A stretch of 61,145 nt of DNA from a virus: IMG/VR virus record IMGVR_UViG_3300022920_000542, positions 1 to 61,145 of that record; one strand, 5' to 3'. Under the pieces are notes generated by a model. The model had not been told where the DNA came from and ran no database searches. It worked only from the letters and a program-made list of their open reading frames with translations. Position 1 is the stretch's first letter, and each line of letters starts with the position of its first letter. Made by a program: the position numbers and the translations under genes. Below, piece after piece: positions 1 to 61,145 of the stretch.

Positions 1-1760
<1,760 letters not shown>

Positions 1761-1771
1761 AATAGATAACA

Positions 1772-2056
1772 ATGAAATATTATATTAAAGATACAACCCT
1801 CAAAGATTCTCCTGTTAAACTGTTTGAATCAACACAACATACCATAAACTATCTAAAGACGGCAGTTCAACGAAAAACTGGTATGACTTACGAACAATAT
1901 TTAACACACCTAGCAGATTTAGGACACTTTGGATACGATGAACGTGAGGTGTACGAAAGTATGCGTGATCATTTTGATATGGGTGTAATGAGAGGTAACA
2001 CATTCGTTCGTTGTAGCATATACGAAGCAAACTTAAATGCCGATGGCAGTGATTAA
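1772..2056 (+). CDS. Hypothetical protein, 94 residues
   Basis: I do not recognise this protein. It is a short soluble, mixed-charge sequence with no membrane segment or cysteine motif. It is the first gene after a good sigma70-like promoter and ends two bases before the nuclease gene start, so the two are probably cotranscribed. The promoter type suggests early expression. Confidence 0.75.
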   Translation: MKYYIKDTTLKDSPVKLFESTQHTINYLKTAVQRKTGMTYEQYLTHLADLGHFGYDEREVYESMRDHFDMGVMRGNTFVRCSIYEANLNADGSD

Positions 2057-2058
2057 TT

Positions 2059-3000
2059 ATGACAGAAACAATAACAGCTGGAGAAAAAAAGCAAGTTAAA
2101 GAAAAGAAGTTCAACAAGTATGTGAGTTTTTCTCAATACTCAATGTACTATAAATGCCCACGTAGTTGGAAACTTGCATATGTAGATAACCTTCGTAAAA
2201 AAGAAAGTAACATACACTTGGTGTTTGGTACTTCTATGCACGAAGTTATTCAAGATTATCTTGAAATGATGTATAATCAACCACAACTTGATGTCGATTC
2301 TATTGATTGGAAAGCAAAGCTGTTGCAAACTATGAATACCATTGCCGATGAAGAACGTAATCTTATTGATGGTAAACGGTGCATGACCGATGACGAGTTT
2401 AACGAGTTTGTTGAAGATGGAAATCAGTTACTTGATTACTTTCTTGATGAAGAAGTCAGACGAAAATACTTTTCAACAACACGACACACATTGACAGGAA
2501 TTGAGACCTCTATTGATTTAGAAGTAAGAAAGAATGTAGGATACATTGGATTTCTTGATGTTGTGTTATTTGATAAAGTCAACCAAAAGTATAAAATTAT
2601 TGATTTGAAAACTTCTACCCGTGGTTGGAACAAGTGGCAAAAAGCAGACGAAAGTAAAACACATCAGTTGCTATTATATAAGGTTTTCTATGCAAAAGAA
2701 TTTGGTGTACCACTTGATAAAATTGACGTGGAGTTTATTATTCTAAAACGCAAACATGATCCAGATGATCCTTGGGGTGGTGATCGTGTACAACGATTCG
2801 TTCCTCCTCATGGAAATATGTCTTCAAAGCAGGCTTGGTCAAGTTTTAATAACTTTCTAAATGAATCATTCACCAAAAGTGGTGAATATGATATGGATAA
2901 TCCGTTTCCAAAAACACCCGGTAAAGCAAAAAAGAATTGTCGTTGGTGTGAGTTTGCAAAGAAGTCGGGAGGTCCATGCGATGGCAAAGAAGGTGAATAA
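2059..3000 (+). CDS. PD-(D/E)XK exonuclease, RecB/Cas4-like, with probable iron-sulfur cysteines
   Basis: The 313-residue protein has the PDDEXK_1 pattern. It has an N-terminal SFSQYSMYYKCPRSWKL helix region with a cysteine at about residue 33, the GTSMHEVIQ motif, the acidic GFLDVVLFD strand, the IIDLKTST core carrying the catalytic Asp and Lys, and the QLLLYK motif. Three more cysteines cluster at the C-terminus (CRWC and GGPC, residues about 294-308). One N-terminal and three C-terminal cysteines is the arrangement that holds a 4Fe-4S cluster in Cas4 and AddB nucleases. The likely role is DNA end processing in recombination or host DNA breakdown. There is no adjacent CRISPR array or cas gene. 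Confidence 0.88.
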   Translation: MTETITAGEKKQVKEKKFNKYVSFSQYSMYYKCPRSWKLAYVDNLRKKESNIHLVFGTSMHEVIQDYLEMMYNQPQLDVDSIDWKAKLLQTMNTIADEERNLIDGKRCMTDDEFNEFVEDGNQLLDYFLDEEVRRKYFSTTRHTLTGIETSIDLEVRKNVGYIGFLDVVLFDKVNQKYKIIDLKTSTRGWNKWQKADESKTHQLLLYKVFYAKEFGVPLDKIDVEFIILKRKHDPDDPWGGDRVQRFVPPHGNMSSKQAWSSFNNFLNESFTKSGEYDMDNPFPKTPGKAKKNCRWCEFAKKSGGPCDGKEGE

Positions 3001-3014
3001 AAGTAATTTTAACT

Positions 3015-3023
3015 TATATTTAT
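3015..3023 (+). promoter_or_regulatory. TATATTTAT box upstream of dnaK
   Basis: TATATTTAT lies 82 bases before the dnaK ATG. If transcription starts 6-7 bases downstream, as at T4 late promoters, the mRNA would begin at the first hairpin at 3029. The hsp20 gene has the same layout at 57850. Confidence 0.55.
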
Positions 3024-3028
3024 ATACA

Positions 3029-3071
3029 GATAATGCTCAATGAGATTATCTAGAATGCTCAATCGAGATTC
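3029..3071 (+). ncRNA. Tandem bulged-G hairpins in the dnaK leader
   Basis: Two stem-loops lie in tandem. The first (3029-3050) pairs GATAAT with ATTATC and CTC with GAG across an AAT loop, leaving a single unpaired G at 3035. The second (3053-3071) pairs GAAT with ATTC and CTC with GAG across AATC, again leaving one unpaired G (3057). The hsp20 leader has the same design with different outer-stem bases. The function could be mRNA protection or a protein-binding operator; this is inference. Confidence 0.6.
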
Positions 3072-3105
3072 AAACAAACTAACAAAATAAAAAGAGGAAT
3101 AGAAA

Positions 3106-5037
3106 ATGGCTAAAGTAATTGGCATTGATTTAGGTACATCGAACAGTTGTGTTGCGGTGGTAGAAGCAGGAGAACCAAAAGTGATAACCAACTCAGAGGG
3201 AGCAAGAACTACCCCAAGTATAGTTGGATTTGCAAAAGACGGACAACGACTTGTAGGTCAGGCCGCAAAAAGGCAAGCAATCACTAATCCAGAGAATACA
3301 ATTTTTTCTGCGAAACGTCTTATTGGACGAAAATATAAAGAGATAAAGAAAGAAGTTAAAAATCTTCCTTATTCTGTTGTATCTGGTAAAAACGGAGATG
3401 CATACATCAAATGCAAAGATGGTGACGAAGAAAAAGAATATGCACCTGAGTTTATCGCAAGTATTGTTCTTGGTAAATTAAAAGCAGATGCAGAAGCATA
3501 TCTCGGAGAAGAAGTAACTCAAGCAGTTATTACCGTACCTGCATACTTTAACGATTCTCAACGACAAGCAACAAAAGACGCAGGTGAAATTGCAGGACTA
3601 GAAGTATTACGTATCGTTAATGAACCGACCGCTGCATCTCTTGCATACGGATTAGAAAAGAAAAATGAAGAAACCATTGCAGTTTACGACCTTGGTGGTG
3701 GAACATACGATGTATCTATTCTTGAAATAGGTGACGGAGTATTTGAGGTAAAGTCTACTAATGGTGATACACAATTGGGTGGTGACAATTGGGATGATAC
3801 TCTTATTGATTATCTTGTATCCGAGTTCAAGAACGAGTCTGGAATTGATTTACATGAAGATGGACAAGCAATGCAACGTCTTAAAGAAGAAGCAGAAAAA
3901 GCAAAAGTTGCTTTATCATCAAGTGCGTCCACCACAATAAATCTTCCATTTATTACGGCAGATGCAAGTGGACCAAAACACTTAAACATCGATGTTACTC
4001 GTAGCAAGTTTGAACAAATTTGTGATTCTTTATACCAACGGACAAAAGAACCTTTTGAAAAATGTCTTGATGATGCGGGTATCACCATGAGTGATGTTAA
4101 AAACCTCATTCTCGTTGGTGGAATGACTCGTAGTCCCAAGGTTGTAGAAATTGCAAAAGAACTTGCCGGTGGTAACGATCCACACCAAGGAGTTAATCCC
4201 GATGAGGTAGTTGCCTTGGGTGCGGCCATTCAAGGTGCGATTCTTGCAGGAGACGAGGGTGTAAGTGATGTTTTGTTGCTAGATGTAACCCCACTTACTC
4301 TTGGAATAGAAACGCAAGGTGGTGTGTCTACACCAATGATAGAACGTAACACTACAATTCCAACCAAGAAGTCACAAATATTTACAACTGCAAGTGATAA
4401 TCAACCTGAAGTGGACATCGTTGTGCTTCAAGGAGAACGAGCAATGTCTGCTGATAATAAGAAACTCGGGAATTTCAAGTTAGACGGAATACAATCTGCT
4501 CCAAGAGGAACACCCCAAGTTGAAGTTACCTTTGATATTGATGCAAATGGTATTTTGAATGTAAGTGCAACTGATAAAGGAACTGGTAAAGATCAAAAAA
4601 TTACTATCAGTGATTCAAGTGGACTTGACAAAGACGAAGTTGAAAAAATGAAGGCAGATGCTGAAAAGTATGCCGATGAAGATAAACAAAAGAAAGAAAA
4701 AATTGAACTTCGTAATCAAGTAGAGTCGGGTGTTTATCAAATAGAAAAAATGCTCGAAGATAACAAAGAAAAAATTCCAGAAGACGAAGTTAAACAAACC
4801 AACAAACTTCTTGAGACTACTAAAAAAGAACTTGAAGATGCAACGATTGAACCCCATAAGTTGACTGAGTTATCAAAAAACTTAATGGATCATGTCCAAA
4901 CATTAATTCCTCATACACAACCTGATGAATCACAAGAAACTACCGATAGTGATGAAGAAATACCTACTAGCAATGATGAAGATGTAGTTGACGCTGATTT
5001 TGAAGTCGTGGATGAAGAAGAAAAAACTTCTAGTTAA
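3106..5037 (+). CDS. dnaK: Molecular chaperone DnaK (Hsp70)
   Basis: This is a full-length 643-residue bacterial-type DnaK. Signatures are IDLGTSNS at the N-terminus, the [10 protein letters not shown] phosphate loop, [12 protein letters not shown], the linker near [13 protein letters not shown], and the acidic tail ending close to the bacterial [12 protein letters not shown] form. It is an ATP-driven folding chaperone. No dnaJ or grpE is in the window, so it probably uses host co-chaperones. It has an AGAGGA ribosome site seven bases before the ATG, a leader with two bulged-G hairpins, and a strong terminator after the stop, so it is a single-gene unit. Recent acquisition from a bacterial host is plausible. 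Confidence 0.97.
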
Positions 5038-5056
5038 AAATAATAAATTTATTTTT

Positions 5057-5087
5057 AAGGTGAGGATTATGTCCTCACCTTTTTTTT
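5057..5087 (+). terminator. Rho-independent terminator after dnaK
   Basis: GGTGAGGA pairs with TCCTCACC around the loop TTATG, extended by AA/TT pairs, and is followed by eight T residues. Confidence 0.95.
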
Positions 5088-5119
5088 GTCTAAAAATATA
5101 AATATGTATATATACACAT

Positions 5120-5302
5120 ATGAGTAACCCACTAACTGATCCGTGGAAGGTATGGACAAACGAAAACCTTAAACTTGGAGTCTCACCTACTAAAATATTT
5201 GGAATTCTGGTTAATAATAACTTTGATTTGAATGAGATTATAGAAGAACTGAATCGATTAAAAGATGCCAACCAATCCACTGATTTATCCAGAGACACAT
5301 AA
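5120..5302 (+). CDS. Hypothetical protein, 60 residues
   Basis: This short acidic protein has a middle segment (SPTKIFGILVNNNFDLNE) that reads like a small helical domain. I do not recognise it. It follows the dnaK terminator and is preceded by an AT-rich stretch (TATATATACACATATG) without a clear ribosome site. Confidence 0.55.
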   Translation: MSNPLTDPWKVWTNENLKLGVSPTKIFGILVNNNFDLNEIIEELNRLKDANQSTDLSRDT

Positions 5303-5325
5303 TCACGATCAACCTATAGTCGTGA
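5303..5325 (+). other. Small stem-loop after the 60-residue gene
   Basis: TCACGA (5303-5308) pairs with TCGTGA (5320-5325) around an 11-base loop. No T-run follows, so it is not a standard terminator. It could be a weak stop or processing site. Confidence 0.3.
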
Positions 5326-5387
5326 CAGATGTGATCATATAACCCAAATAAAAAACCATTCAAACTATTATAAAAACTATTTTTTAT

Positions 5388-5396
5388 AATATTTAT
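5388..5396 (+). promoter_or_regulatory. AATATTTAT box before 5401
   Basis: AATATTTAT-GAGC-ATG. The four-base spacing to the ATG at 5401 matches the set described in the findings, and argues for 5401 as the start over the overlapping ATG at 5395. Confidence 0.5.
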
Positions 5397-5400
5397 GAGC

Positions 5401-5595
5401 ATGGGATATGATGATACTGATATTGTAGTGCGTATAAAATCGCAAGTGTATAAATTAAAACACAGAAGAATTGAAGGTTTTGTTGATAAATCTTTGTTAT
5501 CTGCGTGTTTAATAAATGAAATTAAATATTTATTTTCATTATTAGGCAAAGATTTACAAAAAGAAATATTAAAACAACCATGGCTGGATGAATAA
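5401..5595 (+). CDS. Hypothetical protein, 64 residues
   Basis: A small basic, probably helical protein starting MGYDDTDIV that I do not recognise. An in-frame ATG at 5395 would add two residues, but it overlaps the AATATTTAT box. Its stop is immediately followed by the ATG of the phosphomannomutase gene, so the two are probably expressed together. Confidence 0.6.
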   Translation: MGYDDTDIVVRIKSQVYKLKHRRIEGFVDKSLLSACLINEIKYLFSLLGKDLQKEILKQPWLDE

Positions 5596-6282
5596 ATGAA
5601 TTATGTGTTTGATGTAGACGGAACTCTAACTCCAAGTCGTTTAAAGATGGATGTGGAGTTTGAGAAGTTTTTTAGAAACTGGATAAAAGATAAGAATGTT
5701 TATCTTTTAACTGGATCTGACCACGACAAAACAATAGAGCAGGTTGGAGTTAACATCTGGAGTGAAGTGACCGAATCACATCAGTGTGGTGGTAACGTTG
5801 TTTTTAGAAAAGGTGACATGGTAGAAGTAAGTAAGTGGCAACCGAGTAAAAGTCTACTCGACACCTGTAAAAACCTAATTAATATCAGCAAATATTCTAT
5901 TAAAGCAGGAAACCACATAGAAGAACGAGTCGGACTTCTTAATATAAGTGTAGTTGGAAGAAATTGCACACAACAACAAAGAGAAGACTACTACGAATGG
6001 GACAAAACCAACAAAGAACGAGAATTTATTTGTCAGGCAATAAACAAAATGTTTCCGGAGTTAGAAGCAAGTGCAGGAGGTCAGATCAGTGTAGATATCC
6101 ATAAATTTGGTAAAAACAAGTCTCAAATAAGAAGAAAAATTGAAGGAGACATTTGGTTTTTTGGGGACAAAACAATGAAAGGTGGTAATGATTACCCAAT
6201 TGCAAATATACTAAAAGATCCTGATAAAGTGTTTCAGGTAGATGATTGGGAACATACATACAAACTTTTAAAAGAAATTTAA
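5596..6282 (+). CDS. Phosphomannomutase, eukaryotic-type (HAD superfamily)
   Basis: The 228-residue protein has the HAD nucleophile motif FDVDGTLTPSR and a long stretch typical of eukaryotic PMM1/PMM2: ISVVGRNCTQQQRE, YEWDKTNKERE, GGQISVDIHKFGKNKSQ and FFGDKTMKGGNDYPIAN. The family converts mannose 6-phosphate to mannose 1-phosphate, the precursor of GDP-mannose. It differs from the bacterial ManB/AlgC phosphomannomutase family. The partner gene 6285-6731 is a nucleotidyltransferase-like protein two bases downstream. The enzyme may feed the sugar and glycosyltransferase island at 37-50 kb. Confidence 0.9.
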   Translation: MNYVFDVDGTLTPSRLKMDVEFEKFFRNWIKDKNVYLLTGSDHDKTIEQVGVNIWSEVTESHQCGGNVVFRKGDMVEVSKWQPSKSLLDTCKNLINISKYSIKAGNHIEERVGLLNISVVGRNCTQQQREDYYEWDKTNKEREFICQAINKMFPELEASAGGQISVDIHKFGKNKSQIRRKIEGDIWFFGDKTMKGGNDYPIANILKDPDKVFQVDDWEHTYKLLKEI

Positions 6283-6284
6283 TT

Positions 6285-6731
6285 ATGTCAGATAAGCTTA
6301 TCAAAGGATTTACGTGTGGGGCAATGGACGTATTTCATGCGGGTCATGTGCTTATGATGGAAGATTGTAAACGACACTGCGATTATTTAATTGTAGGATT
6401 GCATACAAATCCTCAGTTGGATAGAGCAGACAAAAACAAACCAATTCAATCAGTTGTAGAAAGATATATACAACTGCGTGGAAGTAAGTTTGTTGACGAA
6501 ATAATTCCATATGAAACTGAATCGGATTTGATTGAAATTCTTAAAGGTATTGATTATGATGTTAGGTTCGTTGGAGACGATTGGAAAGATAAACCTTTTA
6601 CAGGACATGATTTACCAGGACATTTGAATAAAGTGTTGTACAACTCTAGGCAACATGATTATAGCAGTTCTGCGTTGAGGCGTAGAGTCGCACAGGGAGA
6701 AACAAAAGAAAAGAAATCTAAACGTAAATAA
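6285..6731 (+). CDS. Cytidylyltransferase-like nucleotidyltransferase
   Basis: The 148-residue protein has the HxGH nucleotidyl-transfer motif in GAMDVFHAGHVLMM and the SSSALRRRV motif near the C-terminus. This is the glycerol-3-phosphate cytidylyltransferase / heptose-phosphate nucleotidyltransferase layout. It would activate a phosphorylated sugar or polyol with CTP or ATP; the substrate cannot be told from sequence. The ATG at 6285 lies two bases after the phosphomannomutase stop. The C-terminus is lysine-rich. Confidence 0.85.
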   Translation: MSDKLIKGFTCGAMDVFHAGHVLMMEDCKRHCDYLIVGLHTNPQLDRADKNKPIQSVVERYIQLRGSKFVDEIIPYETESDLIEILKGIDYDVRFVGDDWKDKPFTGHDLPGHLNKVLYNSRQHDYSSSALRRRVAQGETKEKKSKRK

Positions 6732-6740
6732 AATATATAT

Positions 6741-6749
6741 TATATTTAT
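6741..6749 (+). promoter_or_regulatory. TATATTTAT box before 6789
   Basis: TATATTTAT lies 39 bases before the ATG at 6789. The leader contains a possible weak pairing of TCAC with GTGA just before the start codon. Confidence 0.4.
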
Positions 6750-6788
6750 ATTCAAATAAAGGTTATGTTCACTTAATGATGATGTGAT

Positions 6789-7259
6789 ATGAACTTTATT
6801 TATTTTATTTGTCCAGAAAACCAACAACTAGCAAAATATTGCGAAGGATTTTATAACTATTTAACATACGGATATAAAACTTGGAGTCGTGATCGGTATG
6901 TTCAATCTTCACCGAAGGAGAAAGTGGGGAAATCACGTATGTTGATGAAAAAGAATGTTCCTCAGTATGAGGAAATGAAGGCAGGTGATTCGGTTCTTGA
7001 TAGAATTTACAAAAAAGTAATCACAAGTGATTGCTACGAACACTCGTATAGTAGATTAACAGACCTAGATATACACAAAAGTGAATTAATAATATTTATC
7101 ACATCATGTAAGTCTCCAAAAAGACCACCCACTTATTTATATACAAAAACAAATTCTGTTATTATGTGGAAGGTATCTAATGTAGATAAACTCAGTGACA
7201 ATAAATACCAACTACTTGAGTCGTTGATCCGAAAACTTGCAAAACCCAATCAATCGTAA
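6789..7259 (+). CDS. Hypothetical protein, 156 residues
   Basis: I do not recognise this protein, which starts MNFIYFICPENQQLAKYC. It is soluble and basic with several aromatic residues. It overlaps convergently by 10 bases with the stop end of the large metallopeptidase-like gene on the other strand, and no terminator is seen between them. Confidence 0.7.
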   Translation: MNFIYFICPENQQLAKYCEGFYNYLTYGYKTWSRDRYVQSSPKEKVGKSRMLMKKNVPQYEEMKAGDSVLDRIYKKVITSDCYEHSYSRLTDLDIHKSELIIFITSCKSPKRPPTYLYTKTNSVIMWKVSNVDKLSDNKYQLLESLIRKLAKPNQS

Positions 7260-9679
7260 AGATTTTCTACAAGTTCTCCGAAGTTACGCATAATGATACC
7301 AGCACACGCATTTGCTTCGTTCTCTATATCACTTCCTGTTTGACCACTATCCACTTCAAGAACTCCTAGTTCGTTTTGCTTTTGGTGTACCAATTCGTGT
7401 GCTAAACTTCTACATACATCGGGAAATGCTCTGCCTTTTGTATATATAGAAATTTCATTTGTATTGGGATCATAACAAGCAGCTGTCATATGTTCGTGTC
7501 TTTGTGTTAAAAGTTTCACAGATACCTTTTCTTTTAATTGCAAAGCTTTTCTTGCAAACTTGATAAACTCATGAACATTATCTTTGTTCATTGCGACTTC
7601 GTTTAATGATTCTTTTGTATATTTCATATTCATTTCGTTTATATTTGCTCCACCTGTTCTGACAATTTCACGAAAGAACCAACGAGTCCACTCTCCTAGT
7701 TTGCCTGGTCCTTTTACTATATATAGTTTAAATGCTTCTGCAAATGCTTCTTCTGGATTTGTATTTCCGTAGTTGGTAATGTGTTCAATTGGAATTTCTT
7801 TACCGGGTCCAACCCATCTATCTGCTAATTTTGTTACAACTTCTTTTCTGTTCTCGGTTGACCAAACGGATGTCATTTGTAATGCTTTGAACTTTGCTTT
7901 GGTCTCGGCGTTGGTTTCTTTTTTATCAATGACTTTTAATCCTACTCGTCTTTTATGTATCTTGCTTCCATTCTTATCAAAATACTTTTCTACATAATCT
8001 TCTACATCTTTACGTTCAATAGATACTTTCTTGCTTTTAATTGTATCTTGCCAATGCTTCTTTGCATTAGATGGAACATTACGATACCAAAAACGATGAC
8101 CAAGTTCGTGAGTGAATGTGTCTTGGGTCATTCCACATCCATATAACTTGAGCATATCTTTATTCATGTAATACTCACCGTTAACCATATCGTTGCTATT
8201 ATCTGATGTTAATCCAAAATCCAAATCAACCACCAATCCATCAATACATTTTCCGAAACCTGCTTTTTGAATTTGCTTTGACCAATGCTTGATTCCATTT
8301 ACTAAACCCTTGAAACTTTTTTCACGACTTGCTTCTCCTTGTTCTGTTCCACCTTTTCGTTTGAAGTTGTGAATAACCAACTTGACAGGTCCTATTTGTG
8401 CTTGTTCAATTGGTTTTTCTCGTTCTTGATCACCTTCTATTGCGATGTATTGAAGAAGTGCTTTGATACCTTCACGAAATTGGGTTCTGTATCTTCTGAT
8501 ATTGGTTTCTCGTTCTTTGGCTAATCTATGTGGACTTACACGATGCTTTTTATCTATAAAGTCCCACATCTCTGGAAAATTTCCACCAAGACCCGTAACT
8601 GCACCCCAGCATTTTTCACGAACTTCTTTTTCTTCCCAGGTTTCCATCTTCTTACCACTCGCACCTGTATGCTTATACTGCAAAAAGAATTTGTAAACCC
8701 AATTCTCAAAGTTTTCTTGAAATGTACCGAATGCTCTTCTTACTTTTTTAAAGTCCTTGATTGTCTGTGGGTCTTCACTATTATCACCAATTGATTTGTA
8801 TGCTTTAGTAAGAACTCTTAAATCTGTTGCCCACTTCTTTACTGAGTTGCTATCAACCTTTACTTTGTCTTCTGAAATGATTTCCGACAGATTACCTTTT
8901 TGTATATACATATATAAACCTGCTAATCGTTTCTTAAACTTCTTGAGATATTTACTGTTGATATATGTAAGAAAGTCTTTATCAAAAAACTCTACATCAA
9001 TTGCCCAATCTTGAAATGATTTGTAACTTTCTAATTTTTTCTTTTTAAAGTCGGCAAGAAATTCCGGACGATGTGCAAACCGATCAGATAGATTTTTCCA
9101 TACACGAACTATCTGAGATTGTCCTGCTTGATAATATGCATTAAATTCTTCTGGTGTGTTGTAGTATCCTTCTATATCTTGTGTATCTAAGTACTTGGCA
9201 CTTGTTTTACCTAAACCACGATCACGATACCTTAAATGATCCAGAAAGTGTATATATTCGTGAATGAATGTATCTTTATCAAGACGAGTGTCCATATACT
9301 TACCATTGTATTCACCGATTAGATTGGCATTTACAATTACACCTTTAAATGATATTCCCCCAACTTTCAAACTTTTGTTTGTAAAACCACCTGCGATTGT
9401 TACTCCACCACGTGATGTACTTTTTGTTGGAATGAAAAATAATACTACCTCACTTAAAGACGGAAAGTTTTTATCTATGTCTGTTCCTCTAAGAGCAACA
9501 CCTTTCCATTGTGTAAGTGGTATAAATGGTTTGTTGACTATACTATTCTCACCTTCACCTTCTAATTTATCTTTATGTTTAGTTAAAAACCGCACCACTT
9601 TATCGTATGCTTTTTCGGCAATACCTGTGTAATACATATCTTGCTCTACATTTGCTTCTTTTATATGGGTGCTATTCAT
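7250..9679 (-). CDS. Large protein with three HExxH zinc-metallopeptidase motifs
   Basis: The 809-residue protein carries three separate zincin motifs: TFIHEYIHFLDH (HExxH near residue 140), DTFTHELGHRFWYR (near 524) and SLAHELVHQKQNE (near 761). Each is followed by a glutamate-rich helix that could give a third zinc ligand: PEEFNAYY (near 178), NPEEAFAEAF (near 641) and IENEANA (near 786). This reads as three gluzincin-like domains in one chain, joined by charged helical linkers. I do not recognise the whole architecture. Possible roles are proteolysis of virion or host proteins, or cell-wall attack. There is no signal peptide. The ATG at 9679 is 5 bases after an AATATTTAT box, which suggests late expression. 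Confidence 0.85.
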   Translation of the reverse strand: MNSTHIKEANVEQDMYYTGIAEKAYDKVVRFLTKHKDKLEGEGENSIVNKPFIPLTQWKGVALRGTDIDKNFPSLSEVVLFFIPTKSTSRGGVTIAGGFTNKSLKVGGISFKGVIVNANLIGEYNGKYMDTRLDKDTFIHEYIHFLDHLRYRDRGLGKTSAKYLDTQDIEGYYNTPEEFNAYYQAGQSQIVRVWKNLSDRFAHRPEFLADFKKKKLESYKSFQDWAIDVEFFDKDFLTYINSKYLKKFKKRLAGLYMYIQKGNLSEIISEDKVKVDSNSVKKWATDLRVLTKAYKSIGDNSEDPQTIKDFKKVRRAFGTFQENFENWVYKFFLQYKHTGASGKKMETWEEKEVREKCWGAVTGLGGNFPEMWDFIDKKHRVSPHRLAKERETNIRRYRTQFREGIKALLQYIAIEGDQEREKPIEQAQIGPVKLVIHNFKRKGGTEQGEASREKSFKGLVNGIKHWSKQIQKAGFGKCIDGLVVDLDFGLTSDNSNDMVNGEYYMNKDMLKLYGCGMTQDTFTHELGHRFWYRNVPSNAKKHWQDTIKSKKVSIERKDVEDYVEKYFDKNGSKIHKRRVGLKVIDKKETNAETKAKFKALQMTSVWSTENRKEVVTKLADRWVGPGKEIPIEHITNYGNTNPEEAFAEAFKLYIVKGPGKLGEWTRWFFREIVRTGGANINEMNMKYTKESLNEVAMNKDNVHEFIKFARKALQLKEKVSVKLLTQRHEHMTAACYDPNTNEISIYTKGRAFPDVCRSLAHELVHQKQNELGVLEVDSGQTGSDIENEANACAGIIMRNFGELVENLYD

Positions 9680-9684
9680 CAAGT

Positions 9685-9693
9685 ATAAATATT
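9685..9693 (-). promoter_or_regulatory. AATATTTAT box of the triple-zincin gene
   Basis: On the minus strand it reads AATATTTAT-ACTTG-ATG. A second TATATTTAT copy lies further upstream (plus-strand positions about 9702-9710). Confidence 0.5.
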
Positions 9694-9728
9694 AACTACC
9701 TATAAATATATACATTTTATATAAGTAC

Positions 9729-9761
9729 AAAAAAAAGAACCAATCCTAGAATTGGTTCTTT
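9729..9761 (-). terminator. Terminator of the clamp and clamp-loader transcript
   Basis: AAAGAACCAAT pairs with ATTGGTTCTTT around a six-base loop. Read on the minus strand it ends in eight T residues (the A-run at 9729-9736). It would stop leftward transcription after the 38-residue gene. The plus-strand reading has only a weak T-run. Confidence 0.85.
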
Positions 9762-9782
9762 AATATAACCTTTGGTTTTGTA

Positions 9783-9899
9783 TTACTCGTTACCGGTTAG
9801 AATATACCAAACTTGTAAACAAATAATAAAACTAAATGCAACTATTCCACCAAGTAGTTCATAAACTGCGTATAACCTATTTTTTAGATTCTTATTCAT
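9783..9899 (-). CDS. Small membrane protein, 38 residues, coupled to the clamp-loader gene
   Basis: The ATG (9899) overlaps the TGA stop of the clamp-loader ATPase gene as ATGA, the arrangement of translationally coupled genes. The protein is MNKNLKNRLYAVYELLGG at the N-terminus, followed by one hydrophobic segment (IVAFSFIICLQVWYIL) and a short NE-containing tail. It sits where T4 has gene 62, but it is far too short to be gp62. The function is unknown. Confidence 0.7.
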   Translation of the reverse strand: MNKNLKNRLYAVYELLGGIVAFSFIICLQVWYILTGNE

Positions 9900-10852
9900 A
9901 GTGTTTGAACAATTTGTGCGATGGTTGATGCAAATGTAATTTCTTTATCAACCACCAAACTATCGTGGTAAGTTTGTTGATCAAGCATAATAACAATGTT
10001 TGCACTTTTACCAGGAGCATACTCATCTACATTATCAAACAAAAACTTATAAACATCCGTGAAGTCATTTATTTTTTCATTTGCAATAAGTTGACGAGCA
10101 GTTAACCAAGCATTCTTTTTGTCTTTACTTGCATTCTTTAGAATGTCCAACAACTTTAACTTATAGTCACCTTCAATGAGGTCTTCTTTGATAATCTCAA
10201 GAGTACCATGAATACTATTCTGTTGAGCATTGTTGATCACCTTACGAATATCAGGATAACCTTTGTTTACAATCAATGCAATATCGTCTGGTTGTGCTTT
10301 AATGCCTTGCTTGGCAAGAATCTTGGCAAGATGTATTGCGACATCTTTACGATTAGGAGGAACGATGTTGAATGTTTGACAACGACTGACAATCGGTTCG
10401 ATAATCTTTTCGTGGTAATTACAAGTAAGAATGAAACGAGTAGTCATACTAAACTGCTCCATTAAATTTCTTAAAGCAGCCTGAGCATTGCCTGTGAGAA
10501 AGTCACACTCATCAAGTAGAACAATTTTTAGATCATTGAATCCCATGCTACTTGCAAACGACTTGATCTTGGTACGTACCGTATCAACATTATTTTCGTC
10601 ACTTGCATTGATGTACAGATAGTCACATGGTACTTGCTTGGTAAGCAACTTACCAAGTGTGGTTTTACCGGTACCTGCTTTGCCATACAAAAGTAAGTGT
10701 GGAATGTCACGTGACTCAATCCACGAAGCAGCTCGTTTCTTTAAAGGTTCGTTTCCAATATAATCAGAAAGGTCTTTGGGTCGATATTTTTCGACCCAAA
10801 GACTATTTTCCGATTCAACTGGAGACTTTGTTGCTTCTTCTAAAAAATTCAT
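9896..10852 (-). CDS. 44: Clamp-loader ATPase subunit, T4 gp44-like
   Basis: The 318-residue AAA+ protein has Walker A in LLLYGKAGTGKTTLGKLL, Walker B in KIVLLDECDFLTG and the SRC arginine-finger motif in PIVSRCQTF, all in clamp-loader order. It loads the sliding clamp onto primer-template DNA using ATP. Its ATG overlaps the clamp gene stop as TAATG, so it is translated with the clamp. No gp62-like partner subunit is seen next to it. Confidence 0.95.
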   Translation of the reverse strand: MNFLEEATKSPVESENSLWVEKYRPKDLSDYIGNEPLKKRAASWIESRDIPHLLLYGKAGTGKTTLGKLLTKQVPCDYLYINASDENNVDTVRTKIKSFASSMGFNDLKIVLLDECDFLTGNAQAALRNLMEQFSMTTRFILTCNYHEKIIEPIVSRCQTFNIVPPNRKDVAIHLAKILAKQGIKAQPDDIALIVNKGYPDIRKVINNAQQNSIHGTLEIIKEDLIEGDYKLKLLDILKNASKDKKNAWLTARQLIANEKINDFTDVYKFLFDNVDEYAPGKSANIVIMLDQQTYHDSLVVDKEITFASTIAQIVQTL

Positions 10853-11577
10853 TAATCGGTTGTTTGAATTTCAACCAAGTAATAACTGCTACGGAAGTCA
10901 CCGACTTCAAACTCAATGCTTGCAATTCCCTTGGAACTGACATTAAGGACACTCTTTTCAGAGTCACTATTTGCATTAAGAATTTCCTTGAAATACTTCG
11001 AGGAAAAACTAATGGGGTCTGTGAGAGTGCTTGATCCTTCGTTAATCGCACTTAAAGAAACACGATTACTATTGATTGTAGAATAACCAATTACCAACTG
11101 AATTCCGTCTTTTGATGGAACAATGGTAAATGTATCGCAATCACTTAATGCACTTGCAGAACGAACAAACTTCTTTGCGAAGTCATTACTGAAAGGAATT
11201 TGCAGATCATAATCTGGTAAATCCTTTAATGCAGGAACATTAGGAATTACTGCTAAGTCAGCAAGCATGAAGTTTACACTTGTTGTATCATCTGATACTT
11301 TAACACTAACGTTCTTTTCGTTTTTTTCAACGACATCAACATTAATGTCATCACCAACGACTGATAGTAGTTGCTTTAACTTTGCAGTATCATAAACACC
11401 AATTTCACCTTCACCAAGTTCAAACTCTTTGGCCGATACTTTTCCGAGAACACTTTTGTCATCGGTAATGAAGGTGGTTTCGCAAACGTTGTCTCCGTTG
11501 GTATTCCATTTAACTGATTCCACGTTACCATTAAGGTTGTAACGTGAAATGAATTGTAGTACTTTATCTTTTTTCAT
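10852..11577 (-). CDS. 45: DNA polymerase sliding clamp, T4 gp45-like
   Basis: The 241-residue protein resembles gp45-like clamps of T4-type phages: FISRYNLNGNVESVKW at the N-terminus and the closing SSYYLVEIQTTD end. It encircles DNA as a trimer and tethers the polymerase; in T4 it also activates late transcription with gp55 and gp33, and a gp55-like gene lies at 60541. It has its own perfect TTGACA-N17-TATAAT promoter. The ATG starts 8 bases after the -10 element, so the transcript should have almost no leader. Confidence 0.93.
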   Translation of the reverse strand: MKKDKVLQFISRYNLNGNVESVKWNTNGDNVCETTFITDDKSVLGKVSAKEFELGEGEIGVYDTAKLKQLLSVVGDDINVDVVEKNEKNVSVKVSDDTTSVNFMLADLAVIPNVPALKDLPDYDLQIPFSNDFAKKFVRSASALSDCDTFTIVPSKDGIQLVIGYSTINSNRVSLSAINEGSSTLTDPISFSSKYFKEILNANSDSEKSVLNVSSKGIASIEFEVGDFRSSYYLVEIQTTD

Positions 11578-11584
11578 AGTTTAT

Positions 11585-11613
11585 ATTATATTATTTTAAT
11601 TGTTATTTGTCAA
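11585..11613 (-). promoter_or_regulatory. Perfect sigma70 promoter of the clamp gene
   Basis: On the minus strand it reads TTGACA, 17 bases, TATAAT, then ATAAACT and the ATG. Both hexamers and the spacing are consensus. The seven-base gap puts the expected start of transcription at or next to the A of the ATG. It lies over the 3' end of the upstream gene. Confidence 0.9.
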
Positions 11614-11866
11614 TATTTGTTTTATCGTTTTCGGTAAAATTTTGCTTTATATCATATCCGTCCTCTTTATTTAGACTTTTGTGAATAAGACTACTGACAT
11701 AGTCTCCTAACTCTTCCTGTGTTAATTCGTCTTTTTCCAATTCAAACTTAGCATAATCAAGAAATTCGTCACATACCTCAAACTCGACATTAAGTTTTCC
11801 TGCTTTATCAGTATCCATTGCTAGGATTTTTATTTTAGGAAGTGTGTTGTTAGTTGACTGCTCCAT
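11603..11866 (-). CDS. Hypothetical acidic protein, 87 residues
   Basis: A small acidic protein (MEQSTNNTLPKIKILAMD) that I do not recognise. It overlaps the 3' end of the upstream gene by 17 bases and is cotranscribed with it. Its position between polymerase-associated genes suggests a role in replication or in late-transcription control, but no motif supports this. Confidence 0.7.
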   Translation of the reverse strand: MEQSTNNTLPKIKILAMDTDKAGKLNVEFEVCDEFLDYAKFELEKDELTQEELGDYVSSLIHKSLNKEDGYDIKQNFTENDKTNIDK

Positions 11867-12230
11867 CTGTAATCATACTCCTAAGTTGTGTAGGTATAAA
11901 TTCTACCTTTTTGTTTTTTGTATTAACGAGAACAAGAGAGTGGTTTTTGATTTCTGCGTTCATAAAACTGTCTATATCAAAAAAGTGGATAATATTCTTA
12001 TATGATATTTCTAATATTCTATCGGAAGGTTTCATACTCTTAATGTCATATAATGTATGTTCATACATTTGATTTTTAATCATAATAACGTGACACTCAG
12101 TTATTGCAGAATACAATCCGTAGAACTTTTTTTCTTTTTTGAGATCAAACATAGAAGAAAACCTAGATGCGTACTTTTTGTAACGATCATCTTGTTCTTC
12201 TTCTATATCAAATAAGTCTTCGTAAAACAT
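11850..12230 (-). CDS. Hypothetical protein, 126 residues
   Basis: A soluble mixed-charge protein (MFYEDLFDIEEEQDD) with no motif I recognise. It is the first gene of a two-gene unit upstream of the clamp and has a TTGACC-N17-TATAAT promoter with a 23-base leader. Confidence 0.72.
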   Translation of the reverse strand: MFYEDLFDIEEEQDDRYKKYASRFSSMFDLKKEKKFYGLYSAITECHVIMIKNQMYEHTLYDIKSMKPSDRILEISYKNIIHFFDIDSFMNAEIKNHSLVLVNTKNKKVEFIPTQLRSMITDGAVN

Positions 12231-12253
12231 TTTTAATTTTTATATATGTATAT

Positions 12254-12282
12254 ATTATATTATATATGTATATATAGGTCAA
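12254..12282 (-). promoter_or_regulatory. Sigma70 promoter of gene 11850-12230
   Basis: TTGACC, 17 bases, TATAAT on the minus strand, 23 bases before the start codon. Confidence 0.8.
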
Positions 12283-12285
12283 TCA

Positions 12286-13404
12286 TTATTTCAATAATTG
12301 ATCTGGATTAAGTGGGATCAAGTCATTAACAACAAACTCTCCGTCTTTACGAACAAGTTCATCGTCAAAGTAAATTTCACCTCCACCATAATCGGGTCGT
12401 TGAATCTTCACCATATCCCAATGAACTTGAGAATCGTTTCCATTGCTTGCATCGTCATAACATTGTCCTGGTGTGAAGTGAAAACTTCCACCAATCTTTT
12501 CATCAAACAAAATGTCACGCATAGGTTGAACAACATAAGGATTGAATCCAATTGCAAACTCACCAATGTATCTTGCTCCATCGTCACTATCAAGAATTTC
12601 ATTTAGTGCTTCTGTGCTTGCATCACTATTTGCGATTGCATCTATAATTTTACCATCTTTGAATTCCAACCGAATTCCGTCAAAGTCACAACCACGATAA
12701 ATTGTTGGAGCATTAAATTGAATGTGTCCTTGAACACTATCTTTGATTGGACAACTGAATACTTCTCCATCCGGAATGTTGTGAGTTCCACCACACGCAA
12801 CTGCTCCAATGCCTTTGATTGAAAAACGTAAGTCTGTGTCATCTCCTTTGATGTGAATTTTGTCTGCGTTTTGCATTCTCGTTTGGAGGTTGCTCATACC
12901 CGGATTAAACTTGGAGTAATCAAATGTGCATACGTCAAAAAAGAAATTCTCAAATGCTTCGGTACTCATGTTTGCTTGTTGTGCCATTGCAGGAGTGGGC
13001 CACCTCAAGATGCACCACCTAGTTTCGTTGACACGATAATCAAGATAAGGTTTGGTAATCTTTGACATCATCGTTTTAATATCTGCATCTACATCACTTG
13101 TTTCGTATATGTTGTTTGAACCTGCGATAGCAATGTAAGCATCCATTTCTTGAATCTTGGGCATACTGAATCTCATAAAGATTTCCATTTGCTCTTTGGT
13201 TGCGTGTTGCATAATCTCACGACCAATACGACTTTGTGAAGTTTGCACAAACGGAATTCCACCATATTCACGAACTGCACGAACAAGTGCAATCGTCATA
13301 TTGTCTGGTACTTCCGTGTTGTCTATTAATACCTTTTCTCCTTTCTGTAAAGACACACTATGTCTTACAAGAAGGTCTGCTAATTTTGTATAGTTCTGTT
13401 CCAT
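12286..13404 (-). CDS. M29-family (thermophilic type) aminopeptidase
   Basis: The 372-residue protein has the length and pattern of the M29 aminopeptidases (AmpS/AmpT). Candidate metal ligands are all present: a glutamate near STEALNE, the glutamate in [11 protein letters not shown], the histidine in GGSFHFTPG and the HxD pair in SQVHWDMV. It would remove N-terminal residues from peptides in the cytoplasm. It sits in the replication block behind its own promoter. Such an enzyme is unexpected in a phage; peptide recycling during infection is a possible role. Confidence 0.9.
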
Positions 13405-13418
13405 GATGTTTTATATTT

Positions 13419-13448
13419 TATATATTTATGTATGTATATACAAGTCAA
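13419..13448 (-). promoter_or_regulatory. Probable sigma70-like promoter of the aminopeptidase gene
   Basis: TTGACT, 18 bases, TATATA on the minus strand, 14 bases before the ATG. The -35 element overlaps the stop codon of the upstream methyltransferase gene. The -10 element is imperfect and the region is AT-rich, so the exact site is uncertain. Confidence 0.55.
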
Positions 13449-14860
13449 AATACAAAGAACTCGTTGCTTTTGTTTTTCTCACTTGCTTGGTTGGGAGATT
13501 CTGCATCTTTAAGACGAGTTTTGGCAATGATTGCATAATCCTTTTCTTTTTCAATTCCGATGTATTTTCTATCAAGCATTTTGGCTGCGATACAAGTTGT
13601 TCCACTTCCAACAAACGGATCAACGACCACATCATTCTCACGACTTCCAAGTGTTATCAAATAACTCATTAGTTCAATTGGTTTAACGGTTGGATGAACA
13701 TTTTGTTTTTCCGTGACAAATCTACCAGTAACATCGTGGTCGATTTTGCTATTGCTCATATCTTCTGCATTTCTTCTTCCTGGCATTGAAGAACTTTTCT
13801 TTTTAGGAAGATGTTCAAGACCTTTGTTTTTTTCTGCTTTGCTTGCTTTCGGAACAATCATAAAAGGAAAAGTCTTTTGAACACTTTCGGGCAATTTATG
13901 TATTTGTGATTTCCACCAAGAATCCAAATCATAAAAACGAGAAAACGATCCTTCGTCTCCGTAAGTTCTTCCGGCGGGTTTGCCTGTGCTTTCTTGCCAA
14001 ATACCACCAGATGCACTTCCACTATCTGTGTGTTTTCCTTTGCTTCGTTTTACTCCATCGTTAAGTACATCATCTTGTACAATTAAGTTGGCTGCGAATC
14101 TTCCGTCTGGTTTGTCGTAACCAATTTGTTCTCCACTTGAATAAACTCCAGTATTTTCTCCGTGGAATCCACCACGATTATCACTTTGTTTATTTTGAGA
14201 TTCTGATTGATCGTTTTCGTTTTTGTAAGGAATTCTACAATCGTCCAACCAAGTAATTCCTTTACCATTTTTCATTGCTTGTTCAATGGTGGTTTTTTCT
14301 GTAATTGGTTTCATTGCAACAAGCACAACTTCCACCGCAGGTTTAGGTTGATAACCTACATAAGAACCCTCAAGTGCTTTTGCTTCATCGGATGCAGGTT
14401 CAGTTATATCGGGTGTTCTTCTTTCCTGTGTGTCACTATCCTTCCAATTGTTATATGTAGTTAGTTCTTGGTTGCCTTCAGGAGTTTTGTATTTTCCAAT
14501 AACTTTTCTTTTTTTACCAAGTTGTTTGCCCACCGTCTTTCCCACATTATGTGCTTTTGGAAATCCTGTTGCGTATGTCCAATAAATCGGAGTGAATCCG
14601 ATATTGAATCCTGCATCTTCTAAACGAACCATCATACGACTTTGTACATCTGAACGAGGTGCTGACATAACAAAGCAGAATCCTCCTGGTTTCAAAACTC
14701 GTAGACACTCTTGCCAAATTTCCAATGCAGGAACTGCTTTGTCCCAATCACGATTCATAAACGAGTATCCATAAGGTGGGTCTGTACACACCATGTCTAC
14801 CGATTCGTCCTCAAGTTTCTTGAGAACTTTCAAACTATCTCCATTAATTATCTTATTCAT
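13445..14860 (-). CDS. DNA methyltransferase (N4-cytosine/N6-adenine type)
   Basis: The 471-residue protein has the catalytic motif IV DPPYGYSF near the N-terminus and the AdoMet-binding FxGxG motif in DPFVGSGTTCIAAKML near the C-terminus, the beta-class order. It methylates exocyclic amines of adenine or cytosine in DNA. A variable middle region (about residues 150-340) would be the target-recognition part. The ATG at 14860 overlaps the stop of the upstream methyltransferase gene by 8 bases. There is no restriction enzyme nearby, so self-DNA protection is the likely role. Confidence 0.92.
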   Translation of the reverse strand: MNKIINGDSLKVLKKLEDESVDMVCTDPPYGYSFMNRDWDKAVPALEIWQECLRVLKPGGFCFVMSAPRSDVQSRMMVRLEDAGFNIGFTPIYWTYATGFPKAHNVGKTVGKQLGKKRKVIGKYKTPEGNQELTTYNNWKDSDTQERRTPDITEPASDEAKALEGSYVGYQPKPAVEVVLVAMKPITEKTTIEQAMKNGKGITWLDDCRIPYKNENDQSESQNKQSDNRGGFHGENTGVYSSGEQIGYDKPDGRFAANLIVQDDVLNDGVKRSKGKHTDSGSASGGIWQESTGKPAGRTYGDEGSFSRFYDLDSWWKSQIHKLPESVQKTFPFMIVPKASKAEKNKGLEHLPKKKSSSMPGRRNAEDMSNSKIDHDVTGRFVTEKQNVHPTVKPIELMSYLITLGSRENDVVVDPFVGSGTTCIAAKMLDRKYIGIEKEKDYAIIAKTRLKDAESPNQASEKNKSNEFFVF

Positions 14861-15752
14861 TAAAGTCAAAAAATTTATTTGATTGTACACGCAAGTCATC
14901 AAGTGAGCAATAGTCAGGAACTTCATACTCTCCTTCTTTGCGGAATACCATAACGTATTCGTGTATCTTGCTTGTGTATCTTTTGCTTGCTACCTTACCT
15001 GCTTGCAACGGAGCAAATGGACTGATGTTCTTCATTATGATTGTATCGTGGTGAATCAACTTCTCTTTGGTAAACAAGGAAATCAAGTCGGAATGAAACG
15101 AACGAAGTCCACCACCCTTGGGACATCTCCAATCACCCACAACCCAAACACAGAATGCTCCTGGTTTCAATACACGATTAATGTGGTATCCACAAAAACC
15201 AACTTGCTTCAAAAACTTTTCGTAGGTTTCGCAATCACTAAGTTGGTTGGTTACACTTTCATACTTCTCAATGTCGTGATAAGGAGGGCAAGTGAATACC
15301 AAATCGGCAACCTCATCATCGGTGAAAGTAAGAAACAATCCATCGTTATTATAAAGTTTAGGCGATACCCCCAACTTTTTAAAATGCTCCGTAACTCGTT
15401 TATATGTCGTTGGAGAAATTTCGTAACCTTCGTATTGCCTTCCCATCTTGGATGCCACTACCGCACGGGTAGCACGACCTGCGAAGGGGTCTACGACCAC
15501 ACTTCCCTTCATGCTCCAATACCTAAGAATCTGTTCTGCTACTCCTGCGTGGAACTCACTAAACTTTAATCCAGGTAGGTACTTCGCATCGTCACTTCGT
15601 CTGCTTTCGTTTTCTCCATCATCCAAATATGCTTCCTTCCACGATGCCTTTGATTCTTTGGATGGTTCAAGAATACTCATAGGTAACCACCCGAATTGTT
15701 CATCAATACGACAATCGTCCCTAATGGGTAATACTTGCTTATAGACTTTCAT
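14853..15752 (-). CDS. DNA methyltransferase (second, alpha/gamma-like order unclear)
   Basis: The 299-residue protein has an AdoMet-binding motif VVVDPFAGRATRAVVASK near residue 90 and a catalytic TCPPYHDIEKYES near residue 160, so the motif order is opposite to its neighbour. It is a probable DNA amino-methyltransferase. The ATG overlaps the DNA polymerase stop as TAATG, and its stop overlaps the next methyltransferase start. The two methylases are therefore made with the polymerase and could modify new DNA as it forms. Confidence 0.88.
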   Translation of the reverse strand: MKVYKQVLPIRDDCRIDEQFGWLPMSILEPSKESKASWKEAYLDDGENESRRSDDAKYLPGLKFSEFHAGVAEQILRYWSMKGSVVVDPFAGRATRAVVASKMGRQYEGYEISPTTYKRVTEHFKKLGVSPKLYNNDGLFLTFTDDEVADLVFTCPPYHDIEKYESVTNQLSDCETYEKFLKQVGFCGYHINRVLKPGAFCVWVVGDWRCPKGGGLRSFHSDLISLFTKEKLIHHDTIIMKNISPFAPLQAGKVASKRYTSKIHEYVMVFRKEGEYEVPDYCSLDDLRVQSNKFFDFNE

Positions 15753-18259
15753 TAAAAAGAAAAGAATTTTTGTGCAGTTGCGAGGTGTTCACTTGCAAAG
15801 TCCCAATCAAGAGCATCATAAAAATCACGCAATTTACCTTCAAGTTCTCGTTCAAACAACTTGTCCTTGTCTGCATACTTCTCAATAAACTCCATGAGTT
15901 CTGGTGGGTCTTCATATCCACGAAACGCAAGAGCATCCAAACCAAGCTCATTGTTCTTGAGATATATCCACTTGATTTTTTCTCCATTGCGAATGGGTTC
16001 TGCCTGAATCTTAAACTTCTTGATAAACTGATTATGAATAATACTTGCTTTAACATGAGCAGGAGTGCTTTTGGCACACTCACCAACAACCGCACCTTTG
16101 TCCATCATCTTTAAATACTTGGTTACATTTTTAACTGCACTTGTTTTTGCGATGTCTTGAACAGATTCGTTTTTGACTTGTCGTTTAAGAGCAACGATTT
16201 TGTCATCAATTTCTTGTTTTGGAACATCCTTCAAAATGTCTTTAAGAATCTCTGTCATAAACGCACGAAATCGTGTGGGGTAACTACTACGCACCACATC
16301 AAGACCTTTAACTTCCAATTCATCACAAGTAACACCGTTGTTGTTGATGATCCATTGTGCATATCGTTTCTTTGCCAACCAAATACTTGCTTTGGAAATA
16401 ACTTCTTGTTTGATGTCGTAGCGATGTTCTTCAATGTTAAAGAATCGTTTTGCCATCACATCATAACTTTTGTTGATAAAATTCTGTACATTACCTGCAA
16501 CTTCAAGAATAGCAGTTGCCATTTCATCATCGTTAGCAACATTAACATTCGGCATTGTTTTTTCAACGATAGGCAATGCTGAAAAGAACACCGAGTCAGT
16601 ATCAATGTAAATACAATGATCTTCTGAATCACCAAGAGTTTTGTTGTAATAGTGATTCGCAATTTTTCTACTGAACTTAATTACCGACACACCTGTGGTT
16701 GTAACTGCTTCTGCATTATCCACATCATAAAAACGAAAGATAGGTAACCCCAATACACCATATAAAGAGTTAAGAAGAATCTTTTGTACGTGTTGTCTTC
16801 TTTTATAGAACACATACTTGGCATCGTCACCTGCGTTACCATATTCTTTCATTTTATCTTTGAATTCAACTCGTTGATTAAACCACTGTTCAAGAATCGC
16901 AGGAATAAGTCCGACCTTTTCTTTGGTATACATCACACCATTACTACTAATAGCAAGATTGTTTTCCTTCAAAAATGTTTTGAATTCATCTGCTGAATAT
17001 ACATCTCCACGAAATCCCACTTCGGTTTGCTCACCATCACAGAAATCTTCAGGACTCCACTTGTCAACAACACCCACTTTAGTTTCGGGTGATATATTTG
17101 TGGACATGATGATCGATGGATATAGAGATGTCAAATCCAAGTCAAACACCCACTTGTATTTGCCTGGTGTCGGAGCAGCCACATACGCACCACTAAACTT
17201 CTTTGATCCATCTCCTTTAATTTCATTGAATTTGTCACGACCATCTGGATCTTTGTTTGGTGCAACTAAATTATGTCTGCGAAGATAGGTAAGCAATGCA
17301 CCTTCAAGATAACGAGACGAAAACAAAATGTCTTCATATGGAACGTGACCAACATGACAGATACTACGAGTCAATTCAATGAGTTCCATCTTTTTGTCAA
17401 TCTCTACAACAATCTTTACATCATTCAAATTGTATTCAATAAACTTCTCAATGTCCGAGGAAAACAAATCATCAAGATTACCTTCATATTCAATTTTACC
17501 AATGCCAACTTCTTTGCGACCAATTGCATCCAAACGATAACTTGGTTCAACTGAGTATGTAAAGTTTTTATACAACACAAGATAATCCAAGCAACTAACA
17601 CCTGCGATTACAATGCGTTTCTTAAACGGGTGATAGTATGCGTGGCCAATCGGACTCAAACGATTTGCTTCTTCTTGTCCTAATACTCTTGCAAGTCTGC
17701 GATACAAATAAGGAACATCAAATCCATCAATGTTCCAACCCGTCAATATTGTCGGACTAATCTCTTGATAGAAATCAAGAAAATGAGAAAGCAATGCTCG
17801 TTCATTATCATAAGAATAAACTGATACTTCATCATTAGAGTAGTCGGTAATTTTGTCTTCTTTATCAAGAATCAATACCACATAATTATTAGTACAACTA
17901 TCGTGCCACGCAATAGCAGTAACAGGATTATTTGCTTTTTCTGTATCAGGTAAATCACCTTCCATGCTTACCTCAATATCAAAGTTCATAACGCAATGAC
18001 CGGTACTCGGTTCATCATCGTCTTCGTATAAGTCAATTAGATTACGAGTTTCAATTGGTACATCTGATTCAAACAAACCCGTGTCTTCGTAACGATACCG
18101 AGTTACCTTTTCCAACTTATCACCATACATACTGCGATACATCCCGTTCGGAGATTTTTTGTATGCGTATGGTTTATTCTTGAATGTTACGAGACCTTTT
18201 TTATCGTCCCACAGATAGACCGTATGATCTTTTTTATTTACGAATATGTTTTGATACAT
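15752..18259 (-). CDS. 43: DNA polymerase, family B, T4 gp43-like
   Basis: The 835-residue protein has the 3'-5' exonuclease motif MNFDIEVS near residue 94, polymerase motif A DLTSLYPSI, motif B KILLNSLYG and motif C YIDTDSVFF, so it should be active in both synthesis and proofreading. It is the replicative polymerase acting with the clamp and clamp loader at 9.9-11.6 kb. It has its own TTGACT promoter carrying a TACTATAAT -10 region eight bases before the ATG. It leads a three-gene unit with two DNA methyltransferases, joined by overlapping stop and start codons. Confidence 0.98.
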   Translation of the reverse strand: MYQNIFVNKKDHTVYLWDDKKGLVTFKNKPYAYKKSPNGMYRSMYGDKLEKVTRYRYEDTGLFESDVPIETRNLIDLYEDDDEPSTGHCVMNFDIEVSMEGDLPDTEKANNPVTAIAWHDSCTNNYVVLILDKEDKITDYSNDEVSVYSYDNERALLSHFLDFYQEISPTILTGWNIDGFDVPYLYRRLARVLGQEEANRLSPIGHAYYHPFKKRIVIAGVSCLDYLVLYKNFTYSVEPSYRLDAIGRKEVGIGKIEYEGNLDDLFSSDIEKFIEYNLNDVKIVVEIDKKMELIELTRSICHVGHVPYEDILFSSRYLEGALLTYLRRHNLVAPNKDPDGRDKFNEIKGDGSKKFSGAYVAAPTPGKYKWVFDLDLTSLYPSIIMSTNISPETKVGVVDKWSPEDFCDGEQTEVGFRGDVYSADEFKTFLKENNLAISSNGVMYTKEKVGLIPAILEQWFNQRVEFKDKMKEYGNAGDDAKYVFYKRRQHVQKILLNSLYGVLGLPIFRFYDVDNAEAVTTTGVSVIKFSRKIANHYYNKTLGDSEDHCIYIDTDSVFFSALPIVEKTMPNVNVANDDEMATAILEVAGNVQNFINKSYDVMAKRFFNIEEHRYDIKQEVISKASIWLAKKRYAQWIINNNGVTCDELEVKGLDVVRSSYPTRFRAFMTEILKDILKDVPKQEIDDKIVALKRQVKNESVQDIAKTSAVKNVTKYLKMMDKGAVVGECAKSTPAHVKASIIHNQFIKKFKIQAEPIRNGEKIKWIYLKNNELGLDALAFRGYEDPPELMEFIEKYADKDKLFERELEGKLRDFYDALDWDFASEHLATAQKFFSF

Positions 18260-18264
18260 TGAAT

Positions 18265-18296
18265 ATTATAGTATCGCAATTTATATAAAAAGTCAA
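18265..18296 (-). promoter_or_regulatory. Sigma70-like promoter of the DNA polymerase gene
   Basis: TTGACT, 17 bases, TACTAT (with overlapping TATAAT) on the minus strand. The start codon follows eight bases after TACTAT. The -35 overlaps the end of the dUTPase gene. Confidence 0.75.
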
Positions 18297-18820
18297 GCAC
18301 CGGTGCTTCCGAATCCACATTTTCCACGATCAGTCTCTGACAACTCTTCTACGATTTCAAATTCGACTTTGTGAGTTTCTGCGATTACAAGTTGTGCAAT
18401 GCGTTCACCCTTTGTATAAATTTTGTCCATGTTAACTTTAGTGAGCAATGGAATAGTTGCTTGGTGTCCAAGAATTCTTGCGTGAATGTCTTCGGGTTGT
18501 GTGATGTACTTGAATCGCACAAGCAACTCTCCACGATAACCACAATCAATCAATCCAACTGAATTTGCAAGCATTAGATTTTTGTTGCTGATACTGCTTC
18601 TTGGGAAAATGTTAGTATGATAAACTTTATCATCAACACACGGTTCTATATACAAGTCTGTGTGATACTGAATGTAATCTATTCGGGACCATGCTTTTGC
18701 TTCTTCATTGTATTCACCCGAAATTGCTGGATGTGATGATGCAACTAGATCATATCCTACATCATACTGCGTTAAATTTTTTGGTACAATAGTTCCAGTA
18801 TTTTTTATCTTAATTTTCAT
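18293..18820 (-). CDS. dut: dUTP diphosphatase
   Basis: The 175-residue protein has all five trimeric dUTPase motifs: YDVGYDLVAS, PRSSISNKN, NSVGLIDCGYRGELLV, KGERIAQLVI and the C-terminal RGKCGFGSTG. It hydrolyses dUTP to dUMP, keeping uracil out of DNA and feeding dTMP synthesis. Its start overlaps the upstream gene by 11 bases, so it is the last gene of the 19945-to-18293 operon. Confidence 0.96.
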   Translation of the reverse strand: MKIKIKNTGTIVPKNLTQYDVGYDLVASSHPAISGEYNEEAKAWSRIDYIQYHTDLYIEPCVDDKVYHTNIFPRSSISNKNLMLANSVGLIDCGYRGELLVRFKYITQPEDIHARILGHQATIPLLTKVNMDKIYTKGERIAQLVIAETHKVEFEIVEELSETDRGKCGFGSTGA

Positions 18821-19286
18821 TCAAATATAATATCGCATCTTCAAAGGTATTGACAACCTTAATATCATTTTCTTTTGCTTCGTGTTCAAGTAGATGTCTC
18901 CAAAACTTAATGGTTGGCCACATATGATTTTGATTTATTTCCAACAAATTTTGTTTATGTCGTTCTTCATCAATGGTAACAAGAACATTAGGTTTAATAG
19001 GCCATTCCCAAAAACTTCTTGCACTCCACACTTCGGGTATACTTAAAATTACATCAGTTTCATTTGTATAATCTTCAAGAACTTTCCAAGAATCACGTGA
19101 AAATTGAACTGCGAGTTCGTGTTCATCAATTAAAGGTGACGAATATATTTTGTCGGAGAACTCTTTTTTGTCAAAGTGAGATGGCCAACCAATTGCTTCT
19201 CCAATTATTTTATCGCAATCTACAAACCCAAGTGATTTACTATGATATGTTTTTCCTGAATGTCTAACTGCTGATATTATTTTCAT
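18810..19286 (-). CDS. Hypothetical protein with a P-loop-like N-terminus
   Basis: The 158-residue protein begins MKIISAVRHSGKTYHSKSLG, which looks like a short P-loop (HSGKT), and includes an aspartate near DVILSIPEVW that could be a Walker B strand. It may be a small nucleoside-phosphate kinase or NTPase, which would fit the dUTPase next to it, but the motif is degenerate and I would not assign a reaction. It overlaps both neighbours. Confidence 0.7.
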   Translation of the reverse strand: MKIISAVRHSGKTYHSKSLGFVDCDKIIGEAIGWPSHFDKKEFSDKIYSSPLIDEHELAVQFSRDSWKVLEDYTNETDVILSIPEVWSARSFWEWPIKPNVLVTIDEERHKQNLLEINQNHMWPTIKFWRHLLEHEAKENDIKVVNTFEDAILYLNEN

Positions 19287-19623
19287 TTGGATAATATTTT
19301 TCTATAAGTTTAACAATAACATCTCCGTGACAAGATTTGGGTTTACACCAACAACCAAGTATTTTTCCTTTGAGTGTTTTGAGTTCTTCAATAAGTTGAG
19401 GTTGATTTTCAATCCATTCTTCATAACTTTGAATTGCTTCTGATTTACTTGCAACACGATACTTTGCGAGAGTTCCGTCTTTAGAAGAAAATGGATTACC
19501 CCACGAAGAAGGCCTTCCAATGTAGACATCATATTCTGATTTCTTGCAGTGGACTACTTTAGTTGTATTTGTGTTTATTTCTAAGTTAGAATAAAATGAT
19601 AAATTAACTTTTGGTTGTGTCAT
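19264..19623 (-). CDS. DUF4326-family protein
   Basis: The 119-residue protein has the family signature: VYIGRPSSWGNPF, followed by the C-terminal LKGKILGCWCKPKSCHGDVI. The conserved cysteines and histidine (CWC, CHGD) suggest metal binding or catalysis, but the function of the family is not known to me. It is common in phages of this type. It overlaps the neighbouring genes by about 20 bases on each side. Confidence 0.85.
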   Translation of the reverse strand: MTQPKVNLSFYSNLEINTNTTKVVHCKKSEYDVYIGRPSSWGNPFSSKDGTLAKYRVASKSEAIQSYEEWIENQPQLIEELKTLKGKILGCWCKPKSCHGDVIVKLIEKYYPNENNISS

Positions 19624-19945
19624 CCAAATCTATATCTGTATCTTTATCAATGTCTTCTATATTGGAAAATAATTCGTTAACGAAGTCAAACTCAAGCTGT
19701 TGATTTTGAAACTCTGGTTGATTTACCTCAGAGTAATTTACATCAGTTGAATGATTATCTTCGTTTACGAATTCGAGGTGTCCATCAAAATGGAAACCTG
19801 ATCCTCTTAAAAACAACTCAAACGCATTTATTACGTCACCTAAAGTTTCTTCTGTTGTAGAGTGTCTTGTTCTTGATACAAGATTATCATCAGAATCTCT
19901 CCATGTGTAATCAAATGTGAATTTTGCTGTATTGTCGTATTTCAT
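19604..19945 (-). CDS. Hypothetical acidic protein, 113 residues
   Basis: I do not recognise this protein. It starts MKYDNTAKFTFDYTWRD and ends in an Asp-rich tail. It is the first gene of the operon leading to dUTPase. A TATATTTAT box ends six bases before the ATG. Confidence 0.7.
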   Translation of the reverse strand: MKYDNTAKFTFDYTWRDSDDNLVSRTRHSTTEETLGDVINAFELFLRGSGFHFDGHLEFVNEDNHSTDVNYSEVNQPEFQNQQLEFDFVNELFSNIEDIDKDTDIDLDDTTKS

Positions 19946-19951
19946 ATATAC

Positions 19952-19960
19952 ATAAATATA
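19952..19960 (-). promoter_or_regulatory. TATATTTAT box of the dUTPase operon
   Basis: On the minus strand it reads TATATTTAT-GTATAT-ATG. There is no Shine-Dalgarno sequence. Confidence 0.5.
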
Positions 19961-19987
19961 TACAATTAAACTCCAAACGTAAAGTCT

Positions 19988-20194
19988 TTATTTTTTCTGA
20001 GAACCTAACATAACAGCTTTTAACACTATTTGCGTATATAGTTGGATAAAAACGATACTCAACCAGTTAAAAAATGTATACTCAATTTGTAAATTTAATA
20101 GTGTATTAAAAGACCAAATTAGTCCAAGTGGTAAAAATATTAAACCAGTTATTCCTAGAAAAAATGTAGTTAACTTTGATGTATCCAATTCCAT
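19988..20194 (-). CDS. Small membrane protein, 68 residues
   Basis: Two hydrophobic segments are visible, about residues 8-30 (LTTFFLGITGLIFLPLGLIW region) and 40-62 (TFFNWLSIVFIQLYTQIVLK region), so it is probably a two-span inner-membrane protein. It starts two bases after the stop of the upstream gene. The function is unknown. Confidence 0.68.
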   Translation of the reverse strand: MELDTSKLTTFFLGITGLIFLPLGLIWSFNTLLNLQIEYTFFNWLSIVFIQLYTQIVLKAVMLGSQKK

Positions 20195-20196
20195 GT

Positions 20197-20487
20197 TTAC
20201 TTTCTTATGTCACAAATCTTTTCGTGTAATATTTTGATGTCATCTTCTGTCATTCCAAATATTGCTTCAACTCCTTCAACCATTTTATCAAATGAAATAA
20301 TTGTTCCTGCTTCTACCGGATCGGCCTCTGATTCTACAATTTCGTACTTCAACTCAAGTGCATCATCTTGTACTTCTGCAAGTTTGCATAATGTCATGTG
20401 TTCGTATAATGCAACAAAGTCATCTACGGAGCAAGTTGTTAAAAAGTCCAATGACTCTTGTTCAATTCTATTTTCTTCGGAATTCAT
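20197..20487 (-). CDS. Hypothetical acidic protein, 96 residues
   Basis: A small acidic, probably helical protein (MNSEENRIEQESLDFL) that I do not recognise. It leads a two-gene unit with the 68-residue membrane protein. A TATATTTAT box (20520-20528) lies 32 bases upstream, and a TTGACA (20545-20550) lies just before it. Confidence 0.7.
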   Translation of the reverse strand: MNSEENRIEQESLDFLTTCSVDDFVALYEHMTLCKLAEVQDDALELKYEIVESEADPVEAGTIISFDKMVEGVEAIFGMTEDDIKILHEKICDIRK

Positions 20488-20519
20488 TTTATATTATTGA
20501 TTTAAGGTTATGTATATGT

Positions 20520-20528
20520 ATAAATATA
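20520..20528 (-). promoter_or_regulatory. TATATTTAT box before 20197-20487
   Basis: TATATTTAT on the minus strand, with TTGACA 16 bases upstream of it. The pair could work either as a late-type box or as an imperfect sigma70 promoter. Confidence 0.4.
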
Positions 20529-20546
20529 TATTATAGTTTGAAAATG

Positions 20547-21764
20547 TCAATTCTTTTTCCATATCCAGATGGGTTCTGCGAATGCTACATTCTTTGTTTC
20601 TTCGGTAATTTCTTTGAGGTCTTCCGAGAAATATTCACTTTTGGCATTACCTGCTCCACCTGAGTTGAATCGTTTAGTCATTTCCATTCCGATGCAACCC
20701 TGATACTTCAATCCACATGATTTAATAAAGTCATTCATTGGATTGGTGATTTCTACATAGTCGTTGATTGGTGCATTGAATACATCTGCGATATTGACTG
20801 CGAGAATTCCACCCAACTTTAATGTGGGAATAAGTTTCTGAATAGTTGCGTGTAAAAAGTTAACGTTCCAATCATCTATTTTTTTGTAACGAACCCACGA
20901 TTGAGTATCATCTTCCGAATACTTTTCTGTGTTAAAATAAGGTGGACTTGTAAAAATGGTATCAAAGAAGTTTTCGTATTTAGAATAATCTACATCTTCT
21001 GCTGGACTATCAATCAATTCAACTTCTCTGTTATGTTCAAAGAAGGTAGAATACTTTTTGTAGAACTCAATCTGCTTTTGATAATTAGGGTGGTTGTTGC
21101 TATTAGGATCAATCCCAACGTAATGTTCGGTGGTTTCACCTGTGTAGAATCCTGCTAATCTATCTCCCCATCCTGCACTAAAGTCTAATACATTTCTGCT
21201 TTTAAAGTGATCGTAAAATGCTTTTGCTACTGCCGGTTTGAATTGTGATGCGACATACTTACGAAGAGTTGTAGCAACACGAAGAGTATTAACATCAACA
21301 CGATTGAGAACTTTATCTAATGTCCAATAAGCACGAACGATTGTTTTGATTCCTTTAACAGTTTGCCACGTCTTCCACCCACTCGGAGTTCTTGTCCAAT
21401 CTACTTTCCAACGATTTTCTACGTGAAACGGATTAGACGCATTGTTACCCGAGTTGTTTCTTTTTAATAGAAACTGAGAACCTTTATAGTTCAAGTGATA
21501 GTTGCTTTTTCTTTCGTTGCGAGGAAACCACTTTCTTTCAACGAGAACATCGTTATGCTTGATTCCTTTTAACTTGTTTAAACTATCAAGGGTTTGTTTA
21601 TCACTAATCTCGGGTAACGGAGCAGGATAAGTATGCAATACTTTTGCTAGTTCTTCTACGACATCTTCTTTCTCATACTTTTGCATGAGGTTTTTCCACT
21701 CGTCTTCTTCAATGAGAAGATATGGTTTCATGTCGTAGAACTTTTTGAAATGCTCTTTTAGCAT
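20547..21764 (-). CDS. DNA methyltransferase-like protein, TSPPY type
   Basis: The 405-residue protein has an AdoMet-site motif NVLDFSAGWGDRLAGFY, the following acidic strand YVGIDPNSNNHPN, and the catalytic TSPPYFNTEKYSEDDTQS. A long N-terminal region of about 200 residues has no motif I know. It is a paralogue of the two proteins at 30966-34129, sharing the SAGWG, DPN and SPPYF blocks. The ATG at 21764 lies one base after the upstream stop. Methylation of DNA amino groups is likely; the substrate is not certain. Confidence 0.8.
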   Translation of the reverse strand: MLKEHFKKFYDMKPYLLIEEDEWKNLMQKYEKEDVVEELAKVLHTYPAPLPEISDKQTLDSLNKLKGIKHNDVLVERKWFPRNERKSNYHLNYKGSQFLLKRNNSGNNASNPFHVENRWKVDWTRTPSGWKTWQTVKGIKTIVRAYWTLDKVLNRVDVNTLRVATTLRKYVASQFKPAVAKAFYDHFKSRNVLDFSAGWGDRLAGFYTGETTEHYVGIDPNSNNHPNYQKQIEFYKKYSTFFEHNREVELIDSPAEDVDYSKYENFFDTIFTSPPYFNTEKYSEDDTQSWVRYKKIDDWNVNFLHATIQKLIPTLKLGGILAVNIADVFNAPINDYVEITNPMNDFIKSCGLKYQGCIGMEMTKRFNSGGAGNAKSEYFSEDLKEITEETKNVAFAEPIWIWKKN

Positions 21765-21765
21765 T

Positions 21766-22491
21766 TTAATTTTTTGACTCAACCTGATAATTGTCGGGAA
21801 GATTACCCCGTTCTGCATCCCGTTTTGCTCTATGTGATTTTATATGTTCAAGAACACTCGGATCAACATTTTTAGTTTCAGACTGACCACCATTTGTCTC
21901 TTTCACAATTTTATTAACAGGTTGAAATCCAGTTTCTACATCTGTTAATGATGCAGAGTTTTCGGTGGTTTTCTTTGTGTCAGAGTATCTTGTTTGTGTG
22001 GGTGGCATACTTGCTTCGGTTAATTTTTCTGGATTGATCTGCAAATCAGATGTCGTTGCAATATTTTCTATTGTATCGTGAATATCACTATATTTTTTTT
22101 GAGAATAAACTTGATTGTTTATCGTAATATTCTTTTTTGTTTCTGTGTTCACAATGTTTTTGTCAGTAACCTTAATCAAAGACTCGATTTCTTCTTCAGT
22201 AACTTTCTCAACTACATTTTCAGTTGTGGTTGTTTCAGTTGTAGTTAAATCTACTGTTCTAAATTCATCATCTGATTCAGTTTCGTCTGTTGATTTAATT
22301 TTATTTCTAAGATGATTTTCAAAAACCGATAGCAGACCCGTTACAGGTTTTTTATCAAATGACTCTTCATATTTATCTTTATCTTGTAAAGAGTCTACTG
22401 ACATTTCCTGTACCGGATCTACTTTTTTATTTTTTTCTGAAAATCCTTTTGCTACTTTTTTAAACTTCTCGTCTATATTATCTAATGACAT
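21766..22491 (-). CDS. Hypothetical low-complexity protein, 241 residues
   Basis: The protein is rich in Thr, Glu, Lys and Asn, with a run of threonines around residue 80-90 (TTTETTTTEN), and is probably disordered for most of its length. I do not recognise it. It has a clear AGGAG ribosome site six bases before the ATG, in contrast to the leaderless genes around it, so it probably sits inside a longer transcript. Confidence 0.7.
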   Translation of the reverse strand: MSLDNIDEKFKKVAKGFSEKNKKVDPVQEMSVDSLQDKDKYEESFDKKPVTGLLSVFENHLRNKIKSTDETESDDEFRTVDLTTTETTTTENVVEKVTEEEIESLIKVTDKNIVNTETKKNITINNQVYSQKKYSDIHDTIENIATTSDLQINPEKLTEASMPPTQTRYSDTKKTTENSASLTDVETGFQPVNKIVKETNGGQSETKNVDPSVLEHIKSHRAKRDAERGNLPDNYQVESKN

Positions 22492-22532
22492 TGTTTACTC
22501 CTGCTTTGGAACTAGGGGTTTAATTTCGTTTG

Positions 22533-22781
22533 TTATCCGATCCACTCAAATAAAAGAGTTGGCCTACCAATCTCTCCTTCAACTTTTCCTGCGGTTTTTA
22601 TAGTTCCCGTTTCGAGTGCCTTTTTAACACGAAACCGAAGAGTAATTGGAACGGCATCTGGATGACTTTTTTCTAAATCAGATATACTGAATTTTCCGTT
22701 TGGCCAATTCACTACTAACTTCTTTTTGCTGGGAAGTTTTAGTTCTGTTTCAACTTTAATAGTATTATTTGTATTTTTCAT
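22533..22781 (-). CDS. Hypothetical small basic protein, 82 residues
   Basis: A small basic protein with a region (GKFSISDLEKSHPDAVPITL) that reads like a winged-helix or small DNA-binding domain in which 'ALETGTIKTAGKVEGEIGRP' would be the wing. This is a guess from composition. It has a TTGACC-N17-TATAAT promoter with only six bases between the -10 element and the ATG. Confidence 0.68.
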   Translation of the reverse strand: MKNTNNTIKVETELKLPSKKKLVVNWPNGKFSISDLEKSHPDAVPITLRFRVKKALETGTIKTAGKVEGEIGRPTLLFEWIG

Positions 22782-22787
22782 AATTAT

Positions 22788-22816
22788 ATTATATTAAATT
22801 GAAAACATTCGGTCAA
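22788..22816 (-). promoter_or_regulatory. Sigma70 promoter giving a leaderless transcript for 22533-22781
   Basis: On the minus strand it reads TTGACC, 17 bases, TATAAT, ATAATT, ATG. The six-base gap places the transcription start at the start codon. Confidence 0.85.
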
Positions 22817-23001
22817 TCTTTTTTTGATTCTGCTACCGAGGCCTTTCTGTAATCTGTTGCCAATTTTTTAATTTCACCAATTGCTTTTCTAGCTCTGGTT
22901 CCAGATACTTTAGTACCCGACTCTGCGTTTTGGTTGTGATTTTCATCAAATGCTTCGTATAAAGCCTTGATTTGTTCATATAGGTCTGTTGTGTTGCTCA
23001 T
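22813..23001 (-). CDS. Histone H1-like Hc1-family protein
   Basis: The 62-residue protein from the ATG at 23001 matches the Hc1 N-terminal helical domain. The segment TKVSGTRARKAIGEIKKLA corresponds to the family's typical GTR-RK-EIKKLA block. Hc1-type proteins bind DNA and are known from Chlamydia and Bacteroidetes. The lysine-rich tail is short here. A nucleoid-binding role on viral or host DNA is inferred. The frame is open to 23058, but only the 23001 start gives the family N-terminus. Confidence 0.8.
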   Translation of the reverse strand: MSNTTDLYEQIKALYEAFDENHNQNAESGTKVSGTRARKAIGEIKKLATDYRKASVAESKKD

Positions 23002-23067
23002 AATTTTATATTTAAGGGTTAATGTTAATATATTATATAATGTTTGAAATTGATGCAAGAAAAAAAG

Positions 23068-23487
23068 TTAAGCAAATAAAATAGTATAAGAGTCTTCATC
23101 GGATGTTATATTCATAAAAGAAAACACCCACCGTTGAGTTTTCATGTGTTGAACGAACTCTGCATATGCTTGTTCTGTTTTTTCTATTTTAAATAACCGA
23201 CCCGCAACCTGCACGACCTCGTATTTATTTAGAAATGTGGTCCAATTAAGCTCACTTTCATTTGCAAGTAGATATTCATGTAAATATTTTTTTAAAGATT
23301 TCTCGTTATGTGCGAATAGATTTTGTAAGTGATCTTGGTTTTCTGAACTTGGAGTTTCGATTAATTGTGCAATTACTCCGTGTAGTTCCTTAAAATTATC
23401 TGCCAACTCTTTTACAAATTTTTTGGAAGTAAATGCAAGTTCTACAAAAATTAGAGAGGAATATGTGTTAAATTTTTCACTGTCCAT
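23068..23487 (-). CDS. Hypothetical protein, 139 residues
   Basis: A mainly helical soluble protein (MDSEKFNTYSSLIFVELAF) with no recognised motif. It is transcribed away from the HNH gene, from a TTGACA-N17-TAGTGT promoter six bases before the ATG. Confidence 0.72.
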   Translation of the reverse strand: MDSEKFNTYSSLIFVELAFTSKKFVKELADNFKELHGVIAQLIETPSSENQDHLQNLFAHNEKSLKKYLHEYLLANESELNWTTFLNKYEVVQVAGRLFKIEKTEQAYAEFVQHMKTQRWVFSFMNITSDEDSYTILFA

Positions 23488-23493
23488 TTATTT

Positions 23494-23522
23494 ACACTAT
23501 TGTTATATTTTCAAAATGTCAA
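23494..23522 (-). promoter_or_regulatory. Sigma70-like promoter giving a leaderless transcript for 23068-23487
   Basis: TTGACA, 17 bases, TAGTGT, AAATAA, ATG on the minus strand. It lies back to back with the promoter of the HNH gene. Confidence 0.75.
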
Positions 23523-23533
23523 ACAATTTAACA

Positions 23534-23561
23534 TTGATTTTTTTTTAAAATGTTTTATTAT
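23534..23561 (+). promoter_or_regulatory. Sigma70-like promoter of the HNH gene
   Basis: TTGATT, 16 bases, TATTAT, AGAGTT, then the ATG at 23568. The six-base gap again implies a leaderless transcript. Confidence 0.65.
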
Positions 23562-23567
23562 AGAGTT

Positions 23568-24176
23568 ATGTATCAATATGTAAGTGGTTCTGATAACTTG
23601 GTTCTTTTGTTAACTCACTACTGGACTCCCTTGAATGTGACATCTGCTAAAGAAGGTTTAAAGAAGTTAATGGGTGCAAAAGAGCGATTTCACAAAACAA
23701 GACCAAAGGTTATGGCAGTTGCAAGTGACGGAACTACGTGTGACTGGGATACTTGGATCGAATATAAGCATGGATTTTATCCAAACCAACCATTTGTTCG
23801 TTCTGTTAATCATGTTATACCCGTTCCAACTATATTATTAACAACTGCAAACTTTACATATAATACGAAACGAAAACCTTCTCTAAAATATCTGTATAAA
23901 AAATACGAAGGATTGTGCCAAATATGTGGAAATCATTTTCCTCAAAATCAATTAACTATAGAGCACATCAAACCCAAGAGCAAGGGGGGTGATAACGACT
24001 ATTTTAATTTGACACTCACGTGCGTCAAATGTAATTCACGAAAAGGAAGTATATTTCCTTATTATGATTTTAAAGGAGATATTCTTAAAGCAGAACCACC
24101 AAAACCATTTTACGAAGTGGGTGGTGTTGGTCGTGAAGAATGGAAACCGTTTCTTTTTAAAAATTCGTCTTTTTAA
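23568..24176 (+). CDS. HNH endonuclease
   Basis: The 202-residue protein has a C-terminal HNH domain: a CxxC pair in LCQICGNHF, the catalytic histidine in TIEHIKPKSKGGDNDYFN with the following Asn, and a second CxxC in TCVKCNSRKG. The paired cysteines would hold a structural zinc. It cuts DNA. It could be a free-standing homing nuclease or part of host DNA breakdown. The ATG at 23568 is chosen because it lies six bases after a TATTAT -10 element. The frame is open six codons earlier. Confidence 0.88.
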   Translation: MYQYVSGSDNLVLLLTHYWTPLNVTSAKEGLKKLMGAKERFHKTRPKVMAVASDGTTCDWDTWIEYKHGFYPNQPFVRSVNHVIPVPTILLTTANFTYNTKRKPSLKYLYKKYEGLCQICGNHFPQNQLTIEHIKPKSKGGDNDYFNLTLTCVKCNSRKGSIFPYYDFKGDILKAEPPKPFYEVGGVGREEWKPFLFKNSSF

Positions 24177-24179
24177 TTG

Positions 24180-24208
24180 TTGACATTTCTTATAAAAATA
24201 AGTACAAT
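24180..24208 (+). promoter_or_regulatory. Sigma70 promoter of the tRNA cluster
   Basis: TTGACA (24180-24185), 17 bases, TACAAT (24203-24208). It directly follows the HNH gene. The leader before the first tRNA (about 95 bases) contains a CCTATG/CATAGG stem-loop at 24228-24246. Confidence 0.88.
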
Positions 24209-24227
24209 AGCAACATAATCAAATCTT

Positions 24228-24246
24228 CCTATGTAGATAACATAGG
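24228..24246 (+). other. Stem-loop in the tRNA cluster leader
   Basis: CCTATG pairs with CATAGG around a seven-base loop (TAGATAA), shortly after the predicted transcription start. No T-run follows. It could be an RNA processing signal. Confidence 0.35.
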
Positions 24247-24308
24247 CAAAAGGTCTAATAAGAGGTGTCCAATCCATGTTTAATGATAGGGGCAAGTTTT
24301 TCTTTTGT

Positions 24309-24384
24309 GCATCGGTGGCTCGAATGGCTAGGCAAGGGACTGCAAATCCCTATCATGCAGGTTCGAGTCCTGTCCGATGCTCCA
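24309..24384 (+). tRNA. tRNA-Cys (GCA)
   Basis: The acceptor stem GCATCGG pairs with CCGATGC. The anticodon stem is AGGGA/TCCCT with loop CTGCAAA, giving anticodon GCA. The T-arm contains GTTCGAGTC, and CCA is encoded. Confidence 0.96.
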
Positions 24385-24396
24385 TATCAATTTTAT

Positions 24397-24472
24397 GCCA
24401 CTTTAGCTCAGATGGTAGAGCACCTCACTTGTAATGAGGATGTCGTCAGTTCGATCCTGACAAGTGGCTCCA
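24397..24472 (+). tRNA. tRNA-Thr (TGT)
   Basis: The acceptor stem GCCACTT pairs with AAGTGGC. The anticodon stem is CCTCA/TGAGG with loop CTTGTAA, giving anticodon TGT. CCA is encoded. It reads ACA, a common codon in this AT-rich genome. Confidence 0.96.
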
Positions 24473-24480
24473 TTTTATGT

Positions 24481-24557
24481 CGGGATATAGCGTAGCCTGG
24501 TATCGCGCTTGCTTTGGGAGCAAGAGGTCGCAGGTTCAAATCCTGCTATCCCGACCA
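24481..24557 (+). tRNA. tRNA-Pro (TGG)
   Basis: The acceptor stem CGGGATA pairs with TATCCCG. The anticodon stem is CTTGC/GCAAG with loop TTTGGGA, giving anticodon TGG. CCA is encoded. It reads CCA, the proline codon used heavily in the proline-rich tail at 59.7-59.9 kb. Confidence 0.96.
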
Positions 24558-24571
24558 TAGTTTTATTGTTT

Positions 24572-24646
24572 TGCTCGGTAGCTCAGTGGCAGAGCAGGTG
24601 ACTGTTAATCACTTTGTCGTTGGTTCGACCCCAACCCGAGCAGCCA
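24572..24646 (+). tRNA. tRNA-Asn (GTT)
   Basis: The acceptor stem TGCTCGG pairs with CCGAGCA. The anticodon stem is GGTGA/TCACT with loop CTGTTAA, giving anticodon GTT. CCA is encoded. Confidence 0.95.
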
Positions 24647-24751
24647 AACTTGTCTCCACCTATTTTAAAATAACATAGTCATAAAAATAGAAAAAGAACC
24701 AAAGAACTCTGCAAGTTGAAAGACAAAAATCATTGCATCATTAATTGACCA

Positions 24752-24810
24752 CACCGCTATAACCGAGTCATACGGTGGTAAGCAGTTGATGGTAACTGCT
24801 AGTGTTTATT
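24752..24810 (+). terminator. Paired hairpins after the tRNA cluster, possible terminator
   Basis: CACCG (24752-24756) pairs with CGGTG (24773-24777). Just after it, AGCAGTT (24781-24787) pairs with AACTGCT (24794-24800) around GATGGT, followed by AGTGTTTATT. The T-run is weak. The stretch 24647-24852 holds no protein gene and may also be part of a small RNA. Confidence 0.5.
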
Positions 24811-24838
24811 ATAAACCATAACTTTTTTGTAATAGATA

Positions 24839-24847
24839 TATATTTAT
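24839..24847 (+). promoter_or_regulatory. TATATTTAT box before 24853
   Basis: TATATTTAT-TGTTT-ATG, with a five-base gap and no Shine-Dalgarno sequence. Confidence 0.5.
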
Positions 24848-24852
24848 TGTTT

Positions 24853-25776
24853 ATGAAGTCCGAAAATATTGTTTGTGAAGAGTGGATAGGTTATAAACCT
24901 AATATGCCTGTTCAAGTTGTTGGTGTTAAAAACGGAAAGATTACCGGTGATGGTAGTGGTGTTGAGATATTCAAGAACCTCAAAGACGCACAACGCAGAT
25001 ACGATGATCTCAATCCTGAAGAAAACTCAATGAGATTTACATGGGTAACCAAAGGAGAAGTTAAAGGAAAAGACGCCGGACGATTTGAAACATGGAGAGC
25101 ATATAAAATGTATTCTATGGAAGAACAGATATTTCAAGATACAATGAAAGAAGCAAAATTCAATGCTCGTATTCTTCCTGCTAATTTAGAAGATATTGAA
25201 ATGAAAACTTTAATTGTTGCAATTGGAAGTGCAGTCGTTGGGTTATTAGATAAAATTAAAAAGAACACAGGTTCTAATGCTAATCCAGTAAGTTTGCAAG
25301 TAATAAAAGGTGGAGATGCTATCAAGTCTGCACTCAAAGATAAAATAGATTTAAAAGGCAAAGAAGCACTCGTAGCATTTTTTAAAGAAACAAACAAGCA
25401 TTTTGCAGGAAATGCACCTGTAATATCAAGTATAGTGAGGAAATATAAATTGAAATCAGATAAATATAGTGGTAAGGTATTTGCAGAACAAGAAACAAAA
25501 TTACGTGAACTTGTTCGTGGTTATTTAAAAAATAAACTTAATATGAACGAAGCAAAAAAAAGCAAAATGATTCCTATGGAGAAATATGGAGCTGCGTTCA
25601 TGGTTGATAACGGACATCTTATGTCGGTTGCTATGAATCGGGATGGTAGTCTTGAAACATTTGATGGTGACTTGGATTGGGGTGAAGTAACTGCTCCAGA
25701 ATCTCAAAAGTTTCTTGATGACATCAACAAAAAGTTCAAGACGAAGTTCAAGATGGATGACTTCGCAGGACGATAA
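24853..25776 (+). CDS. Hypothetical protein, 307 residues
   Basis: I do not recognise this protein. It starts MKSENIVCEEWIGYKPNMPV; an upstream in-frame ATG at 24802 would overlap the promoter box. One hydrophobic stretch (MKTLIVAIGSAVVGLLDKI) lies near residue 115-135, and the rest is charged. The late-type box suggests expression with virion genes, so it may be a virion or assembly protein. Confidence 0.72.
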   Translation: MKSENIVCEEWIGYKPNMPVQVVGVKNGKITGDGSGVEIFKNLKDAQRRYDDLNPEENSMRFTWVTKGEVKGKDAGRFETWRAYKMYSMEEQIFQDTMKEAKFNARILPANLEDIEMKTLIVAIGSAVVGLLDKIKKNTGSNANPVSLQVIKGGDAIKSALKDKIDLKGKEALVAFFKETNKHFAGNAPVISSIVRKYKLKSDKYSGKVFAEQETKLRELVRGYLKNKLNMNEAKKSKMIPMEKYGAAFMVDNGHLMSVAMNRDGSLETFDGDLDWGEVTAPESQKFLDDINKKFKTKFKMDDFAGR

Positions 25777-25801
25777 ATTTCTATAAAAATTGCGTTTATC
25801 G

Positions 25802-25810
25802 TATATTTAT
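25802..25810 (+). promoter_or_regulatory. TATATTTAT box before 25815
   Basis: TATATTTAT-AGAC-ATG, with a four-base gap. Confidence 0.55.
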
Positions 25811-25814
25811 AGAC

Positions 25815-26141
25815 ATGGCAGATAAAAAAGAATTTAAAGGAAAACCCTTTTCAAAGGAAGATAGAGAACAGGCATTGAAAGATATTGTTCCATCTAATAT
25901 GGATGATAAAAGAACCGTATGTAATGTTGTTCGTTTGATATTTGAAAATTCCCAAGACGAAGCATATAATCTCGGAGCAATTCGTGAATTGGCATTAGAA
26001 GCAATGTGGATGGGTAAACGAATGAACGACAAACTTACTGATTATCGTCAAAAAGAAATGTACGAAGAGTATCTTGATCAAAAAGAAAGTCATTTAAATT
26101 CAAACTACGATATGTATCCTGCTCAGGGTAATTGGGACTAA
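25815..26141 (+). CDS. Hypothetical acidic helical protein, 108 residues
   Basis: A charged, probably all-helical protein starting MADKKEFKGKPFSKEDREQA. I do not recognise it. It has its own box and is flanked by late-type genes. Confidence 0.72.
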   Translation: MADKKEFKGKPFSKEDREQALKDIVPSNMDDKRTVCNVVRLIFENSQDEAYNLGAIRELALEAMWMGKRMNDKLTDYRQKEMYEEYLDQKESHLNSNYDMYPAQGNWD

Positions 26142-26172
26142 TTTCCACATCATCTGATATGTATATATTGGA

Positions 26173-27726
26173 ATGACTAAACCCAAGTGTACAAAAACAT
26201 CATGCTTGTATCCAGAAACGTGTGACTGGAATAATATGTGCATGACAGAGCAACTTGAAATAAGTAATTCTGTAAGACTTAATGAAACCTCAATTGATAA
26301 GATTGGGGTTCTTTTGTGTCATGGGTTTCTATCTAAACACGAACAAATGGTCCCACTAAGCAATTATATATACGAAGCCCTTGGGTGGGAAACTAGTTTA
26401 GTTGAATTAACCGGACATGGATATGATCAAGAAAACATTGCAACTGCAACTTGGAACAACTGGGTTGATGATGTAAAAGAAAAGTATTTAAGTTTAAGGC
26501 AACGATGTGATAAAGTTTATATGATTGGGTTCTCGTTGGGTGGTTGTGTATCTGCATATGTTGCTAGTTTAAAAAGCATACGACCTGAAGGTTTGATTAT
26601 TGTAAATGGTGTGTTTGGTGTTAAGAATGTTTTCAACAAACTTCTTCCTGGTGTAATGATCTACAACAAAGTATGCAGTAAATTGAAACTTCAAAAGATT
26701 ATGTTGGAATCGATAACCAACGATAGTGAAGATCCTGATTTGAATCAACCTCTTGTGAATTTGTCGGCAACAAACGAATTGCGTAAAATGTCTAAAATAG
26801 CAGGTACTATATTACAAGATGTTAAGTGTCCTACATTTTTAATTCAAGAATACAATGATCCAACTGTATTTTATGGAAGTGGAAAACGAGCATTCAAAAA
26901 ACTAGGTGCTACTTTCAAACGATTTTATACAACCAAGTTAAATACTCATCTTACGATTCATGACAAAGGACTTGAGTGTAGTGTGTTTTGTAAAGTCTTG
27001 GAATTTTTAAAAGATGTTGAAAAGGATGATTTCGTTAATATTGCTCATCGTGGAGCAAGTGGTGATTTTACTGAAAACACCCTGCAGGCATTTGAAGAAG
27101 CAATTGATCGTGGTTGTGATGCAATTGAATTTGATGTACAAATTATAGGAAGTCGTTTTAGAATATTTCACGACCGTAACTTTCATAGAATGTTTGGGAT
27201 TGATATTGAAACAAATAAAATATCGGAAGCTGAGGTATCTAAATTAGTTTATCCGAACCTTGAGAAACTTCCTACCTTACAAGAAGCACTTGATTGTATA
27301 AATGGTCGTGTTGATGTTAACATTGAAGTCAAAAGTAATCAAGTTGCTGTAAACATTGCTAATATAGCAGAATCATATTTAGGAAAACCAGAGTGGAAAA
27401 ACAAAAGCATTACTTTATCGTGTTTTAGTTTTGCTACTATAAACACATTGTATAGATTCCGTAAAAAAGCAAAACTTTCATATTTGTTGTACGACCAGTA
27501 TTGTAATTTAGAAGAAATCAAACGACTTAAAGATGATTATATTAAATACAACATTCATTCGTTGAATCTTCCACTTGAAAGTATTTCCAAGCAAATCATT
27601 GAATATTGCAACGACAACAATATTAGAATATATGTATATACCGTAAATGAAATCAAACAAATTCGTTATTTACGAGAGTTGGGTGTGAGTGGTGTATTTA
27701 CTGACTTTCCTAAATTGATAAGATAA
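26173..27726 (+). CDS. Alpha/beta-hydrolase fused to glycerophosphodiester phosphodiesterase
   Basis: The 517-residue protein joins two lipid-hydrolysing domains. The first (about 40-285) is an alpha/beta-hydrolase of monoglyceride-lipase type, with the oxyanion HGF at residue 50 and the nucleophile elbow GFSLGG (Ser121). Asp229 and His259 or His263 are candidate triad members. The second (about 288-517) is a glycerophosphodiester phosphodiesterase, with NIAHRGASG (His292, Arg293), ENT, IEFDVQ and FHDRN. Four cysteines lie in the first 23 residues (C6, C11, C17, C23) and could bind metal. Together the domains could strip acyl chains and then split the glycerophosphodiester. There is no signal peptide, so cytoplasmic action or a virion-borne enzyme are both possible. 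Confidence 0.88.
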   Translation: MTKPKCTKTSCLYPETCDWNNMCMTEQLEISNSVRLNETSIDKIGVLLCHGFLSKHEQMVPLSNYIYEALGWETSLVELTGHGYDQENIATATWNNWVDDVKEKYLSLRQRCDKVYMIGFSLGGCVSAYVASLKSIRPEGLIIVNGVFGVKNVFNKLLPGVMIYNKVCSKLKLQKIMLESITNDSEDPDLNQPLVNLSATNELRKMSKIAGTILQDVKCPTFLIQEYNDPTVFYGSGKRAFKKLGATFKRFYTTKLNTHLTIHDKGLECSVFCKVLEFLKDVEKDDFVNIAHRGASGDFTENTLQAFEEAIDRGCDAIEFDVQIIGSRFRIFHDRNFHRMFGIDIETNKISEAEVSKLVYPNLEKLPTLQEALDCINGRVDVNIEVKSNQVAVNIANIAESYLGKPEWKNKSITLSCFSFATINTLYRFRKKAKLSYLLYDQYCNLEEIKRLKDDYIKYNIHSLNLPLESISKQIIEYCNDNNIRIYVYTVNEIKQIRYLRELGVSGVFTDFPKLIR

Positions 27727-27739
27727 AGTTGTTTTAATA

Positions 27740-27748
27740 TATATTTAT
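27740..27748 (+). promoter_or_regulatory. TATATTTAT box before 27754
   Basis: TATATTTAT-TCATC-ATG, with a five-base gap. Confidence 0.55.
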
Positions 27749-27753
27749 TCATC

Positions 27754-29310
27754 ATGGATGTCGTTGAACATTATCTATCGGAGATTGATTTAACCGATGT
27801 TTCTTCTGAGTTAAGAACTTTGTTGAGTGAAGCTGCCACTACAAATGCCTCGGATGCCGAAGTTGCTATATGTGTTGCGTATAACATCAAACAAGGTAAG
27901 AACGAGGTAGATGCTCTTAAATCGGCAGGTGTAGACAAATCAACCTGGAAAAAGATTAAAGCAAACAAATTAGTATATAGTGCAGGTAAAAAAGTTGCGA
28001 AAGGATTAAAGAACATCGGAGGTACTTTAATATGGTCAGGAAAAACATCTGCATCTACATTTTACAAAAACGGAAAAAAAGAAGCATCAAAAGCAGACTT
28101 AATAGGAAACAATCGTAATCGGTTATCGGTGAAGCAAGCAAGTGGTTCTGCAAAAAGTGCTCAACTTGTTAGTGGAACTTCGGGTGAAGCAAGAGGAGTA
28201 TTTGAGTTTGCAGTTAAACATCTTGAAGCAAGTGGTGGAAAACTGACATCTGATTCTGAGATTAAAGAGTTGTTTGATATTTTTGAAAAAGAAATGTCAA
28301 AAGCAATTCGTACTGATATAAATGTGGAAGTCGGAAAAGGTAAAAAGGATTTTCGTGATTGGGTTATATCTGACAGTGGTCGTTATGATGTTGTTAAGTC
28401 AAAAGCAAAGCAAGCAACGGACGATGAAATAAAACGACACATTCGTGCAGAGTTGGCAGTTAATAATGCTATATCAAATGCAGATGCTCCAAAACTTCAA
28501 GGAGATTACATCAAAGGAGTTAAACCATTAACTGCAAAGCAAATCAGCAAAATGCGTTCTGATTATATTTCATCGGATATGAAAATTGGTGATGTTACAA
28601 TTGCTAAAGATTATCTTGAAAAAGCAAATGTACCTTCTGATTTATTAACCAAGGAAGCACTTAGAACTCAAATAATGGATTTGATTGATGTGGCATTAAA
28701 AGCAGATACTTGGAAAACTCGTATTCGTGAGATTATGCAAAACAACGCAGAGCTTAAAAAGTGGATTGTTTATGAAGCTGCAAGTGGTCTTGGTAAGTTT
28801 ACAGGTAAAGCATCTAAAGGAGGAAATTACTTTGGTGATAATACTGCGGTTGCTAACAAGATATTGGTATTTGATTCTAAAGGTGTAAAAAAAGTACACG
28901 ATTTATTCAAGTGGTCACAAAGCAATGGTAATCTTTGTAATAATGTAGATATTAGTTTCAAAGGAAGTGGTCGCAGAAAATTCATTAAGTTTGGATTGGC
29001 TGCTGAATCTATTGATAGCAATATAGATAACATCATAAACGAAGAATACAACAAACTTGAAGATCAATTGAAACTGCTTAACGAAGGTAAAATTTGGGAC
29101 ACCATAAAAAGTGGATTTGATTCTGCGTCAACTTGGGTTAAATCATCGTATGATAAAATTGAAGTTTTACTTTTGCAATTTTATGAAAAGGTTGTAAAGG
29201 GAGTTCTTGATTACTTTTGGGAACTATTTCAAAAAGGATTGAGTCCCGTACTTGAAAAAATGGGATTCATTATGGAAGGTGTATGTTCGTTATCTGTTCC
29301 TGTTTGGTAA
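27754..29310 (+). CDS. Large protein with a nuclease-like D...SxK core, paralogue 1
   Basis: The 518-residue protein starts MDVVEHYLSEIDLT and is a diverged paralogue of the next gene. Shared blocks are the N-terminus, a KADLIGNNRNRLSVKQASGS segment (Asp115 and Ser-x-Lys at 125-127), and a WIVYEAASGLGKFTG segment around residue 340. The Asp followed by SxK on an adjacent strand looks like a PD-(D/E)XK core with the middle acid replaced. The C-terminus has amphipathic helices and a hydrophobic end. It may be a structural or DNA-handling virion protein; a catalytic role is only a suggestion. Confidence 0.72.
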   Translation: MDVVEHYLSEIDLTDVSSELRTLLSEAATTNASDAEVAICVAYNIKQGKNEVDALKSAGVDKSTWKKIKANKLVYSAGKKVAKGLKNIGGTLIWSGKTSASTFYKNGKKEASKADLIGNNRNRLSVKQASGSAKSAQLVSGTSGEARGVFEFAVKHLEASGGKLTSDSEIKELFDIFEKEMSKAIRTDINVEVGKGKKDFRDWVISDSGRYDVVKSKAKQATDDEIKRHIRAELAVNNAISNADAPKLQGDYIKGVKPLTAKQISKMRSDYISSDMKIGDVTIAKDYLEKANVPSDLLTKEALRTQIMDLIDVALKADTWKTRIREIMQNNAELKKWIVYEAASGLGKFTGKASKGGNYFGDNTAVANKILVFDSKGVKKVHDLFKWSQSNGNLCNNVDISFKGSGRRKFIKFGLAAESIDSNIDNIINEEYNKLEDQLKLLNEGKIWDTIKSGFDSASTWVKSSYDKIEVLLLQFYEKVVKGVLDYFWELFQKGLSPVLEKMGFIMEGVCSLSVPVW

Positions 29311-29326
29311 TAAAACATCTTTGATA

Positions 29327-29335
29327 TATATTTAT
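29327..29335 (+). promoter_or_regulatory. TATATTTAT box before 29340
   Basis: TATATTTAT-TGTC-GTG. The gap is four bases to a GTG start, which supports GTG as the real start. Confidence 0.55.
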
Positions 29336-29339
29336 TGTC

Positions 29340-30965
29340 GTGGATATAGTAGAACATTATATTAAAAACATAGATACTTCTTTTGAAGTTGATGATATAT
29401 TATGTGAACTTGCATTGCACGATTTGTTTAAACGAGATAACAAGCAACGATTCATTGACAAAGTTGATGGTAACGAAGTTCTTGATGATAAAAACAATCC
29501 TCTTAAAATTAAAAGTGGTACTACTGCTTTATGGAAAGATATGAAGAAGCAACTTTTATCTGCAACAGACAAAGATGGAATTGCTGATTGGGGTGGTCGT
29601 GGTGAAACCAAGATAAAACAACTATTTGGTGTTCCTATTAGTAAAATAGGCAAATCTCAGAATGATATGAGTGGGGGAGCAAGTAGTGGAAATCCAAGTG
29701 GAGAAGATTGGGAAGCAATGATTGCTATTGGTCTTGCTACTATTGAAAAGAAAGACCCATCAAAAGAAGTACCTGACGAATGGTCAAGAATAGATCGAAA
29801 GGGTTTTTGGGATAGTGAATTTAATCGTGACATCGCAGAAAAGATTGCAAGTGCATTTAAGAAAAACGGATATGCACCCATTTCGCAAACTGGTAGTGGA
29901 AAGGGTGGTGTGGGTGTATCAAGTGAATGGGGAGAGATATTCAAAGAATACGGAAGTGGTAGTATGAACAAAACTCCAAAGACTGACCTCAAGGGAGGTT
30001 CAAAGAAAATTTCATTAAAAAAAGCAGGTGGTTCTCAAGCAATGAGTGCCAAGCAAGCTGAAGCAGCTTCTACATTCGGAGCAGCTGTTAGTATGTATGG
30101 TAAAAATTATCCAAGTAGTGTAAATAAAATCTTAGATTCATTTAAGAGTTCAATTCTTGATTTATCTGAAAGTGGTTACCGTGGTAGTATATCTGCTCTT
30201 GAAAAAGACATCAACGCAAGTGAAGGTGATCCAAAGAAAATGAAGAAACTTAAACCAGTAGTTGATAATTTGAAGCAAGCAAGAGATGATGGTAAGTTTA
30301 TTACATCTGAAATGAATCGTTTGTTTTTAAGTGATTCAAAATTCAAAGATTTATTTGTATTTGAAGCTGCTACCGGTTCTGTTAAGTTTGGTGATTCTTC
30401 GGAAAGTCGTGCTGATACTATGGTGGAAATTGATACTGATAGTGGTAAAATTACATCGCAATACAAAATGAATTCTCCAAGTGATATTTCTTCGTTAGCA
30501 AGTCAATACAAGTTTTATTTGTCATTCAAAACAAGTGGTAATAGCACTCCTTATATGGCACTTAGAGGAAATATGGAACAAGACCCAAAGAAGGTTACTG
30601 CGTGGATGAAGAAGCAGGTTGTAGAAAATAAAAACTTTTCAACGATATGTCCAACATTTTCTACTATTATTCAAGAAGGTTTCAAACAAGACGATTTTGG
30701 AAAAAGATTATTAACTGAATCAAGTTTCCAAAATCTCAATGAGTGGCAATTACTTAAAAAAGTTCGTGACGGAATAACATCTGTTAGCAACAAGGTAAAA
30801 GACCGTTTTGTTAAAATATGGAATTGGATTTCCGAACGAGTTTCTGTTGCATTTGATTGGTTAAAGAAGCAAGGAGCAAAAGCACTTGTTTATCTTCAAA
30901 AGTTTTTTGGAGTGAAACTTGACAAGTGTGGAATAAATGGAAAGATAGAACTTTTCTCTGCTTAA
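29340..30965 (+). CDS. Large protein with a nuclease-like D...SxK core, paralogue 2
   Basis: The 541-residue protein has a GTG start. It shares the MDIVEHYIKNID start, a KTDLKGGSKKISLKKAGGSQ core (Asp216, Ser-Leu-Lys 225-227), and a VFEAATGSVKFGDSS segment with the preceding gene. An upstream helix with GEDWEAMIAIGL (Glu125) could supply the first acid of a restriction-endonuclease-like fold. The C-terminus has basic helices. Its stop TAA at 30963-30965 abuts the convergent gene's stop, with no visible terminator. Confidence 0.74.
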   Translation: MDIVEHYIKNIDTSFEVDDILCELALHDLFKRDNKQRFIDKVDGNEVLDDKNNPLKIKSGTTALWKDMKKQLLSATDKDGIADWGGRGETKIKQLFGVPISKIGKSQNDMSGGASSGNPSGEDWEAMIAIGLATIEKKDPSKEVPDEWSRIDRKGFWDSEFNRDIAEKIASAFKKNGYAPISQTGSGKGGVGVSSEWGEIFKEYGSGSMNKTPKTDLKGGSKKISLKKAGGSQAMSAKQAEAASTFGAAVSMYGKNYPSSVNKILDSFKSSILDLSESGYRGSISALEKDINASEGDPKKMKKLKPVVDNLKQARDDGKFITSEMNRLFLSDSKFKDLFVFEAATGSVKFGDSSESRADTMVEIDTDSGKITSQYKMNSPSDISSLASQYKFYLSFKTSGNSTPYMALRGNMEQDPKKVTAWMKKQVVENKNFSTICPTFSTIIQEGFKQDDFGKRLLTESSFQNLNEWQLLKKVRDGITSVSNKVKDRFVKIWNWISERVSVAFDWLKKQGAKALVYLQKFFGVKLDKCGINGKIELFSA

Positions 30966-32543
30966 TTACTTCTTGTAAAACACAAAGATAGGTTCGTACT
31001 TGTGCAACTCTCCGTTTATTTGACAACAATTTTTTATCGTTGTTCTATCTCCACGCATTGTTGCCATAAGCATTTTAAGAGTTTCAACATACTCAAGACC
31101 GTATTCGTGTAAAATATTTTTGCTATCTTCTTCAAGTGGTATATATCCACCATCGTGTGTGATGTCCGCAATATTCCACAATAAATACCTGTCGTTTCTT
31201 AAATACTGAGATGCAGTTCTTAATGTGGGACGAAGAAAGTTTTCTTTCCAATCTTCATACGATGGAAACTTCTTGAAACTCTGAGATTCATCTGCTGAAT
31301 ATTGCTCTCTATTAAAATATGGTGGACTTGTAAATACTAAATCAAATGTTCCTTTGTATTTTTCAAATTCTTTGTTTCGGTGAATGACCTCACTTCCGTC
31401 TTGAAACAAGTCGTGTGTATTGCGATGACCAAAAAACGGATTACCACCATTGGTTTTGTCGTTGAAAAAATCTGCTACATATTCGTATCTTGATTTATTG
31501 AGTTCATTTATATAGTTGTCTGTATTTGGGTCTGTTCCAACATAATGTATTTGACGATCATCTATACTCATAGCACCAAGTATTCTTCCTCCCCAACCTG
31601 CACTTGGATCATATACGGTGAGATCATTTTTGTTTTCAATGTGATCTGTATATTTTTGATAAACAAACTTTGCAGTTAGTGGTGGAAAGTTTACGGCAGG
31701 ATGTCTTCCGAGTCCAAGACGAAGTGCTTCCATTGCGGATGGAAAGATAGTTGATGTTTTGTTGTAGTAACGAACACTAAATTTATATTGAGTTTCATCA
31801 AGTGTATCAAGTTTATCAAAATCTGTATTAAAGTCTGTTGTTCGTTCTAAATTGCTGATATTGTTTTGTTCAAGCAAACCTTCTTTATGCAACTGAAGTA
31901 TTTGTTGAGCAGATAACAATAAATGATTTTCTTCATAGTCTTCAAACTTTCTTTCGGTGAAAAGTTCAATGATCCAAAAGTCATTGTTGGGATATAAATG
32001 TTTTTCTGCTATAAAGTTTCTAATCCAAGTTTCTCCATCGTTTGTTGGATATGGTACTTCATCATCATTTTTTCTTATGGTTTTTCCGTGGGCAAAAAAA
32101 GCATCTCGTCTGATGGTTCTTCTCATTGTAACATGGAAACTATCTCGTTTATCTGGATCAACAAAGTAATCGTAAATGCTTTCTGAGTGTGTACCTGTTT
32201 GTAATGCCATTTTTGTTTTAAGCATTGTTGGAAAAAACTGATCAATTACGGTTGCAAACTTGTTAAAGTTTTTAATGATTGTGTTTGTTTTGTCAAGTTC
32301 ATCGTAATGTAGAAACTTGCTAACATCATATCGTTGTAGTTTGTTAAATTGAGCAATAATGTCTTTTTCTATTTTACCACTTCTCGGTGGAATTCCACTT
32401 TTATCCCATGTAGTAACAATATAATCTCGTAAATCATCCAACCAAATTTCAAGTTCTTCTTTACTTTTTAACAACAACTGATGAAAGGTGATGTTTTGAT
32501 CCCACTCTACGAGGTTGTTTTTCTCGTAAAAATATTTCTTCAT
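30966..32543 (-). CDS. DNA methyltransferase-like protein, TSPPY type, paralogue A
   Basis: This 525-residue protein has the AdoMet motif YDPSAGWGGRILGAMS, the acidic YVGTDPNTDNYINE and the catalytic TSPPYFNREQYSADES. The first 300 residues hold a domain also present in its neighbour (MKKYFYEKNNL start). The ATG at 32543 overlaps the neighbour's stop as ATGA, so the frame-open start at 32603 is rejected. The target may be DNA, or a nucleotide precursor given the operon company. It is the last gene of the 37044-to-30966 operon. Confidence 0.8.
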   Translation of the reverse strand: MKKYFYEKNNLVEWDQNITFHQLLLKSKEELEIWLDDLRDYIVTTWDKSGIPPRSGKIEKDIIAQFNKLQRYDVSKFLHYDELDKTNTIIKNFNKFATVIDQFFPTMLKTKMALQTGTHSESIYDYFVDPDKRDSFHVTMRRTIRRDAFFAHGKTIRKNDDEVPYPTNDGETWIRNFIAEKHLYPNNDFWIIELFTERKFEDYEENHLLLSAQQILQLHKEGLLEQNNISNLERTTDFNTDFDKLDTLDETQYKFSVRYYNKTSTIFPSAMEALRLGLGRHPAVNFPPLTAKFVYQKYTDHIENKNDLTVYDPSAGWGGRILGAMSIDDRQIHYVGTDPNTDNYINELNKSRYEYVADFFNDKTNGGNPFFGHRNTHDLFQDGSEVIHRNKEFEKYKGTFDLVFTSPPYFNREQYSADESQSFKKFPSYEDWKENFLRPTLRTASQYLRNDRYLLWNIADITHDGGYIPLEEDSKNILHEYGLEYVETLKMLMATMRGDRTTIKNCCQINGELHKYEPIFVFYKK

Positions 32544-34129
32544 TTCTTGTAAAACACAAAGATAGGTTCGTACTTTTGCAACTCTCCGTTTATCTTGCAA
32601 CAATTCTTAACCGTTTCTGCTTTAACACCACGCATTGTTGTCATAAGCATTTTAAGAGTTTCTACATACTCAAGTCCGTATTCCGCAAGAATATCACGAC
32701 TATCTTTTTCTAATGGCATAAATCCGTCTCCGTCTGCGATGTCTGCGATATTCCAAAGTAGATATCTATCGTTCTTCAAATACTCGGCAGCCGTTTTCAA
32801 AGTAGGACGAAGAAAGTTGTCTCTCCAATCTGCATACTCTGGAAACTTTTTGAAACTCTGAGATTCATCTGCTGAATATTGTTCACGATTAAAATAGGGT
32901 GGACTTGTAAAAACCAAATCAAGTTTGCCTTTATATTTTTGGAAACTTGGATTATTAGAAATTTCTTCACTTCCATTTTGATAAACATCGTATGTGTTAC
33001 GATGACCAAAAAACGGATTACCTCCGTTTGTTTTATCATTAAAGAAGTCGGCAAGATATTCGTAACGACTTTTACCAAGTTCATCAATATAATTGTCGGT
33101 GTTTGGGTCAGTTCCGATATAATGAATCTGACGATCATGTACTGACATAGCACCAAGAATACGACCACCCCATCCTGCACTTGGATCATATATATGAAGA
33201 TTGCTTTTATCTTGAATGTGATCTGTGTACTTCTGATAAATGTACTTTGCAGTCAACGGAGGAAAGTTTACTGCTGGTTGACTCAAACCCAACTTAAATG
33301 CTTCCATTGCTGATGGAAAGATTCTTGAGTTTTTGTCGTAATATCTAATGCTAAAACGAAACTCTACTTCTTTGTCATCTTCTAATATAACATCATTTAT
33401 ATTTTCAATATCATCACCAAAATTTGCAGTTCTTTCTAAATTTCTGATGTTGTTGATTTCAAGCAAACCTTCTTTGTGTAATTTCTTTATTTGCTTTGCC
33501 GTAAGCATCAAACTACTTTCTTCGTATGAATCAAACTTCTTTTCGGTAAACAACTCAATAATCCAAAAGTCATTGTGTGGATGAAGATGTTTTTCTTTAA
33601 CGAAATTACGAATCCAATCTTCTGCGTTTTCAGTTGGACACGGAACGTCATAATCATTTTTCTTGATTGTTCTTCCGTGAGCATAAAACGAATCTCTTCG
33701 TACCGTTCGTCTCATACAGGTGTGGAAACTTTCTCGTTTCTCTGGATTAGCAAAGCAATCGTAAACACTCCAAGATGTATGCTTACTTGAACCTATTTTA
33801 GTTTTAAGCATTGTTGGAAAAAACTGATCAACTACGGTTGCGAACTTGTTAAAGTTTTTGACGATGGTATTTGTTCCGTCCATTTCGTCTTTGTGCTGAA
33901 ACTTATATACATTGTATCCAGACAATTTATTTAAGTTGGCAATAATACCCTTTTCGTTTTTGCCTGTTCTTGGTGGGAGGCCTTTGTTGTCCCATGTATC
34001 TACAATATAAGTTCTAAGTTCATCAATCCACTTGGTTAACTCTGTACCATTCTTCTGAAGAAGTTCGTGGAATGTAATATTAACTCTACATTCTGCAAGA
34101 TTGTTTTTTTCGTAAAAGTATTTTTTCAT
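32540..34129 (-). CDS. DNA methyltransferase-like protein, TSPPY type, paralogue B
   Basis: This 529-residue protein is very close to paralogue A along its whole length, with the same YDPSAGWGGRILGAMS, YIGTDPNTDNYIDE and TSPPYFNREQYSADES blocks. The tandem duplication is recent relative to the third family member at 20547. Its ATG at 34129 overlaps the stop of the PLP-enzyme-like gene as ATGA. Confidence 0.82.
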   Translation of the reverse strand: MKKYFYEKNNLAECRVNITFHELLQKNGTELTKWIDELRTYIVDTWDNKGLPPRTGKNEKGIIANLNKLSGYNVYKFQHKDEMDGTNTIVKNFNKFATVVDQFFPTMLKTKIGSSKHTSWSVYDCFANPEKRESFHTCMRRTVRRDSFYAHGRTIKKNDYDVPCPTENAEDWIRNFVKEKHLHPHNDFWIIELFTEKKFDSYEESSLMLTAKQIKKLHKEGLLEINNIRNLERTANFGDDIENINDVILEDDKEVEFRFSIRYYDKNSRIFPSAMEAFKLGLSQPAVNFPPLTAKYIYQKYTDHIQDKSNLHIYDPSAGWGGRILGAMSVHDRQIHYIGTDPNTDNYIDELGKSRYEYLADFFNDKTNGGNPFFGHRNTYDVYQNGSEEISNNPSFQKYKGKLDLVFTSPPYFNREQYSADESQSFKKFPEYADWRDNFLRPTLKTAAEYLKNDRYLLWNIADIADGDGFMPLEKDSRDILAEYGLEYVETLKMLMTTMRGVKAETVKNCCKINGELQKYEPIFVFYKK

Positions 34130-35055
34130 TGTCTCCAAAAGTGCGATGCACAAGCACCACCTAGATTATAGAATAGTACATCTCCTTCCAATTTGCAACC
34201 ATTTTCTTTTAACCAATCCCATGCTTTTTTGTCCCAATTACCATTACAAGGAAACGGTGTATATACTTGATCCAGATCATCTGCAAACTCATGTGGGGTT
34301 TCGTGGATTTCGGTTACGTGGTTATGCTTTCCGTTTTTTGTATAGAATACACCCCACGATGTTAACTTAGTTTCAATGGAAGACTCTGATGCAGTTGTTA
34401 TGAGATGTGCTTTCTTTATGTCACTCTGATGTAATTGAAAATGTCTTTCTCCGAAAAAACCCTGAAGTAGTCCTGATGGTGTTACTCCACTACCTGCATT
34501 TACAACAAGGTGTTTAATGTTTTTGTCTGAGTTCTCTTCAAGTAGAGTTTGCATTCGTGTTTTGAAATAACCTACATAATCTGGATGATCAAACGCATAT
34601 GGCATCATTTGATATCCGTTTTTGTTTGCAAGAATATTAACCGAACTTGTTACTATACTAAGAATGTTTGGTTTCATTGGGACCAACTCTGCCCCAAGAC
34701 TTTCTATTTTTTCAAGTGCTTTTTTGGGATAGTCTTTCGTATTAGGGTATGCAATCTTAATATCAAATCCAAGTTCACGACCCATATATGCCAATGCCCA
34801 ACCACTATAACTTACAGCAACTGACAGATGGATTATAGGTTTGTTTCTTGTAAGTTTTTCAACCGAGTATGTCTGATTCTTGTTATTGTCATCAGTAAAT
34901 GCCCCATCACTTTCAAGGACTCTACGAATGCCTTCTAACTTTGCCCACGGTGGTAAATCTAAATTTCCGTTTAGCAAATCGTCACGTTTTACGTAAACTT
35001 TTTTTTCTCCACATAAATGTTCTTCGAGTGGAGTATCAAAATTAAAGGAGAGCAT
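34126..35055 (-). CDS. PLP-dependent enzyme-like protein (fold type II, ACC deaminase/D-cysteine desulfhydrase relative)
   Basis: The 309-residue protein resembles fold-type-II PLP enzymes. VYVKRDDLLNGN and WAKLEGIRRVLE correspond to the region with the PLP lysine, and VNAGSGVTPSGLLQGF looks like the phosphate-binding glycine loop. Family members act on amino acids such as 1-aminocyclopropane-1-carboxylate or D-cysteine. The reaction here is unknown. The start overlaps the upstream oxygenase gene by 14 bases, and the stop overlaps the methyltransferase-like start. The tight coupling argues for a shared pathway. Confidence 0.75.
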   Translation of the reverse strand: MLSFNFDTPLEEHLCGEKKVYVKRDDLLNGNLDLPPWAKLEGIRRVLESDGAFTDDNNKNQTYSVEKLTRNKPIIHLSVAVSYSGWALAYMGRELGFDIKIAYPNTKDYPKKALEKIESLGAELVPMKPNILSIVTSSVNILANKNGYQMMPYAFDHPDYVGYFKTRMQTLLEENSDKNIKHLVVNAGSGVTPSGLLQGFFGERHFQLHQSDIKKAHLITTASESSIETKLTSWGVFYTKNGKHNHVTEIHETPHEFADDLDQVYTPFPCNGNWDKKAWDWLKENGCKLEGDVLFYNLGGACASHFWRQ

Positions 35056-36247
35056 CTAAGTGTTTTTGTTCACATTCAATATCCATTATTACATGGAAAC
35101 GATAATTCTCTGAGTTGTTTACAACCCAATGAGGTTTTCTTTTATCCATATAATAATATTCTCCCGTTTTCAAACGGAAGTCTTCTGTTTCACCATCAAG
35201 TCCTACTTGAGTGAATATACATTCTTCGTCAACTTGAATGGGAAAGTGAATTCTTAATGAACGACCAAGTTTTGGTCCATTCTTTGTTTGGTAATTCCAA
35301 CTATCGTGACCAATATCGGTATGTCTTTGAATCACTCCGTTTTTTGGTTCTACTCTAGTAATAACCAACCAAGTACACTTTTCAACTGATGTAATTTCAT
35401 TTACAACCTTTGCAAGTTTAGGAATTTTTTCAAGAATGGTATAATCAATTTTACTATTTGGATTAATCGGAACAACTTCAACTGTGTACCAAGTTTTTTC
35501 GGGTCCTCCATAGTTTCCATTGATTCCATCGTAACTCCAAGGATTAACTGCTTCTTTGTAATCTTTAATTTCTTGAACAAGTTCTGCACATTCTTTTTTG
35601 TTGATAGAATTTATCTTCATTTTCTGGATTTTGATGTCTTCATACTTTGAAACACCGGGTTGTTTCAACTCACCACTATACCAAATACCACGAACCTCAG
35701 AACCAACCGCAGTTACTTTACTGCTTAACCAAGTTGCTTTTATTGCTTTGCAAAAATCTTTATCTTGTTTCAGTTCCATATTAACATCTGTTAAAAACAA
35801 ATCGCACTTGGTATCAAACAAATCATTTTCTAATGTTCGTTTACTTTCAATATCTGCTATTAAGTCTTCTAGGTGTCCATCAACATAAGCAAATCTTGTT
35901 ATCTGTAAATCACCGGTCTTGATTGTTCCTACTACATCTTCTGCTACATCTTTTATTCCACGATTAGATTTACATTCTGAACAAATATATGCCCACAAAA
36001 GTTTGCCATAAAATGTTTTATGAAAGAATCTACCTTTTTGATCTGCTTCATATAAATTCTTCCAGTTTATTTTTTTGAATGGATCAAGGTTTGGTTCTTT
36101 GCAGGCAATGGGTTGATTTTTCCATTGTGGTGGAACATCATACTCTTGGAAGAATTTTGCGTACTCTTTATACTTGTCTTTTATTTCATCTGAAATTTCG
36201 TCTTTGACTTTTACTTTTTTTGTTTTCTTTTCTTTTACTGAAACCAT
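35042..36247 (-). CDS. Protein with a C-terminal aspartyl/asparaginyl beta-hydroxylase-like domain
   Basis: The 401-residue protein ends in a 2-oxoglutarate/Fe(II) beta-hydroxylase-like fold. Visible parts are RHTDIGH (His309, Asp311), [10 protein letters not shown] (Arg332, His334), the acidic [10 protein letters not shown] strand, KPHWVVNN (His373) and [10 protein letters not shown] (Arg383, His385). These match the iron- and oxoglutarate-binding positions of that family. The first 200 residues are lysine-rich and unknown, with a possible zinc pair in ICSEC. It could hydroxylate a side chain or a small molecule. It overlaps both neighbours. Confidence 0.82.
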
Positions 36248-37044
36248 TTGTTTTCTTGCCTTTCTAAAATTGCATTATTCACTTTATTTTCTAAACAATT
36301 CTCTATAATTTTTTTTAAGTTTTCGTGATCGTTTTTTTCCCCAAGGAAATCCCACGATGTGTGGTTGTAATAAAATGCTTTGTTTGTTTGTAGTAATTCT
36401 TCACGTAAATCTGTTCCTAGTGTATCTATATGTGCGGTTTTTATATTACCACTGTTTATTAAGGATAGCAAGGCTGTATTATCGTGGCAATCTGATCTAG
36501 ATATTGATACAAAGTTTATGTTTCTGCAATTTTCAAATAATTTTTCATTGAACATATTTTTCGTGGAATCATTTAATGATACCGTTGCAATAACATTCTT
36601 TATATTAGATGATGACATAATCTGTTGAATTGTTTCTTCATCTGTTTTTGAATCAACAACCGAAATAAAATGTTCAACGATACCTTGAACTTTTTTAGAA
36701 ATGACACCATTACCAAATATAACACAATCACCGTCTACAAGTTTATCTTTGATCCAATAAGCACATCCGTTTGTATTCGGACTAGTTGCAACTACACCTA
36801 TATTATGCTTTTTGCACAACTTTAAGTTTACTGAATCTACTCCATGACCACGGTGAACCACCCACTCAAGGTTTGGATACCGATCAAGTGTAGTTTTTCC
36901 TACTTTACTGAACTTAGTTGAGATAACCTTAATTTCATTTGAAGGAATTCCGTCTGCTTTTTGCATTGCACCAAGAATATGGGCATCGGGAATAAACTTC
37001 TCTATATCAGCAAGATCGGATTTATCTTTTATTAAGGTATTCAT
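36235..37044 (-). CDS. D-2-hydroxyacid dehydrogenase-like protein, degenerate
   Basis: The 269-residue protein resembles the D-isomer-specific 2-hydroxyacid dehydrogenase family. [20 protein letters not shown] and [12 protein letters not shown] match the substrate-domain strand and loop. The Rossmann GxGxxG is altered ([14 protein letters not shown]), and the protein is shorter than the usual 310-330 residues. It may be inactive, or may act on an unusual substrate. It is the first gene of the five-gene operon and has its own TTGATA-N17-TAGTAT promoter. Confidence 0.7.
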
Positions 37045-37055
37045 TTTTATACTCT

Positions 37056-37084
37056 ATACTAAACGAATACTCATCAAATATCAA
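37056..37084 (-). promoter_or_regulatory. Sigma70-like promoter of the 37044-to-30966 operon
   Basis: TTGATA, 17 bases, TAGTAT on the minus strand, 11 bases before the ATG. Confidence 0.65.
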
Positions 37085-37098
37085 GTATATAATATAAT

Positions 37099-38745
37099 TT
37101 ATGCCAACTCGGTAACTTTGATTCTCGCAGATACATGACCAAGATTTCTATTTAGATATTCTGTTGGAACTTTGTTTTCAATGAACAACTCGTTAAAGTA
37201 TTGATCAATAGTATCTTGTTCTTTTTTAAGATAATCTGTATGGCATCCTTGTTGAAATGTTTTTTTGGGTCTCCAGAGCAACTCATCTGAAATTTCTCCT
37301 TCAAATGCTTTTCGCAAAACATATTTCATTATGTTTCCTTTGCCATCTGCTTCATCTCTGTATCTGGTTGGAATTCTTAAACCAAAATCAATAACTTCTT
37401 TATTAAGAAACGGAGTTCTTAGTTCTACCTTACCACCATACATCATTGCTTTGTTGGTTCTAATAAGATTATTTTTGTGAAGATTGTTTATGAGGTTAAC
37501 TCGTTTTTGATGCCAAGCAAGTGGATCGGGCCAACAAAATCTTTTGACATCTCCATAACTAGCAAATATTTCATCTGCTCCTTCTCCACCAAATACGACT
37601 TTATATCCTTTGTCTCGGATTTCCCAAGATAGAAATAATTGAGCAACTGCGGGTGATACTTGTGTCCATTTGTGAGTTTCTGATGCCCATATACTTTCTT
37701 TTAGATTATTCTGAATATCTTCCTTACTTACATTAACTTCGTGCAACCTAACACCCAATTCCTTTGATGCAATTTTAGCATAATACAAATCATCTTTCAA
37801 AGTTTGCTTACGATTAGATGTTACATTTACAACAAATGCTTCAATGTTTGGATTTTTCTTTTTAAGTAAATAAGTAATAATAGTGCTATCTATACCACCA
37901 CTCAAAATTGTACAAATCGGAGTATCACTTATTAGTTCATCATCAACTGCTTGTTCCAACCGTTTTCTAAACTCGGATGCATAGTAATCAATTCCTTTAT
38001 CTTCCTTTTCAAATAATTTTAAGTCTGTTTCTGATCGTGTGTATAAAGTTGGATTCTCTGGATTAAACTCTGGTTTGAAATCGTTCCATCGTTTAATTTC
38101 ACAATTTGTTACTCCAATTAAATTTTCGGAAACCGTTACAATTGTTCCAGGTTCTACTATTTTTATTTTTTCCACTTCACCTTTTGGTGCTTTGCGATTT
38201 CTATCAACATTGAAAAATTTAAGATTTGGTTTTGCTGATTGTAGTCCTTTAACTTCACTTGAAAAAACAATCTTTTCATTTTCAAATGAATAGTACAATG
38301 GAAGTCTTCCGATAAAGTCTCTTCCTAGTGTTAACTGATTTCGTTCTACATCATAAAAAGCAAAACAAAACATTCCATCAAGATTTTTCATTGCTTCTAA
38401 AATATTATCACGATTATCTATCAAGTAATAAAGCAACAACTCTGAATCACTTCGTTCAGTCTTAAAATTATATTTCTTTCTAAGTTTGTTATTAAACTTT
38501 CTAAAAAATGGTTTCCACATTTCTCCGTTGAATGCCAGCACAAACTTTTCATTCTCTGAAATAAGTGGTTGATTTGCTGACTCTGATAAATCTTGTATAG
38601 ATAAACGATTATGACTCATATAAAAATCATTCTTCTCAAAATGAAATATAACATTACCATCTGTTCCACGATGCATAATTGAAGCAAGACCATTCTTGAC
38701 TTCTTGTATATCGTTAAAATTATTTCCGCCTAATATACCGCACAT
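37099..38745 (-). CDS. asnB: Asparagine synthetase, glutamine-hydrolysing
   Basis: The 548-residue protein is close to the length of bacterial AsnB. The catalytic Cys2 is in MCGILGG at the N-terminal glutaminase domain, and the C-terminal synthetase domain has the PP-loop CTILSGGIDSTIITYL. It makes asparagine from aspartate, glutamine and ATP. AsnB-like proteins in polysaccharide clusters can also amidate sugars, which fits the following sugar genes. It has its own TTGACC-N17-TATAAT promoter with a 10-base gap. Confidence 0.93.
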   Translation of the reverse strand: MCGILGGNNFNDIQEVKNGLASIMHRGTDGNVIFHFEKNDFYMSHNRLSIQDLSESANQPLISENEKFVLAFNGEMWKPFFRKFNNKLRKKYNFKTERSDSELLLYYLIDNRDNILEAMKNLDGMFCFAFYDVERNQLTLGRDFIGRLPLYYSFENEKIVFSSEVKGLQSAKPNLKFFNVDRNRKAPKGEVEKIKIVEPGTIVTVSENLIGVTNCEIKRWNDFKPEFNPENPTLYTRSETDLKLFEKEDKGIDYYASEFRKRLEQAVDDELISDTPICTILSGGIDSTIITYLLKKKNPNIEAFVVNVTSNRKQTLKDDLYYAKIASKELGVRLHEVNVSKEDIQNNLKESIWASETHKWTQVSPAVAQLFLSWEIRDKGYKVVFGGEGADEIFASYGDVKRFCWPDPLAWHQKRVNLINNLHKNNLIRTNKAMMYGGKVELRTPFLNKEVIDFGLRIPTRYRDEADGKGNIMKYVLRKAFEGEISDELLWRPKKTFQQGCHTDYLKKEQDTIDQYFNELFIENKVPTEYLNRNLGHVSARIKVTELA

Positions 38746-38755
38746 TATAGGATAT

Positions 38756-38784
38756 ATTATAGTGTAATTATTGTTTTAGGTCAA
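38756..38784 (-). promoter_or_regulatory. Sigma70 promoter of asnB
   Basis: TTGACC, 17 bases, TATAAT on the minus strand, 10 bases before the ATG. Confidence 0.82.
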
Positions 38785-39690
38785 TTACTTTCCTGCAACT
38801 ATTTTAGCAATATAATCTTCCAACTTTATTTTTGCTTCCCATCCAAGGTGCTGATAGGTTAATGATGGAATTGCTTTTCCATAAAATCGTTCACCACGAC
38901 GTTCTGGAATCATAATGTGTTTGTGATTAAACATTTTTGCTACATCAATGATTTTATGTGGAACTCCTGTACCAAGAGGATATTCACCTTGTTGTCCTTT
39001 TTCGGCAGCCAACACCACACCACTTACGATGTCGTTGATGTGAGTAAAATCTCTTGATTGTTTACCTGGTTCTACGACTGTAAGTGGTTCTCCGTTTGCA
39101 TATTGTTCTTCAAAGATTCCCAGTACGGTTGCATAATCACCTGTTCTAACTTGTCCGGGTCCGTAAGCATTATAGAAATATGTAATTTCAAATTTAAGAT
39201 CAAACCAATCTGCATAATTGTTGATAAGTTCAACCATTTTTGCTTTCATCCAAGCATACGGAGAAAGATTTTCGTCTTTGCCATCGTTTCCGAATTTACT
39301 TGAACTTGCTGAGTAAATTAACTTTGCCTTTTTTGATATACAATAATCAAGAACCATTTTTGTTCCTTGCATATTGTAGTCCCAACAATTGTCAAATCCA
39401 TCAAAACTTGTTACTATTCTTGAAAACTCACCGAAATGAAAAACAACCTCGGGTTCAAATACATCAGCAATATCCGACTTTGTGTTACTCGCATCAAAAT
39501 TTTTCGGAATCAAGTTCTGAGTATCCTTAACTATATATGTCACCTGTTTGCTTTTGATATGATTGCTTTTGCAACCACTACTATAATTGTCAATAGACAC
39601 AATTTCTATATTCTTATACTTGCGTATAAGTTTGCGTATAAGTGCAGTTCCAACGAATCCTGCACCTCCTGTTATTAATACCTTGTTCAT
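38785..39690 (-). CDS. NAD-dependent sugar epimerase/dehydratase
   Basis: The 301-residue short-chain dehydrogenase-type protein has the NAD motif GGAGFVG at the N-terminus and the catalytic YxxxK in SPYAWMKAK. A C-terminal sugar-binding part includes SRDFTHINDI. It resembles UDP-glucose 4-epimerase; the exact sugar is unknown. It converts one nucleotide sugar to another for the glycosyltransferases upstream in the island. It follows the nucleotidyltransferase gene by 16 bases. Confidence 0.9.
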   Translation of the reverse strand: MNKVLITGGAGFVGTALIRKLIRKYKNIEIVSIDNYSSGCKSNHIKSKQVTYIVKDTQNLIPKNFDASNTKSDIADVFEPEVVFHFGEFSRIVTSFDGFDNCWDYNMQGTKMVLDYCISKKAKLIYSASSSKFGNDGKDENLSPYAWMKAKMVELINNYADWFDLKFEITYFYNAYGPGQVRTGDYATVLGIFEEQYANGEPLTVVEPGKQSRDFTHINDIVSGVVLAAEKGQQGEYPLGTGVPHKIIDVAKMFNHKHIMIPERRGERFYGKAIPSLTYQHLGWEAKIKLEDYIAKIVAGK

Positions 39691-39706
39691 GTTTATATAT
39701 ATGGAC

Positions 39707-40114
39707 TTACTTCTTTTCTTTCAACCCAGTCAAATCAGATGAACTTCTTATTTTGTCGCCGAGACCATCAATCATTTCAATGTTGTGTTTCTTACACACA
39801 ACACTTTCAGGAACTTCACCTGTGCTTCTGTCTCCACCATTTGCGAAGATGTCGGGTTTAATTGCATCAAGGGAAGCACATACACTTTTGTCTTGATCAA
39901 TGCTGAGAAACACTTCATCAACAATTTTAAGTGCTTCTACGATTTTTACTCTATCTGCGTCATCCATGAATGGTTTGCCTTTTTTAAGAACACATTGATG
40001 ATTGTTGTTTACAATAACAACAAGACGATCACCGAGTTGTTTTGCCATTTCTAAATACTCCAGATGTCCTACATGAATAGGATCAAAATATCCACTAACT
40101 GCTACTGTTTTCAT
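39707..40114 (-). CDS. Heptose/sugar-phosphate nucleotidyltransferase (RfaE C-terminal-like)
   Basis: The 135-residue protein from the ATG at 40114 has the HxGH site in GYFDPIHVGHLEYL and the KIRSSSDL motif, as in HldE/RfaE-type adenylyltransferases. It activates a sugar phosphate. The frame extends to 40186, but the 40114 start gives the family N-terminus and lies four bases after the cupin stop. Confidence 0.88.
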   Translation of the reverse strand: MKTVAVSGYFDPIHVGHLEYLEMAKQLGDRLVVIVNNNHQCVLKKGKPFMDDADRVKIVEALKIVDEVFLSIDQDKSVCASLDAIKPDIFANGGDRSTGEVPESVVCKKHNIEMIDGLGDKIRSSSDLTGLKEKK

Positions 40115-40118
40115 AATG

Positions 40119-40490
40119 TTACTGCGATTTGTGTTTTTCCGGACGATCATAATCGTCTTGAACACGAACAATATCGTCTTCACCAAAATAAGTTCCTGTT
40201 TGAACTTCCACTAAAATCATATCTTCTGACTCACTTGGATTTGCCATACGATGTTTTGCTCCAAGTGGAATCAATACAGTTTCACCTGCTTTGTAATCTT
40301 CCGTAACATCATCTAAAGTTATTCGTGCAACACCACTAACAACTGTCCATGCTTCTTGTCGTTTGTGATGATACTGATAACTAAGTCTTTGTCCTGGTTT
40401 CACAAAGATACGTTTAACTTTGCAGTAATCTGCGTCTAAGAGAATTTCATAATTTCCCCAAGGTCTAATGCTTTCGTCTGTTTCACTCAT
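40119..40490 (-). CDS. Cupin, mannose-6-phosphate isomerase type II-like
   Basis: The 123-residue single-domain cupin starts with RPWGNYEIL and contains KRIFVKPGQRLSYQYHHKRQE and the IPLGAKHRM half. These match the C-terminal isomerase domain of bifunctional mannose-1-phosphate guanylyltransferases. It may interconvert fructose 6-phosphate and mannose 6-phosphate, upstream of the phosphomannomutase at 5596. An AGGTGGGG ribosome site precedes the ATG. Confidence 0.85.
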   Translation of the reverse strand: MSETDESIRPWGNYEILLDADYCKVKRIFVKPGQRLSYQYHHKRQEAWTVVSGVARITLDDVTEDYKAGETVLIPLGAKHRMANPSESEDMILVEVQTGTYFGEDDIVRVQDDYDRPEKHKSQ

Positions 40491-40494
40491 AATT

Positions 40495-40623
40495 TTATCC
40501 CCACCTATCTGCTAAATCCTGTGTAGATATTTGATTGTTGTTTTTATTTTGTTTAATAATTTTTAATTTATTCGGTAAAATTATTGTACTATTTTTTATG
40601 ATTTTAGTAAAGTTAATTTTCAT
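40495..40623 (-). CDS. Small basic protein, 42 residues
   Basis: The ATG at 40623 overlaps the stop of the DHH gene as ATGA, and the stop lies four bases before the cupin ATG. It starts MKINFTKIIKNSTIILPNK and is rich in Lys and Asn. The spacing on both sides is typical of real genes in this operon. The function is unknown. Confidence 0.55.
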   Translation of the reverse strand: MKINFTKIIKNSTIILPNKLKIIKQNKNNNQISTQDLADRWG

Positions 40624-41573
40624 TTTCCATAAACTCCTTCAAACTTTTCAATAAAGTTATTCAATTCCGACTTTGGCAATTCATTAACACCAGCTGCTTT
40701 CTCTCTTCCTCCTCCCGTTGGAAACTGCAATGCAAGTTTGCTTGCTCCGTATGGATTTGTTTTTGGTGAACGTATACTTACACGATAGTTTTCTTCGTCT
40801 ATAAATGTCAATATCACAAATGCTTTATCTGGATCATCGGTTGTTTGTTGATTACTATATATACCCGAATAACGAACTGATGCTTTGGTATCAGGAAGTA
40901 ATATCACTTTACCTGTGTTGGTATCGTGTAAAATTTCAGAAGAACTTAATTCTGATTTATCCGAAATCATCTGTGTATGAATCTTGTTGTAGATTTCCGA
41001 TTTTTTTCTGTATTGAAACGGAGAGATGTATTGATGCAAATCAAGATACACTTCGTTTGGATTAACTGTTAAATCTGACAATTCAGTTCCGTATCCGTTG
41101 TAGTTTAATGTTTCACCAATTTCTTTAAGTTCCAACATTATCATTTCACTGAAGTTGGGATTAAGTTTTTCTGCTTGTTCGTGTAGATTGTCTCCATATG
41201 CACCACATATAGTCCACGGCCTGTGTAATCCATCTACGTACTTATCAACTAAAATGTTTGTGCAACAATTTGGGTCTGTGTCTACCTTTATTGAAAAGTT
41301 TTCACCAAGATTGATTTCACCTGGTTCGTGGTGATCAAACCAAGTTACACGATTATTATTATCAAGTACATCGTTGATATAGTCTTTATTAGACAACAAT
41401 GATATATCAAAAACAGTAAGTGTTGAGTTTTTAATATCAACTGCGTGTCTTAATAGTTTTACATCTCGTTTAACTCCTGTGAAAACTTCACTTTTTTGTG
41501 GAAATTGCAAACGATATTGATGCAAACTGATTATACCATCTGCATCTCCGTTGAAAAAATCGTAGTACTTCAT
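40620..41573 (-). CDS. DHH-family phosphoesterase
   Basis: The 317-residue protein has the DHH superfamily motifs: FFNGDADGIIS near the N-terminus, TWFDHHEPG, and a C-terminal DHHA1-like glycine segment PTGGGREKAAGVNEL. Relatives hydrolyse phosphodiesters of short oligonucleotides (nanoRNase) or cyclic dinucleotides. The substrate here is unknown. A role in breaking a host signalling nucleotide or in recycling is possible. The ATG at 41573 lies one base after the stop of the upstream dehydrogenase gene. Confidence 0.85.
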   Translation of the reverse strand: MKYYDFFNGDADGIISLHQYRLQFPQKSEVFTGVKRDVKLLRHAVDIKNSTLTVFDISLLSNKDYINDVLDNNNRVTWFDHHEPGEINLGENFSIKVDTDPNCCTNILVDKYVDGLHRPWTICGAYGDNLHEQAEKLNPNFSEMIMLELKEIGETLNYNGYGTELSDLTVNPNEVYLDLHQYISPFQYRKKSEIYNKIHTQMISDKSELSSSEILHDTNTGKVILLPDTKASVRYSGIYSNQQTTDDPDKAFVILTFIDEENYRVSIRSPKTNPYGASKLALQFPTGGGREKAAGVNELPKSELNNFIEKFEGVYGK

Positions 41574-41574
41574 T

Positions 41575-42417
41575 TTATTCCTCGGCAACTGCACGACCTT
41601 TATCTGCTTTCCAATCTTGCTCAGGACGATCTATTTCTTCGTTTCTTTTAATTACTGCATCTAAAATCGGTGATTCAATACCATTTTCTTTTGCAAAATT
41701 TGCTAATGCATTTGTGTCTTTCGGAAAACAAGTTCCACCAAATCCTCTTTTACCGTCATGTCCAGGTACTTTAGTATGACCTGTGCCGATTCTTGTATCC
41801 TGTGTTGCGATACAACGCACGTTTTCATAATCAATACCCACCTCTGAGCAAATGCTTTCTAGTTCATTGAAGAAACCAACCTTAACACTAAGAAACACGT
41901 TCTTTAAATATTTTATCATTTCTGCTTCACTTGGTTTGCACTGAATTACTTCTTTGTTAACAACCGAACCACTTCCGTTGTTATATGCCAACTCAAACAT
42001 ACGTTTCATTTTTTCATATAAAAAAGGATCAGTAGAACCAAGTATCCATTGGTTACAATTCTTAAAATCATCTTCCCAATTTTTCTCGGTGAGGAATTCC
42101 GGCATAAAATTAACATCAAGTTCTTCACTTGTTCCAGGTGGCACGGTTGATCGGAGGACAATGTACTTACTATCATCTATTTCTTGTATTTCTTCACATA
42201 CTGAACGAACAATATCAAGATTTGCACTTCCGTCTGAATTCATGGGTGTGGGAACTGCAACGAAAATAATTTCGGACTCCTCTACGAATGTTTCAATATC
42301 CAATGTTTTAGGATCTCTCTTTTCGGGAACTACATCCCATACTAATACTTCTACGTGTGGTTTAAGCAATGTCATTGCATGACCCACGAAACCATTACCA
42401 ACTACTCCAATCTTCAT
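41575..42417 (-). CDS. Nucleotide-sugar dehydrogenase, short form
   Basis: The 280-residue protein has the UDP-glucose/GDP-mannose dehydrogenase N-terminal Rossmann motif IGVVGNGFVGHAM, the middle domain segment EMIKYLKNVFLSVKVGFFNE and the catalytic cysteine in GFGGTCFPKDT. The family usually has about 430 residues. The C-terminal nucleotide-binding domain is missing, so it may work as a reduced enzyme. It would oxidise a sugar to a uronic acid. Confidence 0.85.
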   Translation of the reverse strand: MKIGVVGNGFVGHAMTLLKPHVEVLVWDVVPEKRDPKTLDIETFVEESEIIFVAVPTPMNSDGSANLDIVRSVCEEIQEIDDSKYIVLRSTVPPGTSEELDVNFMPEFLTEKNWEDDFKNCNQWILGSTDPFLYEKMKRMFELAYNNGSGSVVNKEVIQCKPSEAEMIKYLKNVFLSVKVGFFNELESICSEVGIDYENVRCIATQDTRIGTGHTKVPGHDGKRGFGGTCFPKDTNALANFAKENGIESPILDAVIKRNEEIDRPEQDWKADKGRAVAEE

Positions 42418-42483
42418 ATAACACAATCTCCATAAAATTAAGTGCGATATAACCTTTTATTATAAGTATTACTTTATTTAGTT

Positions 42484-43092
42484 TTAACTTACTTGAAATC
42501 TTCTGAGTTGCCAGAATAACCAAACAAATAGTTTTGGTACTTTTAGTATAAAACCACACCCTCGTTTAATTGGTGTTTCTGAATATAATCTTCTTGAGAT
42601 TATTTTTTTGTACCAAGATACATTTTCAAATGTATAATCTATTATATACACATCCTTAGTTTTTGGCAAATCGTCTACATCGTAGTCGGACCAGTTTCCC
42701 AAATCCACAAATGCTCCGTCTATGAGTTTGTTAAAGTCGTTTACAAAAACACAATCTTTTATGGTTATGTTTGATACTTGACATTTTATGGTAAAATGAT
42801 GTTTGGTGTTTTTAGATACAAAACGACAATTTTCAAATAACATAAACCCACCACGAACTATGTCTACACAATCTTCAAATCCACCTATGATTGTACAATC
42901 TTTTACAATAACGTCGTGGCAGTAAGATAGTTTCAGTCCCTCTGCAACGGGTCCCGCATCTATTGTACAATTTTCAATTCTTATTTTTTGCTTCGGCATT
43001 CCCGGTCTCCACATGAAACCAAGTGCGTTGCTTTGTATGCCATTTTTTAAATCACCTTTAAAGGATTTTCCTTTAACGAGTATTTCACTCAC
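42484..43092 (-). CDS. Beta-helix-like protein
   Basis: The protein of about 202 residues has repeats of the form ENCTI, KDCTI and ENCRF at regular steps (IRIENCTIDAG, VIVKDCTIIGG, MLFENCRFVSK, ITIKDCVFVND). This is the pattern of a right-handed parallel beta-helix, as in pectate lyases and phage tail spikes. It may bind or cut polysaccharide. The GTG at 43092 overlaps the upstream stop as GTGA; a GTG at 43098 is the alternative. The C-terminus has a hydrophobic aromatic stretch (KLFVWLFWQL). Confidence 0.7.
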   Translation of the reverse strand: MSEILVKGKSFKGDLKNGIQSNALGFMWRPGMPKQKIRIENCTIDAGPVAEGLKLSYCHDVIVKDCTIIGGFEDCVDIVRGGFMLFENCRFVSKNTKHHFTIKCQVSNITIKDCVFVNDFNKLIDGAFVDLGNWSDYDVDDLPKTKDVYIIDYTFENVSWYKKIISRRLYSETPIKRGCGFILKVPKLFVWLFWQLRRFQVS

Positions 43093-43898
43093 TTCCACTT
43101 TCTCTTTATGCGGTCAATTGCGTTTTTATCAGAACTATTGGTAGAATTTCCAAGTGACGATCCAAAAATATTAAGAACTTCAGTTTTACTGAGTTTTCGT
43201 TCGTCATCAAGTGACCTAACTTGCTCTTTGGCATCGTAGACACCCTTGATAATGTTGCTTGTCATTTGACTACTTGTAATTCCTAACCAAGTTATTAGTC
43301 CTGGTAGTTTGCTCACCAACCAACCAAATAACTGAGTAATTACTGGTAGTAGTGCAGGACCTGCGATGACACATACTGCAATTGCCCCGATTAATCCAAA
43401 TGTACCTGTTAACCATGCCCATACTGAGGATAAGAATCCATCTTTATCTTCTTTTGCCTTTAGTTCACCTAGACTAATTAATTTTTCTTCGGTATCCTTT
43501 AAATCGTGTCCTAGAATTTCCTTTCGTCTGCTTAATTCAATTACGTCTATATCTCTATCTGTTAAATTTTCCATTGCAATATCGTTGTTGTGTATTACAT
43601 CGTCTATGTGAATTTTATCACCAGGTTGTGGTAATCCAACTATCTCTTGTGCTTTTTGTGCAAAGTTTAGTGCGACTAAATCCTCTCTCGATTTGTCTTC
43701 TGATAGTGAGAGTGCGTCTACAGTACCCGATACAAACGCACGGGTGTGTCTATCTAACTCCCCTTCTTTTCTTGTTATTTCTCCTGCAATTTCTTGTCTG
43801 TTTTCTTTTAGTCCCCAGTTTGGGAATGTTACGCAACTAGATGTAAACATAACTAAGGTAAACAAGATCGCAGTAATTATATTTTTTTTAACTCTCAT
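43089..43898 (-). CDS. Predicted lipoprotein with a coiled-coil and a membrane segment
   Basis: The 269-residue protein starts with a signal sequence ending in a lipobox-like FTSSC (Cys22). A charged helical region (about 30-150) follows. A hydrophobic region near residues 155-215 (LIGAIAVCVIAGPALLPVI and LFGWLVSKLPGLITWLGI) would span the membrane. Such a two-membrane layout could be a spanin-like or envelope-anchored protein, but I do not recognise the family. It lies in the glycosyltransferase operon, downstream of the 43888-44751 gene. Confidence 0.72.
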   Translation of the reverse strand: MRVKKNIITAILFTLVMFTSSCVTFPNWGLKENRQEIAGEITRKEGELDRHTRAFVSGTVDALSLSEDKSREDLVALNFAQKAQEIVGLPQPGDKIHIDDVIHNNDIAMENLTDRDIDVIELSRRKEILGHDLKDTEEKLISLGELKAKEDKDGFLSSVWAWLTGTFGLIGAIAVCVIAGPALLPVITQLFGWLVSKLPGLITWLGITSSQMTSNIIKGVYDAKEQVRSLDDERKLSKTEVLNIFGSSLGNSTNSSDKNAIDRIKRKWK

Positions 43899-44751
43899 TT
43901 ATATTATATATATCTCGGTTTACTCTTTTTTTAAAATTATTATACTCGGCAATCACATGGCGATTACCAAGTTGTCTGAAATTATTTATTTTTATATATT
44001 TTTTATTCTTGTTTATGAGTGTGCGATCTTCACATACTACATTATTTAGTAAAGTAAATTGTTGTACTTTTATTTTTCTACTTTTCATATAACCACAACA
44101 ATGCATCATAAATGTATCATCGTGTCCGTATCCAACAAACACATCCGGTATTCCTATGTACTTTGCAAGTTTGGCTGATATACAAGTGAACCAACCTCCT
44201 GCCCATTTGAATTTCTCACACATTATTAATTTTGAATCTCCGTGGTTTGTTTCTAAGACACTACTTATGTCTAACTTATTGCAAAATCCAATCTTTTCTT
44301 TTTTGTAGTTTTCATTGACTATTATGTCCCATGTTGAATCCCACAATCTAACTACCTGTGGTGTTATTACATAATATTCATTGATAATGCTTTGCAATTC
44401 CGATAGTAAGTTGGTAAGCAACTCATCGTTGAACTGTAAGTCAACATCTAGGAATATCAAATTATCATTTACATCCGCATCGTTTATACACACTCGACGA
44501 TGTTCATTTACACCGAAATACTCCGATGTAATGTGACTTTTTATTTTTCCGTGACACATTTGTGACACCGAGTTGAAACTATAAATTTGTTTTTCAAGTT
44601 CTTTGTGATTTTTGATTACACTTTTATTGATGTTTAATACACTTTTTACTTCAATGTCGGTTTTGGTATTGATTGATTCTTCAAGTTGGTTGATAACTCG
44701 TATGTAGTTTTCAAGTTCGTGTGGAAATACGTGTATGGATAGTGTGTTCAT
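43888..44751 (-). CDS. Glycosyltransferase family 2-like protein
   Basis: The 287-residue protein has a DVD-type metal motif in LIFLDVDLQFND and a C-terminal GYGHDDTFMM that resembles the GWGxED motif of GT2/GT7 enzymes. A tryptophan-glycine segment (KWAGGWFTCIS) lies between them. It is likely to transfer a sugar in the envelope- or virion-glycan pathway. Its start overlaps the end of the large upstream glycosyltransferase by four bases. Confidence 0.75.
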   Translation of the reverse strand: MNTLSIHVFPHELENYIRVINQLEESINTKTDIEVKSVLNINKSVIKNHKELEKQIYSFNSVSQMCHGKIKSHITSEYFGVNEHRRVCINDADVNDNLIFLDVDLQFNDELLTNLLSELQSIINEYYVITPQVVRLWDSTWDIIVNENYKKEKIGFCNKLDISSVLETNHGDSKLIMCEKFKWAGGWFTCISAKLAKYIGIPDVFVGYGHDDTFMMHCCGYMKSRKIKVQQFTLLNNVVCEDRTLINKNKKYIKINNFRQLGNRHVIAEYNNFKKRVNRDIYNINES

Positions 44752-46985
44752 TGGAATAAACTATAAAATGCTAACTTTAGCATATATTCTTCTTTCTCAG
44801 GATATTGCTTATATTTTCCGAGAATAGATGAGTAATGCAATACGGATTTTTTATGTATAACAGTTCTTGGTATAGAAAAGCACGAACCTACAAATGTTTT
44901 ATATTTTTCATCATATACTTTATTTATGGTTTCTTTATACCAGACCCTAAGTGTTTTGTAGTTTTTTATGTTTATGTGCTGATCTATGTTTAATATACGC
45001 AGTTTACCAACCACAGGATTAAATTCTGTGTAATTATCTTCGCATATTTTTTTAAAGTTTGAGTATACGTCTATGTTTGTTTGATTGTGAGTAAAGTATA
45101 TTACATCTGGAAGTTCTTCATAAAAAGTACATATAAATTGTAAAAATATTCCAAACGGTCCGTAGTTTTTAAAACTAGTAAACGAATTTAAACACGGAGA
45201 TACATTGCCGTCGATTAATATCTTACATGGTATTGGCATTCTGTTTATTGAAAATAGTGATTCATCGGATCGTACAGCTACCAACATTTTTTCTGTATCA
45301 GTTATTGCAAAGTCAGATAATTTATTTTTTATATGTGTGTCGTTTATATATGAGTATATTTCATTCTGAGTGAAATCCAAACTCGAAATTGACATCGTTT
45401 GTTTTATTTTATTTACTAACTCTAAATCAGAGTAAGTAAAATTAACATCTTCGTTCCTGGATAAAAAGTGATTATAAATTTCGTTTTTTATTGAGGGATT
45501 TTTAATTTGATATACTTTGTCCTTTGTTGATAAATCTGTTATTGGATTGTATCTGTGTTTACTTAATATATGCTCACGTGTTACATATTTTCTATCTAAT
45601 TTATTTCCGTGGAATAATACATTAATATCCACGTTTGCATACCCAATTCCATTGGAAACTTTTTTATTTCTTTTACACCACTCTACATAAGTTTGCTTGA
45701 ACTCATCTGTCATATTAGAAAAGAAGCGGTCATTGAGTATAGTTTTGTGAGTTTGTTCGTTGTAATAAAATCCGATTAAATTTAAGATATCACCACCTCC
45801 TATTATCGATAGATCATATAAATTATTTTTTTCAAGAAAGCTTCTGTGGTAGCAATGACCATATCCTGGTTCGTTTTTCCGTGACATTATTATTTGCAAA
45901 TCGTGTTTTGTATTTGTATGTGATAGCATATATGCAGACGAATGTTTGTGTTGAAGAGTGGGTGCTACTCTTTGCTTGACCGAGTTTGCAAATATCTGCA
46001 CTACTCCGTAAAATTCCGTAGCAATTATAACCTGCTTCCACCAATCGTTTTCGTTAAAAATTATATCTGCATCAACCCATGCTATATACACAAAGTTTTT
46101 CTTTAACAACACATCTATTCCTATATTTAATAGTTGTTCTTTTTTCCAGAATATAGAATCAGTTTTAATTGATACGATGTTGTCCGTGAGTTTATGTATT
46201 CTGTATATTGAACTATCTGAGTAGGTCTCTACAACAAGTGGGTTAATTCCAGTTGCTTTTATTGAGTTTAAAAATTTTACAAAATTTAAAAATTTGCTTT
46301 TATAGTTACACGGATTGAAGTAGCAACAAACAACTCCAAGTGAGTTTATTGGTGGGTTGTAATTAATTAGGTTTTTGTATAATGTTTTACTTTTTTTAAG
46401 ATTATTATGTGTCTTGGTGTGTGTTATGTAATATCCATCTGAGTATTTTAACTTTTTACTATTAACGGCTCCGTTTATTTGTTCGTGTAGTTTTTTCTTC
46501 CACTTTAGTTTTTTATCATTGCGATATATTCTACCCTGATAATCTGGAAAGTTAACTGCATTTTTTTTATCTTTATCAATGCTCATTCCCATTTTTTTAA
46601 TTTCATCTTTCCCAACTCCCGTGAAGTAATTCAATCTCGGAATCCAATATAAATCGTGACTTGAATCGGCAATCAAGTTGTGTATGTTTTTTATCAAATA
46701 TTCTGATGGTAGTTCATCTGAATCTAAGTTGAATATATAGTCATTCTTACATAACGAAAAGAATATATTTTTGTGCGAAGCAAAATCATTTAATAATTTT
46801 CTGAATATATGTTTATCAACTTTTTTAATATATTCCTTTATTTTTGCTGACTTACTAAAATCTGAAATTACAACAATTTCGTCTCCTGCTTTTTTATACT
46901 TATTTAAAAAGTCAATCAATTCTACAAATGAATGTGATTCCTCACCAACACATATTGCAAAGCTTATTTTAGGTTTTACTTGCAT
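44748..46985 (-). CDS. Multidomain glycosyltransferase
   Basis: The protein of about 745 residues appears to hold two GT2-like domains and a third region. Domain 1 (about 5-210) has NLDSDELPSEYL. Domain 2 (about 215-480) has WVDADIIFNENDWW and a GGGDILNL segment. The C-terminal part (about 600-745) has LPDVIYFTHNQTN, as in DUF3431-type proteins. It is probably a cytoplasmic enzyme making a repeated glycan. I chose the ATG at 46985, which follows an AGAGGA site; an ATG at 47006 is the alternative. Confidence 0.8.
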   Translation of the reverse strand: MQVKPKISFAICVGEESHSFVELIDFLNKYKKAGDEIVVISDFSKSAKIKEYIKKVDKHIFRKLLNDFASHKNIFFSLCKNDYIFNLDSDELPSEYLIKNIHNLIADSSHDLYWIPRLNYFTGVGKDEIKKMGMSIDKDKKNAVNFPDYQGRIYRNDKKLKWKKKLHEQINGAVNSKKLKYSDGYYITHTKTHNNLKKSKTLYKNLINYNPPINSLGVVCCYFNPCNYKSKFLNFVKFLNSIKATGINPLVVETYSDSSIYRIHKLTDNIVSIKTDSIFWKKEQLLNIGIDVLLKKNFVYIAWVDADIIFNENDWWKQVIIATEFYGVVQIFANSVKQRVAPTLQHKHSSAYMLSHTNTKHDLQIIMSRKNEPGYGHCYHRSFLEKNNLYDLSIIGGGDILNLIGFYYNEQTHKTILNDRFFSNMTDEFKQTYVEWCKRNKKVSNGIGYANVDINVLFHGNKLDRKYVTREHILSKHRYNPITDLSTKDKVYQIKNPSIKNEIYNHFLSRNEDVNFTYSDLELVNKIKQTMSISSLDFTQNEIYSYINDTHIKNKLSDFAITDTEKMLVAVRSDESLFSINRMPIPCKILIDGNVSPCLNSFTSFKNYGPFGIFLQFICTFYEELPDVIYFTHNQTNIDVYSNFKKICEDNYTEFNPVVGKLRILNIDQHINIKNYKTLRVWYKETINKVYDEKYKTFVGSCFSIPRTVIHKKSVLHYSSILGKYKQYPEKEEYMLKLAFYSLFQ

Positions 46986-47664
46986 CAAAGTCTTCCTCTG
47001 ATTCAATTCCAGGTTGATCTACAAAACTTTTTATATCACTTAGCATTTCATAAAATGCAGTTAAACTACCAAATCTATCGATTATTAGTTTTTTGAATCT
47101 TGCGTTGTTTAAATTTGAAATGTCTTGCTTTAATATTTTATTTAACAACAACTTACTTTGCTTTACCTCGGTTAAAGTCTCGGTTCTGGTTATGATGGCA
47201 GCTGAGTGTGTTGTGTTGTCGAATATTTTTAACCTCTTCCAGTCTAACATATACAATTTTGGTTGTTTAATTTCGTACATTTTATATGTACGATAGCAAT
47301 CAAATTCAAGCAAATTATTTTTTACATATTTTGAATAAAATGATCTAGGTCTATCAATTAGTTGCGAAAACGGTCCTTTTAGTTCATATTTTCGTTTTAT
47401 CAATGATAGGGTGTCTTTTATTATTACTCGTTTTAAAAACGCATATAACTTAGACTCGGGAATATATTCTATGTTTAGTCCATGTAAAAGCAAACTTCCA
47501 CCTTTGTTGAACTTACCAAGAACCAGAACTAAACGATTTAACTTTCTTCGTGAAGTTTCACTTCGGTATCTAAATGATATTATTTGTCCAGGTTCTATTT
47601 TTGGACGAGCAACGGAAACGTTTCCTCCGATTAGTCTTTGTAGGTACTTAGTGTAGTGGGTCAT
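46969..47664 (-). CDS. Hypothetical protein, 231 residues
   Basis: A basic protein with an N-terminal segment GQIISFRYRSETSRRK followed by LVLVLGKFNKGGSLLLHGLNIEYIP. I have the impression that T4-like phages carry related proteins with a similar beta-rich start, but I cannot name it. It lies among glycosyltransferases and overlaps the next gene. Confidence 0.7.
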   Translation of the reverse strand: MTHYTKYLQRLIGGNVSVARPKIEPGQIISFRYRSETSRRKLNRLVLVLGKFNKGGSLLLHGLNIEYIPESKLYAFLKRVIIKDTLSLIKRKYELKGPFSQLIDRPRSFYSKYVKNNLLEFDCYRTYKMYEIKQPKLYMLDWKRLKIFDNTTHSAAIITRTETLTEVKQSKLLLNKILKQDISNLNNARFKKLIIDRFGSLTAFYEMLSDIKSFVDQPGIESEEDFDASKT

Positions 47665-47683
47665 AATAATATACAAGTGTATA

Positions 47684-48811
47684 TTATATATATGATTTTA
47701 TTACTTCTTTATAGTGTACTTGAATAGATTTCTTAGTGTGACTTATTTTTAAATTCTTAGATACTTTCTCAATTCCAGTTTTATATGTTTCGTAGTTTTC
47801 AATCACGTCACTTATCTTTTCCGAAAATTTGTGTGGATCGATATCAATCCAGTTTTGAATTTCTGTTTTGTTTCCACCAACCAAAAACATCGGATCATCT
47901 ATATACTCACGAATTGATGGAATGTCTGTTGTTAGTATCGGTGTGTTGTTTAATGCAGATTCAAATACACTACGAGAAAAACTTTCATGTCGTGATGCTG
48001 AGATTGTTGCTTTTATACACGGATGTCTGTATAGTTCTTTTGTTTCATTGCTTGTGAGGTGACCGTGTATTAAGTATATGTTTGGATTGGAAACATGACT
48101 ATCTTTTAATATATTAGATATTGTGTCATGTATTTTAATATAATCTGACCTACTATAACTTGAGGTCTCTGTTTTTAATATAAGTCCTGGTTTGATTTTA
48201 TGTTTAGTTGATGCAAGAATAAATGATCGTATAAGTGTTTCCACATTCTTCCTATCATCTAACTGATTTGATTCAGGATTCCAACTCCCCTTGTATAAAA
48301 AGCAAAACTCTTCTTTAATTGTATTTATGTACGATTTTAACTTTGAAATATCACTTGTGGTAGATTGATGTACATGGATACATTGTGGAATTGTAGATAT
48401 CTTGGAGTTTATACGGGATGATATAATATCTCGGTGATAATTTGTGGATACAACTATATGATCCATTTTGTTGTATGAATCAATGTCTTGTTTAGATATC
48501 ACATCTGTGTTTATCTCCGTAACCACTCCTATATTATACTTTCCTATGTTTTTAAACTGAGTGGGGTTTCCTAATTTAATGTAAACAAACACACTTTCAA
48601 CTTGCGATGAGTCTAGTTTCTTTTTCATTACATTACCGACTACTTCACTTTCCATTGTCAGAATACTCTGAGTATTGGGTATAGGTGTATCTATAAAGTA
48701 TATTTCGTAGTTAGGGGCAAGGTCACATATATATTCTGCAACTTCCCGAGCATGATCTCCCGTGTCACCGATAGATGTTATGGGTGAGTCGTATATTAAA
48801 ATAGGTTTCAT
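47684..48811 (-). CDS. Glycosyltransferase family 4-like protein
   Basis: The 375-residue protein has the two-lobed GT-B pattern. The C-terminal half has GSWNPES with RKNVETLIRSF and the EX7E motif in SRHESFSRSVFESALNNTPIL. It transfers a sugar from a nucleotide donor. The start overlaps the upstream glycosyltransferase stop by four bases (ATGA). Confidence 0.85.
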   Translation of the reverse strand: MKPILIYDSPITSIGDTGDHAREVAEYICDLAPNYEIYFIDTPIPNTQSILTMESEVVGNVMKKKLDSSQVESVFVYIKLGNPTQFKNIGKYNIGVVTEINTDVISKQDIDSYNKMDHIVVSTNYHRDIISSRINSKISTIPQCIHVHQSTTSDISKLKSYINTIKEEFCFLYKGSWNPESNQLDDRKNVETLIRSFILASTKHKIKPGLILKTETSSYSRSDYIKIHDTISNILKDSHVSNPNIYLIHGHLTSNETKELYRHPCIKATISASRHESFSRSVFESALNNTPILTTDIPSIREYIDDPMFLVGGNKTEIQNWIDIDPHKFSEKISDVIENYETYKTGIEKVSKNLKISHTKKSIQVHYKEVIKSYI

Positions 48812-50046
48812 TTTATTTTTTCAAATTTGTATCTACTTGGGGGTTCATATGAACTGATAGTTTCATCTACTTGGTCGCATATTGATTTACACATATCTTC
48901 CGATGTGAATTTGTTTTCTTTTAAAAACTCAAGATACGAATCCATTGGGGGTGGTTCGTTTTTGAATACAGACATTATGGCATCAGATGTTGAATCAACA
49001 CTTACATAGTCCGAATATATATACGGTGTCTTCTGTGTGCCTCTCATTAAACTAAAATCAGGTATTATTGGGTGAGTCCATACTTCGTTTATTTGGTCAA
49101 TTAATCCTCCTGTTTTATTTACTATTATGGGAGTTTTGGTGGCAACTGACTCCAGTGTGGATAACCCAAATCCTTCATTTGATGATATATTTATCACACA
49201 ATGTGATAAATTATACATATTGTTCAATACCTGTTCATTAACTATCTCATCGGATAGCAACACAGGAAGATCGTCATACAAATTATCTAGTAACGCATTT
49301 ATATTCACCCCACGTGTAGATGTTGAGTTACTGTGTATCAGTAAAGTGACATCCTTCTTCTCATCTGAGTTTAACTTACGATAAAAATTATTAAATCCTG
49401 CAATAATAGTTGTAATTTCTTTTCTTGGTATATTTGTTCCGTTGAAAAATAAAACAAATTTATAGTCACGTCCTAAGAAGTCTTTTCTGTTTTTTTCTAT
49501 CGTAGATTCAGACTGGGGTTGGTACGTATGTGTATTAACTCCATGTGGTGTGTAAAAAACACGTGGGTGGTCTGGTACTATTGTGTTTACACATTCATGG
49601 GTCAGTTTACTGATACAACTAATTGTGTCGCAACCATCGTAATATTTTTTAAGAAAATGTGGATATGGTTTATTGTCCCACACATGATAATAAAAAATAG
49701 GACACACACTTCTAATTTCGTGTTCTGAGTTGAACAACCACTCAAATTTGTGTGGATCTGTCATTATCAGTATACAATCAACCGACTCTGTTTTTATTAT
49801 ATTTCTTAATAGTTCAAGTGATCCATACTCATGTGTTCCATACAACTTGAAATATACCGAATCATTTCCAGTCACTTTGCTTACCGACTCCGACAGATCA
49901 ATTACTTCATTTGGTCGAAGACCCGCTGCGATTTGTACAATGTCGTACTTATTGGATAGTTTTAATGATATAGACTTCAATATATTACCCACCCCCGTGG
50001 GTTGTCGTATATCATCTCCAACTAATATTATTTTTTTATTTTGCAC
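48808..50046 (-). CDS. Glycosyltransferase family 4-like protein, GTG start
   Basis: The 412-residue GT-B protein has LFFNGTNIPRKEITTIIAGF and the EX7E motif in SSNEGFGLSTLESVATKTPI. The start is a GTG at 50046, six bases after a TACTAT -10 element. It heads the long operon running down to 42484. Confidence 0.85.
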   Translation of the reverse strand: MQNKKIILVGDDIRQPTGVGNILKSISLKLSNKYDIVQIAAGLRPNEVIDLSESVSKVTGNDSVYFKLYGTHEYGSLELLRNIIKTESVDCILIMTDPHKFEWLFNSEHEIRSVCPIFYYHVWDNKPYPHFLKKYYDGCDTISCISKLTHECVNTIVPDHPRVFYTPHGVNTHTYQPQSESTIEKNRKDFLGRDYKFVLFFNGTNIPRKEITTIIAGFNNFYRKLNSDEKKDVTLLIHSNSTSTRGVNINALLDNLYDDLPVLLSDEIVNEQVLNNMYNLSHCVINISSNEGFGLSTLESVATKTPIIVNKTGGLIDQINEVWTHPIIPDFSLMRGTQKTPYIYSDYVSVDSTSDAIMSVFKNEPPPMDSYLEFLKENKFTSEDMCKSICDQVDETISSYEPPSRYKFEKIK

Positions 50047-50052
50047 ACTTGT

Positions 50053-50080
50053 ATAGTATGCTATAAAAAACTATTGTCAA
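50053..50080 (-). promoter_or_regulatory. Sigma70-like promoter of the glycosyltransferase operon
   Basis: On the minus strand it reads TTGACA, 16 bases, TACTAT, ACAAGT, GTG. The short gap implies a leaderless transcript starting at a GTG. Confidence 0.75.
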
Positions 50081-50083
50081 CAA

Positions 50084-50281
50084 TTAATATTTATTGTCGT
50101 TATCAAATATTTTTGCTTCATCAAGTTTCTTTTCAAACTTCTCATCATTCAGATACTGCTCAATTGCACGATTTACCAATTTTTGCAGAGTCATAGGTGA
50201 GTCTATTGTCTTTAATTTAAACTTGGAATAGTTATCGGACAGAACCTTAACGGTTGTTAACTTGTAATTTGCATCATTCAT
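50084..50281 (-). CDS. Small protein, possible ribbon-helix-helix type
   Basis: The 65-residue protein has a strand-helix-helix pattern (TTVKVLSDNYSKFKLK, then TLQKLVNRAIEQYLND) that resembles ribbon-helix-helix DNA-binding proteins such as Arc/MetJ. The assignment is from pattern only. An AATATTTAT box ends five bases before the ATG. Confidence 0.6.
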   Translation of the reverse strand: MNDANYKLTTVKVLSDNYSKFKLKTIDSPMTLQKLVNRAIEQYLNDEKFEKKLDEAKIFDNDNKY

Positions 50282-50286
50282 TTACG

Positions 50287-50295
50287 ATAAATATT
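50287..50295 (-). promoter_or_regulatory. AATATTTAT box before 50084-50281
   Basis: On the minus strand it reads AATATTTAT-CGTAA-ATG, with a five-base gap. Confidence 0.5.
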
Positions 50296-50324
50296 ACCTA
50301 ACATGAAAAAAAAAATTATAAAAA

Positions 50325-50678
50325 TTAAATTTCACTCGTCCACTTGGGAGGATTCAGTGGACATTTGCTTGTAGACAACAACAGTTTACCACTACTACAT
50401 CCACATTTTAAACATCGTGCAATCTTTGTTTGATTTATTTCTTGCCAGAATTCACAACCACGACAAATGGATAATCGTTTATTCCATTGCTCACTACTAA
50501 CAACTGGACGACCCGCTCGTTGCCACTCTACTAATGCTTTTGATAAATTATTTGCCAAATCGAAGAACCCAACATTTGATTTAGGTTTCGCTGCGTTACT
50601 GCTCGTTGAATCTGATGTGTTGGTGTCTACATTATCCTCTTCAAGTTTTTTGTATCGTTTAAAAAATCTTCTAGCCAT
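50325..50678 (-). CDS. Zinc-ribbon-like protein, 117 residues
   Basis: The C-terminal half has a cysteine-rich finger: SICRGCEFWQ, then ARCLKCGCSSGK and SKCPLNPPKW, giving a Cys-x2-Cys and a Cys-x2-Cys-x-Cys. The N-terminal half is lysine- and serine-rich and probably disordered. The pattern is typical of small phage proteins of unknown role. It is transcribed divergently from 50719. Confidence 0.75.
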   Translation of the reverse strand: MARRFFKRYKKLEEDNVDTNTSDSTSSNAAKPKSNVGFFDLANNLSKALVEWQRAGRPVVSSEQWNKRLSICRGCEFWQEINQTKIARCLKCGCSSGKLLLSTSKCPLNPPKWTSEI

Positions 50679-50705
50679 AATTCTTCGTAATATTATTTAA
50701 TTAAA

Positions 50706-50714
50706 TATACTTAT
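50706..50714 (+). promoter_or_regulatory. TATACTTAT box before 50719 (one mismatch)
   Basis: TATACTTAT-AGAT-ATG. It differs from the common box at one position but keeps the four-base gap. Confidence 0.4.
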
Positions 50715-50718
50715 AGAT

Positions 50719-51009
50719 ATGGATAATATAACTTTTCAAATTCCAAAAGACAACAAATCTTTAAAAAAAGATATAAGTAAACGAAAATACGAATACATGA
50801 AGCATATATACGAGTGCTTTAAGCAAATAGACGAAAATTCTATTCCCGATAAACTGAATATTTTCGCATTCAAAAGCACTAATTTAGAAATAGTAGTTAA
50901 AAAAGAAAGTTACGAAATTAACTTGAAAAATTTAATAAACTATTTTAGTAATATAGAAGAGTATGAAATTTGTACAGTACTTAGTAATAAGCTTAATTCG
51001 CTTAAATAG
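50719..51009 (+). CDS. Hypothetical protein, 96 residues
   Basis: A small charged protein (MDNITFQIPKDNKSLKKD) that I do not recognise. It precedes phoH in the same direction by about 65 bases. Confidence 0.7.
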   Translation: MDNITFQIPKDNKSLKKDISKRKYEYMKHIYECFKQIDENSIPDKLNIFAFKSTNLEIVVKKESYEINLKNLINYFSNIEEYEICTVLSNKLNSLK

Positions 51010-51073
51010 AATAATAATAATATAGACTTATAAGTATAAGACAACAATACTGTCATAACGTGGAGAAATAACG

Positions 51074-51829
51074 ATGTCAAGAAAAAAAACAAAAACTGTA
51101 AATAAGAATCTACTTGCAAATGCTCACATAGAAGAAGAAATGCAGGAAAACCAACTAACTCCTCTTAGAAAACTTAAAATAAAATTAAATAAAAAGTTTA
51201 CTAAAAAGCAAGAAGAGTTAAACAAGATTGCATTGGAAAAGGATACGAAACTTATATTCATTGACGGTCCTGCAGGTACGGCAAAAACATGGTTGAGTGT
51301 TTATTGTGGGTTGGAATTATTTCAGAACCAACAAATAGAAGAAATGATATATGTTAGAAGTGCTGTGGAAAGTTCTGATCAAAAACTTGGATTTCTTCCA
51401 GGAGCACAAGACGATAAAATGGCTCCCTACTTAGAACCATTTAAAGATAAACTAGAAGAACTTCTGAACCCCATTGACATAAAATACTTACAAGAAGAAG
51501 AACGTATATACGGTATACCTGTAGGATTTCTCCGAGGAGCTAGTTGGGAGAATAAATTCATACTTGTAGATGAAGCACAAAATTTATCAGAAAAAGAAAT
51601 GATTACCATAATGACACGTATAGGTGAAAACTGTAAAGTATTCATATGTGGTGATGTCATGCAGAGTGATATTGGTAATCGTAGTGGGTTTAATAGTATA
51701 CTCAACTTATTTGAAGATGATGCCTCAAAAAAACAAGGAATTCACACATATAAATTCACAGAAGAAGATATTGTGAGAAGCAAATTGGTAAAATTTATAA
51801 TTACTAAGTTAAAAAGTTTACCAAAATAA
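51074..51829 (+). CDS. phoH: PhoH-family ATPase
   Basis: The 251-residue protein has Walker A in FIDGPAGTAKTWLS, the FLPGAQDDKM loop, Walker B in NKFILVDEAQNLS and the C-terminal VFICGDVMQSD block of PhoH ATPases. PhoH is common in marine T4-like phages; its role is not settled, although RNA metabolism and phosphate stress have both been proposed. It has a GGAGA ribosome site. Its leader contains a short GACA/TGTC hairpin at about 51041-51054. Confidence 0.95.
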   Translation: MSRKKTKTVNKNLLANAHIEEEMQENQLTPLRKLKIKLNKKFTKKQEELNKIALEKDTKLIFIDGPAGTAKTWLSVYCGLELFQNQQIEEMIYVRSAVESSDQKLGFLPGAQDDKMAPYLEPFKDKLEELLNPIDIKYLQEEERIYGIPVGFLRGASWENKFILVDEAQNLSEKEMITIMTRIGENCKVFICGDVMQSDIGNRSGFNSILNLFEDDASKKQGIHTYKFTEEDIVRSKLVKFIITKLKSLPK

Positions 51830-51856
51830 TATTTATATATCATAAAACAATATATG

Positions 51857-51865
51857 TATATTTAT
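51857..51865 (+). promoter_or_regulatory. TATATTTAT box of the fibre operon
   Basis: TATATTTAT lies 28 bases before the ATG at 51894. It probably serves the block 51894-57150. Confidence 0.5.
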
Positions 51866-51893
51866 AGATTCACATACTTTTAGAAATTTACGC

Positions 51894-53789
51894 ATGGCCA
51901 ACCAAAAAATAACAGACCTAAATAGATTAAACAATCTAGATGCAGACGACCTGTTTATAGTTGTTGACACCGACTCCAAGTCCAACTCAGCGTCCCCAAC
52001 GGGTGAGACCAAGGGAATCTCAGCTGGATCACTTGCAGCGGAGTTAAATAAAATAGCAAATAACGAAGTGGGTATTGACTTTAAGCACCTACGTGATGTA
52101 CCTGATACATACGAAGAAAACAAAGGGGGGTACATAAAGATCAACAACGATGGAACGGGTATAGAGTTCACAGACTCACCTGGTGCATCAGAGCAAGCAT
52201 TTACAGGTTCGTTCCTTGAAGATCGTGTTAACGGCCAACTACAAGAATATCTAATTGGGGATATTTTATATGTATCTAGTAACAATAAGTTTTCTAAAGC
52301 AAGTTGCACTAGTTTAGGTATGTCAGAGGCAGTTGGTATTATACGTAAAATAAAATACACATCAAATTCTACGGACTCAAACAAACTAATAGAAAAAGTA
52401 AGTGTAGTGTTTAATGGATATATAGAATTTGAATGGGATACTAGTGTTTTAGGTGGTCCTATCTCAATAGAGATGAGACCAATTGATCCAGATGATACAT
52501 CAATAACACGTGTGTACGACAACCAATTACTTGAACCTGGAAAAACATATTTTCTAGGAACGACTGGTAGTTTAATGAATCTAGATCCTGCTGAATTGGT
52601 TAGTTTAGACACAACGGTTTCTAAACCAATGTTAGTTGCGACATCAAAAACAACAGGTATACTTATGAACTACCGTGGACTTGTATGTTCATCCGATGAG
52701 CAATCAAATAAGTTTGTAATATACGAATCATCTGCGTGTAATAGTATAAAAACCGGTGATGTTCTTAGGATAAAACGAAATAAAGTACGTACCTCAGTTG
52801 ATAACTTTATAGTGTCCTCTGACTACGATGATTCGTTATTGTCAGAAAATGTACTACCCAATTTTATTGGTAGGGAAAGTGGTACGACTGAATACGCATT
52901 GTGTAACTCAGCATCTCAACAAAAGACAATATCAACTGTAGACAATCAAAATCCACCGATAGAGGATGACAATTATGGATGTGATATGCTCGGAGTTGTA
53001 ATAAACTCAACGAGTGATTTTTTTGAAATACAAACGAGTGGTATGGTAGAATTCATACCACCTGAATATCAATCAAATGAAACAATCACGTTACCAAGTG
53101 GAGACACTCAACCAGTAAATCGTGAAATACAGGATGGTCTCTTTAAAACCGGATATACATATTACATTGAATCATTTCCAATTAATAGTGATCAACTTGC
53201 ATCAACTAATCAAACCACAGAATTAAGAAACTCCGTATACGATTATTCTACTGAAGAACTAAGTGAATACTATACATCAGGTGAAGGTGGTAACTTATCG
53301 GTTCTTGGTCAGAAATTAAAACCCCTATTAAATGGAACTTCTCCATTCAGAAATACAACAAGCATAGACCCATTTGTACGAGACCACACATCCGGAAAAG
53401 TAGTATCATATTCTAAACCAGCGTTTTACGCAGTTTCACCAAATAAAATTTTAATACTAAATCAACCTGCGTATCCCAACCCAAAAGACCGATGTAACGC
53501 AGTTGACCCAACTACATGGACTCCGTGTACTTACGAGGCACGGGATTCGCATAGTTATACAATAAATCGTCCAAGAGAATTTACGGGCCAAACTGAACTT
53601 GAAAAATTCTCAAGTGATTTCCTTAAAATTGCATGGCCTGAAGCAGGAGCAAATGATAGAAGTGTAATAACTTTCATAATTGAATACACCGAAAACAACG
53701 AAGTAGTTACTAGGTTTGAATCACATGAATTAATAAAAATTGACTCCGTGGACGGTTCTAACTGGAACTACGTAAGGAAATTATCATAA
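51894..53789 (+). CDS. Tail-fibre-like structural protein
   Basis: The 631-residue protein starts with the typical fibre N-terminus pattern (KITDLNRLNNLDADDLFIVV, then KGISAGSLAAELNK). It continues with beta-rich repeats, one of which ends KPMLVATSKTTGILMNYRGL. A matching repeat is present in the protein at 54194. It is a likely host-recognition or baseplate-attached fibre. Its stop overlaps the next start as TAATG. Confidence 0.82.
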   Translation: MANQKITDLNRLNNLDADDLFIVVDTDSKSNSASPTGETKGISAGSLAAELNKIANNEVGIDFKHLRDVPDTYEENKGGYIKINNDGTGIEFTDSPGASEQAFTGSFLEDRVNGQLQEYLIGDILYVSSNNKFSKASCTSLGMSEAVGIIRKIKYTSNSTDSNKLIEKVSVVFNGYIEFEWDTSVLGGPISIEMRPIDPDDTSITRVYDNQLLEPGKTYFLGTTGSLMNLDPAELVSLDTTVSKPMLVATSKTTGILMNYRGLVCSSDEQSNKFVIYESSACNSIKTGDVLRIKRNKVRTSVDNFIVSSDYDDSLLSENVLPNFIGRESGTTEYALCNSASQQKTISTVDNQNPPIEDDNYGCDMLGVVINSTSDFFEIQTSGMVEFIPPEYQSNETITLPSGDTQPVNREIQDGLFKTGYTYYIESFPINSDQLASTNQTTELRNSVYDYSTEELSEYYTSGEGGNLSVLGQKLKPLLNGTSPFRNTTSIDPFVRDHTSGKVVSYSKPAFYAVSPNKILILNQPAYPNPKDRCNAVDPTTWTPCTYEARDSHSYTINRPREFTGQTELEKFSSDFLKIAWPEAGANDRSVITFIIEYTENNEVVTRFESHELIKIDSVDGSNWNYVRKLS

Positions 53790-54181
53790 TGGGATCGTTA
53801 TACGACATAGGAAACTTTAGATATAAACACTTTACATTCTTTTCTTGTAAAACAGAAAACACCGATGGGTGTGATGGTTCTCCACCAAACTCAATTGATG
53901 ACACCGGAAACGATGTTGACGAGATTATAGGATTTCTAGATAGAGTCTGGCCACATAAGGGTATATTCATAGGAGATAGTTCAGAAGGAGACTATTGTTT
54001 TGTTACTTATGTAACACAAAGCTCTGAAAAAATAGAAGTTAAGCAAATTTATGTATACAAACGTGTCCGTGCAGTTAATGTATCAGAAAGCACCGCATCG
54101 GCAACCAAGTATATACTACAATGGGAACGTGTAATTGATCCATTAAAATCACTCAAACCGGGTATTACACAAAATATTTAA
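53789..54181 (+). CDS. Hypothetical small protein of the fibre operon, 130 residues
   Basis: A 130-residue protein (MGSLYDIGNFRYKHFTFFSC) with a beta-rich appearance. I do not recognise it. It is translationally coupled to the fibre gene before it and lies 12 bases before the next, so it is likely a fibre partner or a short structural protein. Confidence 0.75.
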   Translation: MGSLYDIGNFRYKHFTFFSCKTENTDGCDGSPPNSIDDTGNDVDEIIGFLDRVWPHKGIFIGDSSEGDYCFVTYVTQSSEKIEVKQIYVYKRVRAVNVSESTASATKYILQWERVIDPLKSLKPGITQNI

Positions 54182-54193
54182 GGAAAAAAGGTT

Positions 54194-56419
54194 ATGTCAA
54201 ATTCAGCATTCAATATGTCAAAGTGTGGATCAAGTGGAGGTCGTGGTGGTGCGTGTAACCCAAGTGGTTGGGCAACGATACAACCCACAGACGGAAACGA
54301 AATAACAGTCGTATCTGATGACAAGTTAAGAAGTGCACTTAGGGAAATTCACAAAGAGTACTACGGAGACAACAAAGAAGTAGGAGGGTTGAGTTCAGTA
54401 AAAGATCACGTTGACCTTGTTTATGATTGCCCAAAGTCGGGTGACGCAATTTACTTTAACCCAAATAAAAACGGGTGGGACTTGGCATCTGCTGAATTAG
54501 ATAACTCAAATTATTTTGATACAGAGCGGCTTATTGAGTCACTTGCAATAGTAGAAAAAGTGTTAGTTGAATGTAAAGAGGGTGACACGGAAAATAACAG
54601 ACACGAAGCTCGGGTTGTATTTTTCGGAAAAGTCACCTTTCCAGAGGACTCCACTAAGCTACAACCGGGTATCGTTTACTACCTTGCCGACACACTTGCA
54701 CTTTTAAATGAAGCACAAGAAACAAACAGACAATCAGTTACTTCGGGATTAGTAGACACAGGAACATGGAAACGTATTGGATCAAATGTAGTACACTCCA
54801 ACTACGAACCTACAATCAGCAAACCTGTTTTTGTTGCAACGGGTGAACACACGGCAATTGTAACAAACTACAGACCACTCACTGGATCACCAACAGGTGG
54901 ACGGGAGTTATCAGAAGAATACAAAGTTAGAGTTGACCCACATATATATACAGAATCTGACTCGGGTGATATCCTATATACAGGATGGAAAATTAGAGTT
55001 GAAAATACAGGAACTGTTACAAGTAGAAATAACCTAGTTCTTGAAATTGCGTATAACAAACTAGAAGGTTCTCAGGAGAAACGTGACTACGGAGATGGAA
55101 GTGAAGCACACCCAACACTAATTGGAGCAGAAACATATGTCTATCATATAGATATTGGAGTTTTGCACAACGAAGCAGAAGCAAATGTAAAATCTGACGA
55201 TACACTTGTTTCATTTAAAATAATTGATTTTATTCCGTCAGCATTTACAGAAAATACGGGTATAGGGGATGTTAATGTAAAACTTAAAGTAATGACACAA
55301 TCAACTGCAAACATAAGTTTTAGTGATCGTTATAGTGCTCCTGAAGTTTTACTTGCCAACCAAGATGAAATAAAAACAAGCAGACTTGTACCTACATTAG
55401 AGTGGACAGGAAGTTGTGCAGATAATTTACAAAACAACAATGATATTTATGTTAAAGGAAGCACTATATTACCTGCAAACGATGTAGACTATGAAGAAGG
55501 TTCTATATTTGAAGTCAAACTCGTTGACTCAACAACACCTTCGGTTGGTAGTGATGATGTATATGAATTTAAAGTTCCCATGCCATATAACATTGGATTT
55601 AAAATTGACTCCTTGATAGAAAATAGTGAAGGAGACTATGAAAACGATGATCAGTGGACTGATGTAACAGGAACATTCAAGTTAACACTACCCAGTAAAG
55701 AAATGATTGAAATAATTCCAGTTAGTTCGGGTGGACAAACTGTTGTTGAGAAGATATTGAGAATTTCTGCCGTATCTCTTGACGGAAAATCACTACCAGA
55801 TACACACTGGGCAAACCTATACTCTACGAGTCAACTTAAAAATAACAGAGTAGTTTGTTTATCAAACTCATGTTGTATTGATGAGTTTGAACAATTTATA
55901 CCCGAGAACTCTGCAAGCATCGAAAAAAGCATTACTTCAATTCTTACTAATGGAGATTCTCAGTTGTTAAACAATACTGATGGAGCAACATTTTATAGTA
56001 AATCTAATAATGCACAATCATGGCAAGGTTCTAAATCTAGAATTGCAATTTCTTGGAAAAACTTCAGAGAAAATACTGTATTCTGCTATCCTCCTGTGGA
56101 CAACGGAACTGAAGCGTCGTTTATGACGATATACGCAGATGAAGCACGTACAATTGAGTCCATAGAAAACCACGAAAAGACTGATAATGAGTCTACATTC
56201 TACGACCCGAGATATACAATAATGGAAGTTGGTGCTCAGAACACACTAAACGGTCAACTTGTACGGGTCACCGTAAACTCCGGTTCTAAGATTTCAGACG
56301 CACCTGAAACCTGCTTCGTGTTTAAGTTTGTGGGTAGTTTAAAGGGTACACACTTTACCCTCAAAGAATTAAAACACTTTGACCCGTCATACTCCGAACG
56401 ACAAATAAACAAGACATAA
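54194..56419 (+). CDS. Second tail-fibre-like structural protein
   Basis: The 741-residue protein has a glycine-rich start (KCGSSGGRGGACNPSGW) and beta-rich repeats, including LQPGIVYYLADT and KPVFVATGEHTAIVTNYRPL, which match repeats in the 51894 protein. AAGGA precedes the ATG. It is probably another fibre or a distal adhesin. Confidence 0.8.
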   Translation: MSNSAFNMSKCGSSGGRGGACNPSGWATIQPTDGNEITVVSDDKLRSALREIHKEYYGDNKEVGGLSSVKDHVDLVYDCPKSGDAIYFNPNKNGWDLASAELDNSNYFDTERLIESLAIVEKVLVECKEGDTENNRHEARVVFFGKVTFPEDSTKLQPGIVYYLADTLALLNEAQETNRQSVTSGLVDTGTWKRIGSNVVHSNYEPTISKPVFVATGEHTAIVTNYRPLTGSPTGGRELSEEYKVRVDPHIYTESDSGDILYTGWKIRVENTGTVTSRNNLVLEIAYNKLEGSQEKRDYGDGSEAHPTLIGAETYVYHIDIGVLHNEAEANVKSDDTLVSFKIIDFIPSAFTENTGIGDVNVKLKVMTQSTANISFSDRYSAPEVLLANQDEIKTSRLVPTLEWTGSCADNLQNNNDIYVKGSTILPANDVDYEEGSIFEVKLVDSTTPSVGSDDVYEFKVPMPYNIGFKIDSLIENSEGDYENDDQWTDVTGTFKLTLPSKEMIEIIPVSSGGQTVVEKILRISAVSLDGKSLPDTHWANLYSTSQLKNNRVVCLSNSCCIDEFEQFIPENSASIEKSITSILTNGDSQLLNNTDGATFYSKSNNAQSWQGSKSRIAISWKNFRENTVFCYPPVDNGTEASFMTIYADEARTIESIENHEKTDNESTFYDPRYTIMEVGAQNTLNGQLVRVTVNSGSKISDAPETCFVFKFVGSLKGTHFTLKELKHFDPSYSERQINKT

Positions 56420-56424
56420 CAGGA

Positions 56425-57150
56425 ATGGATATAAGTCTTGTTATACCTATATTTAACTTATGTGAATATAGACTACGAAACCTTGCGTACATCTTACACC
56501 ACATTACTAATTCGGATTTATCTCGCAGTATATATGTGATTGAACAGAAATCAGAAAACAACAAGTCACTTGATATTATTAATAGGTTTCCAAATGTAAA
56601 CCATGTGGTATATGATCTAAAACAAACCAGATTCAATAAGTCAATGTTATTAAATGTATACACCAAAACAACGACATCTGATTATGTCTGGATGTATGAT
56701 GTTGATGTGTTTCTGGATGTGGATTATGTGTTATCGCAAATTCCAACTGACATACAACTAGTTAGACCGTTTGAGTTCATACTTCATTTAAACAAACAAG
56801 AAAGTGATTATTTATTCAAGTCAAATTTAATAAAAACAAAAAAATCTGAAAACAAACTAAATCATGCATTTGGAAAATATAGTTTTATATTAAAAACAAA
56901 CTACTTTAAGCAAATAGGTGGATATGATGAAAGATATGAGGGGTGGGGGTTTCAAGATCTTGATTTAGTTTCAAGACTTCCCAAACAAATATATTCAGGA
57001 TATACAAAAAACATAGCATTTCATTTGTTTCACCCAACTGCGTCACGAGAAAACTACAAAAAAAATAAAGAATTGTTTAGTAAAAAGGGAAATTTTAAAA
57101 AACTTATACCAAAAAAGAAGAAAGTGCTTGATAAAAAAGCAAAACTATAA
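56425..57150 (+). CDS. Glycosyltransferase, GT2/GT7-like
   Basis: The 241-residue protein has an N-terminal SLVIPIFNLCEYRLRN strand, the DVD metal site in VWMYDVDVFLD and a GGYDERYEGWGFQDLD segment typical of GT7-type enzymes. It could decorate the fibre proteins encoded next to it. The start follows the fibre stop by five bases. Confidence 0.88.
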   Translation: MDISLVIPIFNLCEYRLRNLAYILHHITNSDLSRSIYVIEQKSENNKSLDIINRFPNVNHVVYDLKQTRFNKSMLLNVYTKTTTSDYVWMYDVDVFLDVDYVLSQIPTDIQLVRPFEFILHLNKQESDYLFKSNLIKTKKSENKLNHAFGKYSFILKTNYFKQIGGYDERYEGWGFQDLDLVSRLPKQIYSGYTKNIAFHLFHPTASRENYKKNKELFSKKGNFKKLIPKKKKVLDKKAKL

Positions 57151-57164
57151 TATAATTTGGTATT

Positions 57165-57836
57165 ATGAAAAAATATACCGAATCACAACTAGAAGAAAAC
57201 TACAAATCCTTTTTAAAGTTTATTGAAGACACATTCACGGGAGAGAGACAAGAAAAACTACTACATATGTTTGGTACGGACGATGGTTGTCTCGGACTTC
57301 GTGCGTTACTTTCCCCTGCATCCAGTATAGATAGATTTCATAACGCATATGACGGTGGATACATAGACCATATTATGGGTGTATGTAAAACAGTGCGTGG
57401 AGTTAAAGTGTTATTACAAAGCATAGGTGCTCACATAGACTTCACAGATGACGAGATGATGTTCGCAGCTTTTAATCACGACCTTGGTAAGTTGGGTTCT
57501 ATTGATGGGGAGCAATATGTACACAACGAAAGTGAATGGCATCGCAAAAACCAAGGTAAGTTGTATAATATAAATCCAGATATTCACTGGATGTCCGTTA
57601 CAGATAGAACAATTTGGTTACTTCAGCATTTTGAAATTAAAATTACAGAAAAAGAGTTTCTGGGGATAAAATTATCTGACGGAATGTATGATGAATCAAA
57701 TCCACAATATCTAAAGGCATTCTCAAAAGAAGTTGGACTAAAAACCGAACTACCACGTGTAATTCACTGGGCAGATCACATGACCTGTTTGGCAGAAAAA
57801 TCAAATATGGATGACATAATGAAGTTTGAACCATAA
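57165..57836 (+). CDS. HD-domain phosphohydrolase
   Basis: The 223-residue protein has histidine and aspartate motifs of the HD superfamily: GGYIDHIMGV (His69), AFNHDLGKL (His105, Asp106), a helix with LLQHFEI and HWADHM near the C-terminus. Family members remove phosphates from nucleotides or cyclic dinucleotides. The substrate is unknown. Confidence 0.88.
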   Translation: MKKYTESQLEENYKSFLKFIEDTFTGERQEKLLHMFGTDDGCLGLRALLSPASSIDRFHNAYDGGYIDHIMGVCKTVRGVKVLLQSIGAHIDFTDDEMMFAAFNHDLGKLGSIDGEQYVHNESEWHRKNQGKLYNINPDIHWMSVTDRTIWLLQHFEIKITEKEFLGIKLSDGMYDESNPQYLKAFSKEVGLKTELPRVIHWADHMTCLAEKSNMDDIMKFEP

Positions 57837-57849
57837 TTTTAATTAACTT

Positions 57850-57858
57850 TATATTTAT
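57850..57858 (+). promoter_or_regulatory. TATATTTAT box upstream of hsp20
   Basis: TATATTTAT with surrounding ACTT...ACACAGA bases closely matching those before dnaK. The bulged-G hairpin starts seven bases after the box. Confidence 0.55.
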
Positions 57859-57864
57859 ACACAG

Positions 57865-57887
57865 AACAATGCTCGTATGAGGTTGTT
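57865..57887 (+). ncRNA. Bulged-G hairpin in the hsp20 leader
   Basis: AACAAT pairs with GTTGTT (one T-G pair) and CTC pairs with GAG across a GTAT loop, with the G at 57871 unpaired. Compared with the dnaK hairpins, the outer stem bases change on both sides while pairing is kept. Confidence 0.6.
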
Positions 57888-57934
57888 TGACAAATGCCCA
57901 ACATGGGATTTGTAATTAAAAAAGGAAAAGTAAA

Positions 57935-58432
57935 ATGAAAAACTACGGATTAAATAAGTCCTACGGAACAGGACTAAATAAACACGTTCCAACTATGCGA
58001 GATGAGTTTTTAACTCCATTTGACTCCATATTTGACAAAATGGTCAATCAAGCATTTCCAAATTTTGGTCAAGAATTTGGTGTAAACTTCTTCGGAAACA
58101 GTTCATATCCAAGGGTAAACGTAGCAGACACCAAGACTGAAGTAAGAATTGAGGCAGAAATAGCGGGACTAGGAAAAGATGATGTATCGGTTGAATATGA
58201 AGACGGTATGCTCACAATCTCAGGAGACAAAAAGACTGAAATTGAAGATCCTGATGTAAAATACGTATATCGTGAACTTAAGAGATCCTCCTTCAAGAGA
58301 TCATTTAAAGTTGACGAATCGGTTCTTCATGTTAGTAAAATTACAGCCAAGTTTGATAATGGGATATTAAATGTAACCATACCGAAAAAAGAAGTTATGG
58401 AAACTAAGTCAAAAAAAGTAAAGATAATGTAA
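57935..58432 (+). CDS. Small heat-shock protein Hsp20
   Basis: The 165-residue protein has a core alpha-crystallin domain: RVNVADTKTEVRIEAEIAG, DVSVEYEDGMLTISGDKK, RSFKRSFKVDESV and the GILNVTIPKK C-terminus. It holds unfolding proteins, probably with DnaK. Hsp20 is common in T4-like marine phages. The gene has an AAGGA site and is followed by a strong terminator. Confidence 0.95.
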   Translation: MKNYGLNKSYGTGLNKHVPTMRDEFLTPFDSIFDKMVNQAFPNFGQEFGVNFFGNSSYPRVNVADTKTEVRIEAEIAGLGKDDVSVEYEDGMLTISGDKKTEIEDPDVKYVYRELKRSSFKRSFKVDESVLHVSKITAKFDNGILNVTIPKKEVMETKSKKVKIM

Positions 58433-58454
58433 TATTATCCACAAATTTAACAAC

Positions 58455-58479
58455 AAAAAGGGAGTTACTCCCTTTTTTT
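58455..58479 (+). terminator. Rho-independent terminator after hsp20
   Basis: AAAAAGGGAG pairs with CTCCCTTTTT around TTA, ending in a T-run. Confidence 0.95.
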
Positions 58480-58489
58480 ATAATTATAT

Positions 58490-58498
58490 TATATTTAT
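58490..58498 (+). promoter_or_regulatory. TATATTTAT box before 58547
   Basis: TATATTTAT just after the hsp20 terminator. A perfect five-base hairpin (58505-58517) starts seven bases later. Confidence 0.55.
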
Positions 58499-58504
58499 AG
58501 AAAG

Positions 58505-58517
58505 TACGATGGTCGTA
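58505..58517 (+). other. 5-bp hairpin in the 58547 leader
   Basis: TACGA pairs with TCGTA around TGG. It begins at the same distance from its box as the hsp20 hairpin but has no bulge. Confidence 0.4.
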
Positions 58518-58546
58518 TAAAGTTTAATGAGGAGATATATATTATT

Positions 58547-59641
58547 ATGAAAACATTTACAGCAATTATAGGTTTTCTTGCCCTTGCCGTGGCTGGTACA
58601 GCTGCTTTCTTTTCCGTCCGTGGCATCGGTTTGTTATTTGCAGGAGCTGCTATTGCAGCTATGGTAATGGCGGGGGTTTTGGAAGCAGGTAAACTTGCCA
58701 TGACTTCATTTTTATATCGTTATTGGGAACGAATCCCACGATTACTCAAGTGGTATTGTACTGTATCTGTTGTGGTTTTAATCGGAATAACATCACTTGG
58801 TATTTATGGATTTTTGAGTGATGCATACGATGACACCCGATCAAGGGTGGAGATGCACGAAAGCAACATTGAAACTTTAAACAAAGAAATTGTTGTTATT
58901 GAAACTGAGATTAAAACCCTACAGAACACAGATGTAACTGTTGAAGGCAAAAAGACTGAAACAATCACAGGTTTCCAAAAAATTTATGACGATTATGTTG
59001 CGGATAGAAGAGCAAGACAAGATGCTTTATCTTCACGCAATAAATCAGATACCGAAGCAAGAACTACTCGCAGACAACAATTACTTGATCGTCTTTCTGT
59101 ATTAGATTCTGCAAAAACTGCAATAGAGTCTAAGGGTGGTGGGTTGTTTTCAAGTAACAAAAAGAAAATAGAAGAATTAAAAGTTGCTCAACAACCAGAA
59201 CGAGATTCTATCGCATCCTCATTATCATCAATTTCGGAAGAAGAAACGTCCGCAACAAAACGATACAATGATACACTTACAAAAATTGATGACGAGATTT
59301 CGGCAGAATATGATAAATTTGTGGAAAAAGTAAACGGACTACGTGATACAACAAATGATTTAGATAATGTATCTGTTATTGAAGACAAATATACCAAGAT
59401 AAAATCAAATCAAGCAGATATATTAAAAGAAAAAGAAGGAATTCGTGCAACGGATATAGGAAGTTTTCGTTTTATTGCAGAATCATTTAATATGCCAGTT
59501 GATCAAGTTGTTAAGTGGTTTATTATTGTGATCGTTTTAGTATTCGACCCTGTGGCAGTTGCACTTGTGTTAGCATATAACATTATGGTAGGTGGAAAAA
59601 TGACTCTCGGAGAAGAGTTACCGAAAAAAAAAATTGGATAG
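58547..59641 (+). CDS. Membrane and coiled-coil protein, zero-frame product
   Basis: The 364-residue protein has four hydrophobic segments at about 2-24, 28-50, 72-90 and 330-352. Between the third and fourth is a long charged coiled-coil region (about 95-320). I do not recognise it. AGGAG lies about 12 bases before the ATG. The zero frame ends shortly after a run of ten A residues (59624-59633). A -1 shift at that run opens a further 186 codons (next feature but one), so this may be the short form of two products. Confidence 0.85.
   Translation: MKTFTAIIGFLALAVAGTAAFFSVRGIGLLFAGAAIAAMVMAGVLEAGKLAMTSFLYRYWERIPRLLKWYCTVSVVVLIGITSLGIYGFLSDAYDDTRSRVEMHESNIETLNKEIVVIETEIKTLQNTDVTVEGKKTETITGFQKIYDDYVADRRARQDALSSRNKSDTEARTTRRQQLLDRLSVLDSAKTAIESKGGGLFSSNKKKIEELKVAQQPERDSIASSLSSISEEETSATKRYNDTLTKIDDEISAEYDKFVEKVNGLRDTTNDLDNVSVIEDKYTKIKSNQADILKEKEGIRATDIGSFRFIAESFNMPVDQVVKWFIIVIVLVFDPVAVALVLAYNIMVGGKMTLGEELPKKKIG
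59624..59633 (+). other. A10 slippery site, probable -1 frameshift or transcriptional slippage
   Basis: The zero-frame codons are AAA AAA AAA ATT GGA TAG. A -1 slip on the A AAA AAA heptamer, or one extra A in the mRNA, joins the frame reading NWIDNLPFADKLQTDG. No start codon lies in that frame for the next 330 bases. A sequencing loss of one A in the homopolymer would give the same picture. Confidence 0.65.
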
Positions 59642-60192
59642 ATAATTTACCATTTGCCGATAAGTTACAAACAGACGGTGACTTTGACGAAGAAATTGTT
59701 GTTATATCAGAAACCCCAACTCCGTCTCCAACTCCAACAGAGACTCCAACTCCGTCTCCTACTCCCGAACCACCAACTCCAACACCGTCTCCTACTCCCG
59801 AACCACCAACTCCAACACCAACTCCTACTCCCGAACCACCAACTCCAACACCAACTCCTACTCCCGAACCACCAACTCCACAACAAACTTCTACACCGAC
59901 TCCACAACAAACTTCTACACCGAAAAAAATAAATTCGGATAAAGACAATGTAATCACGACTGCTATGTATGATAATTCGGAACCCGGTGAAGACGAGAAT
60001 AAAGGTCCTTATTATGTTCCGTGGAAAAAAACATCAATGGATTTATACAATAAAACGAAAGAAACAGATGAAAGTATGTTTGCTAAAAAAAGATACAAAA
60101 CAATGGATGGTTATATACCAGGAAGCACAATCGGAAATGTACCAACTGACGATAAAGCAAAAGAAAAAAAATCCGATAACTCAAAAAATTAA
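59632..60192 (+). CDS. Proline-rich C-terminal extension reached by -1 frameshift
   Basis: The 186-codon frame starts with NWIDNLPFADKLQTDG and an acidic DFDEEIVVISE stretch. It runs through a proline/threonine-rich region (repeat unit SPTPEPPTPTP) with four 33-base repeats at 59752-59883, and ends in a charged tail (GPYYVPWKKTSMDLYNK then KRYKTMDGYIPGST). The only ATG in frame is at 59965, well after the repeats. The simplest reading is a fusion of about 548 residues with the membrane protein. The proline-rich part may act as a flexible spacer. Confidence 0.65.
   Translation, partial: NWIDNLPFADKLQTDGDFDEEIVVISETPTPSPTPTETPTPSPTPEPPTPTPSPTPEPPTPTPTPTPEPPTPTPTPTPEPPTPQQTSTPTPQQTSTPKKINSDKDNVITTAMYDNSEPGEDENKGPYYVPWKKTSMDLYNKTKETDESMFAKKRYKTMDGYIPGSTIGNVPTDDKAKEKKSDNSKN
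59752..59883 (+). repeat. Four 33-base tandem repeats
   Basis: Unit of 11 codons coding for a PSPTPEPPTPT-type block, four copies (the last ends in CAA). The first two copies are identical; copies three and four change CCGTCT to CCAACT. A further 24-base unit is repeated twice after it. Confidence 0.9.
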
Positions 60193-60257
60193 AAAATGCT
60201 ATAGATATGTATTTAAAATTTGACAAATAAACTTATTTATGTAATTATTAAATCATT

Positions 60258-60527
60258 ATGTATCAATACGTTACCGAACATTATCTACAACTCGCAATTA
60301 TATTAGTTATATTATTACTCGTATATATCTGTTATAACTTATATAAAAAAGTAAAAATTTACGAGTCGTGGGTTGATCATATAGATGTGCGTATTAAAAA
60401 ACTAAAATCAGATATAAATGAGGTGGATGAACGTGAACTTTTTGAAAAAGACGATGACGTTGGATTTGTGTATGAAAATATCTCCGAATTAATAAAAGAT
60501 GTTGATATAATGACAAATAAAACATAA
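60258..60527 (+). CDS. Small membrane protein, 89 residues
   Basis: The protein has one hydrophobic segment at about residues 10-32 (QLAIILVILLLVYICYNLY) followed by a charged helical tail of 55 residues. This is the shape of an N-terminally anchored protein. It lies 13 bases before the gp55-like gene. Confidence 0.75.
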   Translation: MYQYVTEHYLQLAIILVILLLVYICYNLYKKVKIYESWVDHIDVRIKKLKSDINEVDERELFEKDDDVGFVYENISELIKDVDIMTNKT

Positions 60528-60540
60528 AAAAGGACAAATT

Positions 60541-61145
60541 GTGGCAGTAAAAAAACGAAGAAAAAAATCTAAAATATACTTTGGTAAAGAAGCAGAAAAT
60601 GCAATTATAGAATATAACGGTTCTGAAGATGAAGTTTTAAGGAATAAAATATATAACGAAAGAATCTCAGCTCCATTCGATAAACTAGCAGAAAATATAT
60701 TAAACACTTTTAAGTTTTCATATTTTCAATGTAGTCATATTGAGGTTCAACAAGAAGTGGTTAGTAACTTAGTTAGTAATATACACAAATATAAACCTGA
60801 CAACGGAAAGGCATTTTCATATTTTAGCATAATCGCAAAAAATTTCTTAATCCTGTACAATAATGGTAATTATAGAAAGTTTAAAAAGCACGTAAGTGTT
60901 GATGACGAGGAAGCACCAAATGTAGATATGGCACTTAGCTCTACTACACAGAGTTCTCAAACAAAAAAAGAATTAAGTGAATTCTTCCGGTTAATGATTG
61001 GGTTTTGGGATGTAAATATCGAAAAAACATTCAAAAAGCAAAGTGAGTTACAAATAGCATATGCAGTTTTGGAAATATTTAGAAACTCAGATAGAATTGA
61101 AAATTTCAATAAAAAAGCATTATATCTGTATATAAGAGAAATGAC
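60541..61145 (+). CDS. 55: Late-transcription sigma factor, T4 gp55-like (right edge cuts the gene)
   Basis: The GTG start at 60541 follows an AAGGA site. About 201 codons are seen; the end lies outside the window. The start is basic (MAVKKRRKKSKIYFG), followed by ISAPFDKLAENILNTFKF and a sigma-region-2-like FSYFSIIAKNFLI segment, as in T4-type gp55. It would direct host RNA polymerase to late promoters, with the sliding clamp as activator. The TATATTTAT boxes are its likely target. Confidence 0.85.
   Translation, partial: MAVKKRRKKSKIYFGKEAENAIIEYNGSEDEVLRNKIYNERISAPFDKLAENILNTFKFSYFQCSHIEVQQEVVSNLVSNIHKYKPDNGKAFSYFSIIAKNFLILYNNGNYRKFKKHVSVDDEEAPNVDMALSSTTQSSQTKKELSEFFRLMIGFWDVNIEKTFKKQSELQIAYAVLEIFRNSDRIENFNKKALYLYIREM

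Follow-up and report, generated by a model that had tools for sequence, protein, structure and literature searches.

Two chaperone genes with tandem leader hairpins

The DNA analyzed here (the window) comprises 61,145 nt, positions 1 to 61,145 of the IMG/VR virus record IMGVR_UViG_3300022920_000542. It carries, both on the plus strand, a DnaK/Hsp70 gene (3106..5037; Pfam HSP70, E 6.8e-253, and above the cut-off of the NCBIfam DnaK model) and a gene for an Hsp20 protein with an alpha-crystallin domain (57935..58432; Pfam HSP20, E 1.7e-18). A terminator-like hairpin lies directly 3′ of each gene, at 5057..5081 (+) behind dnaK and at 58455..58477 (+) behind hsp20. Upstream of both genes we find the promoter-like box TATATTTAT at 3015-3023 and 57850-57858 (as TATATTTATA, 3015..3024 and 57850..57859; all plus strand), which is assigned by sequence match only. 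There is also a TTGAAC-18-TATATT promoter match before hsp20, of a kind that shuffled sequences yield in equal or higher numbers. The Shine–Dalgarno regions are AGAGGAA (3093..3099, +), predicted to be mostly unpaired, for dnaK and AAGGA (57922..57926, +), predicted to be unpaired, for hsp20.

An earlier note on this DNA had described two hairpins in the dnaK leader and one in the hsp20 leader, all with a bulged G, and the sequence bears out their positions and design. Hairpin 1 of dnaK (3029-3050, also delimited as 3028..3051, +) has the outer stem GATAAT/ATTATC, the bulged G, the inner stem CTC/GAG and the 3-nt loop AAT; hairpin 2 (3053-3071, +) combines a 4-bp outer stem GAAT/ATTC, the bulged G and CTC/GAG with the 4-nt loop AATC. 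Hairpin 1 of hsp20 (57865-57887, also delimited as 57864..57888, +) consists of AACAAT/GTTGTT, the bulged G, CTC/GAG and the loop GTAT. What had been overlooked is a second hsp20 hairpin at 57890-57913 (+), in which ACAAAT/ATTTGT, a bulged G and CCC/GGG enclose the 5-nt loop AACAT; the leaders of dnaK and hsp20 are therefore both tandem. The box TATATTTAT ends 5 bases (dnaK) and 6 bases (hsp20) before hairpin 1, as the note had said in placing it shortly before the first hairpin in both leaders.

A unit covariance model run on both strands of the window with the filters off recovered the four leader hairpins at E 2.3e-6, 1.8e-5, 0.0064 and 0.012 and apart from them nothing with E < 2.8. Since the four hairpins belong to the training set of the model, their own scores are expected and the informative part is that there are no other matches. 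A structure-only descriptor matched 3 of the 67 gene leaders in the window: those of hsp20 and dnaK, and an A-bulge hairpin at 22491(-). When applied to both strands of the entire window it matched 16 places, compared with 3-11 in six shuffles.

Two tandem bulged stem–loops near the start of a transcript are also known from the put RNA of phage HK022, whose putL is made just after the promoter and which acts on RNA polymerase in early transcription, as described in PMC9378689. We considered whether the window leaders might likewise bind RNA polymerase and alter pausing or termination. The put RNA is, however, longer (about 70 nt) and has a complex fold with a triplex and long stems, whereas the hairpins here measure 19-25 nt, and the terminator-like hairpin directly after each gene leaves little to read through. 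We regard such a function as quite unlikely.

Conservation and covariation in the phage group

The earlier note had proposed a leader RNA element common to the two chaperone genes, and the tandem hairpin pair was indeed retained in 6 of 6 dnaK relatives and in all 25 hsp20 relatives having a leader. Loss of the pairing in relatives had been named as the outcome that would speak against the element; in the related leaders the pairing is retained. In the alignment of 24 distinct hsp20 leaders all 432 of 432 cells are paired, compared with 31-55% in slid controls, and compensatory changes are present, so that pairing is held while the bases change, as had been claimed from the window. For 48 single hairpins 94.4% of 480 cells are paired (slid controls 30-53%). 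Further pair types were not in excess of shuffles in either the tandem hsp20 alignment or the single-hairpin alignment (360 and 67 of 500, respectively), nor were double-change pairs in the 48 single hairpins (440/500).

The covariance-model search of related phages suggested in the note gave, in 16 related records, 22 matches with E < 1e-4, 16 of them before hsp20 and 6 before dnaK, the next best match having E 0.055; with the specific model the leaders of these two genes were the only significant matches in the records searched. The unit model was also run on positions 1-50000 and 68198-178000 of the 190-kb genome of Microcystis phage Mel-JY01, the nearest phage by DNA polymerase (47.5%), and matched nothing there.

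U-G and G-U pairs are common at stem positions in both the hsp20 tandem and the single-hairpin alignments, and the pair below the bulge is U-G in 22 of the 24 hsp20 leaders. The CTC...GAG arms near a promoter resemble CIRCE, and the inverted repeats could be thought of as operator DNA bound by HrcA or a similar heat-shock repressor. The bulge and the wobble pairs at conserved stem positions, however, are features of an RNA and not of DNA symmetry; we therefore reject CIRCE and consider a DNA operator of any such kind highly improbable.

The bulged hairpin in other phages

The bulged-hairpin design is not special to the phage group of the window. A search of viral contigs with a single Hsp20 query returned only the contig of the query itself, and for the comparison the best 80 of 340 relatives from an Hsp20 profile search were taken. 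A second phage group was gathered by the similarity of its Hsp20 proteins; in it 95.6% of 158 cells are paired (slid controls 23-57%) and double changes occur in 10 cells, which was reached in 0 of 500 shuffles; alignment A6 has ten rows (L260-L269) that were chosen after reading the leaders, and its row L262, offset by one base, was retained. Of 11 records searched with the group's own model, 7 had a match in the hsp20 leader with E <= 6e-5; six of these had supplied training rows, and the next best match (E 0.0147) falls inside an open reading frame of L429.

Of 34 non-redundant phage hsp20 leaders, 30 contain a bulged-purine hairpin by the structure-only descriptor; they include leaders from cyanophages, one pelagiphage and one jumbo phage of Pseudomonas. 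The background is low, with 5 of 700 shuffles and 4 of 184 gene leaders of phage S-BM3, hsp20 being among the four. The Hsp20 of Campylobacter phage A18a (L313) is 100% E. coli IbpA; it was hence regarded as host sequence and dropped from the 34, though it is counted in the 35 leaders and 700 shuffles mentioned here. L265, L278, L303 and the S-B43 leader L312 share at least 25 8-mers with kept leaders and were merged into them. Four leaders (L292, L293, L306, L315) failed the descriptor: on visual inspection the bulges of L292 and L293 seem to be mismatched or two bases long, L315 has a hairpin at -3.3 kcal and L306 has none. The bulged base is G in 19 and A, not G, in 11 of the 30 leaders, and a pyrimidine bulge was seen in 0 of 35, while the 184 S-BM3 leaders contain 14 pyrimidine-bulge and 17 3′-bulge hairpins next to the 4 with a purine bulge. 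In 26 of 30 a Y-G pair lies below the bulge, as expected for the Y of U(U/C)GCU against a Shine–Dalgarno G. Four dnaK leaders of other huge phages were compared too, and the descriptor accepts one of them, on an AU-rich hairpin with an A bulge.

Stable hairpins at the start of an mRNA can block 5′-end-dependent decay with no partner protein, and the leaders might serve just this purpose. The short distance of hairpin 1 from TATATTTAT and the terminator-like hairpin after each gene would fit, 18 of 31 leaders have, no more than 22 bases ahead of hairpin 1, a -10-like box with one mismatch or none (an uncontrolled count, with gaps of 0-16), and the Pseudomonas ROSE paper suggests protection for its hairpin I (PMC3669281). 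Simple 5′-end protection would favor 5′ hairpins too, but it needs neither a bulged purine nor a conserved Y-G pair beneath it nor a restriction to hsp20 and dnaK, and hairpins in the same size range but without a bulge occur in just 4 of 35 leaders. Protection as the sole function is thus a possibility to which we give clearly less than even weight.

Relation to ROSE elements

The Rfam ROSE_2 consensus (RF01832) consists of two tandem bulged hairpins, the first with 5 bp, a 1-nt bulge, 3 bp and a 5-nt loop and the second, also with a 1-nt bulge, sitting on the Shine–Dalgarno sequence. Like ROSE_2 and the ROSE-like element of Pseudomonas ibpA (PMC3669281), the window hsp20 leader has tandem hairpins in a short 5′ UTR, and the Y-G pair below the bulge is present in most of the phage hairpins. 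Both window leaders lie in the 5′ UTR of a heat-shock gene and contain tandem bulged-G hairpins, in line with the two to four that are typical of ROSE. In contrast to ROSE_2, the window hairpins leave the Shine–Dalgarno sequence uncovered and the element stands before dnaK too. A 3′ hairpin pairing U(U/C)GCU with the Shine–Dalgarno sequence was absent from the window hsp20 leader and from L257 and L258.

A further difference is that the Rfam ROSE models, searched up to E 10, match neither the window leaders nor those of S-BM3 and Bellamy; the E. coli ibpA control scored 100.4 bits. The unit model R1 had no match at the hsp20 loci of S-BM3 and HTVC115P and so does not reach those leaders. Kinship with the leaders of S-BM3, Bellamy and HTVC115P therefore rests on geometry. 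From the geometry it shares with ROSE_2 we take the window element to be a leader RNA of the ROSE type.

Among the named phages, cyanophages and a pelagiphage included, 10 of 11 records have a bulged-purine hairpin that covers the Shine–Dalgarno sequence of hsp20, in most cases through the ROSE motif U(U/C)GCU. The background is 44 of 1000 shuffles and, among 184 S-BM3 leaders, 2, one of them hsp20. The predicted probability of the Shine–Dalgarno sequence being unpaired at 25 °C is 0.02-0.05 in S-BM3, Bellamy and S-B43, and for phages with such a covering hairpin heat melting that frees the ribosome site is the likely mode of action. For the window the same calculation gives a mean of 0.87 (dnaK) and 0.95 (hsp20) for AGGA; its Shine–Dalgarno sites are thus predicted to be open, which argues against a classical melting thermometer. 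Together with the missing cover in hsp20, L257 and L258 this makes a working ROSE-type thermometer in the window leaders improbable, though the relatives are less clear (L017, 0.53). On the predicted folds both hairpins of the window group appear to be of the kind that does not bind the Shine–Dalgarno sequence, that is, the upstream hairpin of ROSE.

ROSE-like elements have been called the commonest class of RNA thermometers, and the role of their 5′ hairpins is described as not fully understood (PMC3669281). The phages seem to split the two halves of ROSE, cyanophages and some others having the Shine–Dalgarno-covering hairpin and the group of the window the upstream type alone, before two chaperone genes. 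This split makes the function of the unexplained 5′ half testable on small natural variants.

Among other Rfam families nothing scored above threshold in the window leaders or the other leaders searched. The manA RNA (RF01745) is reported from marine metagenomes and cyanophages before ibpA chaperone genes (PMC2864571), a location like that of the window hsp20 leader; it was rejected, since the window has no match at the Rfam threshold and searches of 14 loci (E <= 3) and of four individual leaders (E <= 10) gave none either. Also rejected was the best of the sub-threshold matches, DUF2815 RNA on the hsp20 leader (21.8 bits against a threshold of 41.2, E 0.025), which by our reading of its alignment rests largely on an A-rich stretch and the start codon.

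A known phage RNA thermometer, cited to Altuvia 1989, is presumably that of lambda cIII. Another is SPbeta blyA (PMC11182007), which is reported to belong to the fourU class (PMC10586365) and in this differs from the ROSE-type geometry of the window leaders. Both are, like the elements discussed here, hairpins in phage leaders, with a regulatory role, but neither belongs to an hsp20 gene.

Bacterial hsp20 leaders

Bacterial hsp20 leaders were collected with rule-chosen start codons, and those under 90 bases and duplicates were removed; the gamma set takes in Undibacterium and E. coli ibpB. The alpha set has a bulged-purine hairpin, whatever its position, in 20 of 32 leaders, the gamma set in 7 of 33 and Bacteroidota in 2 of 32; U(U/C)GCU ahead of the Shine–Dalgarno sequence occurs in 22, 7 and 0, respectively. 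Hairpins whose 3′ end lies 24 or more bases upstream of the start codon were found in 16/32, 6/33 and 2/32 leaders, in 14, 5 and 0 cases along with the ROSE motif. The E. coli ibpA leader, excluded by the 90-base rule and examined separately, has two bulged-G hairpins.

The tandem core pattern occurred in 104 stretches of genome contigs. Scoring with the tandem model (L115-L214 and L215-L218) gave best E values of 0.00043 and 0.0022. The window DnaK and Hsp20, used as tblastn queries, had relatives in 0 of the 104, all rows being viral loci, and no chaperone leader appeared in the 8 contexts inspected. We take these stretches as chance matches and not as a sign of bacterial origin.

Possible function

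Most likely the element is a 5′-terminal, chaperone-specific recognition or stabilizing element. As judged from the promoter-like boxes, the two tandem hairpins would lie near the 5′ end of the hsp20 and dnaK mRNAs, each offering a single purine bulged out of the 5′ strand and three (or two) pairs below a loop of 3-6 bases, and may tag both mRNAs for a common post-transcriptional control. A candidate protein would recognize the bulged-purine hairpins, limit translation or set mRNA life via the two copies and release the leader when drawn away. That a protein binds, which protein this would be and whether it lowers or raises expression are all inferred. We give about even chances to this reading as a whole, namely that the ROSE-type tandem leader is no plain thermometer but a protein-recognized mark for the common control of hsp20 and dnaK.

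A bolder proposal, which we put forward tentatively and think rather improbable, is that the bulged-purine hairpin is a separate operator of chaperone mRNAs older than the ROSE thermometer. Bound by a small heat-shock or chaperone-linked protein, it would sense aggregation instead of temperature, and the phage, by spreading it to dnaK, would have joined two genes in one proteostasis regulon that works through RNA.

For the protein-recognized mark, E. coli IbpA offers an analogy that would make the small heat-shock protein of the phage the leading candidate. In the self-repression by IbpA, dnaK is not known to be a target. According to PMC10474464, E. coli IbpA binds its own ROSE-bearing 5′ UTR, and the likeness extends to a small heat-shock gene with two bulged-G hairpins in the leader bound by its product. 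The arginine R93, which is needed in E. coli, is however a serine in the window Hsp20 and in 8 of 8 aligned Hsp20s of its kind, so that an IbpA-like recognition is not simply transferable. Among the aligned phage Hsp20s of the Shine–Dalgarno-hairpin kind the arginine is present in 6 of 7.

Tandem hairpins in the dnaK and hsp20 leaders

The window, a virus record of 61,145 bases which encodes a T4-type family B DNA polymerase, contains genes for a full-length DnaK (3106-5037) and for Hsp20 (57935-58432), both with a terminator-like hairpin directly 3′. The hairpins described in the earlier note (an outer stem, one bulged G on the 5′ side, a short inner helix and a small loop) were all found at their positions in the sequence. 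The tandem partner in the hsp20 leader had been overlooked; it lies at 57890-57913 and has CCC/GGG instead of CTC/GAG. A tandem of two hairpins is common to both leaders.

Protein searches of IMG/VR yielded 7 dnaK and 25 hsp20 loci of close relatives. One dnaK locus starts within the gene and has no leader, and was left out of the leader count; the two core motifs are present in tandem in all six remaining dnaK leaders and in all 25 hsp20 leaders, some of which are near-identical. Outside the core the outer stems differ between relatives yet remain paired. In an alignment of 24 distinct hsp20 leaders, selected on the core and not on the stems, standard pairs occupy 432 of 432 cells, and pairing falls to 31-55% when the partner is slid by 1-3 bases. 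Both-sided changes occur at 5 pairs, a number equalled in 2 of 500 shuffles. When the hairpins of the two genes were pooled as 48 distinct single units, 94.4% of 480 cells were paired (30-53% when slid), and neither this percentage nor the covariation score was reached in any of 500 shuffles; pairs changed on both sides were no more numerous than by chance in this set (440 of 500 shuffles reached their number). A further two-sided exchange is seen in one relative (L099), whose hairpin 2 has CTC/GAG where the others have CCC/GGG.

Spread among phage hsp20 leaders

A profile search with Hsp20 gave 340 relatives, of which the best 80 (identity down to 46%) were taken; their leaders were inspected afterwards and played no part in the search. 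They contain the same hairpin with changed letters, the bulge being A for G and the inner helix CAC/GTG or TCC/GGA. Among named phages, mostly with CC/GG, it is found in S-BM3, Bellamy, P-SSM5, P-HM1, S-CAM1, S-CAM9, ACG-2014f and S-B43 as well as in pelagiphage HTVC115P and the Pseudomonas jumbo phage MIJ3.

A fixed, structure-only descriptor (outer stem of at least 4 pairs, one-base purine bulge on the 5′ side, inner helix of 2-3, loop of 3-6, -4 kcal or better) matches 31 of 35 non-redundant phage hsp20 leaders vs 5 of 700 shuffles. One of the 35, from Campylobacter phage A18a, is that of E. coli ibpA, and without it the count is 30 of 34. This A18a stretch (L313, MG065686.1 98625-100999) carries E. 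coli ibpA with its ROSE leader, the protein being 100% identical; the record is unverified, and the stretch is likely to derive from the host. A pyrimidine-bulge version of the descriptor matches none of the 35 leaders and a 3′-bulge version four, and a pair of separate hairpins, at a threshold of -3 kcal, is present in 19 of 35 vs 0 of 700 shuffles. Among 184 minus-strand gene leaders of S-BM3, drawn from three segments of 50 kb out of its 169-kb record, purine-bulge hairpins occur in 4, hsp20 included, and both pyrimidine-bulge (14) and 3′-bulge (17) hairpins are commoner.

Pairing of the tandem also holds in a second phage group (L260-L269), with 95.6% of 158 cells paired (23-57% when slid). 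A model of this group, run over 11 records, recovers the hsp20 leader in 7 of them, six of which had contributed rows to its training. No other match in the 11 records was convincing; one at 0.0147 in L429 lies within an ORF. In another Hsp20 group (L273-L290 and L303) hairpin 1 is of the type GCATC-G-CTC...GAG-GATGC, and many of these leaders continue with AACTTGC 5′ of AGGAGT, which could form a weak UUGC hairpin on the Shine-Dalgarno sequence (SD); among the kept leaders the rule found this hairpin only in L275. A near-perfect tandem AATGCTCAATGAGGTT repeat of Alicyclobacillus tolerans (L130:3177-3223, minus strand; tandem-model E 0.00043), whose second copy overlaps the ATG of a 494-codon ORF, is probably due to chance or a mobile-element end.

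Relation to ROSE

ROSE is a known heat-shock RNA thermometer of bacteria. By relaxed terms a purine-bulge hairpin covers the SD in 13 of 34 phage hsp20 leaders, among them those of 10 of 11 named phage records (the exception, SA 1306 Kay, lacks any hairpin). S-B43, which had been merged away and stands outside the 34, has such a hairpin as well. With the SD fixed and the upstream part shuffled, such a hairpin arose in 44 of 1000 shuffles, and 2 of 184 S-BM3 genes have one, hsp20 being one of them. The CTTCGCTTGATAAGGAGG leader of an S-BM3 SPRY-domain gene (L319:28871, minus strand) shows a ROSE-like bulged-G hairpin on its SD.

The SD-pairing strand is mostly CTCGCTT or CTCGCTA, and CTTGC in MIJ3, which corresponds to U(U/C)GC(U) with a bulged G, described as the hallmark of ROSE thermometers (PMC3669281; PMC11182007). 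In the Rfam consensus ROSE_2, as seen on E. coli ibpA, the first hairpin has 5 pairs, a bulge, 3 pairs and a 5-base loop, and the second, on the SD, 3 pairs, a bulge, 3 pairs and a 4-base loop; this arrangement matches the tandem of the phage leaders. Directly beneath the bulged base, 26 of the 30 phage hairpins have a U-G or C-G pair, such as the Y of UYGCU would form with a G of the SD. Among bacterial hsp20 leaders, 16 of 32 in an alpha set, 6 of 33 in a gamma set and 2 of 32 from Bacteroidota have a bulged-purine hairpin well 5′ of the start; the ROSE motif accompanies it in 14, 5 and none of these, respectively. The Rfam ROSE models gave no match to the phage leaders tested. From geometry and context we conclude that the hairpin of the earlier note is the upstream hairpin of ROSE or a close cousin.

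Among the top literature matches listed, none was seen on ROSE in phages, on a form lacking the SD hairpin or on its use on dnaK. Viral small heat-shock proteins are the topic of a 2013 paper (PMC3827213), in whose main text the terms leader, promoter, mRNA, upstream, untranslated and thermometer do not occur, and phage DnaK itself has been described in moraphages (PMC12619734).

Access to the ribosome site and possible function

In the window, hairpin 2 stops 5′ of the ribosome site. The predicted probability that the SD is unpaired at 25 °C is 0.87 for dnaK and 0.95 for hsp20, as compared with 0.05 in S-BM3, 0.02 in Bellamy and 0.05 in S-B43; P-SSM5 (0.30), HTVC115P (0.29) and MIJ3 (0.56) are intermediate. 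Leaders without a covering hairpin gave 0.84 (L004 dnaK), 0.81 (L258), 0.82 (L273), 0.92 (L298) and 0.66 (L301), with lower values in L017 of the window's group (0.53) and L265 (0.26). These predictions are rough, since the control, E. coli ibpA (0.13 at 25 °C), was not predicted to adopt the ROSE_2 fold and its value drops with heat. As modelled, the window leaders are unlikely to be plain thermometers.

The single-hairpin model has four matches at E < 0.1 in the window, namely the four hairpins, and no other until E 2.8. In 16 related records (35-170 kb) it gave 22 matches below 1e-4, the next being 0.055, and all 22 lie directly 5′ of Hsp20 (16) or DnaK (6) genes. The fixed descriptor matches 3 of 67 gene leaders of the window, dnaK and hsp20 being two. 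The bulged-G hairpin is absent from the dnaK leaders of four other huge phages examined, one of which satisfies the descriptor with an AU-rich A-bulge hairpin (-4.1 kcal); their records are not among the Hsp20 matches listed (60 of 506 records), and hsp20 may still be present in them.

The hairpins might simply shield the 5′ end of the mRNA, to which we give roughly one chance in four. Recognition is favoured instead by the bulged base, the Y-G pair beneath it, the arrangement in tandem and the limitation to hsp20 and dnaK, and for a recognised element of chaperone mRNAs we consider the chances about even. A small heat-shock protein would be the natural suspect as partner, because in E. coli the same region of the 5′ leader mediates repression of the ibpA mRNA by IbpA itself (PMC10474464). 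The best-scoring family is IbpA for the S-BM3 Hsp20 and clostridial Hsp18 for that of the window, neither above the cut-off. Of the aligned phage Hsp20s, 6 of 7 of the S-BM3 kind retain the arginine used by E. coli IbpA for leader binding, and all 8 of the window's kind have serine at this position; the lack of the arginine disfavours an IbpA-like contact in the window.

Other features of the window

Boxes of the TATATTTAT type at 25802, 27740, 29327 and 50706 (plus strand) lie 3-4 bases 5′ of the ATG or GTG of other ORFs (starts at 25815, 27754, 29340 and 50719), a proximity which suggests leaderless transcripts or a translational role of the box. At 6741-6810 and 58490-58520 (plus strand), two more TATATTTATA boxes precede further candidate 5′ hairpins, a AAATAAAG/CTTTATTT stem and TACGA-TGG-TCGTA, both without the bulged-G design. 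Four tRNA genes, for Cys, Thr, Pro and Asn, are clustered at 24309-24646 (plus strand).
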